A DNA stretch of 64,000 nucleotides from Comamonas kerstersii. GTDB lineage: Bacteria > Pseudomonadota > Gammaproteobacteria > Burkholderiales > Burkholderiaceae_C. Each line of letters starts with the position of its first letter. Positions within the stretch are counted from its first letter, which is position 1. The notes beneath the pieces were generated by a model. That model was not told the origin of the DNA and ran no database searches. It saw nothing but the letters and a program-made list of their open reading frames with translations. Both the position numbers and the translations under genes were made by a program. Location: NCBI RefSeq assembly GCF_008801935.1, contig NZ_VZOT01000001.1, positions 248,001 through 312,000 on the forward strand. Reading direction: 5' to 3'. Shown here piece after piece: positions 1 to 64,000 of the stretch.

Positions 1-224
1 TGTCCATGCACCTGTCCATCAGCGAGCAATGCAGCATTGACCAGCCACGCGGCATCCGCCAGGCCGTGGAGCTGCTGGCCAAGCGCCGGGGGGATCTGCA
101 CCAGGCGCACCACGAAACCATGGAATGCCTGGGCCAGATGCTGGCCGACAGCCAGCGCAACGGCCATCCACCCGATGGCAACCAGTACGTGGCCGCCGTG
201 CAGCGCCGCGCCACACGCGACTGA
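1..224 (+). CDS. DUF1841 family protein, 3' part only
   Basis: This is the C-terminal part of a DUF1841 protein, a small cytoplasmic family of unknown function common in beta- and gammaproteobacteria. The reading frame is open from base 3 and ends with TGA at 222-224. The visible residues begin S-M-H-L-S-I-S-E-Q, which in full-length relatives is internal (an NPFLHLSMHLS-like stretch), so the Met at base 6 is not the true start and the gene begins before the window. The family signature continues with PRGIR, then HETMECLGQM near the end. No function can be assigned. Confidence 0.8.
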   Translation, partial: SMHLSISEQCSIDQPRGIRQAVELLAKRRGDLHQAHHETMECLGQMLADSQRNGHPPDGNQYVAAVQRRATRD

Positions 225-246
225 GTTCCAAGCCTGCCAAGCGCCC

Positions 247-280
247 GGGGCAGCGCAGCCACTGAGACAGCGGCTGCCCC
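247..280. other. Inverted repeat after the DUF1841 gene
   Basis: GGGGCAGC (247-254) and GCTGCCCC (273-280) form a perfect 8-bp stem just after the stop codon. No T-run follows, so an intrinsic terminator is only a weak possibility. The rest of 225-379 shows nothing convincing. Confidence 0.3.
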
Positions 281-379
281 TGACGCCGTCACCCACGTGA
301 CAGCTGCCGCACCGCAGCCCATGCATGGTGCTCCCACAATTTGCCAGACATTGCATCCACTCACGTTCTCTGCACGCTC

Positions 380-1222
380 ATGAAATTTCAAGGTTCTGAC
401 AATTACGTTGCCACCCAAGATTTGATGCTGGCCGTCAATGCGGCCATACAGCTGCAGCGTCCGCTGCTGATCAAGGGCGAGCCCGGCACGGGCAAGACCA
501 TGCTGGCCGAGGAAGTGGCTGCCGCACTGGGCATGCCGCTGCTGCAGTGGCACATCAAGTCCACCACCAAGGCCCAGCAGGGCCTGTACGAATACGACGC
601 CGTCTCGCGCCTGCGCGACAGCCAGCTGGGTGATGAGCGCACCCGCGACATCCGCAACTACATCGTCAAGGGCGTGCTGTGGCAGGCCTTTACGGCCGAT
701 CAGCCCGTGGTGCTGCTGATCGACGAAATCGACAAGGCCGACATCGAGTTCCCCAATGACCTGCTGCGCGAGCTCGACCGTATGGAGTTCTACTGCTACG
801 AAACCCGCGAGATGATTCGCGCCAAGCACCGTCCGCTGGTGTTCATCACTTCGAACAACGAAAAAGAACTGCCCGACGCCTTCCTGCGCCGATGCTTCTT
901 CCACTACATCAAGTTCCCGGACGCAGACACCATGCGCCAGATCGTGGACGTGCACTTCCCCGGTCTCAAAGGCGAGCTGCTGACCACGGCGCTGCAGACC
1001 TTCTACGAAGTGCGCAATCTGCCGGGCCTGAAGAAAAAGCCTTCCACCAGCGAGCTGATCGACTGGCTCAAACTGCTGGTGGCTGAAGACATTCCACTGG
1101 ATGCCCTGCGCTCACAGGACCAGAAAATCTCTGTCCCGCCGCTGGTGGGCGCGCTGCTCAAGAACGAGCAGGACATCAGCCTGTTTGAAAAACTGGTGTT
1201 CATGAACCAGCGCAACCGCTGA
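380..1222 (+). CDS. MoxR-family AAA+ ATPase
   Basis: A 280-residue ATPase of the MoxR class, chaperone-like AAA+ proteins that act with a von Willebrand-A (VWA) partner to activate or assemble other proteins. Walker A GEPGTGKT is at residues 33-40, Walker B LLIDEID at 112-118, sensor-1 TSNN at 157-160 and a candidate arginine finger in LRRC at 169-172, so it should hydrolyse ATP. The ATG at 380 is preferred over an upstream TTG at 341 because family members start MKFxG. The likely VWA partner is encoded at 2286-3473, separated by two small genes, which is unusual for a pair that is normally adjacent. The substrate is unknown. Confidence 0.9.
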   Translation: MKFQGSDNYVATQDLMLAVNAAIQLQRPLLIKGEPGTGKTMLAEEVAAALGMPLLQWHIKSTTKAQQGLYEYDAVSRLRDSQLGDERTRDIRNYIVKGVLWQAFTADQPVVLLIDEIDKADIEFPNDLLRELDRMEFYCYETREMIRAKHRPLVFITSNNEKELPDAFLRRCFFHYIKFPDADTMRQIVDVHFPGLKGELLTTALQTFYEVRNLPGLKKKPSTSELIDWLKLLVAEDIPLDALRSQDQKISVPPLVGALLKNEQDISLFEKLVFMNQRNR

Positions 1223-1319
1223 TACGGCCCCGGCCATGCTGACTTGCCCCAATGTGCAGGCCCGGCATTTGCCCTAGCGTTACAGCCTGAACCACCACCT
1301 ACTCTGGGAGATATGGAGC

Positions 1320-1565
1320 ATGGCTTCTGCACAAAAACTGCTGCTCGAAGGTGTATCGGATGCGGTGTGCTTCATGCTGGGCGCACTCGCAGGCTACGGC
1401 CTGACGCTGGCGCTGGGCATGGACATTTTTGCCGATGGCTACAGCGGCTCCAGCATTGTGGGCATTGTCATCGTCGGTCTGGCAGGCGGCGCGGGGCTAC
1501 ACCTGGCACGTATCTGGCGTGAGCGCACGCAGGCCAGAAACGCCGCTTCACGCGAAGCTGACTAA
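1320..1565 (+). CDS. Small predicted membrane protein
   Basis: An 81-residue hypothetical protein. Residues about 13-32 (VCFMLGALAGYGLTLALGM) and 43-62 (SSIVGIVIVGLAGGAGLHLA) are hydrophobic, suggesting two membrane helices, followed by a basic, polar tail (RIWRERTQAR). A GGAG lies just before the ATG. It ends three bases before the downstream acetyltransferase start, so the two are probably co-transcribed. It sits between the MoxR ATPase and its presumed VWA partner. I recognise no family, so any role in that system is inference from position only. Confidence 0.6.
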   Translation: MASAQKLLLEGVSDAVCFMLGALAGYGLTLALGMDIFADGYSGSSIVGIVIVGLAGGAGLHLARIWRERTQARNAASREAD

Positions 1566-1568
1566 GCC

Positions 1569-2228
1569 ATGCTGCAAGCACACACACCACCTCAGCCCTC
1601 GCACGCCACCACCTCATTTGCCACGCCCGTACAGCTACACGGCTGGGGTGTGCAACTGGCCCCGCTGCGCATGGCGCACATGGCCGGGCTGCAGGAAGCA
1701 GCGGCTGATGGTGAACTCTGGAAGCTGCGCGTGACCTGGGTGCCCGAGCCGGAGGAAACCCGGGCCTATATCCAGAAAGCGCTGGACATGCAGGCACAGG
1801 GCACGCGCTGCCCATTTGTGGTGCTGCAAGCGGACACAGGCAAGGTGCTGGGCACAACCAGCTACCACGACATCGTGCCCGGGGCGCGGCGCGTAGAGAT
1901 TGGCTACACCTGGTACGCCGCCAGCGCCCAGCGCAGCCACGTGAACACCGCCTGCAAGCTGCTGCTGATGCAGCATGCGTTTGAGACCCTGCAGTGCGGC
2001 GTGATCGGCTGGCGCACCGATATTCTGAACACCCGCAGCCAGCAGGCCATTGAACGCCTGGGCGCACGCAAAGACGGCGTGCTGCGCCACCACACCACAC
2101 GCTGGGACGGCAGTGTGCGCGACACCGTGATGTACAGCATGCTGGCCGCAGAGTGGCCCGCTGCACGCCAGCGTTTGCTGCAAAAATTACAGCTGCTTGC
2201 GCCCGCCAATGCTTGGTTTTCAATATAA
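1569..2228 (+). CDS. GNAT family N-acetyltransferase (RimJ/RimL-like)
   Basis: A 219-residue acetyltransferase of the GNAT fold, resembling the RimJ/RimL branch that transfers acetyl from acetyl-CoA to protein N-termini or small amines. The typical order is visible: a strand with VLGTTSYHDI, then RRVEIGYTWYA, a helix with CKLLLMQHAFE, and NTRSQQAIERLGARKDGVLR, the usual end of the CoA-binding part. The substrate cannot be told. The last codons (from 2191) lie inside a 76-bp palindromic repeat, so the C-terminal residues and stop codon appear to be supplied by that element; relatives may end differently. Confidence 0.85.
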   Translation: MLQAHTPPQPSHATTSFATPVQLHGWGVQLAPLRMAHMAGLQEAAADGELWKLRVTWVPEPEETRAYIQKALDMQAQGTRCPFVVLQADTGKVLGTTSYHDIVPGARRVEIGYTWYAASAQRSHVNTACKLLLMQHAFETLQCGVIGWRTDILNTRSQQAIERLGARKDGVLRHHTTRWDGSVRDTVMYSMLAAEWPAARQRLLQKLQLLAPANAWFSI

Positions 2229-2266
2229 ATTGCTTTAAAAACCAATATTTACCAGCGCTAGCAGCT
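2191..2266. repeat. 76-bp imperfect palindrome, copy 1
   Basis: The outer arms AGCTGCTTGCGC (2191-2202) and GCGCTAGCAGCT (2255-2266) pair at 11 of 12 positions, and the inner arms TTGGTTTT and AAAACCAA pair perfectly. This copy overlaps the last codons and stop of the acetyltransferase gene and runs toward the VWA gene. Five other copies of the same length are in the window. Confidence 0.85.
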
Positions 2267-2285
2267 TCTTTTTTGATATTGACCC

Positions 2286-3473
2286 ATGCTGATTGACTTT
2301 TTCTACACCTTGCGTGCCGCCAAACTGCCAGTCTCGGTCAAGGAATACCTGATGCTGCTGGAAGCGCTGCAGGCCGGTGTGGTGGGCCCGCGCAGCAGCG
2401 ATGGCTGGAGCCTGGACGACTTCTACTTCCTCGCCCGCACCACGCTGGTCAAGGACGAAAAGCACTACGACAAGTTCGACCGCGCCTTTGCCGCCTACTT
2501 CAAGGGCGTAGAAATGGTGACCGACTTCCAGAAAGCGCTGCCCGAGGAATGGCTGCGCAAGCTGCTGGAGCGCGAACTCACCCCCGAGCAGAAAGCCGCC
2601 ATCGAGAAGATGGACTGGGACACGCTCATGGAGACGCTCAAGAAGCGCCTCGAAGAGCAGAAGGAGCGCCACGAAGGCGGCAACAAATGGATTGGCACGG
2701 GCGGCACCAGCCCCTTTGGCCACGGTGGCTACAACCCGCAGGGCGTGCGCATTGGCGGGCCAGGGCGCAACCGCAGCGCCGTCAAAGTCTGGGAGCAACG
2801 CGCCTACCGCGACTATGACGACACACAGGAGCTGGGCACGCGCAACATCAAGATGGCCATGCGCCGCCTGCGCAAGTTCGCGCGCCAGGGCGGCGAGCTG
2901 GAGCTGGACCTGCCGGACACCATCCGCAGCACGGCGGCCAACGCGGGCTGGCTGGACATCAAGCTCGTGCCAGAGCGCCACAACAACGTCAAAGTGCTGC
3001 TGCTCATGGATGTGGGTGGCACCATGGACGACCACATCCAGCGCGTGGAAGAGCTGTTTTCCGCCGCCAAGAGCGAGTTCAAGCACCTGGAGTTCTATTA
3101 CTTCCACAACTGCGTCTACGACTTCATGTGGAAGAACAACCAACGCCGCTTTTCCGAGAAGTTCGACACCTGGGACATCATTCGCAAATACAACAAGGAT
3201 TACAAGTTGATATTTGTGGGCGATGCCACCATGAGCCCTTACGAAATTTTGCAATCCGGCGGCAGCGTGGAATATCACAATGAGGAACCCGGCGCGGAGT
3301 GGCTGCAACGCCTGACCCACGCCTTCCCGCACCACGCCTGGATCAACCCTGAGCCTCAGGGTGTGTGGCAATACCGTCAAAGCATTGAGATCATTCGCCA
3401 GCTCATGGGCGGGCGCATGTACCCCCTGACTTTGAAGGGTTTGGAAGAAACCATGAGGCTGCTGTCAAAATAA
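2286..3473 (+). CDS. VWA domain-containing protein (CoxE-like), MoxR partner
   Basis: A 395-residue protein of the VWA family that pairs with MoxR ATPases. The N-terminal half is helical and charged. A glycine-rich linker lies around residues 131-161 (GTGGTSPFGHGGYN). The VWA domain starts near residue 233 with LLLMDVGGTMDDH: Asp242 of the metal-site motif is present, but the canonical DxSxS reads D-V-G-G-T, so the metal site may be altered. A second metal-site element, GDATMSP, is at 312-318. No clear ribosome-binding site precedes the ATG. tamA starts four bases after the stop, suggesting co-transcription with the outer-membrane assembly genes. Confidence 0.88.
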   Translation: MLIDFFYTLRAAKLPVSVKEYLMLLEALQAGVVGPRSSDGWSLDDFYFLARTTLVKDEKHYDKFDRAFAAYFKGVEMVTDFQKALPEEWLRKLLERELTPEQKAAIEKMDWDTLMETLKKRLEEQKERHEGGNKWIGTGGTSPFGHGGYNPQGVRIGGPGRNRSAVKVWEQRAYRDYDDTQELGTRNIKMAMRRLRKFARQGGELELDLPDTIRSTAANAGWLDIKLVPERHNNVKVLLLMDVGGTMDDHIQRVEELFSAAKSEFKHLEFYYFHNCVYDFMWKNNQRRFSEKFDTWDIIRKYNKDYKLIFVGDATMSPYEILQSGGSVEYHNEEPGAEWLQRLTHAFPHHAWINPEPQGVWQYRQSIEIIRQLMGGRMYPLTLKGLEETMRLLSK

Positions 3474-3477
3474 ATCC

Positions 3478-5334
3478 ATGTCCAAGCCATCTCGCACAAA
3501 AACGCCGGTTCTTGTCCCGGCTTTTTTGTTGACCACCGCCTTGCTGCTGAGCGGGTGCTCTCTGCTGTCCAAAAACAAGGCAGGGGACATATTCCAGGAG
3601 CCGGAGAGCTTCACCATCGAGGTCGATGCCCCCAAGGACGTACGCGAACTGCTGGAAAAGTACCTGGAACTGGAACGCTACCGCCACTTTACCGGGCTGC
3701 GCCCCAGTGAGCTGCGCCGACTGCTGGGCGCTTCCGACGGCAATATCCGTAACCTGCTCGGCAGCATCGGCTATTTCTCGCCCACCATTGAACTGGAGCT
3801 GCGTGAACAGCCGCGCGACTCTGGCATTCCCCCCACAGTGATCGTCAAGGTCGACCCCGGCCCTGCAACCAAGATCTCCCGTGTGGACATCAGCTTCAGC
3901 GGCACCAATGCCGATGACCCCAAAGGCAGCTTCATACGCCGCAGCATTGAGCGCAACTGGGACCTGCCTGTGGGAGAAACCTTCAGCCAGTCTGAGTGGA
4001 GCAGCGCCAAAAACGAAGGGCTGCGCAGCCTGCAAAATCGCCGCTACCCCACGGCCCAGCTGCTCAGCAGCAGTGCCAACATTGATACCGACACCAACGA
4101 AGCCGAGCTCAAGGTGAATTACGAGCCTGGCTCGGCCTATTATTTCGGCCCTCTGGTAATTGAGGGCGTAGAGCGCTACAACCCCGCAGGTCTGATTCGT
4201 CTGGCGCGCCTGCCCGTCGGGCAGGTCTACAGCCAAAGCAGCCTGCTCGATGCACAACAGCGCCTGGCATCCAGTGGCTACTACGACTCCGTCTTCCTGA
4301 CACTGGCTACTGAAGTGGCAAAGCCCGGCGAGGCCGAAGTGCACGCCCCCGTGATTGCCGAAGTGCGTGAAGCCAAGCTGCAAAAATGGGTCTATGGTCT
4401 GGGCTTCAGCACCGACACGGGCACGCGTTTTTCGATTGACCACACGCACAACAAAGACCCATTCCTGAACTGGCGTGCGGTCAGCAAACTGCAGCTGGAC
4501 AAGAAGTACCCCGAGATTTCTACCCGTCTGACTTCTCTGCCCGACTACAGCGGCTGGAACTACTTCATTGGCGGCAAGGCTGCGCGCGAAAAGCTGGCAG
4601 ACTACTCCGTCAACAATATTTCGCTGCTGGCAGGCCGCGGCAAGAGCGAAGACAAGATCGACCGCAACTACTACCTGCAGTACGACATGGCCAAGCCACA
4701 GGGCAACGATGACTTGCCCTCCAGCTCGGCGCTCACAGGTAACTACAGCTGGACGGGGCGCTACTTCAACAGCACGCTTAACCCCACCCGTGGCTATGGC
4801 TTCGGCATTGAGCTGGGCGCTGGCTCCACGCTCACCCCGGACAACGAACCCTTTGGCCGCATCAGCGCACGCTGGCTGTACTTCCTGCCGCTGTCCCGTG
4901 ACGAAGAAACGGGCCGCCGCAGCCGTCTGGCGCTGCGCGCCAATGGCGGTGCCGTGCTGGCTCGCCAGGATGCCACCATCCCCGTCACCCTGCTGTTTCT
5001 GGCAGGTGGTGACAACTCCATCCGGGGCTATCGCTACCAGAGCATCGGTGCACGTACGGACAATGGCGCCCTGGTCGGTGGCCGCTACATGCTCACCGGC
5101 AGTGTGGCCTGGATACGCCCCATCACCGTGGCCGGCAACCACTCAGACTGGGAGCAGTCCTACTTTATTGATACCGGTACGGTGACCGACAACATGAGTG
5201 ACACCAAGATCTACACCGGCATTGGCACTGGTGTGCTCTGGAAAAGTCCCGTAGGCCCCATGCAAATCGACGTGGCCTATGGTGTGCAAACCCAAAAAAT
5301 CCGTCTGCACCTGCGTTTAGGTTTTAACTTCTGA
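3478..5334 (+). CDS. tamA: Outer-membrane assembly factor TamA (Omp85 family)
   Basis: A 618-residue Omp85/BamA-family protein, the outer-membrane half of the TAM complex that helps insert autotransporters and other beta-barrels. The N-terminal signal peptide ends in a lipobox-like LLSGC (Cys23), so this copy may be lipid-anchored, unlike classical Omp85 proteins. POTRA domains occupy roughly residues 40-280 (VIEGVERYNPAG is a POTRA strand). The C-terminal half is the barrel, with the lid-loop motif SIRGYRYQSIG near residue 515 and a final aromatic residue (LGFNF) as expected for barrel insertion. It ends four bases before tamB, the inner-membrane partner, so the two form an operon. Confidence 0.92.
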   Translation: MSKPSRTKTPVLVPAFLLTTALLLSGCSLLSKNKAGDIFQEPESFTIEVDAPKDVRELLEKYLELERYRHFTGLRPSELRRLLGASDGNIRNLLGSIGYFSPTIELELREQPRDSGIPPTVIVKVDPGPATKISRVDISFSGTNADDPKGSFIRRSIERNWDLPVGETFSQSEWSSAKNEGLRSLQNRRYPTAQLLSSSANIDTDTNEAELKVNYEPGSAYYFGPLVIEGVERYNPAGLIRLARLPVGQVYSQSSLLDAQQRLASSGYYDSVFLTLATEVAKPGEAEVHAPVIAEVREAKLQKWVYGLGFSTDTGTRFSIDHTHNKDPFLNWRAVSKLQLDKKYPEISTRLTSLPDYSGWNYFIGGKAAREKLADYSVNNISLLAGRGKSEDKIDRNYYLQYDMAKPQGNDDLPSSSALTGNYSWTGRYFNSTLNPTRGYGFGIELGAGSTLTPDNEPFGRISARWLYFLPLSRDEETGRRSRLALRANGGAVLARQDATIPVTLLFLAGGDNSIRGYRYQSIGARTDNGALVGGRYMLTGSVAWIRPITVAGNHSDWEQSYFIDTGTVTDNMSDTKIYTGIGTGVLWKSPVGPMQIDVAYGVQTQKIRLHLRLGFNF

Positions 5335-5338
5335 TTTC

Positions 5339-8300
5339 ATGCCTGCAGCCCGCACTCCCCGCTCTCCATCCACCTCCTCGGGCCGCCGCTGGCTGCGGCG
5401 CATGCTGCTCGGCGTCTTCATCCTGCTGCTGGGCGTGGTCGTACTGCTGGGCACTGCCTGGTGGTGGTCAGGTCAGAGCCAGTCGCTGCAGCGCACCCTC
5501 GAATATGTAGAGCGCTGGCTGCCCGCAGACCAGAAGCTGGAAGCACGCGGTGTGCAGGGCACGCTGCGCAACGGCGGGCAGATTGACTGGCTGCGCTGGA
5601 GCAGCCCCACCATGCAGGTGGAAGTCACCAAGGCAGACATCGGCTGGCAGCTGCCGCCCCTGCTGTCGCGCACCGTGCATTTTGGTCAGGTGAACATGGA
5701 GCAGCTGCGCATCCAGAGCACACCAGGCCCCAAGGATGAAACACCCACCGAGCCCCTGCAGTCGCTGGAGCTGCCCGTGCGCATTGATCTGCCCGTACAT
5801 ATCGAGCAGCTCATCTGGGAAGGCCCTCCACAGATAGAAATCCATGCACTGGATGCCCTGTACCGCTACACCGGCAAGGAACACCAGCTGGACGTGCGCA
5901 GCCTGCGCTATGCCGATGGCAGCTATGAGGCACAGCTGCGCCTGCAAGGTGCAGCCCCCATGCAGCTGCAGGCCTCTTTGCAAGGCCATCTGCAGACCAC
6001 ACTGCCAGGCAAGGCAGAGCAAGCCCTCAAGGTTGAGGCTCAGGCCAAGATCCAGGGCACGCTGGCCACAGAGGCTGCCCGTCTGCAGATCACCGCCCAG
6101 GCCAATACCACCACCGTCAGCACGAGCACCGAAGGTGAGCAGCACTCAGATGCTGCACAGGCGGCCTCTACCGCAGACATTTCCGCCACCATTGCCCCCT
6201 GGAGCACCCAGGTGCTGGAGCAGGCAGATGCCACGCTGCAGCACATCAACATCGCCTGGTTCCTGCCCGATGGGCCGCAGACTGACCTGAGCGGCAGCCT
6301 GCAGGCTGGCCCCAAGGACAATGGCTGGGCACTGCAGGCCAGCGTAGAAAACCCGCTGGCTGGGCCATGGGACCAGCAGGCCTTGCCCGTGCGCAATCTG
6401 ACCGCACAGGCACAGTTTGACGGCCAGCAGCAATGGACACTGGAGCAGGCGCGTATCGACCTTGGCCCCAAAGGCCCGGCCCACGTACAGGCGCAGGGAC
6501 AGTTCAATACCAGCAGCCAGGTGTTTGAAGGCCAGGTGCAGTTTGCGGAGATCAACCCCGCACTGCTCTACAGCACACTGGACAGCGCCCCCCTGTCTGG
6601 CAGCCTGCAGGCCCACAGCGACACCAGCCAGCAGGTGCAGTTCAAGCTGGACCTGAAGGCCCCTGACGCCCGCCAGCGCGGCGCTCTGCATCTGGGTGCT
6701 GCGCGTGCGGAAGGCAGCTGGCAAGCACCAGAGCTGCAGGTGCGCCAGCTGTATCTGCAAGCCCTGCAGACCACACTGCAAAGCCCCAGCGTCCGCTTTA
6801 ACACCGACACCCAGCACATCGAAGGCAAGCTGCAGGCCCAGCTGCCCGGCGCACAGGCAGATCTGGCACTGAACACCAGCCCCACCGAAGGCCAGGGCCA
6901 GCTGCAGCTGAACATCCAGGCCGTGCAGACGCTAACGCAGTGGCTGGAGCAACTGACCGGCATGCACGACCTGCTCGGTGGTGCCAGCCTGCAAGGCCAT
7001 GCCCAGGCCAAACTGCAATGGAAAGGCGGCTGGGGCAAGCTGCAGCAACGGCTGCAGAACCCTGCTGCTGCCCGCGAAGCCAGCCAGATGCACCTGAACG
7101 CACAGCTGCAGGTGCCACAGCTGAGCTACCAGAGCGCTGATGGCTCAACCTCCAGCCTGGCAGATTTCAAGCTCACACTGGATGGCAGCCCTGAATCCCT
7201 GCAGACCGAGCTGAGCGCACAGGCCAAGGTCGGCAATGAAAGCCTGCGCCTGCAGACCACGGCCGTGCTGGGCCTGCAGCAAGCAGCCAAAGCCCATCCC
7301 CTGGACTGGTATGCCCGCATCAACCAGCTGCAGGCACAGTGGCAGACACCCAGCGACGCCACGCCCTGGAAAGCGCAGCTGGCAGAGCCACTGAGCATCC
7401 AGCAGCGCACCACCGGCAACCCTACGCAGACCACCAGCATCGAAACCAGCGCGGGCAAGCTCACCGTACAGCCCCCAGCACATGCCGGTGAAGCTGCGGC
7501 CTATGCCGTCTGGGAACCCGTCCTCCTGCGCCAGAGTGCGCAGGGCAACTGGGCCATCCGCAGCAAGGGCAGCCTGCACGATCTGCCCATGATGTGGGCC
7601 GATGTGCTGAACCCCGACCACCCACCGCTGGCCGCCATCGGCATCAGCGGCGATCTGCTGTTCAAGGGCGAATGGGATGTAGACACCACTGGCGGCAAGC
7701 TGCGCGCCCATGCCCTGGTCGAACGCGCCAGCGGCGACATCCGCTTCACCGCCGAAGACAGCAATGCAGCCAACGTCACCATCATCCGCAGCTCTGGCGC
7801 CAGTGAGCAGCGCAGCCCCAACTCCACCCAGGTACAGTCACGCGCCTTCACGGCTGGCCGTGGCGTTCGCGCACGCGTGCAGGAGATGCGCGTGCTGTTC
7901 GATGCGAATGACAAAGACGTGCGCGCCCAGCTGCACTGGAGTACCGAGCGCGCCGGACAGATTCATGCAGACATCCGCAGCAAGGTGCAAACCACATCTG
8001 CTGGCATTGTCTGGCCGGACAGTGCACCACTGTCAGGCACCATCGATGCCGCGCTGCCCAACCTGGGCGTCTGGGCCTTTTTTGCACCACCCGGCTGGCG
8101 TGTCTCTGGCAGCCTCATGGCAGACCTTGACCTGTTCGGCACCCGCAAGGCCCCCGACTGGCGCGGCAAGATCGAGGCAGACAAGCTCAGCGTGCAGTCC
8201 CTGCTCGATGGCGTTGACCTCAAAGATGGCTACCTGCGCGCCACGCTGCAGGGCTCACGCATCAACATCACCGACATCTATCTGCAAGGCGGAGAAGGCA

Positions 8301-9391
8301 GCAGCACCCGCATCACCGGCCAAAGCGGCAACCTGACGAAAGCGCCCAAGAGCGGCGGCACACTCAAAGGCTCTGGCGTCATTGAATATGACCCACTGGC
8401 TCCGGAAGGCAGCTCCGGCCTGCGCATGGACCTGCGCGCCGTAGCTGACCACCTGCAGGTACTGGTGCGTGCAGACCGCCAGCTCAGCGTCAGTGGCGAC
8501 CTGAAGGCCCTGCTGGAGCAAGGTCAGTTCACACTGGATGGCAAGCTCACCATTGATCGCGCAGCCATCATTCTGGCCAGCGACTCAGCCCCCAGCCTGG
8601 GGGATGACGTGCACATCACCTCGGCCGCTACCCGCAAGGCCACAGCAGAAAAAGCCGCCCGCGAAGCCGCCCAGGCCAGAGGCTCCGTGCAAGTCAGCAA
8701 GCCACCGATCCTGCATGTGCAGCTGAATCTGGGTGATGACTTCGCGCTGCAGGGCTACGGCATCACCACACGCCTGAAGGGCGAACTCAGTATTTCCGGT
8801 GGGCCTCGCATCACCGGGGAAATTCACACCGTCAATGGCCGCTACCGCGCATGGGGACAGCTGATGGACGTGGAAAAAGGCACGATCCGCTTCAACGGCC
8901 CCTATGACAACCCGGCGCTGGACATCGTGGCCATTCGCCCCAACATCGACGTGCGTGCCGGCGTCAAGGTCACAGGCAGCGCCAACAACCCGCGCATCAC
9001 CCTGTTCTCTGACCCAGAGATGTCCGATGCGGAAAAGCTCTCCTGGATTGTCATGGGCCGCGGTGCCTCGGGCGGTGGTGCGGAATCGGCACTGCTGCAA
9101 CAGGCCGCACTGGCCATGCTCAGCGGTGGTGGCAGCGGCGGCAACTTTGCCTCCCAGCTGGGCTTTGACGAAATTGGCTTCAGCGGCCCCAGCGAAGACG
9201 GCGAACGCGGCGCAGCACTGACCGTGGGCAAGCGCCTGTCCAAGGACCTGTATGTGGCCTATGAACAAAGCCTGAACGGCGCCATGGGCACGCTGTTTAT
9301 CTTCTACGACCTCTCACGCCGCCTGACGCTGCGCGCCCAGACTGGCGAAAACAGCGCGGTCGATCTGATCTACACCCGGGTCAAGGATTGA
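5339..9391 (+). CDS. tamB: Translocation and assembly module subunit TamB
   Basis: A 1350-residue TamB protein (formerly DUF490), the inner-membrane partner of TamA that spans the periplasm as a long beta-taco and is linked to phospholipid transport and barrel assembly. One N-terminal membrane helix is visible (MLLGVFILLLGVVVLLG, about residues 22-38). A long, Q- and A-rich periplasmic region follows, and the conserved C-terminal domain ends with LIYTRVKD, typical of the family. Length is within the usual 1200-1500. Many CAG codons make long open frames on the other strand; these are shadows. Confidence 0.93.
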   Translation: MPAARTPRSPSTSSGRRWLRRMLLGVFILLLGVVVLLGTAWWWSGQSQSLQRTLEYVERWLPADQKLEARGVQGTLRNGGQIDWLRWSSPTMQVEVTKADIGWQLPPLLSRTVHFGQVNMEQLRIQSTPGPKDETPTEPLQSLELPVRIDLPVHIEQLIWEGPPQIEIHALDALYRYTGKEHQLDVRSLRYADGSYEAQLRLQGAAPMQLQASLQGHLQTTLPGKAEQALKVEAQAKIQGTLATEAARLQITAQANTTTVSTSTEGEQHSDAAQAASTADISATIAPWSTQVLEQADATLQHINIAWFLPDGPQTDLSGSLQAGPKDNGWALQASVENPLAGPWDQQALPVRNLTAQAQFDGQQQWTLEQARIDLGPKGPAHVQAQGQFNTSSQVFEGQVQFAEINPALLYSTLDSAPLSGSLQAHSDTSQQVQFKLDLKAPDARQRGALHLGAARAEGSWQAPELQVRQLYLQALQTTLQSPSVRFNTDTQHIEGKLQAQLPGAQADLALNTSPTEGQGQLQLNIQAVQTLTQWLEQLTGMHDLLGGASLQGHAQAKLQWKGGWGKLQQRLQNPAAAREASQMHLNAQLQVPQLSYQSADGSTSSLADFKLTLDGSPESLQTELSAQAKVGNESLRLQTTAVLGLQQAAKAHPLDWYARINQLQAQWQTPSDATPWKAQLAEPLSIQQRTTGNPTQTTSIETSAGKLTVQPPAHAGEAAAYAVWEPVLLRQSAQGNWAIRSKGSLHDLPMMWADVLNPDHPPLAAIGISGDLLFKGEWDVDTTGGKLRAHALVERASGDIRFTAEDSNAANVTIIRSSGASEQRSPNSTQVQSRAFTAGRGVRARVQEMRVLFDANDKDVRAQLHWSTERAGQIHADIRSKVQTTSAGIVWPDSAPLSGTIDAALPNLGVWAFFAPPGWRVSGSLMADLDLFGTRKAPDWRGKIEADKLSVQSLLDGVDLKDGYLRATLQGSRINITDIYLQGGEGSSTRITGQSGNLTKAPKSGGTLKGSGVIEYDPLAPEGSSGLRMDLRAVADHLQVLVRADRQLSVSGDLKALLEQGQFTLDGKLTIDRAAIILASDSAPSLGDDVHITSAATRKATAEKAAREAAQARGSVQVSKPPILHVQLNLGDDFALQGYGITTRLKGELSISGGPRITGEIHTVNGRYRAWGQLMDVEKGTIRFNGPYDNPALDIVAIRPNIDVRAGVKVTGSANNPRITLFSDPEMSDAEKLSWIVMGRGASGGGAESALLQQAALAMLSGGGSGGNFASQLGFDEIGFSGPSEDGERGAALTVGKRLSKDLYVAYEQSLNGAMGTLFIFYDLSRRLTLRAQTGENSAVDLIYTRVKD

Positions 9392-9411
9392 TCGCTGACG
9401 CACAAACTTGG

Positions 9412-9439
9412 CTGGCAGCAGGCCCACGGCATTTACAAT
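9412..9439 (+). promoter_or_regulatory. Possible sigma-70 promoter of the tRNA-Arg gene
   Basis: CTGGCA (9412-9417) and TACAAT (9434-9439), 16 bases apart, are placed about 55 bases before the tRNA. The -10 box matches the consensus well; the -35 box matches at 4 of 6 positions. Confidence 0.4.
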
Positions 9440-9492
9440 ACCGCCCTGATCCTGCTGCAGCCAAGCTGCTGCACAGCATCAACTGCGCCGAT

Positions 9493-9567
9493 GTCCCGGT
9501 AGTTCAATGGATAGAACAATTTCCTCCTAAGAAATAGATACAGGTTCGATTCCTGTCCGGGATACCA
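9493..9567 (+). tRNA. tRNA-Arg (anticodon CCU)
   Basis: A full cloverleaf can be drawn. The acceptor stem is GTCCCGG (9493-9499) with CCGGGAT (9557-9563). The D-arm contains AGTTCAATGGAT. The anticodon loop CTCCTAA, anticodon CCT, is closed by ATTTC/GAAAT. The T-arm carries GGTTCGATTCC, and discriminator A plus an encoded CCA end at 9567. It reads AGG codons. The total of 75 bases matches tRNA-Arg(CCU) of other proteobacteria. Confidence 0.95.
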
Positions 9568-9620
9568 GCCACATCTTTATCTCCAGCCCTGCCTTTATGC
9601 GCAACGCGCCCTGACGCTGT

Positions 9621-9636
9621 AGGCCTTTAGGCTTTT
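9621..9636 (+). terminator. Weak possible terminator after tRNA-Arg
   Basis: AGGCC-TTTA-GGCTT can form a five-pair stem (one G-T) followed by TTTT. It is short and uncertain. The rest of 9568-9743 shows no gene; it is the trailer side of the CRISPR array. Confidence 0.3.
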
Positions 9637-10192
9637 GTACCGCAGCAGCTCTTGCTTCCCCCCTCTACCAACACCTCCCACATTTAGATTGCTATGACCA
9701 GCTTTGCCCACCCATCAGCAAAGCCTCTATTACCAATCAATCATTTCCGAACTGCCTGTGCGGCAGCGAACTTACGAATGATGGCGTGGCTGGCGACTGG
9801 GCTTTTCTGAGCTGCCTGTGCGGCAGCGAACTACCTCTTCACCGCAAAGGATGAGGCACTATTTTTCTGAGCTGCCTGTGCGGCAGCGAACGAAAAGCAG
9901 GTGCATGCCTTAAAACGCCAAGAGTTTCTGAGCTGCCTGTGCGGCAGCGAACAGGGCAACGCAGGCAGCAGCGAGGTTGTTGATTTTCTGAGCTGCCTGT
10001 GCGGCAGCGAACGCTTGGCGCAGTCGCTGCACTGGGCACGGCGTTTTCTGAGCTGCCTGTGCGGCAGCGAACTTTTTTGCTGTTGTGGTCGTTGTTGTTG
10101 TCTGTTTCTGAGCTGCCTGTGCGGCAGCGAACCTGATTATTTTTTGGGGAAATATACTGGTAAATTTCTGAGCTGCCTGTGCGGCAGCGAAC

Positions 10193-10224
10193 TATTACGG
10201 GCCGTTCTCGCGCCCATTCCGTGC
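10193..10224 (-). repeat. Duplicated spacer A (second copy at 12294-12325)
   Basis: This 32-bp spacer, starting TATTACGGGCCG on the plus strand, is identical to the spacer at 12294-12325. Thirty-five repeat units separate the copies, so this is not a simple tandem duplication of one unit. Confidence 0.97.
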
Positions 10225-12113
10225 TTTCTGAGCTGCCTGTGCGGCAGCGAACGTGCCAACGCCTGTGACGGTCGCACTGTTGTTTTTCTGAGCTGCCTGT
10301 GCGGCAGCGAACGTCGTATTCGGGTAGGTCGTTGGCGTCGATCATTTCTGAGCTGCCTGTGCGGCAGCGAACGTGTATGAGAAAGGTGCTCAGCTCTTTG
10401 GTGATTTCTGAGCTGCCTGTGCGGCAGCGAACCAGTACCTCGGCGGCAAGGGCCTGCCGGTCACTTTCTGAGCTGCCTGTGCGGCAGCGAACTCTCCTGT
10501 CCGTTGCTGCCAGTCACGCCAAGATTTCTGAGCTGCCTGTGCGGCAGCGAACTACGCCGGAATCCTCGCAGTCACCGGGTGCGATTTCTGAGCTGCCTGT
10601 GCGGCAGCGAACCATGTCTTCGACGGTGTAGCCGAGCGATTTAATTTCTGAGCTGCCTGTGCGGCAGCGAATGCTTCTTGAGACTGCTGCATCCACCACT
10701 GGATTTTCTGAGCTGCCTGTGCGGCAGCGAACGAGGGGATGACGTCATGCTTGGCGATGTGCTGTTTCTGAGCTGCCTGTGCGGCAGCGAACATTCCCGC
10801 GTAGCGATACGCGAGTTCACTGCTTTTCTGAGCTGCCTGTGCGGCAGCGAACAAGAAAAGTGGCCACAAGTGAAGTTGATAGCATTTCTGAGCTGCCTGT
10901 GCGGCAGCGAACATTCTTCGCGGGCGTAGCCCTCGGAACCGAACTTTCTGAGCTGCCTGTGCGGCAGCGAACCTACGCCACCGCGCTGCATGAGCTGGGC
11001 CACTTTTCTGAGCTGCCTGTGCGGCAGCGAACCTGGTGAGCGAATCGCTACGCAGCGTGCAGAATTTCTGAGCTGCCTGTGCGGCAGCGAACGCAATGAG
11101 CCAGCCCTGATCTGCTGTGAGTGATTTCTGAGCTGCCTGTGCGGCAGCGAACCTCCGGCGGCGGCTGTGCGCTCGTCGATGACTTTTCTGAGCTGCCTGT
11201 GCGGCAGCGAACGTTCTCGGCCGTCCTGTGACGGGCGTGGACGATTTCTGAGCTGCCTGTGCGGCAGCGAACGCCTTAAAGAACTGGGCGCAGATTCGTT
11301 TCGATTTCTGAGCTGCCTGTGCGGCAGCGAACAAGACGACCTTGCGGCGCTTCGGCTTGGTCTGTTTCTGAGCTGCCTGTGCGGCAGCGAACATCTGCGC
11401 ACATGGGTTGCGAAAGATGGCTAATTTCTGAGCTGCCTGTGCGGCAGCGAACGTGGTGACTTATCAGGGCCACGCCGCAGAAGTGTTTCTGAGCTGCCTG
11501 TGCGGCAGCGAACTGGTAGGGCTGATCCTGCACGCGCTCTACAATTTCTGAGCTGCCTGTGCGGCAGCGAACATTTTTGCCGCCCGTGGCAGCAAACCCA
11601 TTGTTTTCTGAGCTGCCTGTGCGGCAGCGAACCTGATCGGCCGCCTCGGCGGCCTGCCGGGCACTTTCTGAGCTGCCTGTGCGGCAGCGAACCGCATCTA
11701 CATTGCGACCGACGATGACCAAGAGTTTCTGAGCTGCCTGTGCGGCAGCGAACGAATTGCATGGAAAGATCACCCGCTTGGACTTTTTCTGAGCTGCCTG
11801 TGCGGCAGCGAACGTTCGTTCCATTCGCGCCGGGCCGCCAAATATTTTCTGAGCTGCCTGTGCGGCAGCGAACGTTCTATAGCTTCTGCCCTTACTCGTG
11901 GCTCTTTTCTGAGCTGCCTGTGCGGCAGCGAACCCGACTTTTACTATTCGGAAAAAAGCCGTGAATTTCTGAGCTGCCTGTGCGGCAGCGAACGTGCGTC
12001 GGTTGTCGGAGCTGCTGCCGGTGTTTTTCTGAGCTGCCTGTGCGGCAGCGAACATTGAAGCCTCAAAACTACGCCGTTATCCATTTTTCTGAGCTGCCTG
12101 TGCGGCAGCGAAC

Positions 12114-12145
12114 TCTGACCGGCAACCACAATCCCGGTACTGTCA
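12114..12145 (-). repeat. Duplicated spacer B (second copy at 12594-12625)
   Basis: This 32-bp spacer, starting TCTGACCGGCAA on the plus strand, is identical to the spacer at 12594-12625, eight repeat units closer to the leader. Confidence 0.97.
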
Positions 12146-12892
12146 TTTCTGAGCTGCCTGTGCGGCAGCGAACAAACAGGACTGGTGCCCCAAGCTGGAA
12201 AGCGTTTTCTGAGCTGCCTGTGCGGCAGCGAACCCATCTTTGGCTTGCCTTCTTCGTCACGAATTTTTCTGAGCTGCCTGTGCGGCAGCGAACTATTACG
12301 GGCCGTTCTCGCGCCCATTCCGTGCTTTCTGAGCTGCCTGTGCGGCAGCGAACGAGAAGGCATCACCAGAAGAACGGGCAAAGCTTTTCTGAGCTGCCTG
12401 TGCGGCAGCGAACACTAAGCGAACGGCTGGGGACTGCACACGACCTTTCTGAGCTGCCTGTGCGGCAGCGAACGCTGCAATGTTGAGGTTGTAAAAGGTG
12501 CAGCATTTCTGAGCTGCCTGTGCGGCAGCGAACAATAAGTGCGCGAAGGCATAGCGTTCTCCGGTTTTCTGAGCTGCCTGTGCGGCAGCGAACTCTGACC
12601 GGCAACCACAATCCCGGTACTGTCATTTCTGAGCTGCCTGTGCGGCAGCGAACTACTCTTTACCTGTTTGAGCGTTATAGGGCAGTTTCTGAGCTGCCTG
12701 TGCGGCAGCGAACTTTGCGGCCTGCTCTTTGGCCTCTTTCTCTGTTTCTGAGCTGCCTGTGCGGCAGCGAACAACTTTTTGCCTGCTACTTGCTGCAATG
12801 TTGATTTCTGAGCTGCCTGTGCGGCAGCGAACACGCTGATCGTCAGCACCTTGGCCGACCGCATTTTCTGAGCTGCCTGTGCGGCAGCGAAC

Positions 12893-13020
12893 AAGAGCAT
12901 AACGCCTTCAAATATTGATTTTTAATGAGCTTTCGACCAAAACTAGCGAACCACCTTTTTTCAAGGGGATTCGCTAAGTCCTTGTTTTTCAAGCCTTGCG
13001 ATCACGGCATGAAAAAAGGG
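12893..13020 (-). promoter_or_regulatory. CRISPR leader
   Basis: This is the AT-rich stretch between the cas6f stop and the first (newest) repeat, where I-F leaders lie and where new spacers are added. On the minus strand it begins with a CCCTTTTTT tract and ends with AT-rich sequence. It contains an inverted repeat, TAGCGAA (12944-12950) and TTCGCTA (12970-12976), separated by 19 bases. I cannot place the promoter reliably. Confidence 0.8.
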
Positions 13021-13596
13021 TCAAAACCAGGGGATGCTGGCGCCTTGGCTCAAGCCGTAGGTGTTGAAGCTGCCATCTACAGGCTGTGGCAGCAACGGTC
13101 CATGCTCAATGAACAAGGCAAAAATCTGCCCTGTGCTCAGGCTGCGCAGATTGGCAAAAGGCAGGTTGGGCTTGCGCTCCACATGCATTGGGATAGCCTG
13201 TGCTGCTTGCTCGGCCGTTTCCCCTTTGCGCTGCATACGACGGCGGCGCAGGCGCTCTACGCTGGTTTTGAACTGGCGACGCAGCACTTGCCTGTGGCTG
13301 GCTCCTGCAGGCACAGCCAGCACACTACCCAGCGCAATATGGTCACGCATGCCTTTGAGCCAGTTCAGCGCCTCCAGCGCTTGCAGTGCCTGTGGTGTGC
13401 CATGCAGACGCACGATAGAACCCAGCGTCCGCTTGGTGGCGAGAGCATCCACATGCAGCGGAAAGCTCACGCCAATATCGCCTTTGCCATGCTGCACCAG
13501 GGCGCGATGCAGTTTGGACAGCAGCGAGCCCATCAGATGTGCGTGGCTGAACTCTGGGTCTGGCAGGATGGTGATGTCGAGGTAATGCGTAGTCAT
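13021..13596 (-). CDS. cas6f: Cas6f (Csy4) CRISPR RNA endonuclease
   Basis: A 191-residue Cas6f, which cuts the pre-crRNA at each repeat hairpin and stays bound to the 3' stem in the Csy surveillance complex. It closely follows Pseudomonas aeruginosa Csy4: MTTHYLDI at the start, the catalytic histidine as His30 (SKLHRAL), the arginine-rich RNA-binding helix (RLRRRRMQRK), LRSLSTGQ around the catalytic serine, and the C-terminal YGLSQGASIPWF. It is the last cas gene, 14 bases after csy3 and directly before the leader. All catalytic residues appear intact, so processing should work. Confidence 0.97.
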   Translation of the reverse strand: MTTHYLDITILPDPEFSHAHLMGSLLSKLHRALVQHGKGDIGVSFPLHVDALATKRTLGSIVRLHGTPQALQALEALNWLKGMRDHIALGSVLAVPAGASHRQVLRRQFKTSVERLRRRRMQRKGETAEQAAQAIPMHVERKPNLPFANLRSLSTGQIFALFIEHGPLLPQPVDGSFNTYGLSQGASIPWF

Positions 13597-13610
13597 GGTG
13601 GCACCACCGC

Positions 13611-14627
13611 TTAGCTTGCATCACCAAACACGCCACCACGAATCAGCACAGCCATCACAAAGTGCTGTTGCTCGACAGCAGGCATCTGGTCTTTGAGCAG
13701 CCAGTTGTCCAGCAAGGTGTAGAAGTCCATTTTCTGCTTGGGTTGGCGGTAAGCCTTGCCCTGGGTGGTGACGGAACCATAGGGTTCCACGGCGATCGGG
13801 CCCAGCTCGTCAGCACCTTCATACCAGGTGTCAATGGTGCGAATGGCATTGCCGATTTTTTGCGAGTGCATGGCAGCCATGCCATCCACGTGATAGAGCG
13901 TTTTGCTCTTTTTGCTGCTGCCCTTGTCCAGAATCAGTTCTTGCGAGGGAAAGACTTCCTGGCCTGCCCCTATGCGCACAAAGGCCGTGATTTGCAGCAG
14001 TACATGGCGCTTTCCAGCCAGCCCTTCGGCAATGACAGCACCCAGCGCCTGAACGTCACTATTAATAGCTGTCAGTGCACGCAGATTAAGAGCTAGAGCG
14101 TTAAAAGACCATGATTTTTCAACACTGCCGTTATGCAGCAATGCCACCTGTACCTCTACAGCTTCGGCGCCTTGACGGTTGCGCCACAGGAAACGGCCAT
14201 TGGCCAGATTGGCTGCGTAGCGGTTGGCCAGTTCGGCAAAGCCGTGCTGATTCACATAGCCCTGTACGGTTTGCAGCAGTTTGGCCTGGTAGTCCGCGTT
14301 ATTGCAGGCTGATGGCACGCCCGCACCGGCGAGCACGCGCAGGGTGAACTGCACTTTCAGCGTGTCCGCATCGGCAGGCAGCGCGGCCACATCCACGGTT
14401 TGCAGATTGGGGTTTTCAATGGCGGCATCCAGTTTGGCTGGGTCCTGGTCTTTGGCTTTAAGGCGGTTGCTGATGGTGCCTCGCACCGATTTTTCATTGA
14501 TTTTGACTGGGGCCCAGCTGTCAGAAGCGGCACGCGCTTCCCAGCGGCCTGCACGGAAGATGGCATCAGAGGGGTCCAGCTTGCGCTCAAAAGCCAGGAC
14601 GGATGCGGTTTTCAAAGTAGTCGACAT
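13611..14627 (-). CDS. csy3: Cas7f (Csy3) backbone protein
   Basis: A 338-residue Cas7-family protein, present in six copies along the crRNA in the I-F Csy complex. It has the family start ([16 protein letters not shown]) and SRP-like motifs such as [17 protein letters not shown] and RGGVFGD at the end. Length matches the usual 335-345. A ribosome-binding site AAGGA lies eight bases before the ATG. Within the gene, 14061-14108 is AT-richer with rare codons (CTA, CTT, ATT, AGT) and resembles one arm of the 76-bp palindrome. Confidence 0.96.
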
Positions 14628-14697
14628 GGTGAATTTCCTTGGGTGATAGGTTCAAAAAAATCAAGAAGCCATACAGAGAAGGTGCGGACAGCACGGT

Positions 14698-15759
14698 CTA
14701 GTCATCGACATAGTCGTCGTCCTCCTCGTCCCATTCATCGTCGGTTGGGCCATCGCTGGCAGTCATTACCAACCTCTGCGCGCTGTAGCCATTGCGGCAG
14801 CGGTACAAGCCGGTGGAGGCATCGGTATCGGCCCACCACAGCAGTTGTTGCACGTCCTCTAGGCGGTGTGGGCTGATCCACTCGCCCATGGAATACACCG
14901 ACTCCACAAAGCGCACAGGCGTGTGCATGTCACGCGCATTGGCAACCGTGCCTGCCGCATGCTGTGGCGTGAGGGCGGCATAACCCACAGGAATAGGTAC
15001 CAGCCAGCCACTACCTTTGCCGCGCTGCGGGTCTTGCCACTCCACTTTGCCGTCAGGCACTTGTGCGTCTGATACGGGCTGGTAGTTAAAGCGTGCGGCG
15101 TGCAACCAGGCGTCCAGCAGCGTGGCATCAGGCTGGCTCTGGCGCAGACAGGCCAGTCGATCTGCCAGCACATCGTCCCGCGCTACCAGCGCAAAGCCTG
15201 GCAACCATTGCCTGCGCCAGAAGCGAAAGTCTTTTTTCCTTTGCTCTGGGCTTTCAGCGATGACCGCCATCCATGGTCTGACTTTTTTGCCTGGTATAGG
15301 GCGGGAAGGCAGCAGCGTGCCACCCGCCACCCGCATTTGCGCAACGATGTCGCTGATTTGCGCTGCCCATTCTTTTTGTTGTTCGTCGCTATGCAAAGCA
15401 CTGGCTGCGGTGCCCGGCTGCAGGGCCACGCCAAACACCAGCGACACCTGCAGGTGCATACGGTCCTCTTCCACAATGGCTGCAGTACTACCGTCTTTGT
15501 CGATCGGGTTGCGGCTCAGGCTAAAGGTGCGCACATAGCCTTGGCTGACCTGTTCCTGATGGTGGTGGCACACCACGCCCACACTGAGCAATTTCAGCGG
15601 GATGCACGCCTGTGCCAGCTTGCGCTGCAAGGCCCACATCAGGCCTGTAAACGCAGTGATGGAAGGAAAGCCATGCGTGAGTGCGCTGGAGATGGCATTG
15701 GCGTTTTGTACGCGCAGATGCGGCAGCGTCAAAATGGCTTGGGGTTGTGGCTGGCTCAT
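14698..15759 (-). CDS. csy2: Cas5f (Csy2)
   Basis: A 353-residue Csy2 protein that, with Csy1, caps the 5' handle of the crRNA in the I-F complex. Its start overlaps the csy1 stop by four bases (ATGA), so translation is coupled. The family start is visible (ILTLPHLRVQNANAISSALTHGFPSITAFTGLMWAL). The last 14 residues are almost wholly acidic (DDEWDEEDDDYVDD), an extension I do not expect from the P. aeruginosa protein (about 327 residues). There is a 70-base gap to csy3. Confidence 0.95.
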   Translation of the reverse strand: MSQPQPQAILTLPHLRVQNANAISSALTHGFPSITAFTGLMWALQRKLAQACIPLKLLSVGVVCHHHQEQVSQGYVRTFSLSRNPIDKDGSTAAIVEEDRMHLQVSLVFGVALQPGTAASALHSDEQQKEWAAQISDIVAQMRVAGGTLLPSRPIPGKKVRPWMAVIAESPEQRKKDFRFWRRQWLPGFALVARDDVLADRLACLRQSQPDATLLDAWLHAARFNYQPVSDAQVPDGKVEWQDPQRGKGSGWLVPIPVGYAALTPQHAAGTVANARDMHTPVRFVESVYSMGEWISPHRLEDVQQLLWWADTDASTGLYRCRNGYSAQRLVMTASDGPTDDEWDEEDDDYVDD

Positions 15760-17114
15760 GCGTAGGCTCCGTTCTTTTCAAGCCGATGGCGTAGCTCACG
15801 CAGTTGTGATTTGAAACCATCTTCATCTGCCAACAGTTCCTTGGCCCACACACGCGCCTCCACATCGCCAACGGGCAGACGGTTTTGCAACTGCTGGTTG
15901 AGCCAGCGGCCAAAGCGTTTGCCGATTTCCGCAGGCCAATCCATGCGCAACCACTCCTGCGCGAAATCATCTTGTTCGGCCAGCTCTGCACGCAGTGGGT
16001 CAAGCCATAGCTGCTCTTCGCGGCTCAGCTCACCAAAGCGTTGTGTCTCCAGGGTCCAACCTGCAGGCATGACCTGTTGCAACTCGCCAGCCAGGGCCAC
16101 CAGCTCGTCCACCAAGGTATCGATGAGACTTTCGCGCTGTTCCCGTGTTTCCAGGTTGGGAGCGGGATCACTTTCCAGAAACTTGCGCAAGACCTTTAGC
16201 GTGCTACGCACCTCTGGGCGTGCGATGAATAGCTTGTCAAAGATGGAACTGGCTCCAACAGGCAAGCGTACGGCGCTGAGTTTCCACACCGGGGGCAGAG
16301 AGGACAGCAGATAGTTAACCCCACCCCGCTCGCTATTGAGCTGCGAAATATTTTGCGGCTTGGTGCCCCCCATCTTTTGCACGGCCAAGCCGGGGTAATC
16401 GTGAAACACCCCGTCATGGGCTTTGCGCTCGCGTCGCGCAAGCCGGGCTGCCTTGTTGGCTTCGCCAAAGCGGTGCTCTTGAATTTCGCCATACACGGCA
16501 TGCGCCAGCGAGGTGGCATAGAGCAGTGCCAGCAGTTCGTATTGCGTGTCGTCGCTGGCATCGTCACCCACTAACCAATACAGCTGCTTGGCGCGCGTAT
16601 GGCTGCTGGGACCACCTGTACGCGGCGCTGTAATGGAAATAAAGGCATCGCGCAGCACCCGTGCCTGCTGCATATCTTCGTGCAAGGCTTGCAGGGCCGA
16701 GGCATCGTTGACCAGCAAAGCTGCCAGCAAACTTTTGCCCCCCACTTGCAGCTTGAGCAATTTGTACACATCCAGTGCGGCAGCATTGCCCACCACATCA
16801 CTGGCGAAGTCATGGCCCAACGCATAGCTACCCAGCTCTTGCAGCGGCGCTAGCTGTGCGGGCTCCACATAGATATTGGTGCCACGTGCATCTGGGTGAA
16901 TAGGCTTGAGAGAGTGGGTGACGGCCTGGATTTGCTGAACACGGCGGGCCGCATCTTCCAGCCATATTGCAGGCTCATGCTGCGCGATCAGCTCTTGCCT
17001 TTTGGGATCATCAGGATTGAGCTTTTCCAGCTTTGCTTGCAACCGCAATTGAATAAACCCACGTACCGCAGCATGGAAACTGTCATGAATCGGTACCTTT
17101 TCCGTCTCTGCCAT
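15756..17114 (-). CDS. csy1: Cas8f (Csy1) large subunit
   Basis: A 452-residue Csy1, the large subunit of the I-F Csy complex that recognises the two-base PAM and contacts the crRNA 5' end. Family features include the start HDSFHAAVRGFIQLRLQAKL, TNIYVEPAQL, the block GGTKPQNISQLNSERGG, which is highly conserved in Csy1, and LLSSLPPVW. A strong ribosome-binding site AGGAGGAG precedes the ATG. It follows cas2-3 after 31 bases and overlaps csy2 by four. Confidence 0.96.
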   Translation of the reverse strand: MAETEKVPIHDSFHAAVRGFIQLRLQAKLEKLNPDDPKRQELIAQHEPAIWLEDAARRVQQIQAVTHSLKPIHPDARGTNIYVEPAQLAPLQELGSYALGHDFASDVVGNAAALDVYKLLKLQVGGKSLLAALLVNDASALQALHEDMQQARVLRDAFISITAPRTGGPSSHTRAKQLYWLVGDDASDDTQYELLALLYATSLAHAVYGEIQEHRFGEANKAARLARRERKAHDGVFHDYPGLAVQKMGGTKPQNISQLNSERGGVNYLLSSLPPVWKLSAVRLPVGASSIFDKLFIARPEVRSTLKVLRKFLESDPAPNLETREQRESLIDTLVDELVALAGELQQVMPAGWTLETQRFGELSREEQLWLDPLRAELAEQDDFAQEWLRMDWPAEIGKRFGRWLNQQLQNRLPVGDVEARVWAKELLADEDGFKSQLRELRHRLEKNGAYA

Positions 17115-17145
17115 TGGCTCTCCTCCTTGGCTTGGTTGTAGTGAC

Positions 17146-20100
17146 TTACCTGCTTTCTGCTTTACTAAAACCTAACACCGGATGCCAACACCAGCCTTGC
17201 TGCGTATCAGGCAGGCTGACCGTGGCATAGCGCTTGGCACATTGCTCCAGCGTCAGGTCCTGGGCCAGATCGCGCAAGGCATCCATTAAGTTCAGCTGCA
17301 TCCACGGCTGGACGCTGAGCGTAGGTGTGGGGCGTAGCTGGGTGTCTGGCACAGCGTGCACCATGCTGTCTTGGACGCGGACATACAGCGATTCCCTATG
17401 GAGCGGGCTATCGTCCACGCGGTGCAGCAGCAGTTTTTCTTCATCCTCATCCGGCAAAAACACGACATCCACGCGACGCTGTGGGTCTTCGCGAAAGCGC
17501 TGGTATTGGGGGAGAACGCCTGTCAAGGTGACGCTGTAAGGCACAGCATCCGGCACGGCATGCCAGCAGGCATATGCTGCGCGTTGCAAAGCCGTGGTGG
17601 TACTGCTTTCAGGGTCTCGCGGCAGCATGGCATCGCGCATGCGGGCATGCTCCAGGTCCACCCAGTTGCGGCGGGGCTTGAGGTCTTTTTCTGTGCGAGC
17701 AATACGTGGGCGGGCATCGACTGGCCATGCGTCTTGCGCCCATTCTTTCAGCTGGCGTGAAAGCAGCTTTTGCAAGCTGTGAGCATCAAAACTAAAGCTG
17801 CGTGATGCGTCACTGCCCCCGTCGTCATGCCGGTCCATTTCAAAACCGGGCTTGCAAAATGCGGCCTGATGGCTGCCGTGGCGCTCAAAGTGCTTCAAGT
17901 TGCTGTCCAGCAGCGCCACATTGACACCACCCACTGCCGCACTGCGGTGTCTACGCACACGGCCTGCCAGCTGGATGAGCGAGCGCATGGACGAAGGCTC
18001 TACCACCGCCCAGTCGTAATCATGGTCACGGCCCACTTCAGTGACTGGGGAGCCAAGCACGATAAACAGCTGGTGCTGCTCGGGGTGGCTGTCGATCAAT
18101 GCACGGATGCTGGGGTGCTGCAAGGCGGGGTCAGCGCCGTGGTCTGCGCCTCTGCGGTTGAGTATGGTGTCCAAGTGCTGCTCAATCAGCGAACGTGCCA
18201 GCAGTGGAAACTGCGAGTGATACACACACAGGTGGATACGCACATTGGGCGCGGGTGCACCTTGCGCATACATGGCCAGCGCCACGGCATACAGCGGATC
18301 AATATTGGCCATACGGATAAGGCCAAAACTCACCTGCTTGCCACTGCTGGGGTCAACACTATGGTTCTGAGCGTCTTGGTGCAGCTTCCATGCGGACTCC
18401 AAGGCAAATTGGGCAAATGCTGTGCGGCGCACGTTTTTTTCCATGCCGTACCACTGCGCAGGCAACGGCACGATACGCGCTTGGCGCCGAATATCGGCTT
18501 TGGTCAGCTGGGCCACACGTTTTTGCACAAACTTGGTGTGTGCATCAGCAAATTGCTTCTGGTCTGCACACACCACAGCGGTCTGCTGAAACTCATCCAC
18601 CCACAGGCAGCACACATTGACAGCTTCATGTGGGCGCTCGCTGCGGTGCTGTTGAAACACGGCCCGCCCTGCGCAATAGGCCAGAAACAACCCTTGCACC
18701 AAAGCCGGTGGCAAGGTGGCCGATGATAGCAATACACGACAGCCCAGCAGCCCCGCCCAGTGCACCAACCGTGTCAGCGCAGGCAGATCGGCCATGTCAA
18801 AGTCGTCCGGCTCGTCCAGCACCAGGTCACTGGTCAGCAGGCGCAGCATGGGGGCAATCTGCCGCCCGCCGCGCAGGCTTTCTGTCGCAGGTATGAGGTG
18901 ATCCACGGTGCAGACCAGCAGCGGCGCAGCAATCAGGCGTCGGGCATTGGCATCATCGGTCAGGCGCTCCAGCAGGGGATGGCGGTCATCGCCCTCATAC
19001 AGCACTTGCCCGCCTTCATCGAGCAGCGCCTGGCTGGAGGCCGAGCCGGTGGCCTCTGCCTGCTGTTCCCAGTACTCGAACAGCTCACGGCTGGCTGCAC
19101 CGCCGACCTGGATGGCCAGTTGCTCGTCACTCAGACCCAGATCGCGCTGAAAGCTGCGCCCGGTCTGCATGGTCAGCGTGCGCAGGCCAATGGCAAACGC
19201 GCAGCGCATGCCCAGTGCCGGATCGGCCAGTGCGTTCATGATGCGCGCATTGCCCAGCGTCTTGCCGCAGCCCGTCGAGGCCATATTGACAATGAATGCA
19301 CCCTGGCTTGCGGCTGATAGACGCACACTGGCTGCCAAATCTGCCGCTTTGTCCTGCCACTGAAACCTTGTGTTCTGGTTGCGCTTTTTGAGCCCTTTGT
19401 GGTTTTGCAGTGCGGGCAGGCTGCGCGCCAGGCTGGGCAGCGCATGGGTGATGGTGCAGGCATGGGCCTGCACGCCCAGCAGGTGTTCATCGAGGGTTTG
19501 ATTAAAAATTGGCTTGTAGGCCTTATCTATCAAGCGCTCGTAGCTATGACTTTTAGCCGTATTGGCAAACAGTGGGTAGTCTTTGTTGCGGTAAGGCTTG
19601 CGCCGCGCCTCATCCGTGATGCTGGAGTAATGGTGATCCGCCAGCATGAGACACATGCGGCTAAGGTGCATGGTGAAGGGATCATGCAAAACAGGCTGCG
19701 TCCCGTAGTGCAGCGCTAATGCTTGCAGCTTGCGGGCATAACGCGCAGCCTGTTTGCGCCATGCCAGTTGTGACACTGGTAAGCCGTGCGGAAAACGCCA
19801 GTACTGCGCACGTGCTGCCTGGGTCACGGTTTCGCGTGGCTCGTTCCAATCCGCATCGACCTGCGCCAGCAGGTCTTGCAATTGTGCGTTAGCCACGTTC
19901 GCCGGCTTGGAGCCAAATGGTCTGAAGATGCGCCGCTCTGCATCGTGCTCGGCATCGTTTACGTCATTACCTTGCCGGTTGGGCAAACACGGCAATCGGT
20001 GGTGCGTCAGCACCAGCCACGCCACGGCTTGTGCCAAAGGTGGCAGACTAGCAAAGGGGTTGGCAGCTCGTTTCTGAGCTGCCGTCCAGCGTGCATCTGT

Positions 20101-20697
20101 GATGCCATCACAATGCAGACCTTGCAGCCATTGCGCCTCGAATGACTGCGCGTCCTGCTCATCTTCTGCACAGGCTGCCAGTCGTTGCAGCCAACCCGCA
20201 TCGTCCTCACCGCCAACAAAGGCTTGCAACAAGCGCACTGACACCCATTCGTGGCGATAGTGGCTGCGCTCTCGCATGTTGGGCTTGCGCAGACGGTCTT
20301 GAAACGCTTGGGTGGCTTTACCCAGGTCATGCAGCAAAGCTGCCAGCGCAGACAGCGCAGTGATCAAGGGAAGGTGATGCCAAGTGGTTTCATCCGCTCT
20401 GCGCAAAATATCGTGGCTGGAGGTATTGGTGGGGACAGCTCCTTCCGCATTGAACTGACGGCCATCGCCCACCACCCATAGCAGCTCACTGTGGTCACGG
20501 CCTCGAATCCAGTGGCAGGCCACGGCGGTGTTTTTACGGGCAGTCTGCCGCAGAAGCTTGCGCACAGTATCCAGCCCCGCCTGGGTGATAGAGGTTTGCC
20601 AGGTACGCTCACCTCGTCGCTCTGCAAACTGATCCAGGATGCGGCGCGTTTCGGTCAGGGCTCGCTTGGTGCATTGCGAGACAAACAACACATTCAT
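17146..20697 (-). CDS. cas3: Cas2-Cas3 fusion nuclease-helicase (Cas3f)
   Basis: A 1183-residue Cas2-Cas3 fusion characteristic of type I-F; it serves both adaptation (with Cas1) and target degradation. Residues 1-90 are the Cas2-like domain. The HD nuclease motif is LLHDLGKATQ (His123-Asp124), with HYRHEW and HHRLP as further metal ligands. The helicase shows STGCGKTLGNA (Walker A), LDEPDDFD (Walker B), LSSATLPP, and QLAGRVRRHR (motif VI). All look intact. It is longer than the 1076-1098 residues of well-known relatives. Its start overlaps the cas1 stop by four bases. Two short DNA stretches are odd: one resembles a palindrome arm (19531-19546) and one matches 13 bases of the CRISPR repeat (20071-20083). 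Confidence 0.97.
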   Translation of the reverse strand: MNVLFVSQCTKRALTETRRILDQFAERRGERTWQTSITQAGLDTVRKLLRQTARKNTAVACHWIRGRDHSELLWVVGDGRQFNAEGAVPTNTSSHDILRRADETTWHHLPLITALSALAALLHDLGKATQAFQDRLRKPNMRERSHYRHEWVSVRLLQAFVGGEDDAGWLQRLAACAEDEQDAQSFEAQWLQGLHCDGITDARWTAAQKRAANPFASLPPLAQAVAWLVLTHHRLPCLPNRQGNDVNDAEHDAERRIFRPFGSKPANVANAQLQDLLAQVDADWNEPRETVTQAARAQYWRFPHGLPVSQLAWRKQAARYARKLQALALHYGTQPVLHDPFTMHLSRMCLMLADHHYSSITDEARRKPYRNKDYPLFANTAKSHSYERLIDKAYKPIFNQTLDEHLLGVQAHACTITHALPSLARSLPALQNHKGLKKRNQNTRFQWQDKAADLAASVRLSAASQGAFIVNMASTGCGKTLGNARIMNALADPALGMRCAFAIGLRTLTMQTGRSFQRDLGLSDEQLAIQVGGAASRELFEYWEQQAEATGSASSQALLDEGGQVLYEGDDRHPLLERLTDDANARRLIAAPLLVCTVDHLIPATESLRGGRQIAPMLRLLTSDLVLDEPDDFDMADLPALTRLVHWAGLLGCRVLLSSATLPPALVQGLFLAYCAGRAVFQQHRSERPHEAVNVCCLWVDEFQQTAVVCADQKQFADAHTKFVQKRVAQLTKADIRRQARIVPLPAQWYGMEKNVRRTAFAQFALESAWKLHQDAQNHSVDPSSGKQVSFGLIRMANIDPLYAVALAMYAQGAPAPNVRIHLCVYHSQFPLLARSLIEQHLDTILNRRGADHGADPALQHPSIRALIDSHPEQHQLFIVLGSPVTEVGRDHDYDWAVVEPSSMRSLIQLAGRVRRHRSAAVGGVNVALLDSNLKHFERHGSHQAAFCKPGFEMDRHDDGGSDASRSFSFDAHSLQKLLSRQLKEWAQDAWPVDARPRIARTEKDLKPRRNWVDLEHARMRDAMLPRDPESSTTTALQRAAYACWHAVPDAVPYSVTLTGVLPQYQRFREDPQRRVDVVFLPDEDEEKLLLHRVDDSPLHRESLYVRVQDSMVHAVPDTQLRPTPTLSVQPWMQLNLMDALRDLAQDLTLEQCAKRYATVSLPDTQQGWCWHPVLGFSKAESR

Positions 20698-21695
20698 GGC
20701 TGCGACTCCTGCACAGCCTTGGCCTGCACTAGACGCCCCATCTGCAAGGCGATGGCTTTGAGGCTGTCGATCATGAAGTCCAGCGATTCCGAGCGGGTCA
20801 GCCCCTCGATGCAGCTGCGGCGAAACTGCTGTTCATCGTCGCCACACATGGCAGAGATAAAGGCCTGCGGCAAGATAGTGGCGTCTTTGACTAGGTCTGC
20901 AGCATCAAACACCAGCCCGCCGCGCCTTGTCTTGCCATGCAGCACAGCCAGTCCATGCGGCAAACCGAGCACCCATGTCGCAGTGGCACCCAACCCATAA
21001 GCCAGATAGTTGCCGTGATCTAGAAAGCAGTTGGCTGGGTCGGTGCCTGTGCCTCGTTTGGCGCGTATAAATTCCCCGTAGCCCACAGTATCTGCAGCCA
21101 GTTTGAACAAGGCTTTGCTCAGGCGGGCTTCGTCAGTCAGCAAGCTCATCACATCGGGAGCACGCTGAATCAGTGGCTGAAACTGCTCGACCAGGGCTTG
21201 CAGGCGATGGCCATCTACCGCAAAGCCTGCATCACAAAGTGCCCGTGTCTGCCATTGCTGGAGGATGCGCTGCAGGCGCAAGGTTTGCAGTTGCCGTGCA
21301 GCTTGCAGCCGCAATGCATCGTCAAACCAGAACCGTACCCAAGCCTGCAAATATTCCGTGGGGCGGTATTCGCTCTGCGGCTGAAACCAGGCCACTTCCA
21401 CATCCACCTCGTTGGCGCTGAAGAGCGGTGTGCCGCCACCTCCACAAAAACCAACCAAGACCCCTGCCTTGCTCAGCTCACGCATGGCGGCCTGGGTAAT
21501 AGAGGTGCCAGTGCCCAGCAAGATGCTGGTGGTGTTGGCGATGGGGATATTCCAGTAGAGACTTCTTTTGCCTGCATCCGTCACATATTCCACACGACCG
21601 CCGTTGACCAGCACACGGCAGTGTTCAAGCAAGTAAATGTTTGCTCGTTTGGAATGAATGATGGTTTTGAGATCACTATTGTGGATTTCTTGCAC
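20694..21695 (-). CDS. cas1: Cas1 integrase, type I-F
   Basis: The adaptation integrase that, with the Cas2 part of Cas2-3, inserts new spacers at the leader. I-F signatures are LKTIIHSKRANIYLLEHC, VLVNGGRVEYVTDAG, IPIANTTSILLGTGTSITQ, and GFCGGGGTPLF. The metal-binding region includes GLPHGLAVLHGKTRRGG followed by FDAADLVKD. I chose the GTG at 21695 (333 residues), preceded by GGTGAG, because I-F Cas1 is about 325 residues and homology begins here. The frame stays open to a TTG at 21761 (355 residues), with another GTG at 21740. It is first in the cas operon and overlaps cas2-3 by four bases. Confidence 0.95.
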   Translation of the reverse strand: MQEIHNSDLKTIIHSKRANIYLLEHCRVLVNGGRVEYVTDAGKRSLYWNIPIANTTSILLGTGTSITQAAMRELSKAGVLVGFCGGGGTPLFSANEVDVEVAWFQPQSEYRPTEYLQAWVRFWFDDALRLQAARQLQTLRLQRILQQWQTRALCDAGFAVDGHRLQALVEQFQPLIQRAPDVMSLLTDEARLSKALFKLAADTVGYGEFIRAKRGTGTDPANCFLDHGNYLAYGLGATATWVLGLPHGLAVLHGKTRRGGLVFDAADLVKDATILPQAFISAMCGDDEQQFRRSCIEGLTRSESLDFMIDSLKAIALQMGRLVQAKAVQESQP

Positions 21696-21968
21696 GACAG
21701 ACTCACCAGCGAAGTTGCCACCCGGGCACTCACAGGCCACCTTGCAGCCGCTGACCTTCAAACGCTGTGTGCGACTGCTAGGGTATGGTAGCTGTATGAA
21801 ACTGCCTGGATATTAAGCATGATGGCGCACATCGTCACATTTTGTATCCCAATGCAAAACGCCTACCCACCAACTTACAACTCGCTCACCCATAAAAATT
21901 AGCAGCCAATAGCGACACTTACCATCTTTTCAAGAGCTTTTAGCGAAAAATTTTCTTCGAAAAAAGTG

Positions 21969-21996
21969 CTTGAAATGCCCTGCGAGGTACACATCT
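21969..21996 (+). promoter_or_regulatory. Sigma-32-like heat-shock promoter
   Basis: CTTGAAA (21969-21975) is a perfect sigma-32 -35 box. After 13 bases, ACACATCT (21989-21996) matches the CCCCATnT -10 box at 5 of 7 defined positions. It lies about 50 bases before the small heat-shock gene. The rest of 21696-22045 shows no gene; it must also hold the divergent cas promoter, which I could not place. Confidence 0.65.
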
Positions 21997-22045
21997 GGGA
22001 AGCATGACAGCGCGGATAGCGCCACACAGACAAAGGAGTTTTCAC

Positions 22046-22420
22046 ATGTTTCTCGCAACCCCCATCATCCGTCACGTATCCCGTCCTGACGCTGCCCTGC
22101 AGCGCTTCATGCAGGCTGCCACCAATGCAGCGGTACAGCAGCTCAATGGTGACTTCAGCTTCTCCAGCAATGAGGAAGCCACCATCCTGTCCGTAGACGT
22201 GCCCGGGCTGCGCCGCGATCAGCTGCAGCTGCGTCTGGAGGACAACATGGTGTATCTGCAAAGCGTGGAAGATGCTCCCCGCCAGGTGCGCCGCAGCTGG
22301 GAGTTGCCCCACGAGATTGATGTGGCGGCCTCCAGCGCCAAGCTGGACCTGGGCGTGCTGACGCTGACCCTGGCGCGCAAGAAGCCCGTGGACAAGGCGG
22401 TGACGCTGAACATCGAGTAA
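22046..22420 (+). CDS. Small heat-shock protein, Hsp20 family
   Basis: A 124-residue alpha-crystallin-type chaperone that holds unfolding proteins in the cytoplasm. The domain runs from about residue 40 (EEATILSVDVPGLRRDQLQLRLEDN) to the end (LDLGVLTLTLARKK), with the conserved VPG motif and the GVLTLTL pattern. The C-terminal IxI motif is only partly present (VTLNIE). The ATG at 22046 is set by AGGAG at 22034-22038, seven bases away. A sigma-32-like promoter upstream and a strong terminator downstream make it a single-gene heat-shock unit. Confidence 0.9.
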   Translation: MFLATPIIRHVSRPDAALQRFMQAATNAAVQQLNGDFSFSSNEEATILSVDVPGLRRDQLQLRLEDNMVYLQSVEDAPRQVRRSWELPHEIDVAASSAKLDLGVLTLTLARKKPVDKAVTLNIE

Positions 22421-22447
22421 TGCCGCCGCGCAGCTTTTGATAGGCAG

Positions 22448-22472
22448 GCCGCCAGCCCTCTGGCGGCTTTTT
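22448..22472 (+). terminator. Terminator of the Hsp20 gene
   Basis: GCCGCCAG (22448-22455) and CTGGCGGC (22460-22467) form a perfect 8-bp stem with a four-base loop, followed by TTTTT. Confidence 0.9.
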
Positions 22473-22543
22473 GCTGCTTGTCTGTGATAGCCAGCTGTGT
22501 TTGAATCCGCGCCATGCTCTGGCACGTTAAAAAGGAATCACAC

Positions 22544-23371
22544 ATGGTCTGGAAGGCCCCCTCCTCCCTGCTGCGCTGGGCAGGCTTGCTGCTCACTGCG
22601 CTGTTCATCCAAGGCTGCGCCAACACCACCAGCGGTGGTGCGATTGGCCTGAACCGCAGCCAGTTGCTGATCGTCTCGAGCGACACCGTCAATGCCCAGG
22701 CAGCCAAAGGTTTTCAGCAGCTGACGGCCGATGCACGCAGCAAGCAAAAGCTCAACAACGATGCTGCCCTGACGCAGCGCGTGCGCAATATCGGCAAGGA
22801 TCTGATTGCGCAGGTCGGCGTCTTCCGCCCCGATGCGCTGAAGTGGGACTGGGAAATCAATGTGTTTGACTCTGACGAGATCAATGCTTTCTGCGCCCCG
22901 GGCGGAAAGATTGGCGTCTACACCGGCATCGTGCGCAAGCTCAAGCTCACAGACGATGAGCTGGCCGCCGTCATGGGGCACGAGATTGCCCACGCGCTGC
23001 GCGAACATTCCCGCGAACAGGTATCCCAGAAGGCGCTGACTGGGCTGGTGACCAGCGCCATTTCCGCGGCCACCGGTGTGCCCGGTGAGCTGATGGATGC
23101 CAGCTCCAGCATGCTGATTCACCTGCCCAATTCGCGCTCCATGGAACTGGAGTCCGACGTGATTGGTCTGGAGCTGATGGCCCGCGCAGGCTATGACCCG
23201 CGCAATGCCTCTTCGCTGTGGAAGAAAATGCTGCAGGCCAGTGGCGGCAGCAATGGCCCCGCCTTTCTGAGCACCCACCCGGCAGGTCAAGAGCGCATCC
23301 GGGAACTGGAAGCCCATGTACCCAAGGTGCTTCCCCTGTATGAAGCAGCGCGCGCGCAAAGGCGCCGCTGA
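22544..23371 (+). CDS. M48 family zinc metalloprotease, lipoprotein (LoiP-like)
   Basis: A 275-residue periplasmic peptidase with a lipoprotein signal (LFIQGC, Cys25), resembling E. coli LoiP/YggG and the protease part of BepA. The zinc motif HEIAH is at residues 146-150 (VMGHEIAHALREHSREQ). The third ligand lies in SMELESDVIGLELM, and STHPAGQERI is the conserved C-terminal block. It probably works in outer-membrane protein quality control. The ATG at 22544 follows AAGGA; an upstream in-frame ATG at 22514 is less likely because the signal peptide starts at MVWK. Confidence 0.9.
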   Translation: MVWKAPSSLLRWAGLLLTALFIQGCANTTSGGAIGLNRSQLLIVSSDTVNAQAAKGFQQLTADARSKQKLNNDAALTQRVRNIGKDLIAQVGVFRPDALKWDWEINVFDSDEINAFCAPGGKIGVYTGIVRKLKLTDDELAAVMGHEIAHALREHSREQVSQKALTGLVTSAISAATGVPGELMDASSSMLIHLPNSRSMELESDVIGLELMARAGYDPRNASSLWKKMLQASGGSNGPAFLSTHPAGQERIRELEAHVPKVLPLYEAARAQRRR

Positions 23372-23379
23372 CCATCAGC

Positions 23380-23409
23380 AGCCCGGTGCCACTGGCTCCG
23401 GGCTTTTTT
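23380..23409 (+). terminator. Terminator of the M48 protease gene
   Basis: AGCCCGG (23380-23386) and CCGGGCT (23398-23404) form a 7-bp stem followed by TTTTTT. It lies directly upstream of the DUF333 lipoprotein start. Confidence 0.88.
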
Positions 23410-23432
23410 GTTGTCCTATGGAGACCTGCGCC

Positions 23433-23702
23433 GTGCGCCCAGCCATTTATGTTTTTGCCTCCAGCGCCCTGCTGCTCAGCGCCTGTGCATCAGGCGGCAA
23501 CCCATCACCTGCGCAGACACCGGCGGCACCCCAGCCCGTCAAGATTGCCAACCCGGCTTCGGTGTTCTGCATCCAGCAAGGTGGCAAGCTGCGTATGGAA
23601 AAGACACCGCAAGGCGAGCGCATGCTGTGCATCCTGCCCGATGGGCGTGAAGTGGATGAGTGGGACTTCTTTCGCCAGCACCACCCTGCGCCCAAGCCTT
23701 GA
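23433..23702 (+). CDS. DUF333 domain lipoprotein
   Basis: A small secreted lipoprotein of 89 residues. The signal peptide ends in LLSAC. The DUF333 domain follows: ANPASVFCIQQGGKL, then GERMLCILPDGREVDEWDFF, the hallmark of this family (called putative hemolysins, function unproven). I prefer the GTG at 23433 because GGAG (23420-23423) lies nine bases before it, whereas the ATG at 23418 has no binding site and follows directly on a terminator. The two cysteines of the domain may form a disulfide in the periplasm. Confidence 0.8.
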   Translation: MRPAIYVFASSALLLSACASGGNPSPAQTPAAPQPVKIANPASVFCIQQGGKLRMEKTPQGERMLCILPDGREVDEWDFFRQHHPAPKP

Positions 23703-23726
23703 AACCGCTGACACAATCAAATTAAT

Positions 23727-23802
23727 AGCTTTCAGCGCTTGTGTTTATTGATTTTCAGAATGGAATACCTCTGAAAACCAGTATTTCCAAGCGCTAACCG
23801 CT
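23727..23802. repeat. 76-bp imperfect palindrome, copy 2
   Basis: The arms AGCTTTCAGCGCTTG and CAAGCGCTAACCGCT pair at 12 of 15 positions; the inner arms GATTTTCAGA and TCTGAAAACC also pair. It lies between two convergent genes. Confidence 0.85.
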
Positions 23803-23820
23803 TCATTTTTCAAAGCAGCA

Positions 23821-24300
23821 TTAGCCTGCGGCCTCAGGTTGGCGGGCCCGGTTCCAGCTCAGCCAGTCGCTGGCATCAATTGTGGGCCGATGGGCTGCGC
23901 CCTCAGCCTGCGCTTCATAGACCAGTACCTGCAGGCGCTGCACACCACCTGCCAGCAGCTGTACATCGGTCGTTACCAGGCGCTTGATGTATTCACCGGT
24001 ATCCATGGGCCATACGCCTTCATAGGCATCCAGCACACGCTCCAGCACCGGGTCCAGCGGATAGACCTCGGCCAGCACTGGCTGCTGGCCCTGCAGCTGC
24101 AGCCCCGGATACCAGCCAAAGTCATACAACGTACCTTGCAGGATGGTGTGTCCGGCCATGGCAATGCCGGGCCGCAGGCTGGCAATGTCATTGGTCGCGC
24201 CTGCACGCAAGGTGCCATACACCGCCACGTAACTGGCGCCGCAGGGCCGCCACGCTGCCGCCAGCTTCGAAGCAAGTGCAGAAGGTATGGACATGGTCAT
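23821..24300 (-). CDS. Gamma-glutamylcyclotransferase-like protein
   Basis: A 159-residue protein of the AIG2/gamma-glutamylcyclotransferase fold. The substrate-binding loop YVAVYGTLRAG is near residue 25, and the catalytic-type glutamate lies in VLDAYEGVW, near residue 85. Family members release 5-oxoproline from gamma-glutamyl amines or peptides; the substrate here is not known. Two ATGs six bases apart (24300 and 24294) are possible starts. A longer in-frame extension upstream lacks homology and overlaps the divergent gene, so it was left out. Confidence 0.82.
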   Translation of the reverse strand: MTMSIPSALASKLAAAWRPCGASYVAVYGTLRAGATNDIASLRPGIAMAGHTILQGTLYDFGWYPGLQLQGQQPVLAEVYPLDPVLERVLDAYEGVWPMDTGEYIKRLVTTDVQLLAGGVQRLQVLVYEAQAEGAAHRPTIDASDWLSWNRARQPEAAG

Positions 24301-24442
24301 GATGCTGTCAAACGAGGAAACAGCGTACCTGAAGCACGAATCACACCAGTGAGCGCACGCTCCAATGTCTTTCCAGACACAGGGTTTTGGTGCAGTTTCC
24401 CGGCGCACACGCACGCGGCCATGCTTGGCTACACTGCCTGCT

Positions 24443-25447
24443 ATGCCTTCCTGGACCTCTCGCCTGCTTGTCTGCTGCGCCCTGCTCTTTGTGGGCTGGT
24501 GCGGCGTTTTTGCCATTGCCATGATCAGCCAGCTGGCCGATGCTGCGGACCGCCTGCACGCAGGCGCTGGCATCGGGCTGTTCTGGGTGCTGCTGGCCCT
24601 GCTGGTGGCCACGGTGCTGCTGCCCAGCATCTGGCTGCTGCGCCTGCCAGCGGCGCTGCGCTATCCCGGCGAGGGCGATCTGGCTGCGGCACAGGAGTAC
24701 CAGCAACGCCTGCGCGCCCACCTGGCCCGGTTGCCGCGCCTGTCTGGCGTGGCACTGGATTCTGAAGAGGCCGTGCACCAGGCGCTGCAGCTGCTGCGTG
24801 CGGATGCAGAAGCGCAGACCCGCCGCACAGCAGCCAGCGTGCTGGTCAGTACCGCCTTGCTGCAAAACGGCAAGCTTGATGCGCTGGTGGTGCTGTGCAG
24901 CCAGGTGCAGCTGGTATGGCGCATTGCGCGCATTTATGGGCTGCGCCCCTCGCTGCGGCAGATCAGCTATCTGTACGGCAATGTGGGCGCATGCATGCTG
25001 ATTGCCAGCAGCCTGGAAGATGTGGACTTTGCAGAGCTGACCGCACCCATCGTGCAGTCCGCCACGCCAGCGGCGCTGGGCAGCATTCCCGGCCTGGGCA
25101 CCATGGGCAATCTGCTGACCAACAGCCTGGCCAGCGGCGCAGCCAATGCGTTTCTGACGCTGCGCGTTGGCCTGATTGCCGATGCCTACTGCGCCCCCGA
25201 GCACACGCCACAGCGCGCACAGATTCGCCAGAGCAGCACACGCCGTGCGGCGCAGCTGCTGGGCGCTATCGTCAAGGAATCGGGCTCGCAGGTGACGCAG
25301 GCCGTCTATGGCCGCATCAAGCAGGGCGTGCTGAGCACGGCGCAGGCTGCGGCAGACAGCGTCAAGAACGCGGCCTCGCAGGTACGCAGCTCTACCACCT
25401 CCGGTCTGCAGCGCCTGCGCGGCAAGGAAGATGGGCAGGACGCCTAG
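24443..25447 (+). CDS. DUF697 membrane protein (YcjF-like)
   Basis: A 334-residue inner-membrane protein. Two N-terminal membrane helices are clear (about residues 7-27 and 42-64). Residues about 120-260 carry the DUF697 pattern, with LYGNVGACMLIASSLEDVDF and two hydrophobic, glycine-rich stretches. The tail is polar and helical (KQGVLSTAQAAADSVKNAASQ). E. coli YcjF sits with a GTPase of the phage-shock region; no GTPase neighbour is present here, so its role is open. The ATG at 24443 gives the usual N-terminus. Confidence 0.8.
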   Translation: MPSWTSRLLVCCALLFVGWCGVFAIAMISQLADAADRLHAGAGIGLFWVLLALLVATVLLPSIWLLRLPAALRYPGEGDLAAAQEYQQRLRAHLARLPRLSGVALDSEEAVHQALQLLRADAEAQTRRTAASVLVSTALLQNGKLDALVVLCSQVQLVWRIARIYGLRPSLRQISYLYGNVGACMLIASSLEDVDFAELTAPIVQSATPAALGSIPGLGTMGNLLTNSLASGAANAFLTLRVGLIADAYCAPEHTPQRAQIRQSSTRRAAQLLGAIVKESGSQVTQAVYGRIKQGVLSTAQAAADSVKNAASQVRSSTTSGLQRLRGKEDGQDA

Positions 25448-25465
25448 ACGCCAGCACTGCTGCGT

Positions 25466-26191
25466 TTATTTGTCTTTTTTGTTTTCCACCGGATTGGCCA
25501 GCATCCAGTTGGACGGATAGGCACGCATGAATTCACGCGCTTTTTCCTGGCGCGCGGTGAGCCATGCGTCATACGTGCCTTCCCCCAGAATGGCGGGCAT
25601 GCGGCGCTCTGCCCCTTGCGGGCCATAGCGGCGCATCAGCGCATGGCTGTTGGCGTTGATGGTCAGCACGGCATAGCTCATCAGTTCAGCCCCGGTTTCG
25701 GGGTCTACCCAGCGGTCCCACACCCCGGCAACACCCATGGGCTGCCCATCCACACGTGCAATGCGCGTGGGAATGGCTTTGCCGGTGCGCATGTCATCCA
25801 CATAGAAAGCCTGCATGGGAATGATGCAGCGCTGCCCGGCCAGCCAGGCCTCACGGAAGGCCTGCGCCGTGCTCACGGTTTCATTGAGCGCCACCAGCAG
25901 CTTGGGGGCACGCAGCTTGGCATCCTTGGCAGATTTGACCCAGCTGGGCACAAAGCCCCATTGCGCGGGCACCCACTCGCGCGCTACACGCACCGTTTTT
26001 TTGCTGCTGCCTGCCGTGGCATCACTGGCGGGCACTTCTGCTGCTGCAGGCTCTGGCAGCACATGGCCACGGATAAAGCCCGACATGCGCCGCGCGCGCA
26101 TCAGGGGCTCTGCGGGCAGTTCTGCAGGAGCAACTTTGAAAAAGTCGTTCCACGTATCCAGCGTGGCCAGGTTTTCGTATTGAGTGGTCAT
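25466..26191 (-). CDS. SRAP (YedK/HMCES-like) protein lacking the catalytic residues
   Basis: A 241-residue SRAP-fold protein. Active SRAP proteins use Cys2, exposed as the N-terminus, to form a DNA-protein crosslink with abasic sites. The fold is clear: WGFVPSW (78-84), NETVSTAQAFREAW (103-116), RCIIPMQAFY (121-130), and RRMPAIL (196-202). The key residues are changed: Cys2 is Thr (MTTQY where relatives start MCxxY), the Asn of the NARAET block is Val100, the Glu of FYEW is Val131, and the His of the HDRMP motif is Glu195. It should therefore not crosslink as YedK does. The ATG is supported by AGGA eight bases upstream. Confidence 0.85.
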   Translation of the reverse strand: MTTQYENLATLDTWNDFFKVAPAELPAEPLMRARRMSGFIRGHVLPEPAAAEVPASDATAGSSKKTVRVAREWVPAQWGFVPSWVKSAKDAKLRAPKLLVALNETVSTAQAFREAWLAGQRCIIPMQAFYVDDMRTGKAIPTRIARVDGQPMGVAGVWDRWVDPETGAELMSYAVLTINANSHALMRRYGPQGAERRMPAILGEGTYDAWLTARQEKAREFMRAYPSNWMLANPVENKKDK

Positions 26192-26203
26192 GCCGCTTTC
26201 CTA

Positions 26204-26237
26204 TAAAAAATCCCCGCACCCAGAAGGTCACGGGGAT
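26204..26237 (-). terminator. Terminator of the RsmB-like gene
   Basis: Read on the minus strand, ATCCCCG and CGGGGAT form a 7-bp stem with a 14-base loop followed by TTTTTT. Confidence 0.8.
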
Positions 26238-26289
26238 CTTGGCTCAGTGCCGTCCGCACATCTGCGGTGTCAGCACGGATTGACTTGGC

Positions 26290-27561
26290 TTACTTGCGCT
26301 GCCACACAGCGGCAAAGAAACCATCGGTTTCATGCGCATGGGGCCACAGGCGTACATATTGCGTACCGGTTTCGCCACCGGCGCACAGAGCGGCGGCGTT
26401 TTCCACCTTGAGCTTGTCCAGCACTTCACCCGCATCCAGCGGCACAAAGTCAAAGTGCGCTTTCTGGAAGGCTTCGGCAATCAGTTCATTTTCTTCAGGC
26501 AGCACGGAGCAGGTGGCATAGACCAGACGGCCGCCAGACTTCACCATGCGCGCGGCGCTGGTCAGGATGGACAGCTGCTTTTCCGTCAGCTCGGCCACGG
26601 CTTTTTCGTCCTGACGCCACTTCAGGTCAGGGTTTCGGCGCAGGGTACCCAGGCCGGAGCAAGGCGCATCGACCAGCACGCGGTCAATCTTGCCTGCCAG
26701 GCGCTTGACGCGCTCATCACGCTCGTGTGCCAGCGCTGCGGGGTGCACGTTCGACAGGCCGCTGCGTGCCAGGCGGGGCTTGAGCGCTTCCAGGCGGTGA
26801 GCGGACACGTCAAACGCATACAGGCGGCCGGTGTTGCGCATCTGGGCCCCAATGGCCAGCGTCTTGCCACCGGCACCGGCGCAAAAGTCCACGACCATCT
26901 CACCGCGCTTGGCGTCCAGCAGCAGGGCCAGCAGCTGCGAGCCTTCGTCCTGCACTTCAATGCGGCCTTCCTTGAAGGCTTCAAGCTTGGTCAACGCAGG
27001 CTTGTCCTGCACACGCAGACCCCAGGGGGAGAAAGGCGTGGCTTCGGCCTTGATGCCTTCCTTAGCCAGTTCTTTTTGCACGGCGTCGCGCTTGGCGTTC
27101 AGCGCGTTCACGCGCAGGTCCAGCGGCGCGGGCTCGAGCATGCTGGCGGCCAGTGCGTCGAACTGATCGCCCACCTGGGCCTGCAGCTTGTCGGCCATCC
27201 ACTGGGGCAGGTTGTGGCGATGCTGGGGGAGCAGCTCTTCGGGCTTGACCGCGTCGCAGTCCTTGAGCCACTTGGCTTCCTGATCGCTCAGCGCAGCCTG
27301 CAAAAAGTTGCGGGGCGCGTGAAAGCCCAGAATGGCCAGACGGCGCTCCTTGGGGCCGGAGCCGGAGCGGGCCAGTGCTTCAAACAGGGTTTTCTTGCGC
27401 AGCACCGTATAGACGGTCTCCGCCAGCGTGGCACGTTCGCGGGGGCCAAGGTTACGGTGGTCGCGGAAATAGCGAGACACCACGGCGTCTGCCGGGTGCT
27501 GGAATTGGAGGGTCAGCTTGACCAGTTCGGCGCAAGCGTCGAGAAGGGCTTTGGGATGCAT
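26290..27561 (-). CDS. RsmB/NOL1/NSUN family RNA cytosine-C5 methyltransferase
   Basis: A 423-residue SAM-dependent m5C RNA methyltransferase. The N-terminal NusB-like part is followed by a Rossmann core with the SAM loop VVDFCAGAGGKTL near residue 240, DAPCSGLGTLRRNPDLKW near 318, and LVYATCSVLPEENE near 368. Both catalytic cysteines (in APCSG and ATCSV) are present. E. coli RsmB methylates 16S rRNA C967; the length here is close to it. Whether this is RsmB itself or a paralogue cannot be decided without the rest of the genome, since no fmt/rsmB cluster is present. Confidence 0.9.
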   Translation of the reverse strand: MHPKALLDACAELVKLTLQFQHPADAVVSRYFRDHRNLGPRERATLAETVYTVLRKKTLFEALARSGSGPKERRLAILGFHAPRNFLQAALSDQEAKWLKDCDAVKPEELLPQHRHNLPQWMADKLQAQVGDQFDALAASMLEPAPLDLRVNALNAKRDAVQKELAKEGIKAEATPFSPWGLRVQDKPALTKLEAFKEGRIEVQDEGSQLLALLLDAKRGEMVVDFCAGAGGKTLAIGAQMRNTGRLYAFDVSAHRLEALKPRLARSGLSNVHPAALAHERDERVKRLAGKIDRVLVDAPCSGLGTLRRNPDLKWRQDEKAVAELTEKQLSILTSAARMVKSGGRLVYATCSVLPEENELIAEAFQKAHFDFVPLDAGEVLDKLKVENAAALCAGGETGTQYVRLWPHAHETDGFFAAVWQRK

Positions 27562-27629
27562 AGCCCCTATTGTCCCACTGCTGCCAAATCCCGGTACGGC
27601 GCTGGATGCTGCACCTCTCTTATAAACAT

Positions 27630-27705
27630 AGCTGCCAGCGCTTGTATTTGCTTGTTTTTGAATGGTTTTCTATGTAAAACCCTTTTTACACAAGCGCTAG
27701 AAGCT
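27630..27705. repeat. 76-bp imperfect palindrome, copy 3
   Basis: The arms AGCTGCCAGCGCTTGT and ACAAGCGCTAGAAGCT pair at 14 of 16 positions, and pairing extends into flanking ATA/TAT. It lies between divergent genes, where promoters are expected. Confidence 0.85.
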
Positions 27706-27724
27706 ATTAATTTGAAAGCACTCT

Positions 27725-27982
27725 ATGTCTGACGCCCATTTGCCGCCCCTGATCGTCACCCCGCCCGGCCTGTACCGCCACTACAAAGGCAATCTGTACC
27801 AGGTGATGGACACCGTGCGCCACAGCGAAACACTGGAGCCCATGACGCTGTACCGCGCCCTGTACGGCGAGCGAGGCCTGTGGGTGCGCCCAGCCGCCAT
27901 GTTCAATGAAACCGTGGTGATTGACGGTGTAGAACAGCCCCGCTTTGCGCGCTGCGCCGACAGTGACGCAGCTACAGCTTGA
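27725..27982 (+). CDS. DUF1653 domain protein
   Basis: An 85-residue cytoplasmic protein made almost entirely of a DUF1653 domain: GLYRHYKGNLYQVMDTVRHSET, then MTLYRALYGERGLWVRP and MFNETV. The family has an SH3-like fold and unknown function. The ATG follows 19 bases after a palindromic repeat. Confidence 0.85.
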   Translation: MSDAHLPPLIVTPPGLYRHYKGNLYQVMDTVRHSETLEPMTLYRALYGERGLWVRPAAMFNETVVIDGVEQPRFARCADSDAATA

Positions 27983-28050
27983 TACCATGCCAGCCACGGC
28001 TGCCCGCTTGGCAGCTGGTTTGCCCATCTTCTGACTGAACAGGATTTCTT

Positions 28051-28233
28051 ATGCTGCGCCCCACGCTTGTGCTTGCCCTGCCCCTGACGCTGCTGCTGGC
28101 AGCCTGCACTGCCCACGAAAAACAGGTGATCAAGGAGCTGGAAGACATGCCAGGCATCACCTGCACCACCAATGCCAAGGACCAGACGCACTGTGGGCCG
28201 GACAGCCTGTCCGTCACGGCTGACCCGCAGTAA
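28051..28233 (+). CDS. Small lipoprotein
   Basis: A 60-residue protein with a lipoprotein signal peptide (LALPLTLLLAAC, Cys19). The mature part is about 42 residues with two cysteines (ITCTTN, THCGP). AGGA lies seven bases before the ATG. I recognise no family. It ends 34 bases before the PaiB-like gene. Confidence 0.65.
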   Translation: MLRPTLVLALPLTLLLAACTAHEKQVIKELEDMPGITCTTNAKDQTHCGPDSLSVTADPQ

Positions 28234-28267
28234 CAGCTTGCGGCATGGCACTTGCTTGACTGCCCGC

Positions 28268-28906
28268 ATGTACCTGCCACCCCACTTTGCCGCCAGCCAT
28301 ACCGATGCTCTTGCACTGATACGCCAGTACCCGCTGGGTGCGCTGGTGCATCTGCACAGCGGCGGGCTGGATGCCAACCACATTCCCTGGGAACTGGAAA
28401 TGCCCGAAGGCGGCCCCGCACGCCTGATCGGCCATGTGGCACGTGCCAATCCGCTGTGCACCCAGCTGCACGATGGCGCGGCGGTGCTGGTGATCTTTCA
28501 GGCAGAGCAGGCCTATGTCTCACCCAACTGGTATCCGAGCAAACACACTACGCATCGGCAGGTGCCCACCTGGAACTACCGCGTGGTGCATGTGCACGGC
28601 ACGGTGTGCCTGCACGATGACCGCAAGTGGGTGCTCGGCGCCGTTGGCAAGCTCACGCGCACGCACGAAGCTCACGCCCAGTCTGCCCTGCCCCAGGCTG
28701 CAGGCCCGTGGAAGATCAAGGATGCACCGCCGGATTATCTGGACGCCATGCTGGCCCACATCGTCGGCATCGAGGTCGTGATCGAGCGCATCGAGGCCAA
28801 GTTCAAGCTCAGCCAGAACCGCAGCGCCGAAGACCGCAGCAGTGCAGCCGAGACCGTCAGCGCTGCTGGCACGCCCCTGCTGGGCGATGCCATGCGCCCG
28901 GATTAA
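28268..28906 (+). CDS. PaiB-family FMN-binding protein
   Basis: A 212-residue protein of the PaiB family (FMN-binding split-barrel fold). Bacillus PaiB acts in negative control of sporulation and protease genes, but most relatives are uncharacterised. Family blocks include MYLPPHFAASHTDALALIRQYPLG at the start, DANHIPWEL, HVARANP, YVSPNWYPSK, VPTWNYRVVHVHG, and WKIKDAPPDYLDAMLAHIVGIE. The ATG at 28268 gives the conserved N-terminus. It converges on purN with a gap of only seven bases. Confidence 0.9.
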   Translation: MYLPPHFAASHTDALALIRQYPLGALVHLHSGGLDANHIPWELEMPEGGPARLIGHVARANPLCTQLHDGAAVLVIFQAEQAYVSPNWYPSKHTTHRQVPTWNYRVVHVHGTVCLHDDRKWVLGAVGKLTRTHEAHAQSALPQAAGPWKIKDAPPDYLDAMLAHIVGIEVVIERIEAKFKLSQNRSAEDRSSAAETVSAAGTPLLGDAMRPD

Positions 28907-28913
28907 GACCGCC

Positions 28914-29495
28914 TCAGTGCTTTTCCAGCCACGCGGCAATGGCGCGTGCATAAATGATGTGCTCCTGCGTGAGCACGCGTGCGGCCAGCGTATCGGCCGT
29001 ATCGTCCGGCAGCACAGGCACCACAGCCTGGTCCAGAATCGGGCCGACGTCCAGCTCCGCCGTCACCTCATGCACGGTGCAGCCCGCAAACTTGCAGCCC
29101 GCCTCAATCGCACGCTGGTGGGTATGCAGGCCAGTGAATGCAGGCAACAGCGAAGGGTGAATATTCACCATGCGGCCTGCGTAATGCTGCACAAAGCCGG
29201 AGGTGAGAATGCGCATGAAACCGGCCAGCACCACCAGTGCGGGCTCGTAGCGGTCAATGACCTCGGCCAGCTGGGCGTCGAAGGCCTCACGGCTGTCGAA
29301 CTGCTTGTGGTCCAGCACTTCGGTGGCAATGCCATGTTCCTTGGCAAACACCAGCCCCTTGGCATCAGCCTTGTTGCTGATCACAGCGGCCACACGGGCA
29401 CCATAGCGCTGCTGCCAGTTTTCCTGCTGGGCTGTTTTCACAATGGCTGCCATGTTCGAGCCGCCGCCTGAGATCAAAATCACGATGTTTTTCAT
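28914..29495 (-). CDS. purN: Phosphoribosylglycinamide formyltransferase
   Basis: A 193-residue GAR transformylase, which transfers formyl from 10-formyl-THF to glycinamide ribonucleotide in purine synthesis. Substrate-binding [11 protein letters not shown] is at residues 8-18. The catalytic block is [16 protein letters not shown], with Asn and His in place, followed by [17 protein letters not shown], which holds the catalytic Asp. Its start codon is only 21 bases from that of divergent yceH, so the promoters of both must lie inside the opposite coding regions or overlap completely. Confidence 0.95.
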
Positions 29496-29516
29496 TGCCC
29501 CGCGATTATCCCTGCC

Positions 29517-30164
29517 ATGACCATTGACCTCCACAAACACCCGCTGTCCCCGACCGAAGCACGCGTGCTTGCCACGCTCATGGAAAAAGCCCGTACCGTG
29601 CCGGACAGCTACCCCATGACACTCAACAGTCTGGCCAGCGGCTGCAACCAGAAGACCAGCCGCGACCCGGTGATGAGCCTCAGTGAGGCCGAGATCCTCA
29701 GCGCGCTGGACAGCCTGCGCGAGCGCTCCCTTGTGATGGAAGTGAGCGGTCAACGTGCCATGCGCTGGGAGCACAACTTTGAGCGCGTCTTTGGCGTGCC
29801 CAGCCAGGCCAGCGCCCTGCTGGGCCTGCTGATGCTGCGCGGCCCGCAGACGGCGGCTGAGCTGCGCACCAATGCCGAGCGCTGGCACAAATTTGCCGAC
29901 ACCGGCTCGGTGGAAGCCTTTCTGGACGAGCTGCAATCGCGCAGCGAAGAAAAAGGTGGCCCGCTGGTGCAGCTGCTGCCCAAGGCACCGGGCGCACGCG
30001 AGGCACGCTGGGCGCAACTGCTGTGCGGTGCGCCTTCCGTACCTGCTGTGGCAGCCAGCGCCCCGGCCAATGCCGATCAGGACGCACGCATGGCCGAGCT
30101 GGAAGCCCGCGTGCAGGCACTGGAAGCCCAGGTGCAGCAGCTGCTGGATGCCATGAACAACTGA
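29517..30164 (+). CDS. YceH family protein (DUF480)
   Basis: A 215-residue YceH-like protein with two winged-helix-like halves. The N-terminal block [20 protein letters not shown], then [26 protein letters not shown], and [19 protein letters not shown] are diagnostic. The C-terminus (from about residue 185) is a short coiled coil ([20 protein letters not shown]). The function is unknown. It is divergent from purN with 21 bases between starts. Confidence 0.9.
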
Positions 30165-30288
30165 CGCACATCAGGCACCTAGGCGACAGTTGCTCCGCAT
30201 TCCCCCTGTGGCGTATCAGGCCGCAGGGGCGCAAGCTCTCAGAGGCAGCCGGATATCAGCGCCGGCACGCCATCAAGAGGAGCAACGC

Positions 30289-31470
30289 ATGGATTTGGCA
30301 TTTACGCCCGAAGAACAGGCCTTCCGCGAAGAAGTACGCGCCTGGATCAATGCCCATCTGGACCAGACACTGGCGCACAAGGTGCGCAGTGGCCTGCGCC
30401 TGAGCCGCGAAGACCTGCAAGGCTGGGCCAAGACCCTGGGCAAACAAGGCTGGCTGGCCCATGGCTGGCCCAAGGAGTTTGGCGGCCCCGGCTGGAATGC
30501 GGTGCAAAAGCACCTGTTTGCCGAAGAACTGGCCAAAGCCGGTGCCCCTGGCATCGTGCCCTTTGGCCCGGTGATGGTGGCCCCCGTCATCATGGCCTAT
30601 GGCACGCCCGAGCAGCAGCAACGCTTTCTGCCCGGCATTGCCAGCGGTGAAGTCTGGTGGAGCCAGGGCTATTCCGAGCCCGGCTCCGGCTCGGACCTGG
30701 CCAGCCTCAAGACCCGCGCCGAGCGCCAGGGCGACCACTACATCGTCAACGGCCAGAAAACCTGGACCACGCTCGGTCAGTACGGCGACTGGATCTTCTG
30801 CCTGGTGCGCACCAGCACCGAAGGCAAGCCGCAGACCGGCATCAGCTTTTTGCTGATTGACATGCAAAGCCCCGGTGTGACCGTGCGCCCCATCAAGCTG
30901 CTGGATGGCGAGCACGAGGTCAACGAGGTGTTTTTTGACAACGTCAAAGTACCTGCCGACCAGCTCATTGGCGAAGAAAACAAGGGCTGGACCTACGCCA
31001 AGCACCTGCTGGCCCACGAGCGCACCAATATTGCCGACGTCAACCGCAGCAAGCGCGAGCTGGAGCATCTCAAGCGCATTGCCAAGCAGGAAGGCGTGTG
31101 GGAGGACAGCCGCTTCCGTGACCAGATTGCCCTGCTGGAAGTGGACATCATTGCGCTGGAAATGCTGGTGCTGCGCGTGCTCTCGGCCGAGAAAAGCGGC
31201 AAGAACCCGCTGGACATTGCAGGCCTGCTCAAGATCAAGGGCAGCGAAATCCAGCAGCGCTACACCGAACTCATGATGCTGGCCGCAGGCCCCTACAGCC
31301 TGCCCTTGATCGAGGAAGCGCTCTACCCCGGCTGGCAGGGCGATTTCCCCGGTGGCATCGTCGGCAATGCGCCGCTGGCGGGGGCCTACTTCAACTTCCG
31401 CAAGACCACGATTTACGGTGGCTCCAACGAAGTGCAACGCAACATCGTCGCGCAGACGCTGCTGGGCTGA
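30289..31470 (+). CDS. Acyl-CoA dehydrogenase, large subunit (PimC-like)
   Basis: A 393-residue FAD-dependent acyl-CoA dehydrogenase that oxidises an acyl-CoA to the 2-enoyl-CoA. The FAD/substrate motifs are WWSQGYSEPGSGSDLASLKTRA and QKTWTTLGQYGDW. The C-terminal helical domain has AHERTNIADVNRSKRE, and the usual end is TIYGGSNEVQRNIVAQTLLG. AGAGGAG (30276-30282) fixes the ATG. The second subunit follows 15 bases later. Such two-gene sets resemble pimC-pimD of pimeloyl-CoA (dicarboxylate) breakdown, but the substrate here is an inference. Confidence 0.9.
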   Translation: MDLAFTPEEQAFREEVRAWINAHLDQTLAHKVRSGLRLSREDLQGWAKTLGKQGWLAHGWPKEFGGPGWNAVQKHLFAEELAKAGAPGIVPFGPVMVAPVIMAYGTPEQQQRFLPGIASGEVWWSQGYSEPGSGSDLASLKTRAERQGDHYIVNGQKTWTTLGQYGDWIFCLVRTSTEGKPQTGISFLLIDMQSPGVTVRPIKLLDGEHEVNEVFFDNVKVPADQLIGEENKGWTYAKHLLAHERTNIADVNRSKRELEHLKRIAKQEGVWEDSRFRDQIALLEVDIIALEMLVLRVLSAEKSGKNPLDIAGLLKIKGSEIQQRYTELMMLAAGPYSLPLIEEALYPGWQGDFPGGIVGNAPLAGAYFNFRKTTIYGGSNEVQRNIVAQTLLG

Positions 31471-31485
31471 GAAGGAGATACAGCA

Positions 31486-32604
31486 ATGGATTTCGATTTT
31501 TCCGATGACCAGCAGCAGCTGCGCGAAGCCGCACGCCGCTGGGTAGAAAAAGCCTATACCTTTGAACACCGCCGCGCTGCCGTACAGGCGGGGGGCTTTC
31601 AGCGCGAGAGCTGGAACGCCCTGGCCGAACTGGGCCTGACCGCACTGAACGTGCCGGAAGCCCATGGCGGCATGGGCATGGGCGCCGTAGAAGCCATGGT
31701 GGTCATGGAGGAAATGGGCCGTGGCATGGTGCTGGAGCCGCTGGCGCAAAGTTTTCTGGCCGCACGCGTCATCAGCCAGTTCGGCAGCGAAGCCGTCCAG
31801 GCCGCATGGCTGCCGCGTATTGCCAGTGGCGAAGCGCTGGCCGTGCTCGCACATCAGGAGCGCCGAGCGCGCTACAGACTGGACATTTGTGAGTCTAAAG
31901 CCTCTCAAACGCCCGATGGTTATGCACTGACCGCTCAGAAAAGCATAGTACCTGCGGGCGATCAGGCCGATGCCTATCTCGTTCCCGCACAGCTGGATGG
32001 CCAGATCGCCCTGTTCCTGGTCGAGCGCAGCGCGCCCGGTGTCAGCGCCCGTGGCTATGGCACACAGGACGGCAGCCGCGCCGCTGAGGTGGAAACCGAT
32101 GGCAGCCCCGCCACGCTGATCACCACCGAAGGGCTGGCGGCGCTGGAGCTGGCGGTGGATGTGGGCAGCGCCGCCGTCTGCGCCGAGGCCGTGGGCGTGA
32201 TGGAAGAAGTGCTGCGCATCACGGCCGACTACCTCAACCAGCGCAAGCAGTTTGGCGTGCCAATTGCCAGCTTCCAGGCCCTGCGCCACCGTCTGGCCGA
32301 CATGAAAATGCAGCTGGAGCTGGCCCGTTCCATGAGCTACTACGCCAGCCTGATGCTGGAGACCCCTGCCGAGCAGCGCCGCCGTGCCATGGCCCGTGCC
32401 CGTGTGCAGCTGGGCCAGTCGATGCGCTATGTGGGCCAGCAGGCCGTGCAGCTGCATGGCGGTATTGGGGTGACGGACGAGTACATCGTCAGCCACCAGT
32501 TCAAAAAGCTCACGCAACTGGAAATGACCTACGGCGACACCCTGCACCACCTCGGCGAAGTGTCTGCCCGCATGCTGGAGACTGCAGGCGTAGGCGAAGC
32601 CTGA
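31486..32604 (+). CDS. Acyl-CoA dehydrogenase, small subunit (PimD-like)
   Basis: A 372-residue partner subunit with the acyl-CoA dehydrogenase fold: MDFDFSDDQQQLREA at the start, QRKQFGVPIASFQALRHRLADM, and LHGGIGVTDEYIVSHQFKKL near the end. GAAGGAG lies before the ATG. In the middle (about 31874-31955) the DNA uses rare codons (AGA, TGT, TCT, ATA) and encodes a region that matches relatives poorly, in contrast to the flanks. Together with the upstream gene it probably forms a heteromeric dehydrogenase. Confidence 0.88.
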   Translation: MDFDFSDDQQQLREAARRWVEKAYTFEHRRAAVQAGGFQRESWNALAELGLTALNVPEAHGGMGMGAVEAMVVMEEMGRGMVLEPLAQSFLAARVISQFGSEAVQAAWLPRIASGEALAVLAHQERRARYRLDICESKASQTPDGYALTAQKSIVPAGDQADAYLVPAQLDGQIALFLVERSAPGVSARGYGTQDGSRAAEVETDGSPATLITTEGLAALELAVDVGSAAVCAEAVGVMEEVLRITADYLNQRKQFGVPIASFQALRHRLADMKMQLELARSMSYYASLMLETPAEQRRRAMARARVQLGQSMRYVGQQAVQLHGGIGVTDEYIVSHQFKKLTQLEMTYGDTLHHLGEVSARMLETAGVGEA

Positions 32605-32645
32605 GCAGCCACAGCACGTACCAGCGCACAGAACGCAGAAAGCAC

Positions 32646-32674
32646 AAAGGCCACCTCGCGGTGGCCTTTGTTTT
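32646..32674. terminator. Bidirectional terminator
   Basis: AAAGGCCACC (32646-32655) and GGTGGCCTTT (32660-32669) form a 10-bp stem, loop TCGC, with a T-rich stretch after it and A residues before it. It serves the dehydrogenase genes and probably the convergent bestrophin gene. Confidence 0.88.
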
Positions 32675-32700
32675 AGGGTGCACCCCATGCTGGGCGCGGC

Positions 32701-33648
32701 TCAGGTCAGACGGCTGTCTACCGGCTGCATGGGCGGAGAAATGTCTGTGTCGCCCAGCAGGTGCAAGGCATTGCGCTCCATGGTGCGGCACATGGCGTCC
32801 AGCGGCAGGTCGTTGTTGTCCGTGCCAAAAGGCTCTTCCAGCTCGTCACCCAGCGCATCCAGCCCAAAGAAGGTATAGGCCACGATGCCGACCACAAACG
32901 GGGTCATAAAGCCGGTCACATCCACCAGGCCAAAGGGCAGCAGGAAACAGTACAGATGCGCCGTGCGGTGCAGCAGCAAGGTGTAGGAAAACGGAATGGG
33001 CGTGTAGCGCAGGCGCTCGCAGGAGGCGGCAGCAAAGGTGATGAAAGTCAACGTCTCATCCATCTTGTTGTAGCTGATGGAGTCAATCTGGCCGTCACGT
33101 ACGCACTGCGCCAGGTCGTTGGCATTGGCCTGGATGATGGCGTCCCCCCGGTAATCCATGGGCAGGTTGCGCACCTTGTCCCAGTCGTCCCGGGTCAGCC
33201 AGCGCTCCACAGCGCGGTCGTCCATGTGGTGGCGCAGCTGGGCACGCAGCGCATGGGCATGGGCCAGTGCGCGGTGGATCACGCGCACGCGCACATCACC
33301 TTCGCGGTTGTTGGGGTCAAGCGGCTGGTCCAGCCGAATCAGGCTCAGGCACTGGCGCGCCAGCACGCGCACGCGGATGTTGATGTCACCCCAGAGCTTG
33401 CGCCCTTCCCAATAGCGGTCATAGGCGGTGTTGTTGCGAAAGCCCAGAAAAATGGCCAGCGGCAGACCAATCAGCGAAAAGGGAATGGTGGTGACGGTGA
33501 TCTTGATATCGAAGAGATAACCGTGAGCCAGCGTGACCAGCACGGCCAGCAGGATGTTCAGGCTCAGTTTCCAGCGGATGCGCTGTAGCACAGACCCTCT
33601 CAGAATGAGAAACAGGGTCAGCCCAGAAGGGCGCTCGTGCACGATCAT
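32701..33648 (-). CDS. Bestrophin family channel
   Basis: A 315-residue integral membrane protein of the bacterial bestrophin family, pentameric anion (in some cases cation) channels. Family blocks are MIVHERPSGLTLFLILRGS, SLIGLPLAIFLGFRNNTAYDRYWEGRKLWG, and YTFFGLDALGDELEEPFGTDNNDLPLD, the last near the C-terminus. Four main membrane segments can be drawn at about residues 28-46, 55-72, 226-244 and 248-266. The ion selectivity cannot be read from sequence. Confidence 0.9.
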   Translation of the reverse strand: MIVHERPSGLTLFLILRGSVLQRIRWKLSLNILLAVLVTLAHGYLFDIKITVTTIPFSLIGLPLAIFLGFRNNTAYDRYWEGRKLWGDINIRVRVLARQCLSLIRLDQPLDPNNREGDVRVRVIHRALAHAHALRAQLRHHMDDRAVERWLTRDDWDKVRNLPMDYRGDAIIQANANDLAQCVRDGQIDSISYNKMDETLTFITFAAASCERLRYTPIPFSYTLLLHRTAHLYCFLLPFGLVDVTGFMTPFVVGIVAYTFFGLDALGDELEEPFGTDNNDLPLDAMCRTMERNALHLLGDTDISPPMQPVDSRLT

Positions 33649-33701
33649 GGTGTAGCTTGGCGGAAGAAAACCGGCGATTTCACCATGCGCCCTACCCCAT
33701 T

Positions 33702-34313
33702 TCAGGCATTACTGAAATTTTCAAACTCGGGCGCATGGTCTTTGTCAAGCACCAGGTCCTGCGCCAGACGCGATGTCTTGGGCACGTGCATGCGCAGGAA
33801 CTCCATCTGGTCAGCAAGAATGCGGCGATTGCGCAGGATGAAGTCTTCCCAGATGCTGGGAACGTAAGGCGCATACAGCAGCGGCATGCGTGCCTGCTCA
33901 GGGGTGCGGGGACCTTTGCGGTGGTTGCAGGAGCGGCAGGCCGTGACCAGATTCATCCAGGACGTCTGCCCCTTCTGGCACAGCGGAATGATGTGCTCGC
34001 GCGTGAGCTCGTCTGCATGAAACACCTTGCCGCAGTAAGCGCAGACATTGCGGTCACGCGCAAACAGCTTGGTATTGCTCAGACCCGGCTCCATCTCGTG
34101 CGGGTTGATGCGTGGCACGCCGCGTGTGCCAATGATGCTGTGCACCTCGATGCTGGACTGCAGGCCAGTGCGCGCGTTGTGCCCCCCGCGAAATACGGCG
34201 ATGGTGGAACCCATGGTCCAGCGAACATCGTCCGCAGCGTAGTGCAGCACCGCTTCTTCCAGGGTGATCCAGGACTGTGGCAAACCGTGGGCGGACAGCT
34301 TCAAGACTCTCAC
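33702..34313 (-). CDS. HNH endonuclease family protein
   Basis: A 203-residue protein with a McrA/Cas9-type HNH zinc fold in its second half: CAYCGKVFHADELTREHIIP, then NLVTACRSCNHRKG. The two CxxC pairs and His of HIIP are intact. The first 75 residues (VLKLSAHGLPQSWITLEEAVLHYA) match a widely conserved genomic HNH family that is found outside mobile elements and has no proven role. The GTG at 34313 is chosen because AAGGAGG lies seven bases upstream. The frame stays open to 34427 but without homology. Confidence 0.88.
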   Translation of the reverse strand: MRVLKLSAHGLPQSWITLEEAVLHYAADDVRWTMGSTIAVFRGGHNARTGLQSSIEVHSIIGTRGVPRINPHEMEPGLSNTKLFARDRNVCAYCGKVFHADELTREHIIPLCQKGQTSWMNLVTACRSCNHRKGPRTPEQARMPLLYAPYVPSIWEDFILRNRRILADQMEFLRMHVPKTSRLAQDLVLDKDHAPEFENFSNA

Positions 34314-34473
34314 GTTCAGGCCTCCTTGCACAAGCAGAGGATGGCTGCACCTCAGACCAGAGCCGGGCTTGGCGCGCCATGCATCTGCATCACAATATAC
34401 TTGCTTTCGGTGACAAACTGCCACCACGATTTATTTCTGTGGGCTTTCAAGCTATAAAAACCAAAGCAATCAA

Positions 34474-35508
34474 ATGAAGATTTTTCGCGGATTCAAACAC
34501 CCGGGGCTAGCACCAAATTGCGCGGTCACCATCGGCAACTTTGATGGCGTGCACCGAGGCCATCAGGCCATGCTGGCCCTGCTGGCGGGTGAAGCCGCAC
34601 AGCGCGGCATTCCCACCTGCGTGCTGACCTTTGAGCCCCACCCCCGCGACTACTTCGCCGAGAAATTCAAAAAACCCGAACTGGCCCCTGCACGCGTGGG
34701 CACGCTGCGCGACAAGCTCTCCCAGCTGGAGTTCTGCGGCGTAGACCAGGTCGTGGTGCTGCCTTTCAACGACATCCTGGCCAGCCAGTCGCCCGAAGCC
34801 TTTATCCAGGAAGTGCTGGTCGAAGGCCTGGGCGCGCAATATGTACTAGTGGGCGATGACTTCCGCTTTGGTGCCAAGCGCGCAGGCGACTACGCCATGC
34901 TGGACGCCGCCGGACAGCGCCTGGGCTTTGATGTGGCCCGCATGAACAGCTATGAGGTGCATGGCGAGCGCGTGTCCAGCACCACCGTGCGTGCCGCACT
35001 GGCAGATGGCAATATGGAATTGGCCGCACAGATGCTGGGCCACCCCTACACCATCTCCGGCCACGTGGTCCATGGCCGCAAGCTGGGTCGCCAGCTGGCC
35101 GAGACTACCCCAGGCGCCTTGGACGGCTTTCGCACCTTGAATCTGCGCTTTAACCACTGGAAGCCTGCCGCCCAGGGCATTTTTGCCGTGCTGGTGCATG
35201 GCCTTGCCGATGCCCCCCTGCGCGGCGTGGCCAATCTGGGCGTGCGCCCTTCCCTGGACCCCAATGACGTGAACGGCGGCCGCGTGCTGCTGGAGACGCA
35301 TTGTCTGGATTGGCCATCCGAGCTGGGTAGCGAAGGTGCCTACGGTAAAATCATCCGCGTGGAACTTTTGCACAAACTGCACGACGAGCTGAAATACGAC
35401 AGTCTGGAAGCCCTGACCCAGGGCATCGCCAAGGACTGCGATGACGCACGCGCGTTCTTCGCCACGTACACAGAAACCCGTCGCCAGACCACGCGCGACC
35501 GAATTTGA
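34474..35508 (+). CDS. ribF: Bifunctional riboflavin kinase / FAD synthetase
   Basis: A 344-residue RibF making FMN and then FAD from riboflavin. The N-terminal nucleotidyltransferase has CAVTIGNFDGVHRGHQAML and LTFEPHPRDYF; the VGDDFRFGAKRAGDY block closes that domain. The C-terminal kinase shows SGHVVHGRKLGRQL, GVANLGVRPS and LETHCLDW. It is followed by ileS and lspA, the order usual in proteobacteria. No FMN riboswitch is seen upstream. Confidence 0.95.
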   Translation: MKIFRGFKHPGLAPNCAVTIGNFDGVHRGHQAMLALLAGEAAQRGIPTCVLTFEPHPRDYFAEKFKKPELAPARVGTLRDKLSQLEFCGVDQVVVLPFNDILASQSPEAFIQEVLVEGLGAQYVLVGDDFRFGAKRAGDYAMLDAAGQRLGFDVARMNSYEVHGERVSSTTVRAALADGNMELAAQMLGHPYTISGHVVHGRKLGRQLAETTPGALDGFRTLNLRFNHWKPAAQGIFAVLVHGLADAPLRGVANLGVRPSLDPNDVNGGRVLLETHCLDWPSELGSEGAYGKIIRVELLHKLHDELKYDSLEALTQGIAKDCDDARAFFATYTETRRQTTRDRI

Positions 35509-35610
35509 CGCTCGCCTTCGTCAGCTCGAGCGCCGACATTGCGCTCGGTGCTCCACCCCGCTTTTTTCGCCCGGCCCTGTGCTTGGCAGCCCTGCTTTCA
35601 AGGTTCCCCC

Positions 35611-38466
35611 ATGTCTGACCAAAAATCGAACAAGCCCGAAGCGTCCGTCTATCGCGCCACGCTGAACATGCCCGATACCCCCTTCCCCATGCGCGGCGAT
35701 CTGCCCAAGCGCGAGCCCAACTGGGCCAAGGAATGGGACGAGCAAGGCGTCTACAAGCAGCTGCGTGACGCCCGTCGTGGTGCGCCCAAGTTCATCCTGC
35801 ACGATGGCCCCCCCTACGCCAACGGCAAGATCCACATTGGCCACGCCGTGAACAAGGTGCTCAAGGACATGATCGTCAAGAGCCGCCAGCTCGAAGGCTA
35901 TGACGCGCTGTATGCACCCGGCTGGGACTGCCACGGTCTGCCGATTGAGAACGCCATCGAAAAGCTGCATGGCCGCAACCTGCCCCGCGACGAAATGCAG
36001 GCCAAGAGCCGCGCTTTCGCGACCGAGCAGATCGCGCAGCAGATGGTGGACTTCAAGCGCCTGGGCGTCCTGGGCGACTGGGACCACCCCTACAAGACCA
36101 TGAACTACGCCAACGAAGCCAATGAGCTGCGTGCGCTGAAGAAAGTCATGGAGCGAGGCTTTGTCTACCGCGGTCTGAAGCCCGTGTACTGGTGCTTTGA
36201 CTGCGCCTCCTCGCTGGCCGAGTTTGAAATCGAATACGCGGACAAGCAGTCGCAGACGCTGGACGTGATGTTCCCCGCAGCCGATCCAGCCAAGCTGGCT
36301 GCAGCTTTCGGTCTGCCTCAGCTTTCCAAAGAAGCGTTTGTGGTGATCTGGACCACGACTGCGTGGACCATCCCTGCTAACCAGGCGCTGAACGTCAACC
36401 CCGATCTGGAATACAGCCTGGTCGACACCGAGCGCGGCCTGCTGATCGTGGCTTCCGCTCTGGTCGAAAAGTGCCTGGCCCGCTGGAAGATCGAAGGCAC
36501 CGTGGTTGCCACCGCCAAGGGCGAAAAGCTGGACCACATGCCCTTCAAGCACCCGCTGGCACACGTGGACAAGGGCTTTGACCGCATCTCGCCCGTGTAC
36601 CTGGCCGAATACGCCACGGCCGAAGACGGTACCGGTATCGTGCACTCGGCCCCTGCCTATGGTGTGGACGACTTCAACTCCTGCGTGGCCAACGGCATGG
36701 AGTACAAGGACATCCTGAACCCCGTGACCGGCAACGGCGTGTATGCGGCTGACCTGCCCATGTTCGGCGGTCAGCACATCTGGAAGGCTGTGCCCGTGAT
36801 TCTGGATGCCCTGAAGGTGGCTGGCCGCCTGATGGACACCACAGGCCTGACCCACAGCTACCCCCACTGCTGGCGCCACAAGACGCCCGTCATCTACCGT
36901 GCGGCCGCCCAGTGGTTCATCCGTATGGACGAAGGCGAAGGCGTGTTTACCGACCCCGCGCAAAAGCCTGAGAAGACGCTGCGCCAGATCGCGCTGGAAG
37001 CGATTGAGCAAACCAGCTTCTACCCCGAAAACGGCAAGTCCCGCCTGCGCGACATGATCGCAGGCCGCCCTGACTGGTGCATCTCGCGCCAGCGCAGCTG
37101 GGGTGTGCCCATCCCCTTCTTCCTGCATGTGGACACGGGCGCTCTGCACCCCCGCACCATGGAGATCATCGACCAGGCGGCCGACATGATCGAGCAAGGT
37201 GGCATCGAGGCCTGGAGCCGCGTAACCACCGAAGAAATTCTGGGTGCCGAAGAAGCCAAGCACTACACCAAGAGCACCGACATTCTGGAAGTGTGGTTCG
37301 ACTCTGGCTCCACCTTCTGGCACGTGCTGCGTGGCTCGCACCCTGAGCACCACCACGACAGCGGCCCCGAGGCTGACCTGTACCTCGAAGGGCACGACCA
37401 GCACCGCGGCTGGTTCCACTCTTCGCTGCTGCTGGCTTCTGCCATCTACGGCCGCGCGCCCTACCGCGGCCTGCTGACCCACGGTTTCACGGTGGACGGC
37501 CAGGGCAAGAAGATGTCCAAGTCGCTGGGTAACACCGTGGCGCCACAGGACGTGTCCAACAAAATGGGGGCGGAAATCATCCGCCTGTGGGTGGCTTCGA
37601 CCGACTACTCGGGCGACCTGGGCATTGACGACAAGATCCTGGCCCGCGTGGTGGACGCCTACCGCCGCATCCGCAACACCCTGCGCTTCCTGCTGGCCAA
37701 CACCAGCGACTTTGACGCTGCTACCGACTCCGTACCTTACGAGCAGCTGCTGGAAATCGACCAGTACGCGCTGGCACGTGCGGCCGAGCTGCAAAAGGAA
37801 ATCCTCGGCCACTACCACGTGTACGAGTTCCACCCCGTGGTTGCCAAGCTGCAGCTGTTCTGCTCAGAAGACCTGGGCGGCTTCTATCTGGATGTGCTCA
37901 AGGATCGCCTCTACACCAGCGCACCCAAGAGCCTGGCCCGCCGCTCGGCCCAGACCGCACTGCACCAGATCACCCATGCGCTGCTGCGCTGGATGGCGCC
38001 TTTCCTGTCCTTCACGGCCGAAGAAGCCTGGAAGATCTTTGGCAACAGCAACTCCATCTTCCTGGAGAAGTTCACCGACCTGCCCGCAGGCGACGAAGCC
38101 TTGCTGGCCAAGTGGAAGCGCCTGCGCGACATCCGTGACGTGGTGAACAAGGACATCGAAACCGTGCGTGCCGAAGGCAAGATTGGCGCATCGCTGCAAG
38201 CCGAAGTAACGCTGGCCGCCGAGCCAGAAGATCTCGCCCTGCTGCAATCGCTGGGCGATGACCTGAAGTTTGTGTTCATCACCTCGGCAGCCAATGCTGT
38301 GGCTGGTGACGCACTGCAGACCACGGTGAAGGTCAGCGAACACGCCAAGTGCGAGCGCTGCTGGCACTACCGCGAAGACGTGGGCGTCAACCCCGAGCAC
38401 CCCACCCTGTGCGGCCGTTGCGACAGCAACCTGCACGGCGAAGGTGAAGTCCGCACCAAGGCCTGA
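35611..38466 (+). CDS. ileS: Isoleucyl-tRNA synthetase
   Basis: A 951-residue class-I synthetase charging tRNA-Ile. The adenylation motif HIGH reads [10 protein letters not shown] near residue 75. Editing (CP1) residues lie in [11 protein letters not shown], and [10 protein letters not shown] (the KMSKS loop) is near residue 635. The C-terminal zinc finger has CERCWHYR and CGRCDSN, typical of bacterial type IleRS. The ATG at 35611 gives the common MSDQKSN start; a longer frame upstream is not homologous. Confidence 0.97.
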
Positions 38467-38480
38467 GCCTTAAAAAGATG

Positions 38481-38556
38481 AGCTGTTAGCGCCTGTATTT
38501 GCTTGGTTTCAATATGAAAACTATCTGAAACCAAGTATTTACAAGCGCAAGCAGCT
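38481..38556. repeat. 76-bp imperfect palindrome, copy 4
   Basis: Outer arms start AGCTGTTAGCGCCTGT and end ACAAGCGCAAGCAGCT. The inner arms CTTGGTTTCA and TGAAACCAAG pair perfectly, giving an almost continuous hairpin. It lies between ileS and lspA. Confidence 0.88.
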
Positions 38557-38597
38557 ATTGTTTTATTTGCAAACCGCTTTCACTGTAAAGATTGGCC

Positions 38598-39131
38598 ATG
38601 AGCAGCACCCCAGCGCCCACCACCGACCTGCAAGCACGCAAACCGGCCTACTGGCCCTGGCTGATCTGGGCCGCGCTGCTGATCTTTGTGGACCAGATCA
38701 CCAAGCAGTGGATTCTGAACATCTTTGAATATGGTGACTGGGCCCCCATCACCAGCTTCTTCAACCTGGTTCGTGCCCACAACACAGGGGCAGCATTTTC
38801 CTTTCTGGCCAGCCATGACGGCTGGCAGCGCTGGCTGTTTGTCGGCATTGGCGTGATTGCCACCGTGCTCATCATCTGGCAGCTGCGCAAACACCCCCAG
38901 CAGAAGTTCTTCTGCTTTTCCATTGCCTCCATCCTCGGCGGTGCCTTGGGCAATGTGATTGACCGCCTGCAGCACGGCTATGTGGTGGACTTTCTGGACT
39001 TTCACCTCGGCGGCTGGCACTACCCGGCCTTCAACGTGGCCGACATTGCCATCTGCGTGGGCGCCGCCTGCCTGATCCTGGACGAAATTCTGCGCGCAAG
39101 ACGTGCCAAGCGGACAAACACTGCTGCCTAA
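38598..39131 (+). CDS. lspA: Lipoprotein signal peptidase (signal peptidase II)
   Basis: A 177-residue inner-membrane aspartyl protease that removes signal peptides from prolipoproteins. It has four membrane helices (about residues 19-35, 76-94, 101-121, 146-166). The catalytic aspartates are in GNVIDRL and FNVADIAI, and the conserved [13 protein letters not shown] lies between the first helices. The window encodes several predicted substrates (the M48 protease, the DUF333 protein, the 60-residue lipoprotein, possibly TamA). The ATG at 38598 has no strong binding site. Confidence 0.95.
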
Positions 39132-39156
39132 ACAGCCCCCAGACCCAGCTACAGCC

Positions 39157-39182
39157 AGCCCACCCTCGCGGTGGGCTTTTTC
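39157..39182 (+). terminator. Terminator of the ribF-ileS-lspA group
   Basis: AGCCCACC (39157-39164) and GGTGGGCT (39170-39177) form a perfect stem with loop CTCGC, followed by TTTTTC. Confidence 0.9.
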
Positions 39183-39220
39183 TTGGGCATGCTCCGTGCA
39201 TGTGCTCCAAAAAGTCGCCC

Positions 39221-39259
39221 CGAAAATTTTCGTTTCAATAGAATCTGATATTTTCGTTT
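39221..39259 (+). promoter_or_regulatory. Possible operator before the Na/Pi cotransporter gene
   Basis: CGAAAATTTTCG (39221-39232) is a perfect 12-bp palindrome. ATTTTCGTTT occurs twice (39226-39235 and 39250-39259), 24 bases apart. This is in the 235-base gap before the cotransporter. It is not a Pho box. The regulator is unknown. Confidence 0.4.
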
Positions 39260-39367
39260 TGGTTCGATTGTTTTCTTTATTCCGCACCTACTTGTGCGTG
39301 ATGGGCCGGCCCTGAGAGCGCGATTGGCAGCCTCAAGGGTATATTCCTTGGCGTCATCGTCTGATCC

Positions 39368-41020
39368 ATGAAGCATTTACTCAATCTCTTAGCCGCCATT
39401 GCCCTGCTGGTCTGGGGCACACAGCTGGTACGCACCGGAGTGCTGCGTGTTTTTGGTGCCAATCTGCGTGAATTTCTCTCGCGCGGGGTCAGCAACCGCC
39501 TGCGCGCGGTACTCTCGGGGATTGGTGTCACCACCATCGTGCAGTCCAGCACGGCCACGGCGCTCATCGTCTCCTCCTTTGTGGGGCAGGGCATGGTGTC
39601 GCTCACCGCAGCGCTGGCCGTGATGCTGGGTGCGGACGTGGGCACCAGCGTGATGGCTGTGGTGTTTTCGCTGGACCTGTCCTGGCTGTCGCCACTGTGT
39701 ATCTTCACCGGCGTGGTGCTGTTTATTTCACGCCAGGACACAACTGCAGGCCGCGTGGGCCGGGTGCTGATTGGTCTGGGGCTGATGCTGCTGGCCCTGC
39801 GGCTGATCAATGAGGCCACCACGGTGCTCACGCAAAGCCCCGTCATGGTGACCCTGCTGGAAGCACTGACCAGCGACATCACCATGGAAGTGCTCACCGG
39901 CGCTATTCTGGCCATCATCTGCTACTCCAGCCTGGCCACCGTGCTGCTGGTCTCAACCCTGGCAGCGTCTGGCGGCATTCCCGTGGATGTGGCACTGGGC
40001 CTGGTCATTGGTGCCAACCTGGGCAGCGGCTTGCTGGCCGTGATCACCACCCTCAAGGCCAATGTACAGACCCGCCAGGTGCCCCTGGGTAATCTGATTT
40101 TCAAGATCATTGGCGTGCTGCTGATGGTGCCGCTCACTGGCCTGTGGGCAAGTTATGCCTCCCAGCTGTTGCCAGATCTGGCCAGCCAGGTCGTCATGTT
40201 CCACCTGGCCTTTAACGCCGTTGTGGCCGTGGTGTGCATTGCCTTTACTGGCAAGGTGGCATGGATGGTGCAGAAAATCCTGCCACAGCAGGAGGAAGAA
40301 GCGTCGCTGTCCACCTCTCGCCCACGCCATCTGGATGTGTCGGCCCTGAGCACACCTTCGCTGGCTATTTCCTGCGCCGCGCGCGAAGCCTTGCACCAGG
40401 CCGATGTGGTAGAAGCCATGCTGCTGGGCCTGCAGAAAGTGTGGATGAGCGACGACCAGAAGCTGTCGGAGCATCTGCGCAAGCTGGATGACGAAGTGGA
40501 CGATCTGTACTCCGCCATCAAGTACTACATGACCAAGATTTCCCGTGAGGAGCTGGACGAGCATGAAGGCCGCCGCTGGACGGAAGTCATCAGCTTCACC
40601 ATCAATATGGAGCAGGTGGGTGACCTGATCGAGCGCGTGCTGCAGGACCTGGAAGACAAGAAGATCAAGAAGGGCCGCCAGTTCTCACAGGCGGGCCTGG
40701 AGGAAATCAACCGCCTGCACGAGCATCTGGTCTCCAATCTGCGTCTGGCCATGAGCGTGTTCCTGACCGGCAATGTGCGCGATGCACAGAAGCTGCTGGA
40801 AGAAAAAGTACGCTTTCGTGATCTGGAACTGGCCTACTCTGCCACCCACCTGGGCCGCCTGTATGACAACACGGTGCAAAGCATTGAAACCAGCTCGCTG
40901 CACATTGACATGATCAGCGACCTCAAGCGCATCAACTCCCTGCTGTGCTCTGTGGCCTACCCCATCCTCGAGCAGGCTGGCGCCCTGGCTCCCAGCCGTC
41001 TGCGTGAGCAAAAGGGCTGA
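39368..41020 (+). CDS. Na/Pi cotransporter family protein with PhoU-like tail
   Basis: A 550-residue inner-membrane protein of the NptA/YjbB type, which moves phosphate with sodium (YjbB acts mainly in export). The repeated QSST signature is in TTIVQSSTATALIVSSFVGQG near residue 58, with the second, inverted half around YSSLATVLLVSTLAASGG. Residues 1-310 carry about eight membrane helices; from about 330 on, a cytosolic PhoU-like helical domain follows. The ATG starts a long hydrophobic helix. A strong terminator follows. Confidence 0.9.
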   Translation: MKHLLNLLAAIALLVWGTQLVRTGVLRVFGANLREFLSRGVSNRLRAVLSGIGVTTIVQSSTATALIVSSFVGQGMVSLTAALAVMLGADVGTSVMAVVFSLDLSWLSPLCIFTGVVLFISRQDTTAGRVGRVLIGLGLMLLALRLINEATTVLTQSPVMVTLLEALTSDITMEVLTGAILAIICYSSLATVLLVSTLAASGGIPVDVALGLVIGANLGSGLLAVITTLKANVQTRQVPLGNLIFKIIGVLLMVPLTGLWASYASQLLPDLASQVVMFHLAFNAVVAVVCIAFTGKVAWMVQKILPQQEEEASLSTSRPRHLDVSALSTPSLAISCAAREALHQADVVEAMLLGLQKVWMSDDQKLSEHLRKLDDEVDDLYSAIKYYMTKISREELDEHEGRRWTEVISFTINMEQVGDLIERVLQDLEDKKIKKGRQFSQAGLEEINRLHEHLVSNLRLAMSVFLTGNVRDAQKLLEEKVRFRDLELAYSATHLGRLYDNTVQSIETSSLHIDMISDLKRINSLLCSVAYPILEQAGALAPSRLREQKG

Positions 41021-41040
41021 ACCAGCCACTGAACAAAAAA

Positions 41041-41066
41041 ACGCCCACTGAAAAGTGGGCGTTTTT
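41041..41066. terminator. Bidirectional terminator
   Basis: ACGCCCACT (41041-41049) and AGTGGGCGT (41054-41062), loop GAAA, are preceded by AAAAAA and followed by TTTTT. It ends the cotransporter gene and the convergent gadC. Confidence 0.93.
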
Positions 41067-41087
41067 GCTGGCAGCTCAGATCTGCTC

Positions 41088-42632
41088 TTATGAGTGCGTG
41101 GTGTTCACGCCATCCACGATCACATGGTGTGTGCTGCGTGCACGAGGGTGGATAAAGAAGTGGTCGCTATGGATGGTGTGTGGCTTGATGTGCTCCAGAT
41201 CCGCATTCAGCTTCTGGCCCTGCTTGTCATGCACGGCATACAGAATGAAAGGAATGGCGGCAACAATCAAAAAGCTCACCACCAGGCTGCTGACGTATAC
41301 GTCCATGCCATGTGCGCCCGGCAAAGAGCTGGGGGGCACAAAAGAGATCACAAAGGCAAACAGTGAAACCAGGAAGCCCACACCGGCAATCAGCAGCTTG
41401 AAGGTCTTGCCTCCAGGCACGTTGAAGGCGCGCTTTTTCTCAGGTTGCTTGCACACCAGGTGCATATAGCCCAGGAAGAGCATGAAGTAGCTGCACAGAT
41501 AGATCACCACGGTCAGCGACATCGCAATCAGGAAGGAGATGTTGTTGCCGCCCCCTGTGTTGGTGAAGACAATCAGCGCTACGGTGGTAATCACCAGCTG
41601 GCTGATCACCAGTGCCACGGGCACACCGTTCTTGTTCACGCGGCTCAGCGCCTTGGGCAACAGACCACGCTGCGCCGTCACCAGCATGCCGCGCGAGGGG
41701 CCTACGATCCAGGCAGCAACCTCAGCCAGCACTCCCAGCATCAGCAAGGTAGCAATGATGCGGATGGTCCACTCCACGCCGGGGCCAAACTGACCAATCA
41801 GCACTTCAAAGGCTTGCATCACGCCAGCGGACAGATTGATCTCGGCATGCGGAATGACCGCAGCCACAGACAGACCGCCGATAGAGCTGAGCACAATGGC
41901 TGCCGCCATCAGCAAGATGATGGCCAGCGGATAATCACGCCCGGGGTTTTTCATCTCGTTGACGTGGGTGGCCGAAGCTTCCGCGCCCATGTAGCTCAGG
42001 ATAAAGGCTACAAACACCACCATCGTGCCCAGCTTGGTGAAGTCCGGGAAGAAGCTGGCAGCGTCCATCTTGATCTGCAGTGTTGCACCGCTGGACAGGT
42101 AGCTGATAGCCAGCAGCACCAGAATGGCGGCAGGCAGCAAAATACCTGCGAAAAAGCCCAGTTTGGCAATCTTGGCGGTGTACTTGGTCCCCCCGAACTG
42201 GGTGAAGGCCAGCAGCCACAGAATCACCAGCCCGCCAATGGTCTTGAGCACGGGGCTGGTATTGAGTTCAGGCCACTTCAAAATGTATGACAGGCACCCC
42301 AGCACGAAATACAGCATGGGGATAAAGCCAATGGCAATCTGCAGATAGCCAAAGGTGATGGCAGCAAAGCCCCAGCGCTCGCCGAGCGTGTTGGAGACCC
42401 AGGAGAAAACGCCACCTTCTTCCCAGCCTTCTACCGTCGCCATTTCTGCAGAGCACAGGCCCAGTGGCACAAACCACAGCAGCCCGCCCAGCAGTAAGAA
42501 GAACACCAGGCTAAAGCCCGAGGTGGCAAAGGTGGGGTATTCATAGACCGCCATCACCATGGATGCGGTGATGGCAAAAAAACCGATCAGACTGAGCTGA
42601 TTTTTTGCGTTTGATGCTTGCGCTGTGGCCAT
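41088..42632 (-). CDS. gadC: Glutamate/GABA antiporter
   Basis: A 514-residue APC-family transporter exchanging external glutamate for cytosolic GABA, the membrane half of glutamate-dependent acid resistance. It has about twelve membrane helices. Typical GadC blocks are [44 protein letters not shown] and [20 protein letters not shown]. The C-terminal segment (residues about 470-514, with several His) resembles the C-plug that closes the channel at neutral pH. GGAGG before the ATG at 42632 fixes the start. It follows gadB by 68 bases. Confidence 0.93.
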
Positions 42633-42700
42633 AAGTCCTCCGCCGGATAAAAAAATGGCATGCCGGGAAGCAATCTCCACAGGCATGCCAGGACTAGCGT

Positions 42701-44080
42701 TTAACGGTGGCTAAATCCACCTGCTTCCTTTTCCGTCAACGGGTTGGAGACAGGGTGTGCCTTGAAGTACTCCAGCGCACGCTTCATGTCCTCAATCAGC
42801 AAGGAGGCCAGATCGCGGCTCACGCCGTGGCGCACCAGAATGCGCTGCACCACCAGGTCTTCACGGTTGGCAGGCATGGAGTAGGCAGGCACCTGCCAGC
42901 CGCGGCTGCGCAGGCGGTCCGCGAAGTCATACAGGGTGTAGCCGTTGATGGCATCGGGGTTCTTGAGCGTCCAGGCCAGCGCAGGAATGCCGTGCTTGGG
43001 GTTGCCATCAAAGATGATCTTGAAGTCGCCCAGCTTTTCAATTTCCTTGGCCAGATACATGGCGGTGTCATAGCAGGCACCATGCACCTTGGTATAGCCC
43101 TCACGGCCCAGGCGCAGGAAGTTGTAGTACTGCGCAATCACCTGGCCACCGGGGCGCGAGAAATTCAGCGCAAAGGTGGGCATATTGCCGCCCAGGTAGT
43201 TGACGTTGAAGATCAGCTCTTCGGGCAGATCCTTGGCTTCACGCCAGATCACCCAGCCCACACCCAGTGGTGCCAGACCAAACTTGTGGCCGGAGGAGTT
43301 GATGGACTTCACGCGGGGCAGGCGGAAGTCCCATTCAATTTCAGGAGCACAGAAGGGCGCCAGGAAGCCGCCACTGGCGCCGTCCACGTGCATGGGGATG
43401 TCCAGACCGGTTTCCTGCTGCAGCTTGTCCAGCGCATCGTGAATCGCTTTGACGGGCTCGTACTGGCAGGTAAAGGTCACGCCCATGGTGGGCACCACGC
43501 CGATGGTGTTTTCGTCCACGCGCTTGAGCACTTCGTCCGGATTCATGATCATGCGATCGCCTTCCAGCGGCACTTCGCGGATTTCCACATCAAAGTAGCG
43601 CGCAAACTTGTGCCAGCAGATCTGCACGGGGCCGCAGACCATGTTGGGGCGGTCGGTGGACTTGCCCTGCGCTGCGCGCTTCTTGCGCCACTGCCACTTC
43701 AGGGCCAGACCACCCAGCATGGCCGCTTCCGAAGAACCGACGGTGGAGCAGCCCAGCGTGGTCTCGGGCGAAGGGGAATTCCACAGGTCCGCCAGCATGT
43801 GCACGCAGCGGCTTTCAATTTCCGCGGTCTGGGGGTATTCGTCCTTGTCGATCATGTTCTTGTCGATCGACAAGTCCATGATGGCGCGCGCATAGTCATC
43901 CACCCAGGTCTGGCAGAAGGTGGCCAGGTTCTGGCGCGAATTGCCGTCCAGCATCAGCTCGTCACGTACGGCGCTGAACACATTGCGGCCATTGAGCTCG
44001 TTTTCTGGAAAACGCTTTTTGGGCAACGACGAGAGCAGCTCTCGCGATGCATAAATATCGTCATTCAGGTTTTGCGCCAT
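42701..44080 (-). CDS. gadB: Glutamate decarboxylase
   Basis: A 459-residue PLP enzyme turning glutamate and a proton into GABA and CO2. The PLP lysine is Lys266 in [26 protein letters not shown] holds the conserved Asp. The C-terminus ends GGFSHR: the penultimate histidine (His458) matches the residue that in E. coli GadB closes the active site at neutral pH, so the same pH switch is plausible. AGAGAGG lies before the ATG. It probably forms an operon with gadC. Confidence 0.95.
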
Positions 44081-44293
44081 CTATTACCTCTCTCTTTCAA
44101 CATCAAGTTTGCACATAGCAAAGATTTTTTACTACGGCTTGGACTTTGTACCAAACATTCCTTCCAGAGGAACGCCGCAGACGCCAAGAAGGAAAAAAGA
44201 CTACGCAAGCAAAACGCACGAACCGACACTGGACATGAAGAGCCTCGATCATTTCATAGATTCTTTTTAATAAGAAAAAATATTCATGAAAAT

Positions 44294-44327
44294 AAAAAAA
44301 GCCGGCATGTCTTCTTGCCGGCTTTTT
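44294..44327 (-). terminator. Terminator after the NUDIX gene
   Basis: GCCGGCA (44301-44307) and TGCCGGC (44316-44322), with A-run on the left and T-run on the right, can stop transcription in both directions. It isolates gadBC from the genes upstream. The remainder of 44081-44293 is AT-rich and should hold the gadB promoter, which I could not pin down. Confidence 0.9.
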
Positions 44328-44351
44328 ACATGCTAAAAAAATGAGACTGGA

Positions 44352-45155
44352 TTAAAGCTCCAGATAATCGCCCAGCACCAATGTTGCCTCCGGTGTAAAA
44401 CGCCCGGCTTTCAGCCAGGCCAGCAAGGTTTCATGGTCAATGCAGGCAAATTGCTGCACTTCGCCATCCTGGTTGCTGGGCGTCACCTCCTGCGGCACCG
44501 TGCCCACAAACCAGTCGATGCGCTCGCGCATATAGGCAGCGCCACCCGGCACCTCATCGCTGGGGCATGCAAACATCACATGGCCACCATGGCGCAGGTG
44601 GAGCAGCTGGGTGACATCCAGCCCAGCCTCTTCCTGGGTTTCACGTGCCAGCGCCTGCTGCAGGCTGTCGCTGGCCGAGACCATGCCACCCATCAAGGTG
44701 TCCCACTTGTCGGGGTGGTTGGCCTTGGTGCTGCTGCGCTGCTGCACCCACATGCGGCCATCCTGCGCCAGACCAATGAGATGTACGGCATGCGTTGCCA
44801 CACCCAGCACGCGCACCACTCCACGCTCTACCGTCGCCACGCGCTGGCCCTGCGGGGTGCAGACGGCAATCTGCTCATCCCGCCAGGGACCGCTGCGCCC
44901 CTGCTCACGCAGCAGCTGTGCCAGCGCATTCAGACCAAAGCTGGCATCAGGGGCTGTCAGGCTCCAGGCATTGCCCAGCCCTGGTGTTTTTTTCTGTGTC
45001 AGCGTAATGCGCTGCCCTCGCAGGAAATCGACCCCCACCCGTTCCAGGAAACCCTCTGCGACCGTGCCTATGACCTGCCCGTTCCAAAGCAGGGGCATGC
45101 GCGGTTGATCAGGCGGGCGCTGTGCCGCATCTCGGAGTTTTTCCAGCCAATCCAT
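44352..45155 (-). CDS. NUDIX hydrolase with DUF4743 domain
   Basis: A 267-residue protein with an N-terminal DUF4743-like region (residues about 1-105) and a NUDIX domain. The NUDIX box is near residue 155: GGMVSASDSLQQALARETQEEAG, with the REtxEE glutamates present. Relatives are close to the thiamin-pyrophosphokinase-associated NUDIX enzymes of plants and yeast; the substrate is not known. The ATG at 45155 has AGGAAAG upstream; an in-frame GTG at 45176 would overlap the oxidoreductase stop. It lies in an operon with that gene. Confidence 0.88.
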   Translation of the reverse strand: MDWLEKLRDAAQRPPDQPRMPLLWNGQVIGTVAEGFLERVGVDFLRGQRITLTQKKTPGLGNAWSLTAPDASFGLNALAQLLREQGRSGPWRDEQIAVCTPQGQRVATVERGVVRVLGVATHAVHLIGLAQDGRMWVQQRSSTKANHPDKWDTLMGGMVSASDSLQQALARETQEEAGLDVTQLLHLRHGGHVMFACPSDEVPGGAAYMRERIDWFVGTVPQEVTPSNQDGEVQQFACIDHETLLAWLKAGRFTPEATLVLGDYLEL

Positions 45156-45172
45156 GCTCTTTCCTCGCTCCT

Positions 45173-46165
45173 TCACACCATCAAAATGGTCGACCCTGTC
45201 GTGCGCCGTGCCTCCAATGCCTCGTGAGCCGCACGCACCTCGTCCAGCGCAAAGCGCTGGTCAATATGAATCCTGACCTGACCGCTGCTCACTACGGCAA
45301 ACAGGTCATCTGCCATGGCCTGTGTCGTCGCACGATCATGGGCGTAGACAAACAGGCTGGGACGCGTCACATACAGGCCCTTGGCAGTCAGTGCTGCCAG
45401 AGACACCGGCGGCACGGGCCCCGAGGCATTGCCAAACGAGACCATCAGCCCAAAGCGGCGCAGGCAGGCGATGGAGCCCTCCCAGGTGTCCTTGCCTACG
45501 CTGTCGTAGACCACTTTCACGCCCAGCCCCTGCGTGATCTCCTGCACCCGTGCGGCAAAGTCTTCTGTTCTGTAATTGATAGCGTGTGATGCCCCATTGG
45601 CAAGCGCCAGCTGGCATTTTTCATCACTGCCTGCCGTGGCGATCAGCTGCAGCCCCAGGGCCCTGGCCCACTGGCAGGCAATGAGCCCCACACCACCGGC
45701 GGCGGCATGGAACAGCACATAGTCCCCAGCCTGCAGACCCTGCATAGGCTGGCATTGCTTGAGCAGGTATTGCACCGTCATGCCCTTGAGCATCATGGCA
45801 GCTGCCGTGTCAAAACTGATGTTGTCAGGCAGCCTGCAGACATGGGTGGCCGACATGACGCGGCGTTCGCAATAACTGCCCGGAGGGTTGCATGCATACG
45901 CCACCCGATCTCCTGTTTGAAGATGGGTAACGCCGTCACCTACGGCCTCCACCACGCCCGCAGCTTCCATGCCCAGCTGCAAAGGCAGGGGCAAGCTGTA
46001 CAGGCCGGAGCGCTGGTAGACATCAATAAAATTCAGTCCCACTGCGTGGTGGCGCAACAAGATTTCTCCCGGACCGGGCTGCCCTGCATCTCGCACCACG
46101 AGGTCCATGACCTCGGGGCCGCCGTTGCGCTGTATCTGTACCGCCTTGCTGAGTATCGCTGACAT
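45173..46165 (-). CDS. NADPH:quinone oxidoreductase (zeta-crystallin type)
   Basis: A 330-residue MDR-superfamily quinone reductase without zinc. Family blocks are NFIDVYQRSGLYSLPLPLQLGMEAAGVVEAVG, LLKQCQPMQGLQAGDYVLFHAAAGGVG with the AAGGVG nucleotide loop near residue 155, and DSVGKDTWEGSI. It reduces quinones with NADPH in the cytoplasm. AAGGAGG eight bases before the ATG fixes the start. It is divergent from the EamA gene and reads into the NUDIX gene 17 bases on. Confidence 0.92.
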   Translation of the reverse strand: MSAILSKAVQIQRNGGPEVMDLVVRDAGQPGPGEILLRHHAVGLNFIDVYQRSGLYSLPLPLQLGMEAAGVVEAVGDGVTHLQTGDRVAYACNPPGSYCERRVMSATHVCRLPDNISFDTAAAMMLKGMTVQYLLKQCQPMQGLQAGDYVLFHAAAGGVGLIACQWARALGLQLIATAGSDEKCQLALANGASHAINYRTEDFAARVQEITQGLGVKVVYDSVGKDTWEGSIACLRRFGLMVSFGNASGPVPPVSLAALTAKGLYVTRPSLFVYAHDRATTQAMADDLFAVVSSGQVRIHIDQRFALDEVRAAHEALEARRTTGSTILMV

Positions 46166-46263
46166 ATTTTTTGCCTCCTTATTCTGATGAAACGCTGTCA
46201 CCTGCATCATCGTGCCACGTTTGGACGGCTGTCTGCGATTTGTCTCCGCTACCATTGCCGGCC

Positions 46264-47175
46264 ATGAGTTCCCCTTTGACTATTGGCACGGCTGCCATGT
46301 TGACTTTGGCTCCACTGATGTGGGCTGGCAATGCCATTGTGGGCCGCCTGGTACACGATCTGATTTCCCCCTTCACCCTCAATCTGCTGCGCTGGTGCAT
46401 TGCCTTTGTCATCCTGCTGCCCTGGGGTGGCTATGTACTACGCAAAAACAGTACCATGTGGAAGTGCTGGAAGCAGTACGCCGTCCTCGGCGTGCTGGGC
46501 ATTGGCTGCTACAACGCCCTGCTGTATCTGGCACTCAAGACCTCCTCGGCCATCAACGTGACGCTGGTGGGCTCCAGCATGCCCATATGGATGCTGCTGA
46601 TTGGCCGCATCTGGTTTGGCACGGCCATCAGTGGCCGTCAGGCCGTGGGGGCCCTGCTGTCCGTGCTGGGCGTGGCCGTGGTGCTCAGCCGCGGAGATGT
46701 GAACCAGTTGCTGGGGCTGCATCTGGTGCCGGGGGACTGGTTCATCCTGCTGGCCACCATCGTCTGGTCGTTCTACAGCTGGCTGCTGGCGCGCAGCGGC
46801 CAGACCATGCAGGGGCAGGAAAGCATTCGCAGCAACTGGGTGGGCTTTCTGATGGCCCAGATGCTGTTTGGCATTGCCTGGTCAGCCCTGATTACCGGCG
46901 GAGAGACAGCCGTGGGCGATCTGGTGTTCGTGCCCAGCTGGCAACTGGCTGCTGCCATGCTGTTCATTGTGATTGGCCCGGCCATTCTGGCCTACCGTTT
47001 CTGGGGCGAAGGGGTGCGCCGCGCAGGGCCTGCGACAGCGGGATTTTTTGCGAATCTGATTCCGCTGTTCACCGCCCTGCTTTCCATTCCGGTGCTGGGT
47101 GAGGTGCCACAGCTCTACCATGCGCTGGCCTTTGCGCTGATTGTGGGCGGGATTGTGGTCTCGTCCCGCAAATAA
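46264..47175 (+). CDS. EamA-family (DMT) transporter
   Basis: A 303-residue inner-membrane protein with ten predicted helices in two EamA repeats. The first repeat includes PLMWAGNAIVGRLVHDLISPFTLNLLRW, and the second FWGEGVRRAGPATAGFFANLIPLFTALLS. Such proteins mostly export amino acids or other metabolites. The substrate is not known. The ATG at 46264 starts the first helix. Confidence 0.9.
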   Translation: MSSPLTIGTAAMLTLAPLMWAGNAIVGRLVHDLISPFTLNLLRWCIAFVILLPWGGYVLRKNSTMWKCWKQYAVLGVLGIGCYNALLYLALKTSSAINVTLVGSSMPIWMLLIGRIWFGTAISGRQAVGALLSVLGVAVVLSRGDVNQLLGLHLVPGDWFILLATIVWSFYSWLLARSGQTMQGQESIRSNWVGFLMAQMLFGIAWSALITGGETAVGDLVFVPSWQLAAAMLFIVIGPAILAYRFWGEGVRRAGPATAGFFANLIPLFTALLSIPVLGEVPQLYHALAFALIVGGIVVSSRK

Positions 47176-47200
47176 GGCAGGCGGCAATCACAGTGCAACA

Positions 47201-47226
47201 AAAAAGCAGCTTTTCAGCTGCTTTTT
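47201..47226. terminator. Bidirectional terminator
   Basis: AAAAGCAGCT and AGCTGCTTTT (47202-47225) form a 10-bp stem over a four-base loop, between the convergent EamA and SDR genes. Confidence 0.9.
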
Positions 47227-47246
47227 CTGTGTGTCCGGGCAGCGCC

Positions 47247-48044
47247 TCAGAAAGTGCCAGCGTACAGGCCACCGTCAGGCAGGATGTTCTGCCCCGTCAT
47301 ATAGCCTGCCTGCTGGCTGCACAGGAAAGCACAGATGGCACCGAACTCATCGGGCGTGCCAAAGCGCCTGGCCGGAATCTGCGCAGACTGTGTCTTGCGG
47401 ATGTCCTCCAGCTCCTTGCCACTCTTGGCGGCAGCCGCCTTGAAGGTGGTGGCCAGACGGTCGGTATCGAACTTGCCAGGCAGCAGGTTGTTGATGGTCA
47501 CGCCCTTGGCGGCAATGCCAGAGCGCGCCAGACCGGCCACAAAGCCTGTCAGCCCTGTACGCGCGCCATTGGACAGCCCCAGAATGTCGATCGGCGCCTT
47601 CACCGCGCTGGAGGTGATGTTGACGATGCGGCCAAAGCCACGCGCGGCCATGCCATCCACGGTGGCCTTGATCAGCTCAATCGGCGTGAGCATGTTGGCA
47701 TCCACGGCCTTGATCCAGTCGGCACGCTCCCAGTCACGGAAGTCGCCGGGTGGCGGGCCGCCCGCATTGGTCACCACAATGTCAAAGTCCTTGCCGGGGC
47801 CTCCGGGTACGCTGAACACGGCGGCGCGGCCTTCTGGCTGCGTGATGTCGCAGGCCACAGTCAGCACCTGTACGCTGGTGTTCAACGCCTGCAGCTGCTC
47901 GGCCGCAGCCTGCAGGGCTTCTGCACCACGGGCGTTGATCACCACATTCACACCTTCCTGCACCAGCGCCTTGGCACAGCCAAAGCCCAGGCCCTTGCTC
48001 GCGCCGCAGACCAGCGCCCATTTGCCTGCAATTCCCAGATCCAT
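47247..48044 (-). CDS. SDR family protein with altered catalytic motif
   Basis: A 265-residue short-chain dehydrogenase/reductase fold, similar to 3-oxoacyl-ACP reductases. The cofactor loop GASKGLG is at 14-20, TNAGG at 92-96, and the catalytic serine block ITSSAV at 143-148. The YxxxK pair that drives hydride transfer is missing: the motif reads LSNGARTG, with Ser158 and Arg162 in place of Tyr and Lys. The C-terminus ILPDGGLYAGTF is normal. GAGGAG precedes the ATG. It may be an inactive or mechanistically different branch. Confidence 0.88.
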   Translation of the reverse strand: MDLGIAGKWALVCGASKGLGFGCAKALVQEGVNVVINARGAEALQAAAEQLQALNTSVQVLTVACDITQPEGRAAVFSVPGGPGKDFDIVVTNAGGPPPGDFRDWERADWIKAVDANMLTPIELIKATVDGMAARGFGRIVNITSSAVKAPIDILGLSNGARTGLTGFVAGLARSGIAAKGVTINNLLPGKFDTDRLATTFKAAAAKSGKELEDIRKTQSAQIPARRFGTPDEFGAICAFLCSQQAGYMTGQNILPDGGLYAGTF

Positions 48045-48074
48045 TGCTTATCTCCTCTTTGTACTTGCTAGCGT

Positions 48075-49010
48075 CTACCTGACAGCGCCTGGCTTCTTGG
48101 CCCAGCGCGTAAACACAAAAATGCCCACCATGACCAGGCTGGTGCCTGCAACCATCCAGACATTCAGCTGCTCATCGAGCAGCCACACGCCCATCAAGAT
48201 GGTGGACAGCGGGCCAATCATGCCGGTCTGCGCTGTCATGCCGGGGCCGATGCGCTCAATCGCCATCATGACCATGAGCACCGGCGCTACCGTGCAGGCC
48301 GTGGAATTGAGCACGGACAGCCACAGCACCTCGGGCGCCACTGCCATGGCCGAGATGGGATGGGTCAGCAAAAACTGTGCAATGCAGAAAAAGCAGGCCA
48401 CGCTGGAGGCCAGACCCACCAGCCGCAGCGAGCCCAGGCGCTTGACCATCTCGCCGCTGTAGACCATGTAGATGGCATAGCTCACGGCACTGGCAAACAC
48501 CAGCAGCGTGCCCCAGATGGCATCACTGCCCTGCGCGCCCACCTCATGCCCAAAGACCAGCAGCACGCCGCAATAGCTCAGCAGCATGCCGACAAACTGC
48601 ATCCAGGTAATGCCGCGCTTGTAGACCACCCAGCCAAAGAGCACGACCAGGGTGGGGTTGAGGTAGAGAATCAGCCGCTCCAGCGCCGCTGTGATGTAGG
48701 CCAGCCCGGCAAAGTCCAGATAGCTGGCCAGGTAGTAGCCACTAAAGCCCAGCCCCAGCACGCCCAGCCAGTCCTTGCGTGTGAGTGCTGCCTGCCCGCG
48801 CCCGGCCCACCATGCCATGAGCAAAAAGATGGGCAGCGCAAACAGCATGCGGTACATGAGCAGCGTGACCGCATCCACCCCATAGCGATAGGCCAGCTTA
48901 ACGATGATGGCCTTGCCACTGAAGGCAATCGCCCCCAGCACCGCCAGCGTCAGGCCTAGCGCTACCCCTTTAGGAGCTTTTTGCGCTGGTGGATTCTGGA
49001 TTTCAGACAC
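48075..49010 (-). CDS. EamA-family (DMT) transporter
   Basis: A second EamA protein of 311 residues and ten predicted helices, with LAVLGAIAFSGKAIIVKLAYRYGVD at the start and ALERLILYLNPTLVVLFGWVVYKR at the end of the first half. It is not closely similar to the EamA protein at 46.3-47.2 kb. The start is a GTG at 49010 without a clear binding site. It lies 30 bases upstream of the SDR gene on the same strand. Confidence 0.88.
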   Translation of the reverse strand: MSEIQNPPAQKAPKGVALGLTLAVLGAIAFSGKAIIVKLAYRYGVDAVTLLMYRMLFALPIFLLMAWWAGRGQAALTRKDWLGVLGLGFSGYYLASYLDFAGLAYITAALERLILYLNPTLVVLFGWVVYKRGITWMQFVGMLLSYCGVLLVFGHEVGAQGSDAIWGTLLVFASAVSYAIYMVYSGEMVKRLGSLRLVGLASSVACFFCIAQFLLTHPISAMAVAPEVLWLSVLNSTACTVAPVLMVMMAIERIGPGMTAQTGMIGPLSTILMGVWLLDEQLNVWMVAGTSLVMVGIFVFTRWAKKPGAVR

Positions 49011-49035
49011 TTTTATATTGCAAACCTAGATAAAT

Positions 49036-49060
49036 CAAACGCAAGGCGCTATTGTTTTAA
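49036..49060. repeat. Solo right arm of the 76-bp palindrome
   Basis: CAAACGCAAGGCGCTATTGTTTTA resembles the right end of copy 4 (ACAAGCGCAAGCAGCTATTGTTTTA) at most positions. No left arm is present at the expected distance. Confidence 0.5.
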
Positions 49061-49068
49061 AGAATCAC

Positions 49069-50382
49069 TCAGTGCTTGCCGCCAAACAGCTTGTGATGCA
49101 GGCGGCGCAGCGACCACCAGACACTGAAAGCCACCACGGGAATGGCCACAGCCGCCGTGATCTCAGGCGAGAGCGGCCAGCCCAGCTTCTGCGCGCCCTT
49201 GCTCAGATAAGTAATCAGCCCCGTGATGTAGTAGGTGATGGCCGCTACAGACAGTCCTTCCACCGTGGACTGCAGCTTCAGCTGCGTGCCCTGGCGGTCA
49301 TTCATGGTCGCCAGAATTTCCTGGTTGCTTTGCTGCTGCTCGATTTCCACACGCGTGCGCAGCAGATTGCTCACCCGCGAGACACGCTGCGACAAGGCAT
49401 TCTGGCGGTGCACAGCCCACTCGCAGGTACTGCGTGCGGGCGAGAGGCGCCGCTCCATGAACTCCTGAATCGTCAGCAGGCCAGACAGGCGCTCTTCGCG
49501 CAAGTCCTGAATGCGCTTGTCCACCAGCTCAAAGTAGGCCTTGCTGGCAGAAAAGCGCGAATGGGTGGCGGCATATTCACTCTCCACCTGCCCCGCCAGC
49601 CGCGTCAGGTGGTCCAGCAGCGCAGGCTCGGCATCGCGATCCGCCTCGCGGATGGCATTGGCCAGCTCAGCCAGTTCTTTTTCTGCAGCGCCCAGCACAC
49701 TGGCGGCCTTGCGCGCAGCAGGCAGGCCCAGCAAGGCAGCCATGCGGTAGGTTTCAATCTCCAGCAGGCGCTGCACCAGACGGCCCATACGGCGTGCGCT
49801 GATGCTGTCTGAAGGCTTGACCAGCATGCGCGAATAGCCATCGGCATGGATGGCAAAGTCGGTGCAGACCTCGGTATGCCCCGCATGCACGGCCGCGCCC
49901 GCCAGCGTGTCTGCATTGAGCATTTGCTGCACCAGATGCTTCATGCCCTTGCCTTCGCACTGCGCATCCTTGACGATCCACAGGTGAATGCTGCTCAGGC
50001 ACTCGCCAGGCAGGTTGCGGAGCCACTGCTGCGGCACCTCTTCCATGGCTGTGAGCGGTGCACGCGTATCCAGCGGCGCATCGGCAGGCAGTGGCACCAT
50101 GAAGGTCCAGCTGACAAACTCGGTATGCAGCTCCCAACGCAGGCGAAAAGTGCCCAGATCTACACGCAGGTGCGTGCAGTCTGCATCCGGTCCCGTGCAG
50201 TGGTGGTCGTGCAGCAAGGCAGCCAGATGCGCACGACTGGCCTCACGCTGCGCCGGGTCTGCCAGCATCACCACATGGGCAATGGCGGCCGGGCCTTCAA
50301 TGGCTTCGGCAGGCCGGGCATGGACTTCGTTGTGCAGCAGCGCACGCAGGGGGTGCTGTTGGGGATGCGAAAGAACGGGCAT
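49069..50382 (-). CDS. DUF3422 family membrane protein
   Basis: A 437-residue protein. The N-terminal block HPLRALLHNEVHARP and FVSWTFMVPLPADAP identify DUF3422. A long helical, coiled-coil middle (residues about 225-380, with VQRLLEIETYRMAALL) leads to two C-terminal membrane segments (SVAAITYYITGLITYLS and ITAAVAIPVVAFSVWWSL). The family's function is unknown. I chose the ATG at 50382 nearest to the conserved block; 50424 is an alternative. Confidence 0.85.
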   Translation of the reverse strand: MPVLSHPQQHPLRALLHNEVHARPAEAIEGPAAIAHVVMLADPAQREASRAHLAALLHDHHCTGPDADCTHLRVDLGTFRLRWELHTEFVSWTFMVPLPADAPLDTRAPLTAMEEVPQQWLRNLPGECLSSIHLWIVKDAQCEGKGMKHLVQQMLNADTLAGAAVHAGHTEVCTDFAIHADGYSRMLVKPSDSISARRMGRLVQRLLEIETYRMAALLGLPAARKAASVLGAAEKELAELANAIREADRDAEPALLDHLTRLAGQVESEYAATHSRFSASKAYFELVDKRIQDLREERLSGLLTIQEFMERRLSPARSTCEWAVHRQNALSQRVSRVSNLLRTRVEIEQQQSNQEILATMNDRQGTQLKLQSTVEGLSVAAITYYITGLITYLSKGAQKLGWPLSPEITAAVAIPVVAFSVWWSLRRLHHKLFGGKH

Positions 50383-50479
50383 AAGCGGAGAAAAACGATC
50401 AGCACATATTGTGCGGCGAACCATGACTGCCCCGCTCCACACGATTGCAGTAGCCCCATATCGCCATCATGGGCACATG

Positions 50480-50503
50480 AAAAAGCCCCGCCGTGGCGGG
50501 GCT
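50480..50503 (-). terminator. Terminator left from a chemoreceptor gene
   Basis: AGCCCCGCC and GGCGGGGCT (50484-50503) form a 9-bp stem, and AAAA on its left gives a T-run on the minus strand. It lies right after the chemoreceptor relic. Confidence 0.85.
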
Positions 50504-50525
50504 CAGTCACTGTGCGGGAGCAGGC

Positions 50526-50546
50526 TTAGAAAGCTTCCCACTCATC
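50526..50546 (-). pseudogene. 3' end of a destroyed methyl-accepting chemotaxis protein gene
   Basis: On the minus strand these bases encode D-E-W-E-A-F and a stop, the xWxxF tail that binds CheR/CheB at the C-terminus of chemoreceptors. The chemoreceptor at 62.2 kb ends D-D-W-E-S-F with similar DNA. Only these codons and the terminator remain; directly upstream, insertion-sequence-like DNA begins. Confidence 0.6.
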
Positions 50547-50548
50547 GT

Positions 50549-50566
50549 GGCTTTGTTGCATAAATG
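50549..50566. mobile_element. Insertion-sequence end, IS5/IS903-like
   Basis: GGCTTTGTTGCATAAATG is close to the terminal inverted repeat of IS903-group (IS5 family) elements, which begin GGCTTTGTTGAATAAATC. It starts three bases after the chemoreceptor tail. No matching second end or intact transposase is found in the window. Confidence 0.45.
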
Positions 50567-50592
50567 CTCGGCGAACAGCTTGTACGCTCAGG

Positions 50593-50730
50593 CTATGAGC
50601 GGATCGACGCTTTTCCTGTCCTTTGCAAAGCTTGCTCAATCCAAGAACGATCAATGAAAGCAGCCAATTGATCAAGCTGATCTGGCGCTTGAGAGAGACA
50701 TTGGCGCAATGCGCCTGAGAGAACACCCAT
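50593..50730 (-). pseudogene. N-terminal fragment of an IS4-family transposase
   Basis: An ATG at 50730 opens 45 codons ending in TAG. The encoded text includes LDQLAAFIDRSWIEQALQ and then RTGKASIR, a good match to the N-terminal domain of IS4-family transposases (usually IDxxWIEEALxATGxAxIRxRRLP). The catalytic DDE domain is absent, so this is a dead remnant. It lies between the IS5-like end and the tctA terminator. Confidence 0.6.
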
Positions 50731-50736
50731 CAATGA

Positions 50737-50766
50737 AAAAGGCAACGTGTAAACACGTTGCCTTTT
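50737..50766 (-). terminator. Terminator of tctBA
   Basis: AAAAGGCAACGTG (50737-50749) and CACGTTGCCTTTT (50754-50766), a perfect 13-bp stem with a four-base loop, can act both ways. Bases 50767-50849 hold no gene. Confidence 0.92.
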
Positions 50767-50849
50767 AGCGCATTTAGAGGCTGCTGAACCTTAACTGACT
50801 GGCATTAGCCTCGAAAGGCGCCTTTTCTGGGAAATGCCGGGAAGAGAAA

Positions 50850-52361
50850 TTAATCTTCCACAAACGCTTCTTCACGCTTGTTCTTCACTGCGGGCAGACA
50901 CACGATCACCAGCAGGATCACGGACAGCACCAGCATGGTGGCAGAGATTGGACGTGTCACGAACACGCTCCAGTCACCACGCGACAGCAGCAGCGCACGG
51001 CGCAGGTTTTCTTCCATCATGGGGCCCAGGATGAAGCCCAGCAGCAGGGGCGCAGGTTCTGTGCCCAGCTTGTAGAAAATGTAGCCAATGAAACCGAAGA
51101 TACCCACCATCCACACGTCGAACTCAGAGTTCTTGGTGCCGTACACACCCACCGCGCAGAACAGCACGATGGCAGGGAACAGCCAGCGGTAAGGCACAGA
51201 CAGCAGCTTGATCCACATGCCGATCATGGGCAGGTTCAGAATGATCAGCATCGCGTTACCCAGCCACATGGAGGCGATCAGGCCCCAGAACAGCTCGGGG
51301 TTGCTGGTCATCACCTGAGGACCAGGCTGGATGTTGTGGATGGTCATCGCACCCACCATCAGCGCCATCACAGCGTTAGGAGGAATACCCAGGGTCAGCA
51401 GAGGAATAAAGGAAGTCTGAGAGCCAGCGTTGTTGGCAGACTCAGGTGCTGTCACACCACGGATATTGCCTTGACCGAAAGGCACTTCACCAGGACGCAG
51501 CTTGGTCTTCTTCTCGATGGTGTAGGAAGCAAAAGCCGACAGCATGGCGCCACCGCCTGGCAGGATACCCAGTGCCGAACCCAGCGCCGTACCACGCACC
51601 ATGGCGGGGAACATCAGCTTGAAGTCTTGCGCGGTAGGCATCAGCCCCTTGACCTTGGCGGTGAAGATTTCACGCTGGTCATCTGGCTTGGACAGGTTGG
51701 CAATGATTTCACCGTAGCCAAACACACCCATGGCGATCACGACGAAGTCGATACCGTCGGTCAGTTCAGGAATGTCAAAGCTGTAGCGTGCCACGCCGGA
51801 GTTCACGTCCGTGCCGATCATGCCGAACAGCAGACCCAGCACGATCATGCCAATGGCCTTGAGCAGCGAGCCGGAAGCCAGCACCACAGCACCGATCAGA
51901 CCCAGCACCATCAGCGAGAAGTACTCGGCAGGGCCGAACATGAAGGCAACTTCAGTCAGCGGGGGAGCAAAGGCAGCCAGGATCACGGTGCCCACGCAGC
52001 CAGCGAAGAAGGAGCCAATACCAGCAGCCGCCAGCGCAGGGCCTGCACGGCCCTTGCGTGCCATCTGGTAGCCGTCAATCATGGTCACCACAGAGGACGA
52101 CTCACCGGGCAGGTTCACCAAGATAGCGGTGGTAGAGCCACCGTACTGGGCGCCGTAGTAAATACCGGCCAGCATGATCAGTGCTGCCACGGGTGGCAGC
52201 GAGTAGGTGGCGGGCAGCAGCATGGCGATGGTCGCCACTGGACCCAGGCCAGGCAAGATACCGATCAGCGTACCCAGGATACAGCCGATCAAGCAATACA
52301 TCAGGTTCTGGGCCGTGAAGGCGACCCCGAAGCCCATCGACAAGTGTTCAATCAATTCCAC
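50850..52361 (-). CDS. tctA: Tripartite tricarboxylate transporter, large permease TctA
   Basis: A 503-residue inner-membrane protein, the large permease of a TTT uptake system for citrate or related carboxylates. The glycine-rich motif GILPGLGPVATIAMLLP is near residue 35 and its second-half counterpart LGILPGGGAMLSAFASY near 265. About eleven to twelve helices. The start is GTG at 52361 with GGAG upstream. The TctC binding protein that delivers the substrate is not encoded next to it; this family often recruits unlinked TctC (Bug) proteins. Confidence 0.94.
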   Translation of the reverse strand: MELIEHLSMGFGVAFTAQNLMYCLIGCILGTLIGILPGLGPVATIAMLLPATYSLPPVAALIMLAGIYYGAQYGGSTTAILVNLPGESSSVVTMIDGYQMARKGRAGPALAAAGIGSFFAGCVGTVILAAFAPPLTEVAFMFGPAEYFSLMVLGLIGAVVLASGSLLKAIGMIVLGLLFGMIGTDVNSGVARYSFDIPELTDGIDFVVIAMGVFGYGEIIANLSKPDDQREIFTAKVKGLMPTAQDFKLMFPAMVRGTALGSALGILPGGGAMLSAFASYTIEKKTKLRPGEVPFGQGNIRGVTAPESANNAGSQTSFIPLLTLGIPPNAVMALMVGAMTIHNIQPGPQVMTSNPELFWGLIASMWLGNAMLIILNLPMIGMWIKLLSVPYRWLFPAIVLFCAVGVYGTKNSEFDVWMVGIFGFIGYIFYKLGTEPAPLLLGFILGPMMEENLRRALLLSRGDWSVFVTRPISATMLVLSVILLVIVCLPAVKNKREEAFVED

Positions 52362-52382
52362 GATGCAAATCTCCAGGGGGCA

Positions 52383-52871
52383 TTAACCGACGATGAAGGA
52401 AGGCCAGACAGGGAACTGCAGGCTCAGCGCCCACACGAACACCGCATAGCTACCCGCGGCCAGAATGGTTGCGAGCACCAGGGTTTCCTTGATCTCCACT
52501 TCCTTGCGCGCAAAGCTGGCAATGATCACCAGACCATAAATTGCCACGATCAGGCCAAAGCTGGGAATGCCGATGGCAGGAATGCCAACCAGCAAAATAC
52601 CGAAGGCAAAGTTCGCACCCAGAATGAAGGCAATCTGGCGCCATGCCCACTTACCGATAGGGTCACCATCAGCCGGACCACTGAGTGTTGACTTGAACGA
52701 AATTGCCAGACCGATGATGGCCAGCAAGATGCCCAGAATCATGGGGAAGTAGCCAGGGCCCATGCGCGCGCCGGTACCAATGCTGTACTCCGTCGCGCCA
52801 ATGGCAAAGCCAGCGCCCACGACCGTGTACATCAGGCCAGCGAAAAAGTCTTTTTGACTCTTGATTTTCAC
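52383..52871 (-). CDS. tctB: Tripartite tricarboxylate transporter, small permease TctB
   Basis: A 162-residue membrane protein with four helices, the small permease of the same TTT system. GTGARMGPGYFPMILGILLAIIGL is the family signature (MGPGYFP). The GTG at 52871 is chosen because AGGAG lies eight bases before it. It precedes tctA by 21 bases. Confidence 0.92.
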   Translation of the reverse strand: MKIKSQKDFFAGLMYTVVGAGFAIGATEYSIGTGARMGPGYFPMILGILLAIIGLAISFKSTLSGPADGDPIGKWAWRQIAFILGANFAFGILLVGIPAIGIPSFGLIVAIYGLVIIASFARKEVEIKETLVLATILAAGSYAVFVWALSLQFPVWPSFIVG

Positions 52872-53016
52872 GAAAACGTCTCCTGCAAGGGATTCACGAC
52901 CTGTGGATTCAGTAAGCAAAGTGAAGTGGAATTCATGTGGGTTCCACCTACGGAATAACCGACATAAACCGCGAATTTGCGGGATTTTTTACGCGTTTCC
53001 CCTAGGAAAATGCAAG

Positions 53017-53030
53017 TGCAAGTACTTGCA
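53017..53030. promoter_or_regulatory. Perfect 14-bp palindrome, possible operator of tctBA
   Basis: TGCAAGTACTTGCA reads the same on both strands, with a further TGCAAG half-site directly beside it (53011-53016). It lies about 145 bases before the tctB start in the 258-base gap to the GspE-type gene, a good place for a repressor or activator. The regulator is unknown. Confidence 0.45.
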
Positions 53031-53129
53031 AACATAAAAATACAGCCTGTGGATGCCTTTGGTACAACTGTCACTGGTTCCGCTATCTCAGCGACAAGGC
53101 TTACGCTTTTTTCATTGAGTGATGATTGC

Positions 53130-54941
53130 TTAATGCAACGGCGGCGTCGCTGCCAGCACTTCGGCCAGCGTGGTCTGCCCCTCCGCCACCCGCAGTACAC
53201 CGGACACCCGCAAAGGCCGCATGCCGTCCTGCACGGCCTGGCGGCGCAGCGTCTCCATGGCCGGACTCTGGTGGATCTGCTGCCGGAGGCTGTCACTGCA
53301 CACCAGCAGCTCATACAACCCCATACGGCCTCTGAAACCGGTCATGCGGCAGGCCTCACAGCCCACAGGGCGGTAAGGCGTGGCCTGACCATTGAACTTC
53401 CACGGATGCATGGCCTGCACCAGCATGTCGGATGAGGTGTCGGGATCTGGCTGCTTGCACTGCGGGCACAGCACGCGCACCAGACGCTGGGCCAGCACGC
53501 CCAGCAGCGTGGCATTGATCAGGTAGGGCGGCACGCCCAGCTCCATCAGGCGGCTCACGGCACTGGGCGCATCGTTGGTGTGCAGCGTAGAAAACACCAG
53601 GTGCCCCGTGAGTGCGGCCTGCACGGCCATTTCTGCCGTGGCGGTGTCACGGACTTCGCCCACCATGATGACGTCCGGGTCCTGGCGCATCAGGGCACGC
53701 AGCCCTTCGGTAAAACCAAAGTCCAGCTGCGGCTGCACCTGAGTCTGGTTAAAAGCCGGCTCAATCATTTCGATGGGGTCTTCCACCGTGCTGACGTTCA
53801 CCTCTTCCGTGGCAACGCGCTTGAGTGTGGAGTACAGCGTGGTGGTCTTGCCCGAGCCTGTGGGGCCGGTCACCAGAATAATGCCGTGGGGCCGCTGCAC
53901 AAGGTCTTCCCAACGCTGCGCGTCATGCGGCATGAAGCCCAGCTGGTCCAGCTGCTTGATGGTGTTGTCCGGGTCAAAAATGCGCATCACCATCTTCTCG
54001 CCAAAGGCGGTGGGCAAGGTGGAAAGACGCATTTCAATTTCTTCACCGCGCGGGTTGCGCGTCTTGATGCGGCCGTCCTGCGGACGGCGCTTTTCCATCA
54101 CATCCATGCGCCCCAGCAGCTTGATGCGCGCCAGCATGGCGTTAAACACACCCATGGGCATGCGGTAGACGCTGTGCAGCACCCCGTCAATGCGAAAGCG
54201 AATCACACCCTGCTCGCGCCGGGGCTCCAGGTGGATGTCGCTGGCGCGCTGGTCAAAGGCGTACTGCCACAGCCAGTCCACCACACGAATCACCCCGGTG
54301 TCATTGGCGTCCAGCTGGCGACTGCTGCGCCCCAGCTCCACCAGCTGTTCAAAGCTGGCAGATGATGCTGCCCCTCCCGCCTTTTGCGCTGCGCGCACCG
54401 AATTGGCCAGCGCAAAAAATTCCTTGGTGTAGTGTGCAATTTCGGCAGGATTGGCCATCACCCGGCGCACGGTCTTGCGCGTCTGGCGCTCGACCTCGGC
54501 CACCCAGCCCTGCACAAAGGGCTCTGCCGTGGCCACCACAATCTCAGCCGCACCCACCTGCACGGGCAGGATGTGGTGCCGCTGCGCATAGGGACCGCTC
54601 ATGGCTTCGCCCACACGGGCCACATCGGCCTTGAGCGGGTCAATACGCAGATAAGACATGCCCGTGCATTGCGCCACAAAGGCTGTGAGCTGCTCCACAT
54701 CCAGCGGCACTCCGTCGCTGCTGCGCGTCACGCCCACACCTGCCAGTCGCACCAGCGGGTGCTGGCTGCTCTCGGCCGTGGAGCAACGGGCACGCACGCG
54801 GCCGGCTTCTGCGGCATCGATGACGCCGTCTTCCTCCAGCCACTGCAGCACCAGACGCCAGTCCAGCGCACGCCCGCTCAAGGGGCCGCCCACAGCACGC
54901 AATGTCAGAGAAGAAGCCGAAGCAGCAACAGAAGTAGTCAT
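53130..54941 (-). CDS. GspE/PulE/PilB family secretion ATPase
   Basis: A 603-residue ATPase of the type II secretion / type IV pilus class. An N-terminal MshEN-like region (residues about 20-160) is followed by SDIHLEPRR (Asp box), Walker A GPTGSGKTTT near residue 352, the Walker B region LRQDPDVIMVGEVRD, and HTNDAPSAVSRL. The zinc-binding CPQC and CEACRMTG are in place. No other type II secretion or pilus gene is adjacent, so its machine is encoded elsewhere. The ATG at 54941 was chosen over a GTG at 54962; neither has a clear binding site. Confidence 0.9.
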   Translation of the reverse strand: MTTSVAASASSLTLRAVGGPLSGRALDWRLVLQWLEEDGVIDAAEAGRVRARCSTAESSQHPLVRLAGVGVTRSSDGVPLDVEQLTAFVAQCTGMSYLRIDPLKADVARVGEAMSGPYAQRHHILPVQVGAAEIVVATAEPFVQGWVAEVERQTRKTVRRVMANPAEIAHYTKEFFALANSVRAAQKAGGAASSASFEQLVELGRSSRQLDANDTGVIRVVDWLWQYAFDQRASDIHLEPRREQGVIRFRIDGVLHSVYRMPMGVFNAMLARIKLLGRMDVMEKRRPQDGRIKTRNPRGEEIEMRLSTLPTAFGEKMVMRIFDPDNTIKQLDQLGFMPHDAQRWEDLVQRPHGIILVTGPTGSGKTTTLYSTLKRVATEEVNVSTVEDPIEMIEPAFNQTQVQPQLDFGFTEGLRALMRQDPDVIMVGEVRDTATAEMAVQAALTGHLVFSTLHTNDAPSAVSRLMELGVPPYLINATLLGVLAQRLVRVLCPQCKQPDPDTSSDMLVQAMHPWKFNGQATPYRPVGCEACRMTGFRGRMGLYELLVCSDSLRQQIHQSPAMETLRRQAVQDGMRPLRVSGVLRVAEGQTTLAEVLAATPPLH

Positions 54942-55000
54942 GGCAGCAAGCACATCAGACACAAAAAGCTAACTGTACTTGCTTGCCCGTATGCTGCCAT

Positions 55001-55786
55001 TTATGCAGCGTCAACCACCGGCTTGAAGACCTTGAGCCACTTGGTGGCAGGCAGGCCCCAGCGGGCCTGAATCGCTTCGGCGCGAACCAGCAGCGCTTCG
55101 CGGTCCAGCATCTGCGGCGTGCGCTGCGCCAGCACAATGGTGTTGCCTTCGCGTGTGGGCTTGAAAGCCCAGACATGGCCCTGACCAAAAGCCTCCGTGA
55201 TCTTGTCCAGGCTGCGCTGATAGCTCGATGCACGGCCAAACAGGTTCACCGTCATGCAGCCTTCGGGCGTGAGCATATTGCGGCAGTCGGCATAGAACTC
55301 GGCGCTGTCCAGCACGGGGGCAGCGGCATTGTGGTCGTACAGGTCCACCTGCAAGGCATCGACTGCACCCTGCCAGCGGGGCTTGAGGATTTCCATGGAG
55401 GCATCGCCCAGCACCACTTCCAGCGACTCGTTATCGGGCGGCAGCTTGAACCAGCTGCGGCAGATATTGACCACCAGCGGGTTGATCTCAATCGCCGCCG
55501 TGTGCATCTTGAGCATTTTGTAGTGGAACTTGGTCAGCGCCGCAGCGCCCAGCCCCAGTTGCACGGCGCGGCGCTCGGCCACGGTGTCCGGGTCCACAAA
55601 CAGCAGCCAGGCCATCATGCGCTGCACGTATTCCAGGTCGATCTCGAACGGTTTTTTCAGGTTCATAGAACCCTGCACCCAGGGTGTGCCCAGATGCAGA
55701 TAGCGCGAAACACCATCGTCCGAGACACTGACCTGGGGCATGTCCTCTTCGGTAAAGGCACTGGATTTTTTCTTGCGTGTTGCCAC
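55001..55786 (-). CDS. Spermidine-synthase-like protein
   Basis: A 261-residue protein with the Rossmann-like fold of polyamine aminopropyltransferases: VQLGLGAAALTKF for the nucleotide-binding loop, AAIEINPLVVNI, VVLGDASMEIL and VDLYDHNAAAP. The usual substrate-binding aspartates are only partly recognisable, so the true reaction is uncertain; many annotated relatives are simply methyltransferase-like. I chose the GTG at 55786, which gives the N-terminus with RKKK; a TTG at 55804 would overlap the glycosylase gene. Confidence 0.78.
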   Translation of the reverse strand: MATRKKKSSAFTEEDMPQVSVSDDGVSRYLHLGTPWVQGSMNLKKPFEIDLEYVQRMMAWLLFVDPDTVAERRAVQLGLGAAALTKFHYKMLKMHTAAIEINPLVVNICRSWFKLPPDNESLEVVLGDASMEILKPRWQGAVDALQVDLYDHNAAAPVLDSAEFYADCRNMLTPEGCMTVNLFGRASSYQRSLDKITEAFGQGHVWAFKPTREGNTIVLAQRTPQMLDREALLVRAEAIQARWGLPATKWLKVFKPVVDAA

Positions 55787-55787
55787 C

Positions 55788-56312
55788 TTAGTGTTCTTTC
55801 TCAAATAGTCCTGCGGCCTGCATCACATCCCGCCAAGCAGTGAGCTTGCGCTCGAAGCTGATGGAGGCATTGGCCGGGCTGGTGGATGGCAGCTTGTGGA
55901 CCGTCAAGCCCAGTCCCTCGAGCTTGCTGGCGTGCTTGTAGCTTTCACCGCCGTTATGGGCCACGGCCTGCAGCAGCGGGCAGCGCGCCTTCAGCGCGGC
56001 AAAGTCATTGACTTGGGGCTGCCGAATCGCACTGTCCAGACTGCCCTGGCGCTCACAGCTGTCATACACATCCCACAGGCCCAGGCCTCGCGCCAGCAGC
56101 CATTCGCAGCGGGCGGCATAGTCCTCGCGCCCGGGCTGCGGATGGGCAGGCCACAGGGCCGCCAGAATGGGCCAGAACTTGTTCTGTGGGTGGGCGTAAT
56201 ACTGCTGCGCCGCCAGCGAAGCCACGCCGGGAAAGCTGCCTAGAATCACCAGCCGCGTGCGCACATCGGCCACCGGCGGCAAGCCTTGCAGACGCTCAGA
56301 TGCATCGTTCAT
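55788..56312 (-). CDS. DNA-deoxyinosine glycosylase (uracil-DNA glycosylase superfamily)
   Basis: A 174-residue base-excision enzyme of the hypoxanthine-DNA glycosylase branch. The motif LVILGSFPGVASLAAQQYYAHPQNKFWP is diagnostic, and LPSTSPAN near the C-terminus is the second active-site loop. It would remove deaminated adenine (hypoxanthine) from DNA. The ATG at 56312 is nearest to the homology. It ends one base before the spermidine-synthase-like gene. Confidence 0.9.
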   Translation of the reverse strand: MNDASERLQGLPPVADVRTRLVILGSFPGVASLAAQQYYAHPQNKFWPILAALWPAHPQPGREDYAARCEWLLARGLGLWDVYDSCERQGSLDSAIRQPQVNDFAALKARCPLLQAVAHNGGESYKHASKLEGLGLTVHKLPSTSPANASISFERKLTAWRDVMQAAGLFEKEH

Positions 56313-56372
56313 GGGCTGGCATTGTGCGGCCAAAGGCATGCTGTCTGCTGTCACTGGAGTTTTTACAAATCT

Positions 56373-56410
56373 ATAGCTGTCAGCGCTTGCTGCATCAGCG
56401 CCAGAGGCCA
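56373..56410. repeat. Shortened form of the 76-bp palindrome
   Basis: ATAGCTGTCAGCGCTTGC is a good left arm. About 15 bases on, a degenerate right arm (ATCAGCGCCAGAGG) follows. The inner part seems to be lost. Confidence 0.5.
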
Positions 56411-56414
56411 AAAA

Positions 56415-57239
56415 CTATCTCAACGCTGACAAACCACGCAGCACAGCACGTGCGTTGTTGCTGGTGGCCTGCGCCAGCGCATCGGCGCTGATGCCACGCA
56501 GCTGCGCCACCTCCTGCGCAATGCGCGGCAGCTCCGCCGGGCTGTTGCGGCCCTGCGGCTGGCCTGCAGCACGCGCCTCGGCCGTGGTGTAGAGCCAGTG
56601 CGGCGGAATGTCTGGCGCATCGGTTTCCATCACGATGCTCTCCAGCGGCAGTGTCGCCGCCAGCTCACGCAACTTGAGCGCGCGGTCATAGGTGACGGCG
56701 CCGCCAAAGCCGAGCTTGAAGCCCAGATCGATAAACGCCTGGGCCTGCTGCAAGCTGCCGTTAAAAGCATGGGCAATGCCGCCCACCACCGGCTTGGCAC
56801 GCAGGTTTTTGAGCAGGCGGTCGCTGCTCTTGCGCACATGCAGTATGACGGGCAAGCCAAACTCGCGCGCCAGCTGGATTTGCTGCTCGTAGAACCAGAT
56901 CTGCCGCTCGGCATCCAGCCCCGGTACAAAAAAGTCCAGGCCGATTTCGCCAACTGCCACCAGGTGCGGGTCGTCCTGCACCTCCACCAGCAGCTCGCGC
57001 AGCACAGCAATATCGCCTTCCTGCGCGTTCGGGGTGTAGAGCGGGTGAATGCCCAGCGCATAGCTGTCGCCATGCCGGTGGGCCAGTGCGATCACCTCGC
57101 GCCAGTGCGCACGGTGCACGGCGGGGATGACTATGTGGCCCACACCCGCAGCCCTAGCCGCTGCACGCACAGCGTCACGGTCGGCGTCAAATTCCGCTGC
57201 GTCGAGGTGGCAATGGGTGTCAATCCAGCTGTGCATCAT
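56415..57239 (-). CDS. TatD family metal-dependent hydrolase
   Basis: A 274-residue TatD-like TIM-barrel nuclease. Metal ligands are IDTHCHLD (residues 6-13), GEIGLDFF near 97, ILHVRKS near 131, HAFNG near 157 and METDAPDIPP near 205. Such enzymes act as DNA 3'-exonucleases or deacylases; the exact role here is not known. Two ATGs lie side by side at 57239 and 57236. Confidence 0.92.
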   Translation of the reverse strand: MMHSWIDTHCHLDAAEFDADRDAVRAAARAAGVGHIVIPAVHRAHWREVIALAHRHGDSYALGIHPLYTPNAQEGDIAVLRELLVEVQDDPHLVAVGEIGLDFFVPGLDAERQIWFYEQQIQLAREFGLPVILHVRKSSDRLLKNLRAKPVVGGIAHAFNGSLQQAQAFIDLGFKLGFGGAVTYDRALKLRELAATLPLESIVMETDAPDIPPHWLYTTAEARAAGQPQGRNSPAELPRIAQEVAQLRGISADALAQATSNNARAVLRGLSALR

Positions 57240-57250
57240 TCATTTTTGAT

Positions 57251-57326
57251 AGCTCTTAGCGCTTGTAAATCAATACTTTCAGATAGAAAAGTATTTGAAA
57301 TGCTTATATATAAAGCGCAAGCAGCT
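57251..57326. repeat. 76-bp imperfect palindrome, copy 5
   Basis: It starts AGCTCTTAGCGCTTGT and ends AAAGCGCAAGCAGCT. The inner part can pair as ATACTTTC with GAAAAGTAT. It lies between lolD and tatD, which are on the same strand. Confidence 0.83.
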
Positions 57327-57334
57327 CTCATTTT

Positions 57335-58015
57335 TCATTCAGACAAGCGCCCGCGCACAATGCGCACCACGCGGTCACACTTGACGGCCAGGCTTTCGTC
57401 GTGCGTGACCATCACAAAAGCCGTGCCGTGGTTGCGTGCCAGCTCCAGCATGAGTTCGAACACGCCATCGGCCGTCGAGCGGTCCAGATTGCCCGTGGGC
57501 TCATCGGCCAGCACACAGGCAGGCTGCGTCACCAGCGCGCGTGCAATGGCCACGCGCTGGCGCTCACCGCCAGAGAGCTCTGCCGGGCGGTGCGCCATGC
57601 GCTCCTTCAGCCCCACGGCTTCGAGCATGCGTGCGGCCTGCGCCAGAGCTTGCTCTTTGGAATCGCGGCGAATGCGCAGCGGCATGGCCACGTTGTCCTG
57701 CGCGCTGAACTCGGGCAGCAGGTGGTGGAACTGGTAGATAAAGCCCAGATGCTGGTTGCGCAGCTCACCCTGCTTGCGAGGGCTGAGCGTGTGCATGGGC
57801 TGCCCCATGAGCTGCACACTGCCCTGCGTGGGCGCATCCAGACCGCCGAGCAGATGCAGCAACGTGCTCTTGCCCGAGCCCGAGGCGCCGACGATGGCCA
57901 GCGTCTCGCCCGCATGCACCTGCAGGTTGACCTCATGCAGCACCTGCACGTTCAGGTGCCCATCTTCAAAGCGCTTGGAGAGATTGCGCGCGTCCAGTAC
58001 GACTTGCTTATTCAT
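57335..58015 (-). CDS. lolD: Lipoprotein-releasing system ATP-binding protein
   Basis: A 226-residue ABC ATPase powering release of lipoproteins from the inner membrane to LolA. Walker [10 protein letters not shown] is at residues 43-51, the Q-loop and LolD motif follow in [14 protein letters not shown], the signature is [15 protein letters not shown], and Walker [13 protein letters not shown]. It overlaps the end of the permease gene by eight bases, so the two are translated together. Confidence 0.95.
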
Positions 58016-59261
58016 AACGCAGCGCCTCCGCAGGGTTCACGCGGCTGGCGCGCCAGCTGGGGTAAATGGTGGCCACAAAGGCCAGAATCAGAGAAATCAC
58101 GGCAATCGGCACGATGTCGCTGGCCTGTGGCTCGCTGGGCATGGTGCTGATCAGATAGATGTCCTTGGGCAGGAAGGTCGCGCCCAGCGCCTGCTCAATG
58201 GCTGGCACGATGACGTCGATATTGCAGGCCACCAGCAGGCCCAGCGCCAGCCCGGCAAAGGTGCCAATCACGCCCACCATGGCACCTTGCACCATGAAGA
58301 TACCCATGATGGACGCGGGCGAGGCACCCAGCGTGCGCAGAATGGCAATGTCTGCGCGCTTGTCCGTCACCGTCATCACCAGGGTCGAGACCAGATTGAA
58401 GGCCGCCACGGCCACGATCAGGGTCAGGATGATGAACATCATGCGCTTTTCCAGCTGCACGGCGGCAAACCAGGTCTTGTTCTGCTGCGTCCAGTCACGC
58501 AGGTAGAGGAACTCGGTAATCATGCCCGCCAGCTCTCGGGCCACGCGCGGCGCTTCGTGCAGGTCCTTGAGCTTCAGGCGAATGCCTGTTGGCCCTTCCA
58601 GGCGGAAGATGCGCTGCGCATCCTCATGGTGCAGCATGGCCATGGCAGAGTCGTATTCGTAGTGGCCGGAGTCAAACGTGCCCGCCACCGTCATCTGCTT
58701 GAGGCGCGGCACCACACCAGCCGGTGTGACCTGGCCGCTGGGCGCAATCAGCGTCACCTTGTCCCCCACGCTAACGCCCATCTGGCGTGCCAGCTCCTGG
58801 CCGAGCACGATGTTGAAGCTGCCGGGCTGCAGCAGCTGCAGCACATCGGCATTCGTCGCTGCCAGATCGGTCACCTCGCCTTCGCGCGCCGGATCAATGC
58901 CGCGCACGATGGCGCCCTTCATGTCCTCTCCGCGTGCAATCAAGCCCTGCGCTGCCACAAAAGGCGCTGCGCCCACCACCTCCGGGTGCTGCCGTGCCTG
59001 CTGCATGGTGGTGTCTACATCCACCATGGCCTGGCCATTGGGCGCAAAGATTTCGATGTGCGAGACCACGCTGAGCATGCGGTCGCGCACTTCCTTCTGG
59101 AAGCCGTTCATCACACTCAGCACAATGATCAGCGCTGCCACGCCCAGCGCAATGCCGAGCATAGAGACACCGGAAATAAAGGAAATAAAACCATTGCGCC
59201 GTGTGGCGCGGCCTGCGCGGGTGTAGCGCCAGCCCAGAGCGAGTTCGTAGGGAATTTGCAT
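58008..59261 (-). CDS. lolC: Lipoprotein-releasing system permease (LolC/LolE type)
   Basis: A 417-residue inner-membrane permease with four helices: one at about residues 27-50, then a large periplasmic domain, then three near the C-terminus (from about 272). [18 protein letters not shown] and [32 protein letters not shown] are typical. Only one permease gene is present here, so the complex may be a LolF-type homodimer as in many betaproteobacteria. The gene symbol is a compromise between lolC, lolE and lolF. Confidence 0.92.
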
Positions 59262-59349
59262 ACGTGGACGCCATTGTGGCATTGCTCCAAAGGCCAGCAT
59301 GTCAGAAGTCTTCAGCGCAGGCCTTCTGGTTTGGGGACAATACCCGCCT

Positions 59350-60360
59350 ATGTCGTCCCCTGTCCTGCCTGAACTTCCGCTGCCGTTTACCGTGCCTCCC
59401 CGCCCGGCACGTGCCCGCCATCTGCATCTGGTCCTGCCTTACGCCGCGCTGGCACAGGACAGCTGCCAGCTGATCCTGCGGGAGCTGCAACTGCCCCAGC
59501 TCGATCAGCTGCTGGCCCAGCTGGCCCCCAGCCATGTGGACGAAGGCAGCATGGACCAGCTGATTCCGCCCCACGAACGGGCACTGGCCCACCTCTGGGG
59601 GCTGGATGCACAATCCCCCGCCTGGGCAGCGCTGGCACAGGACACGCCCCGCCCCCAGCCCTGCGCCTGGATGACGCTGTGCCACTGGACAGCCGGGGCC
59701 GATCAGATTCGCATGGACGACCCTGCCAGCCTGCCGCTGGACATGGAGGACGCCCAGACCCTGCACACCATTTTGCAGCCCTGGTTTGCAGAAGATGGCC
59801 TGCAGCTGGAGCTAACCAGCCCCGGCCGCTGGCTGGTCAGCGGCGCGCCGCTGCAGAGGCTGGAATCCGCCTCACTGGACCGCGTGCTGCTGCGCGACGT
59901 GAGCCACTGGATGCCGCAAGGCCCGCACCAGCGCACGCTGCAGCGCCTGCACAGCGAAGTGCAGATGCTGCTGTACAACCACCGCTTTAACGCCGAGCGT
60001 GCCGCGCGCGGTTTGCCCCCCATCAACGCCTTCTGGCTGCATGGCGTGGGCCAGCTGGATGCAGAAGCGCTACAGGCAGCGCGCACGCTGCACAGCGTGA
60101 CGCCCGTGCTGTTCGTAGACAGCCTGCGCCAGAGCGCACTGCGCCAGGACTGGCCCGCCTGGAAACAGGCCTGGCTGGCAGCCGAGGCTGGCCCTGTGGC
60201 CCAGACCCTGGCCCATGTGCAGCTGGGCGGCACCGCCACCGTCACTTTCTGCGGAGAGCAGCATGTGCGTAGCTACACCACGCAGCGCCGCAGCTGGCTG
60301 CAAAAAATCAAGAACAAGATCAGCCCCCAGCGCTTTGCTGGATTGCATGAAGCGCTATGA
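59350..60360 (+). CDS. Conserved hypothetical protein upstream of recJ
   Basis: A 336-residue cytoplasmic protein. Relatives in Burkholderiales are often loosely labelled phosphoglycerate mutase or regulatory protein, but I see no mutase motif (no RHGE). Conserved-looking blocks are RARHLHLVLPYA at the start, MTLCHWTAGADQIRMDDP, LQPWFAEDGLQLEL, GRWLVSGAPL, and SEVQMLLYNHRFNAERAARGLPPINAFWLHG. Its stop overlaps the recJ start by four bases (ATGA), implying coupling. The ATG at 59350, after GGGGACA, is preferred to 59299. Confidence 0.75.
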   Translation: MSSPVLPELPLPFTVPPRPARARHLHLVLPYAALAQDSCQLILRELQLPQLDQLLAQLAPSHVDEGSMDQLIPPHERALAHLWGLDAQSPAWAALAQDTPRPQPCAWMTLCHWTAGADQIRMDDPASLPLDMEDAQTLHTILQPWFAEDGLQLELTSPGRWLVSGAPLQRLESASLDRVLLRDVSHWMPQGPHQRTLQRLHSEVQMLLYNHRFNAERAARGLPPINAFWLHGVGQLDAEALQAARTLHSVTPVLFVDSLRQSALRQDWPAWKQAWLAAEAGPVAQTLAHVQLGGTATVTFCGEQHVRSYTTQRRSWLQKIKNKISPQRFAGLHEAL

Positions 60361-62066
60361 AAATCATTGAAAGAGAAATCGCTGAACACAGCGTGCAAGA
60401 CCTGGTACGCGCAGGCGTGAACCCGCTGCTGGCACGCCTGTATGTGGCGCGCGGCGTGCAGTCCTGCGACGAACTGGACACCAGCCTGAGCAAGCTGCTG
60501 CCGCCCTCCGGCCTCAAAGGCATTCATGAAGCGGCGCGCATTCTGGCCGACGCCATCGCCGCGCAGCGCAGCATCTGCATCGTGGCCGACTATGACTGCG
60601 ACGGAGCCACCGCCTGCGCCGTGGGTGTGCGCGGCCTGCGCATGCTGGGCGCCCAGCACGTTACCTACGAAGTGCCAGACCGGATTCAGGACGGCTATGG
60701 TCTGTCCGCCCCCATCGCCCGGCGCGTACATGCCGCCGGGCATGAGGTGCTGGTCACCGTGGACAACGGCATCGGCAGCATCGATGGTGTGGCTGAAGCC
60801 ATGCGGCTGGGCATGACCGTGGTCGTCACCGACCACCACCTGCCCGGCGAGGTGCTGCCCACGCCCCACGCCATGGTCAACCCCAACCAGCCCGGCTGCA
60901 GCTTTGCCAGCAAGCACATGGCCGGGGTAGGCGTCATGTTCTACGTGCTGCTCATGCTGCGTGCCGAACTGCGCGCACGCGGCGTGTTCACGGCGCAGAC
61001 CCAGCCCAAGCTCGATACGCTGCTGCCACTGGTGGCACTGGGCACGGTGGCCGATGTGGTCAGGCTGGACACCAACAACCGCCGTCTTGTTGCACAGGGC
61101 CTGCAGCGCATTCGCAAGGGCCATATGCAGGCCGGCATTCGCGGGCTGTATGAAGCTGCGGGCAAGGAATACTGGCAGGCCACCACTTCGGACTTTGGCT
61201 TTGCGCTCGGCCCGCGCATCAATGCCGCAGGCCGCCTGGCCGACATGACGATTGGCATTGAATGCCTGCTGACGGACGACTACGGCAAGGCGCTGGAACT
61301 GGCCAAGCTGCTCACCCGCATCAACCGCGAGCGCCAGGAGATGGAGTCCGACATGCGCGTGCAGGCCTTTGCACTGGCCGACGAGCTGTTTGAAGATGGC
61401 GTCACGCCGCCTGCGGCCATCAGCGTCTATGACCCGGAGTTCCACGAAGGCGTGGTCGGCATTGTGGCCTCACGCGTCAAGGACCGCCTGCACCGACCCA
61501 CCTTTGTGTTTGCGGCCAGCCAGGCGGAAGGCAAGAGCCATGAACTCAAGGGCTCGGGCCGCTCCATTCCCGGCTTTCACCTGCGCGATGCGCTGGACCT
61601 GGTCGCCAAGCGCCACCCCGGCGTGCTGCTGCGCTTTGGCGGCCATGCCATGGCGGCAGGCTGCACCATTGCGGAAGACAAATTCCACGAATTTGAGCGT
61701 GCGTTCACGCAAGTGGCGCAGGAGTGGCTGGATGCCAAGACACTCACCCGCTGCGTGGAAACCGACGGGCCGCTGGACCCCACCTTCCGCCGTGCCGAGA
61801 TCGTGGAGCAGCTGAATCTGGAAGTCTGGGGCCAGGGCTTTGCGCCACCCACCTTCAGCGAGGATGTGGAAATCCTCTCGCAACGGCTGGTGGCTGAGAA
61901 ACACCTCAAGCTCAAGGTGCGCCACCGTGGCGACGAGGTGGACGGGATCTGGTTTGGCCGCACCGAGCCGCTGCCTGAATGGGTGCACATGGCGTTTCGC
62001 CTGGACATCAACGAGTTCCGCGGTGAGCGCAAGGTGCAGTTTCTGGTCGAAGGTGCGCAAGCATAA
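60357..62066 (+). CDS. recJ: Single-stranded-DNA-specific exonuclease RecJ
   Basis: A 569-residue 5'-3' exonuclease of the DHH phosphoesterase family, acting in RecF-pathway recombination, mismatch and base-excision repair. DYDCDGATA near residue 80, VTVDNGIGS, and VTDHHLPGE (the DHH motif) near residue 160 coordinate metal. LGPRINAAGRLADM lies in the linker, and the DHHA1 domain has HEGVVGIVASRVKDR and FGGHAMAAGCTI. All catalytic residues are present. Confidence 0.96.
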   Translation: MKIIEREIAEHSVQDLVRAGVNPLLARLYVARGVQSCDELDTSLSKLLPPSGLKGIHEAARILADAIAAQRSICIVADYDCDGATACAVGVRGLRMLGAQHVTYEVPDRIQDGYGLSAPIARRVHAAGHEVLVTVDNGIGSIDGVAEAMRLGMTVVVTDHHLPGEVLPTPHAMVNPNQPGCSFASKHMAGVGVMFYVLLMLRAELRARGVFTAQTQPKLDTLLPLVALGTVADVVRLDTNNRRLVAQGLQRIRKGHMQAGIRGLYEAAGKEYWQATTSDFGFALGPRINAAGRLADMTIGIECLLTDDYGKALELAKLLTRINRERQEMESDMRVQAFALADELFEDGVTPPAAISVYDPEFHEGVVGIVASRVKDRLHRPTFVFAASQAEGKSHELKGSGRSIPGFHLRDALDLVAKRHPGVLLRFGGHAMAAGCTIAEDKFHEFERAFTQVAQEWLDAKTLTRCVETDGPLDPTFRRAEIVEQLNLEVWGQGFAPPTFSEDVEILSQRLVAEKHLKLKVRHRGDEVDGIWFGRTEPLPEWVHMAFRLDINEFRGERKVQFLVEGAQA

Positions 62067-62073
62067 AAACAAG

Positions 62074-62149
62074 AGCTGCCAGCGCTGACAAATCAAGCAT
62101 TTCAGATAGTTTTCTATTTGAAGTGCTTGATACATCAGCGCAAGCAGCT
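62074..62149. repeat. 76-bp imperfect palindrome, copy 6
   Basis: Outer arms start AGCTGCCAGCGCTGA and end TCAGCGCAAGCAGCT. The inner arms ATCAAGCA and TGCTTGAT pair perfectly and pairing continues inward, making one long hairpin. It lies between the convergent recJ and chemoreceptor genes. Confidence 0.88.
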
Positions 62150-62152
62150 ATC

Positions 62153-62181
62153 AAAAACAAAGGCCTGCAATGCAGGCCTTT
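62153..62181 (-). terminator. Terminator of the chemoreceptor gene
   Basis: Read on the minus strand, AAAGGCCTGC and GCAGGCCTTT form a 10-bp stem followed by a T-rich run (TTTGTTTTTG). Confidence 0.85.
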
Positions 62182-62207
62182 GCTGTATGCGCTATCTGAG
62201 CACGTAC

Positions 62208-64000
62208 TCAGAAGCTTTCCCAGTCATCATCGGCAGCGGCCTTGGTGGAAGTTGCAGGTTTGGCTGCTGCGGGTGCGGCCAGGCTGGCTGCAGGCCTTGC
62301 CTTGGCTGGTGTGGAAGCCGCCGACGCCACAGGTGAAGCAGCGACAGGCTTGCGCACTGGCTCAACCTTGTCCTTGGCAGGTTGAGGTGCAGGCACGGCC
62401 GCAGGCGCGCTGCGCACGGCATTCACGGCCGCAGCTGCTGGGCTCACCGGATGCTGGTAGGACATGGACAGTCCGCCCGCATTCCCTACATTGAACACCG
62501 CCACCACCTGCGCCAGGCGCTGGGCCTGCTCATTCATGGCCGTGGCAGCTGCCGAAGACTCTTCCACCAGCGCGGCGTTTTGCTGGGTCATCTGGTCCAG
62601 ATTGCTCACCGCCTGATTGACCTGGGCAAAGCCATCGTGCTGCTCATGCACCGCAGCGCTGATCTCACCAATCAGATCGGTCACGCGGCGCACGCTCTCG
62701 ACGATTTCCTGCATGCTCTTGCCCGCTTCTGCGACCTGGGACGAGCCTGCATCCACATTGGCCACGCTGGCCGTAATCAGGGACTTGATTTCCTTGGCCG
62801 CCTCGGCACTGCGCTGCGCCAGCGCCCGCACCTCACCGGCCACCACGGCAAAGCCACGCCCCTGCTCGCCCGCACGTGCGGCTTCCACCGCGGCGTTCAG
62901 CGCCAGGATGTTGGTCTGGAAGGCAATGCCATCGATCACGCTGATGATGTCGGCAATCTTGTGGCTGCTGCTGGTGATCTGCTGCATGCTGCTCACCACC
63001 TGCTGCACCACGCTGCCGCCGCGCTCCGCAGCCTGCACTGCTGTGCTGGCCAGCTGGTTGGCCTGGCGTGCCGTATCGGCAGACTGCGAGGCGCTCGCCG
63101 TCAGCTCTTCAATGCTGGATGCGGTTTCTTCCAGGTTGGCTGCGGTCTGCTCCGTGCGGCTGGACAGATCCTGATTACCCGTAGCAATCTGCGATGCTGC
63201 TGAGGAGACAGAGTCCACACCGTTGCGCACTTCCAGCACCACGCTGCGCAGGCGCTGGGTCATGGCGCTCAGGCTTTGCAGCAGTTTGCCCAGCTCATCC
63301 CTGCGGTCAGACTGCAGGCTGGCCGTCAGATCACCTGCAGCAATGGTCTCGGCCAGCTGCACGGCTTCGTCCAGCGGACGGGTGATCTGGCGAATCACAT
63401 AGAGGGACAGCAACACAGCCAGCACTGCCACCAGCAGCAGTGCGGCGCCGCCCACCAGCAAGGCGGAATTGCGCTTTTGCAGGCCCTGCTCAATCATGCG
63501 GTCACGCATGCGCTCCTGCAGGCGCACCAGATCGGTCTGCGCCTGGTTATAGGCCGCGACGGCAGGCATCATCTGCTGGTCGAGCAGTTCACGGGCCTGC
63601 TCGTAGCGATAGGCATTGCGCGCCTGCGCAATCTGCCCGTTCAGCTCCAGCACCTTGGCGCGCGCCTGTGCAATCTTGGCCAGTTGCTGCTGGCCTTCAG
63701 GGCTGGTCAGCGCCTGCTCCAGCTGTTTCTGGATGGCCGATGCCCCCTCTACGCCCTCACGGGTTTTGTTCTGGGCATAAGCGCTCAGGCTGCTCTCGGT
63801 GGTCATGGCGCCCATCACCACGTGAGCCACTGCATGGTCAGTAATGCCGCGCCACTGCTCGGCCAGCCGGATGCGCTGCTCATAGTCCTGCAGTTCAGCG
63901 CGCAAGTGCGTCTCTACCCCATTGATGTAGCGCAGCATGGCCCCCCCTGCGCACACGGCCAGCACCAGCACCCCCAGCATCAGCCCCCATATCTTTGTAG
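62208..64000 (-). CDS. Methyl-accepting chemotaxis protein, 5' end beyond the window
   Basis: A chemoreceptor of just over 590 residues; only its first few codons are missing, since the frame is open to the window end (reading [10 protein letters not shown]). A first membrane helix, a periplasmic four-helix-bundle-type sensor (about 170 residues), a second helix ([23 protein letters not shown]) and a HAMP domain follow. The signalling hairpin tip reads [37 protein letters not shown]. The C-terminal linker is rich in Ala, Pro and Lys and ends D-D-D-W-E-S-F, the pentapeptide-type tether for CheR and CheB. The ligand cannot be told from the sequence. Confidence 0.95.

Follow-up and report, generated by a model that had tools for sequence, protein, structure and literature searches.

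The closest described systems, as set out in excerpts of the papers cited here, are REP/BIME sites, which dock gyrase and IHF (PMC2267715), with REPs measuring 20-40 bp, carrying a GTAG or CGTC tag at one end and being tied to RAYT genes (PMC3733652). ERIC and Correia/NEMIS are intercistronic palindromic elements (PMC10969869), and BRE is a dispersed repeat of Bordetella and Comamonadaceae, variable in length (~75-91 bp), with 69% GC, that occurs in tandem arrays (PMC3110155). The literature that we searched, part of which was judged by title, held no description of the 76-bp family reported below.

In the 64,000-nt stretch of Comamonas kerstersii DNA analyzed here (the window), a sequence-only reading had reported six copies of a palindromic element of exactly 76 bp, and direct reading confirmed the position and length of all six. 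The cores, none of which is assigned to a strand, are located at 2191..2266 (copy 1; 54.3 and 48.5 bits on the two strands with a covariance model), 23727..23802 (copy 2; 60.2 and 52.6 bits), 27630..27705 (copy 3), 38481..38556 (copy 4), 57251..57326 (copy 5) and 62074..62149 (copy 6), with the last four also recovered both by direct reading and by the model. All six score 48.5-73.6 bits on either strand, with a model built from 55 copies of the same genome that includes these six and favours them by construction. A seventh, decayed core of 76 bp at 48975..49050 (31.3 bits, E 8e-7) was missed by the sequence-only reading, and a weak 77-bp match at 31859-31935 (19 bits) is taken as chance. The window copies have 33-43% GC and are single rather than tandem. 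Rfam 15 gave nothing above gathering score for the element, the window yielding only a tRNA and CRISPR repeats. Copy 3 separates divergent genes for an rsmB/F-type methyltransferase (26290-27561, minus strand) and a DUF1653 protein (27725-27982, plus strand), copy 4 lies between ileS and lspA, both on the plus strand, copy 5 takes up the space that separates an ABC-transporter gene (57335-58015, minus strand; lolD, judging by position) from tatD (56415-57239, minus strand), and copy 6 starts 7 bp behind recJ.

These copies belong to a chromosome-wide family. Our search of the own genome (G000) for both outer arms, with a total length of 59-80 bp allowed, returned 55 matches, all of those listed being 76 bp, and the reversed pattern used as a control returned none. 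With the arms left free there were 89 matches (control, 0), which is a lower bound because this pattern recovers just three of the seven window copies. A covariance-model scan of the same genome, in which 150 of the 3015 candidates were scored and two of the six window copies escaped detection, listed 150 strand matches in 87 places (hand count), all 76 wide. The family is present in 35 of 53 Comamonas genomes, with up to 157 copies each; of the 18 genomes without an arm-free match, 9 were also scanned with the covariance model, and counts in other lineages are biased low since both the pattern and the model stem from one lineage. A contig scan found the element mostly in Comamonas and Acidovorax (80 of 90 stretches listed with names), and also in Diaphorobacter, Giesbergeria, Simplicispira, Paenacidovorax, Ramlibacter, an Aquabacterium MAG and MAGs labelled only as Comamonadaceae, Burkholderiaceae, Gammaproteobacteria or Pseudomonadota. 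Along one complete chromosome (G146) the copies look spread, with fewer at 2.0-3.0 Mb (by eye, 50 of 54 copies listed), and a nucleoid-occlusion role or an ori/ter gradient was set aside on this impression. Carriage by phages or plasmids was likewise rejected: one 102-bp copy had no blastn match in phage and plasmid collections, a weak test as the sequence changes fast, and the 43 outer-arm matches in viral contigs were widely scattered in length, with the six 76-bp ones resembling coding repeats by eye. The pattern for the short form described below had 21 matches in viral contigs.

The constant length noted in the window holds well beyond it. With 61-90 bp allowed, 27 of 27 distinct copies of the own genome and 87 of 90 distinct copies from named genomes are exactly 76 bp, the other three being 75 bp. 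A short form of the element, consisting of the outer stem only and a 5-nt loop, is exactly 35 bp, and spacings in the fetched loci are 35, 75 and 76 only (up to 119 bp). The two core lengths lie 41 bp, or about four helical turns, apart, a difference known from these two points only. Both cores sit in larger units, of 102 and 61 bp respectively, since conservation ends ~13 bp outside the core (profile over 244 flanks) and both forms are bounded on each side by 13-bp A/T-tract ends, e.g., 62061..62073 and 62150..62162 around copy 6 (neither assigned to a strand); the full unit of copy 1 spans ~2178-2279. The flanks are symmetric, with CTATC and an A-tract on the left and a T-tract and GATAG on the right, and the core ends are AGC...GCT. 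Within the 76-bp core, the outer stem occupies columns 1-15, a 6-nt spacer columns 16-21, the inner stem columns 22-34 and an A4/T4 centre columns 37-40.

The element persists at orthologous sites as its arm "dialects" turn over, and the family is now inherited in place. Thirty-two orthologous pairs with both flanks matching keep the element, a comparison that only 76-bp copies entered; where orthologs were located by their flanks alone, seven of the eight measurable ones are 76 bp and one is 75 bp. For example, the ortholog of copy 4 is 76 bp with other arms in G123 and 75 bp in G104, with none recognised in G111, and the seventh copy has 76-bp orthologs in both G104 and G123. The left arm of copy 3 is decayed in G104, and this ambiguous alignment was excluded from the counts. 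Strict AGCT/AGCGC arms occur in 55 copies in the own genome and in none in G123, whose 65 arm-free matches have mostly TGCC-type arms in the loci read, and copies differ from one another about as much as column shuffles. The related species G111 has nearly lost the family (23 covariance-model strand matches vs 142 in G123), and length changes there, with five of eight listed long places 75 wide; four listed G123 places in the same scan are also not 76 wide, one of which is 76 by direct reading.

A fixed length together with arms that change fast and jointly suggests that a putative cell component reads the shape of the element. Our preferred reading, to which we give a probability of about 0.42, is that these are docking sites, specific in shape and in arms, for a putative factor at gene ends and operon joints, with their geometry under selection. 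Under such a scheme, an old dyad-symmetric chromosomal family, now passed on in place, would be held by selection to two stems, a 6-nt spacer, an A4/T4 centre and a total of 76 bp within A/T-tract ends; a putative protein would recognise the outer arms, set at a fixed distance, either in duplex DNA or in an extruded hairpin; and the sites, acting at gene ends and operon joints, would have a docking or boundary function, as REP/BIME sites have for gyrase or IHF. Against this docking reading, length is not absolute, 75-bp copies being found among the named genomes (3 of 90), in the G104 ortholog and in two of two strict copies of one Acidovorax MAG, and the argument from the 35/76 spacing has just two points behind it.

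The sequence-only reading had also described the inner arms as differing between copies yet self-complementary. In the six copies, 73.6% of symmetric positions pair in register, vs 34-42% after a shift of 1-4 bases, and in 213 copies from five genomes we observe within-genome covariation in columns 4-6, 8, 13-14, 22-27 and 30-34. The description stands for the inner stem, where covariation within single genomes has z-scores of 3-8 against shuffles, but not uniformly: columns 16-21 show no significant covariation within these genomes, covariation in columns 37-38 is reversed, and total pairing in the 55 strict copies is barely above shuffles (72.7 vs 71.2%). The centre avoids pairing (z -7.5 and -11), with AAAA/TTTT in 125 of 213 copies vs 21 expected. 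Pooled over species, columns 16-21 do pair more than shuffles (z of 2.1 in tandem and 4.6 in convergent contexts), which counts against the docking reading since, if this signal is real, arm-to-arm copying would explain the covariation better than selection. The same weak signal fits a mutational artefact, in which template switching in quasi-palindromes keeps the arms alike without function and yields covariation with G-U equal to A-C, selection not being needed. We consider this artefact very improbable, as it should homogenise the spacer too, where the within-genome signal is not significant, and as it fixes neither total length nor position behind stop codons. A role at the RNA level, for example as a processing or stability hairpin in 3' or intercistronic parts of mRNAs, would be consistent with the location of copies inside transcripts, with predicted folds that are stable (-21 to -48 kcal/mol) and with the infB-rbfA copy, where a GAAA tetraloop is found in most species compared and sense-strand changes are only to G-U (hand reading). 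On the gene-sense strand of all tandem copies, G-U is nevertheless not in excess over A-C (97 vs 111), a second count (135 vs 141) put both close to null expectation, and an RNA-level role is improbable to us.

The copies adjoin stop codons (median distance 20 bp, n=143), and of 165 distinct copies, 57 are convergent, 84 tandem and 7 divergent, with genes called by a home-made ORF caller; these context counts, the flank profile and the tandem T-tract comparison all omit duplicates and locus-end copies. This distribution is what bidirectional intrinsic terminators would give, with a hairpin and a T-tract on each side stopping transcription both ways. Among convergent and tandem copies, 68-75% of flanks contain a T-run of at least 4, and the terminal T-tracts also fit terminators. 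In 15 of the 57 convergent pairs the element is the only terminator candidate, because less than 20 bp is left on each side, and selection in both directions would likewise give G-U equal to A-C. A directional terminator was rejected as the whole story and kept as a rival; T-tracts lie on both sides and are no stronger downstream. The sequence-only reading had argued from orientation that the copies are not simply terminators, and our analysis agrees: in tandem pairs the downstream T-tract is no richer than the upstream one (T-type 45/60 vs 50/60; A-type 10 vs 3), and many copies are operon-internal, including those at the ileS-lspA and infB-rbfA joints, the following start codon lying at most 40 bp away in 57 of 84 tandem copies. 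In addition, ~4 nt separate the stem from the start of the T-tract, copy 6 behind recJ is followed at ~62160-62185 by a distinct short hairpin, GC-rich and terminator-like by eye, and termination leaves the exact length and the inner stem unexplained. We regard bidirectional termination as a plausible but unlikely account of the family.

The suggestion that these are REP- or MITE-type elements mobilised by a RAYT/IS200-type transposase was not supported. A Y1-transposase-like domain (PF01797, E<=1e-3) was found in 47 of 53 genomes, including most element-free ones, and had no match at that threshold in G103, G114, G126 and G136, which carry 40, 129, 12 and 157 copies, respectively (the G114 and G126 assemblies are 85-87% complete). 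A simple pattern search found no 76-bp element within ~2.5 kb on either side of 20 Y1-like genes, which may yet be flanked by different repeats that belong to them, and RAYT mobilisation was rejected. The own genome's Y1-like gene appears to be without the first HUH histidine. A search of 164 copies for target duplications, at offsets of 0-21 and lengths of 2-9, came back negative, the highest z of >1000 combinations being 3.4, without any exact excess; old duplications could have decayed. There is also no sign of a recent burst, i.e., no near-identical pairs, the highest identity in variable columns being 0.82. Relics of an ancient MITE- or REP-like mobile family, in which ancestral structure decays slowly, would account for intergenic copies that are dispersed and have inverted ends (the 13-bp A/T-tract ends form terminal inverted repeats), for two size classes with common ends, as in other miniature elements, and for copy numbers that vary widely between species. 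An old mobile origin is possible because one apparent empty site was found, the lolD-tatD joint being 2 bp in G130, whereas G000 and G123 have the element there. As an explanation of the present family, such remains are quite unlikely in our estimation, given that length is kept despite arm turnover at orthologous sites and that no duplications, near-identical copies or linked transposase were found.

Small palindromic repeats are usually viewed as mobile litter or terminators. Here, the sequence is almost unconstrained, whereas length, pairing pattern and position are preserved, with dialects changed at conserved sites, and the family thus offers a testable case for a bacterial shape code at gene ends. 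We tentatively extend the docking reading to chromosome-wide, geometry-locked sites whose arm dialects would be read as DNA by a co-evolving dyad- or hairpin-binding protein, such that, where this putative reader is lost (perhaps in G111), lengths drift and sites vanish together, although we think this extension rather doubtful. Species such as G111 provide a natural loss for finding the putative reader, and the family would be an unusual data set for telling selection on DNA hairpins from selection on RNA hairpins.

Compared with known systems, the element resembles REP/BIME, including the RIB/RIP subclass that binds IHF, in comprising many intergenic palindromes of species-specific sequence at gene 3' ends and in operons. 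Unlike REPs, it is 76 or 35 bp, symmetric and without a GTAG or CGTC tag in its conserved columns, and no RAYT linkage was found for it. ERIC and Correia/NEMIS occur in size classes, ERIC having a 127-bp enterobacterial consensus, and the element shares with them the intercistronic palindrome in size classes; its sequence, its lengths (cores of 76 and 35 bp in units of 102 and 61 bp) and its hosts are different, no target duplication was found, and its arms vary almost freely at a preserved length. Like BRE, it is a dispersed repeat of similar size in Comamonadaceae, and its low GC content, single copies and fixed 76 bp set it apart from BRE as described. Resemblance to IHF sites and integron attC sites was considered on general grounds and dropped. 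SPRITE and inverted pairs of DNA-uptake sequences, compared by description only, are similarly terminator-like repeats behind genes, and DNA-uptake sequences also have species dialects and are far more numerous. We read the 76-bp family as REP/BIME-like in role and as a separate family.

The six palindromes that the sequence-only reading placed at window positions 2191, 23727, 27630, 38481 (between ileS and lspA), 57251 and 62074 are all present, each 76 bp long, with 73.6% of their symmetric positions paired in register vs 34-42% when slid by 1-4 bases. A covariance model built from 55 copies of the host genome (G000) identified a seventh, decayed copy at 48975-49050, likewise of 76 bp. No Rfam family matched the 76-bp copies, and we found no description of this palindrome family in the literature searched. 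Rfam did recognize, at 9744-12892, a CRISPR array in which a 28-bp repeat occurs 53 times (CRISPR-DR4, which we take to be type I-F-like) and which adjoins a tRNA at 9493-9564 and carries two spacers each present twice.

Matches to both outer arms (AGCT/AGCGC, "strict copies") numbered 55 in the host genome with 59-80 bp permitted, and every match listed was 76 bp; reversed outer arms gave 0. With 61-90 bp allowed, 27 of 27 distinct copies in host loci were 76 bp, as were 87 of 90 in the loci of named genomes, the other three being 75 bp; 75-bp versions lie in loci L056, L089 and L115. The covariance model gave at least 150 strand matches in the host, at 87 places by hand count, every listed width being 76 (best 150 of 3015 candidates scored; two window copies absent among them). 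Further copies were also found with an arm-free pattern (AGC, TTTCA, TGAAA and GCT at fixed places), which matched 89 times in the host and up to 157 times in another genome. Of the 53 genomes examined in the genus, 35 had matches, and the control gave 0 in all 53; these counts are lower bounds, since the pattern recovers only three of the seven window copies. Outer-arm patterns across 100 genera of the host's taxonomic family gave two recurring lengths, 76 and 35 bp, with other lengths scattered and apparently due to chance. The short form (15 + 5 + 15) has A/T-tract ends as in the 76-bp form, and the 20 copies inspected were convergent (10), tandem (7), overlapping a called ORF (3) or divergent (0).

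Counting columns from the outer end, 213 copies of five genomes covary at 4-6, 8, 13-14, 22-27 and 30-34; covariation in columns 16-21 is below significance, columns 37-38 are strongly anti-paired, and 125 of the 213 copies have AAAA or TTTT as their central four bases vs 21 expected. Within single genomes, columns 22-26 pair above arm shuffles (z 4.3 in G103, 7.9 in G104, 3.0 in G000), whereas central positions pair less than in shuffles (z -4.4, -4.6 and -6.4 in the same order); the 55 strict copies alone show only a small whole-structure pairing excess. The proposed self-complementarity of the inner arms is not uniform: it is seen at columns 22-27 and 30-34, falls short of significance within genomes at 16-21, and is reversed at 37-38. 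Pooled data show some pairing in columns 16-21 (z 2.1 and 4.6), which speaks against a clean spacer and to which species mixing may contribute. Outside the core, conservation extends about 13 bp per side and ends there, reading outward roughly [AC]T[TC]N-TTTT-N-[AG][AT]AG, with the tract mostly TTTT and less often AAAA; the two flanks of a copy vary independently.

Elements of one genome differ from each other roughly as much as column shuffles do (top identities in variable columns 0.82, 0.72 and 0.64), which argues against a recent burst. Among 76-bp copies, 32 cross-species pairs have both flanks matching, with element identity of 32-76 of 76. Locating window sites by flanks alone in G104, G123 and G103 gave measurable orthologs of 76 bp (seven) and 75 bp (one), and two further orthologs of the 27630 site with the left arm decayed; G103 has no element at the 57251 site. 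The recJ copy is 76 bp in both G000 and G123, with arms AGCGC vs TGCCG, and G123 holds 0 strict copies among 65 arm-free matches vs 55 and 89 in G000. We call such differing arm types dialects. The richest genomes, G136 and G114 (157 and 129 arm-free matches), contain 3 and 0 strict copies and therefore carry other dialects. G111, taken as a close relative since its RecJ is 89% identical to that of G000, has zero arm-free matches, no element at any of five window sites, and 23 covariance-model strand matches vs 142 in G123. Five of eight long G111 places among the matches listed are 75 wide, and direct reading shows that two of these have lost one outer-arm base. Among the places listed for G123, four have a width other than 76, at least one through trimming. 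Both strict copies of the Acidovorax MAG CC_bin31 are 75 bp, each with its central part shortened, a hint that the length may differ by species.

Mobilization by a RAYT/IS200-type transposase, suggested from the sequence, found no backing: no RAYT linkage to copies and no target duplications around them were found. One apparent empty site turned up, at the lolD-tatD joint of G130, and an old mobile origin is therefore possible. A single-copy RAYT-like gene lies in G000 (contig C1, 475859-476134; locus L195); PF01797, which also matches other Y1 transposases, is present in 47 of 53 genomes. In G000, G104 and G123 the gene may be inactive, judging from its sequence, because PNQ replaces the expected PNH.

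The main rival explanation is a family of bidirectional terminators. The 165 distinct copies are tandem (84), convergent (57), divergent (7), overlapping an ORF (11) or at a locus end (6), with a median of 20 bp from stop codon to copy (n = 143, overlapping set; mode 6-7 bp); the next start codon is at most 40 bp away in 57 of 84 tandem copies. On the 3′ side of recJ the element is followed by a separate terminator-like hairpin, also present in G103, G104 and G111. Pairing in sense-strand RNA alone would favour G-U, and no G-U excess was counted on the gene-sense strand (97 G-U vs 111 A-C mismatches in tandem contexts; 135 vs 141 in a larger set, each near its own null), counts with which hairpin selection on both strands may also be compatible. 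At one site, between infB and rbfA in G123 and G111 (L360:1501-1576, L364:1501-1575), an RNA role is likely, given an inner stem closed by a GAAA loop, near-identical in G103, G104 and G123 (orthology in G103 and G104 judged by sequence, not flanks), whose sense-strand changes, read by hand, are solely to G-U.

Our preferred reading, to which we give a probability of about 0.4, is that a putative trans-acting factor would read DNA shape plus the outer-arm sequence, which fits the fixed length, the freely changing yet paired arms, the strand-neutral A4/T4 tracts and the place-bound inheritance. The element would then act at gene ends and operon joints, a role comparable to that of REP/BIME docking sites.
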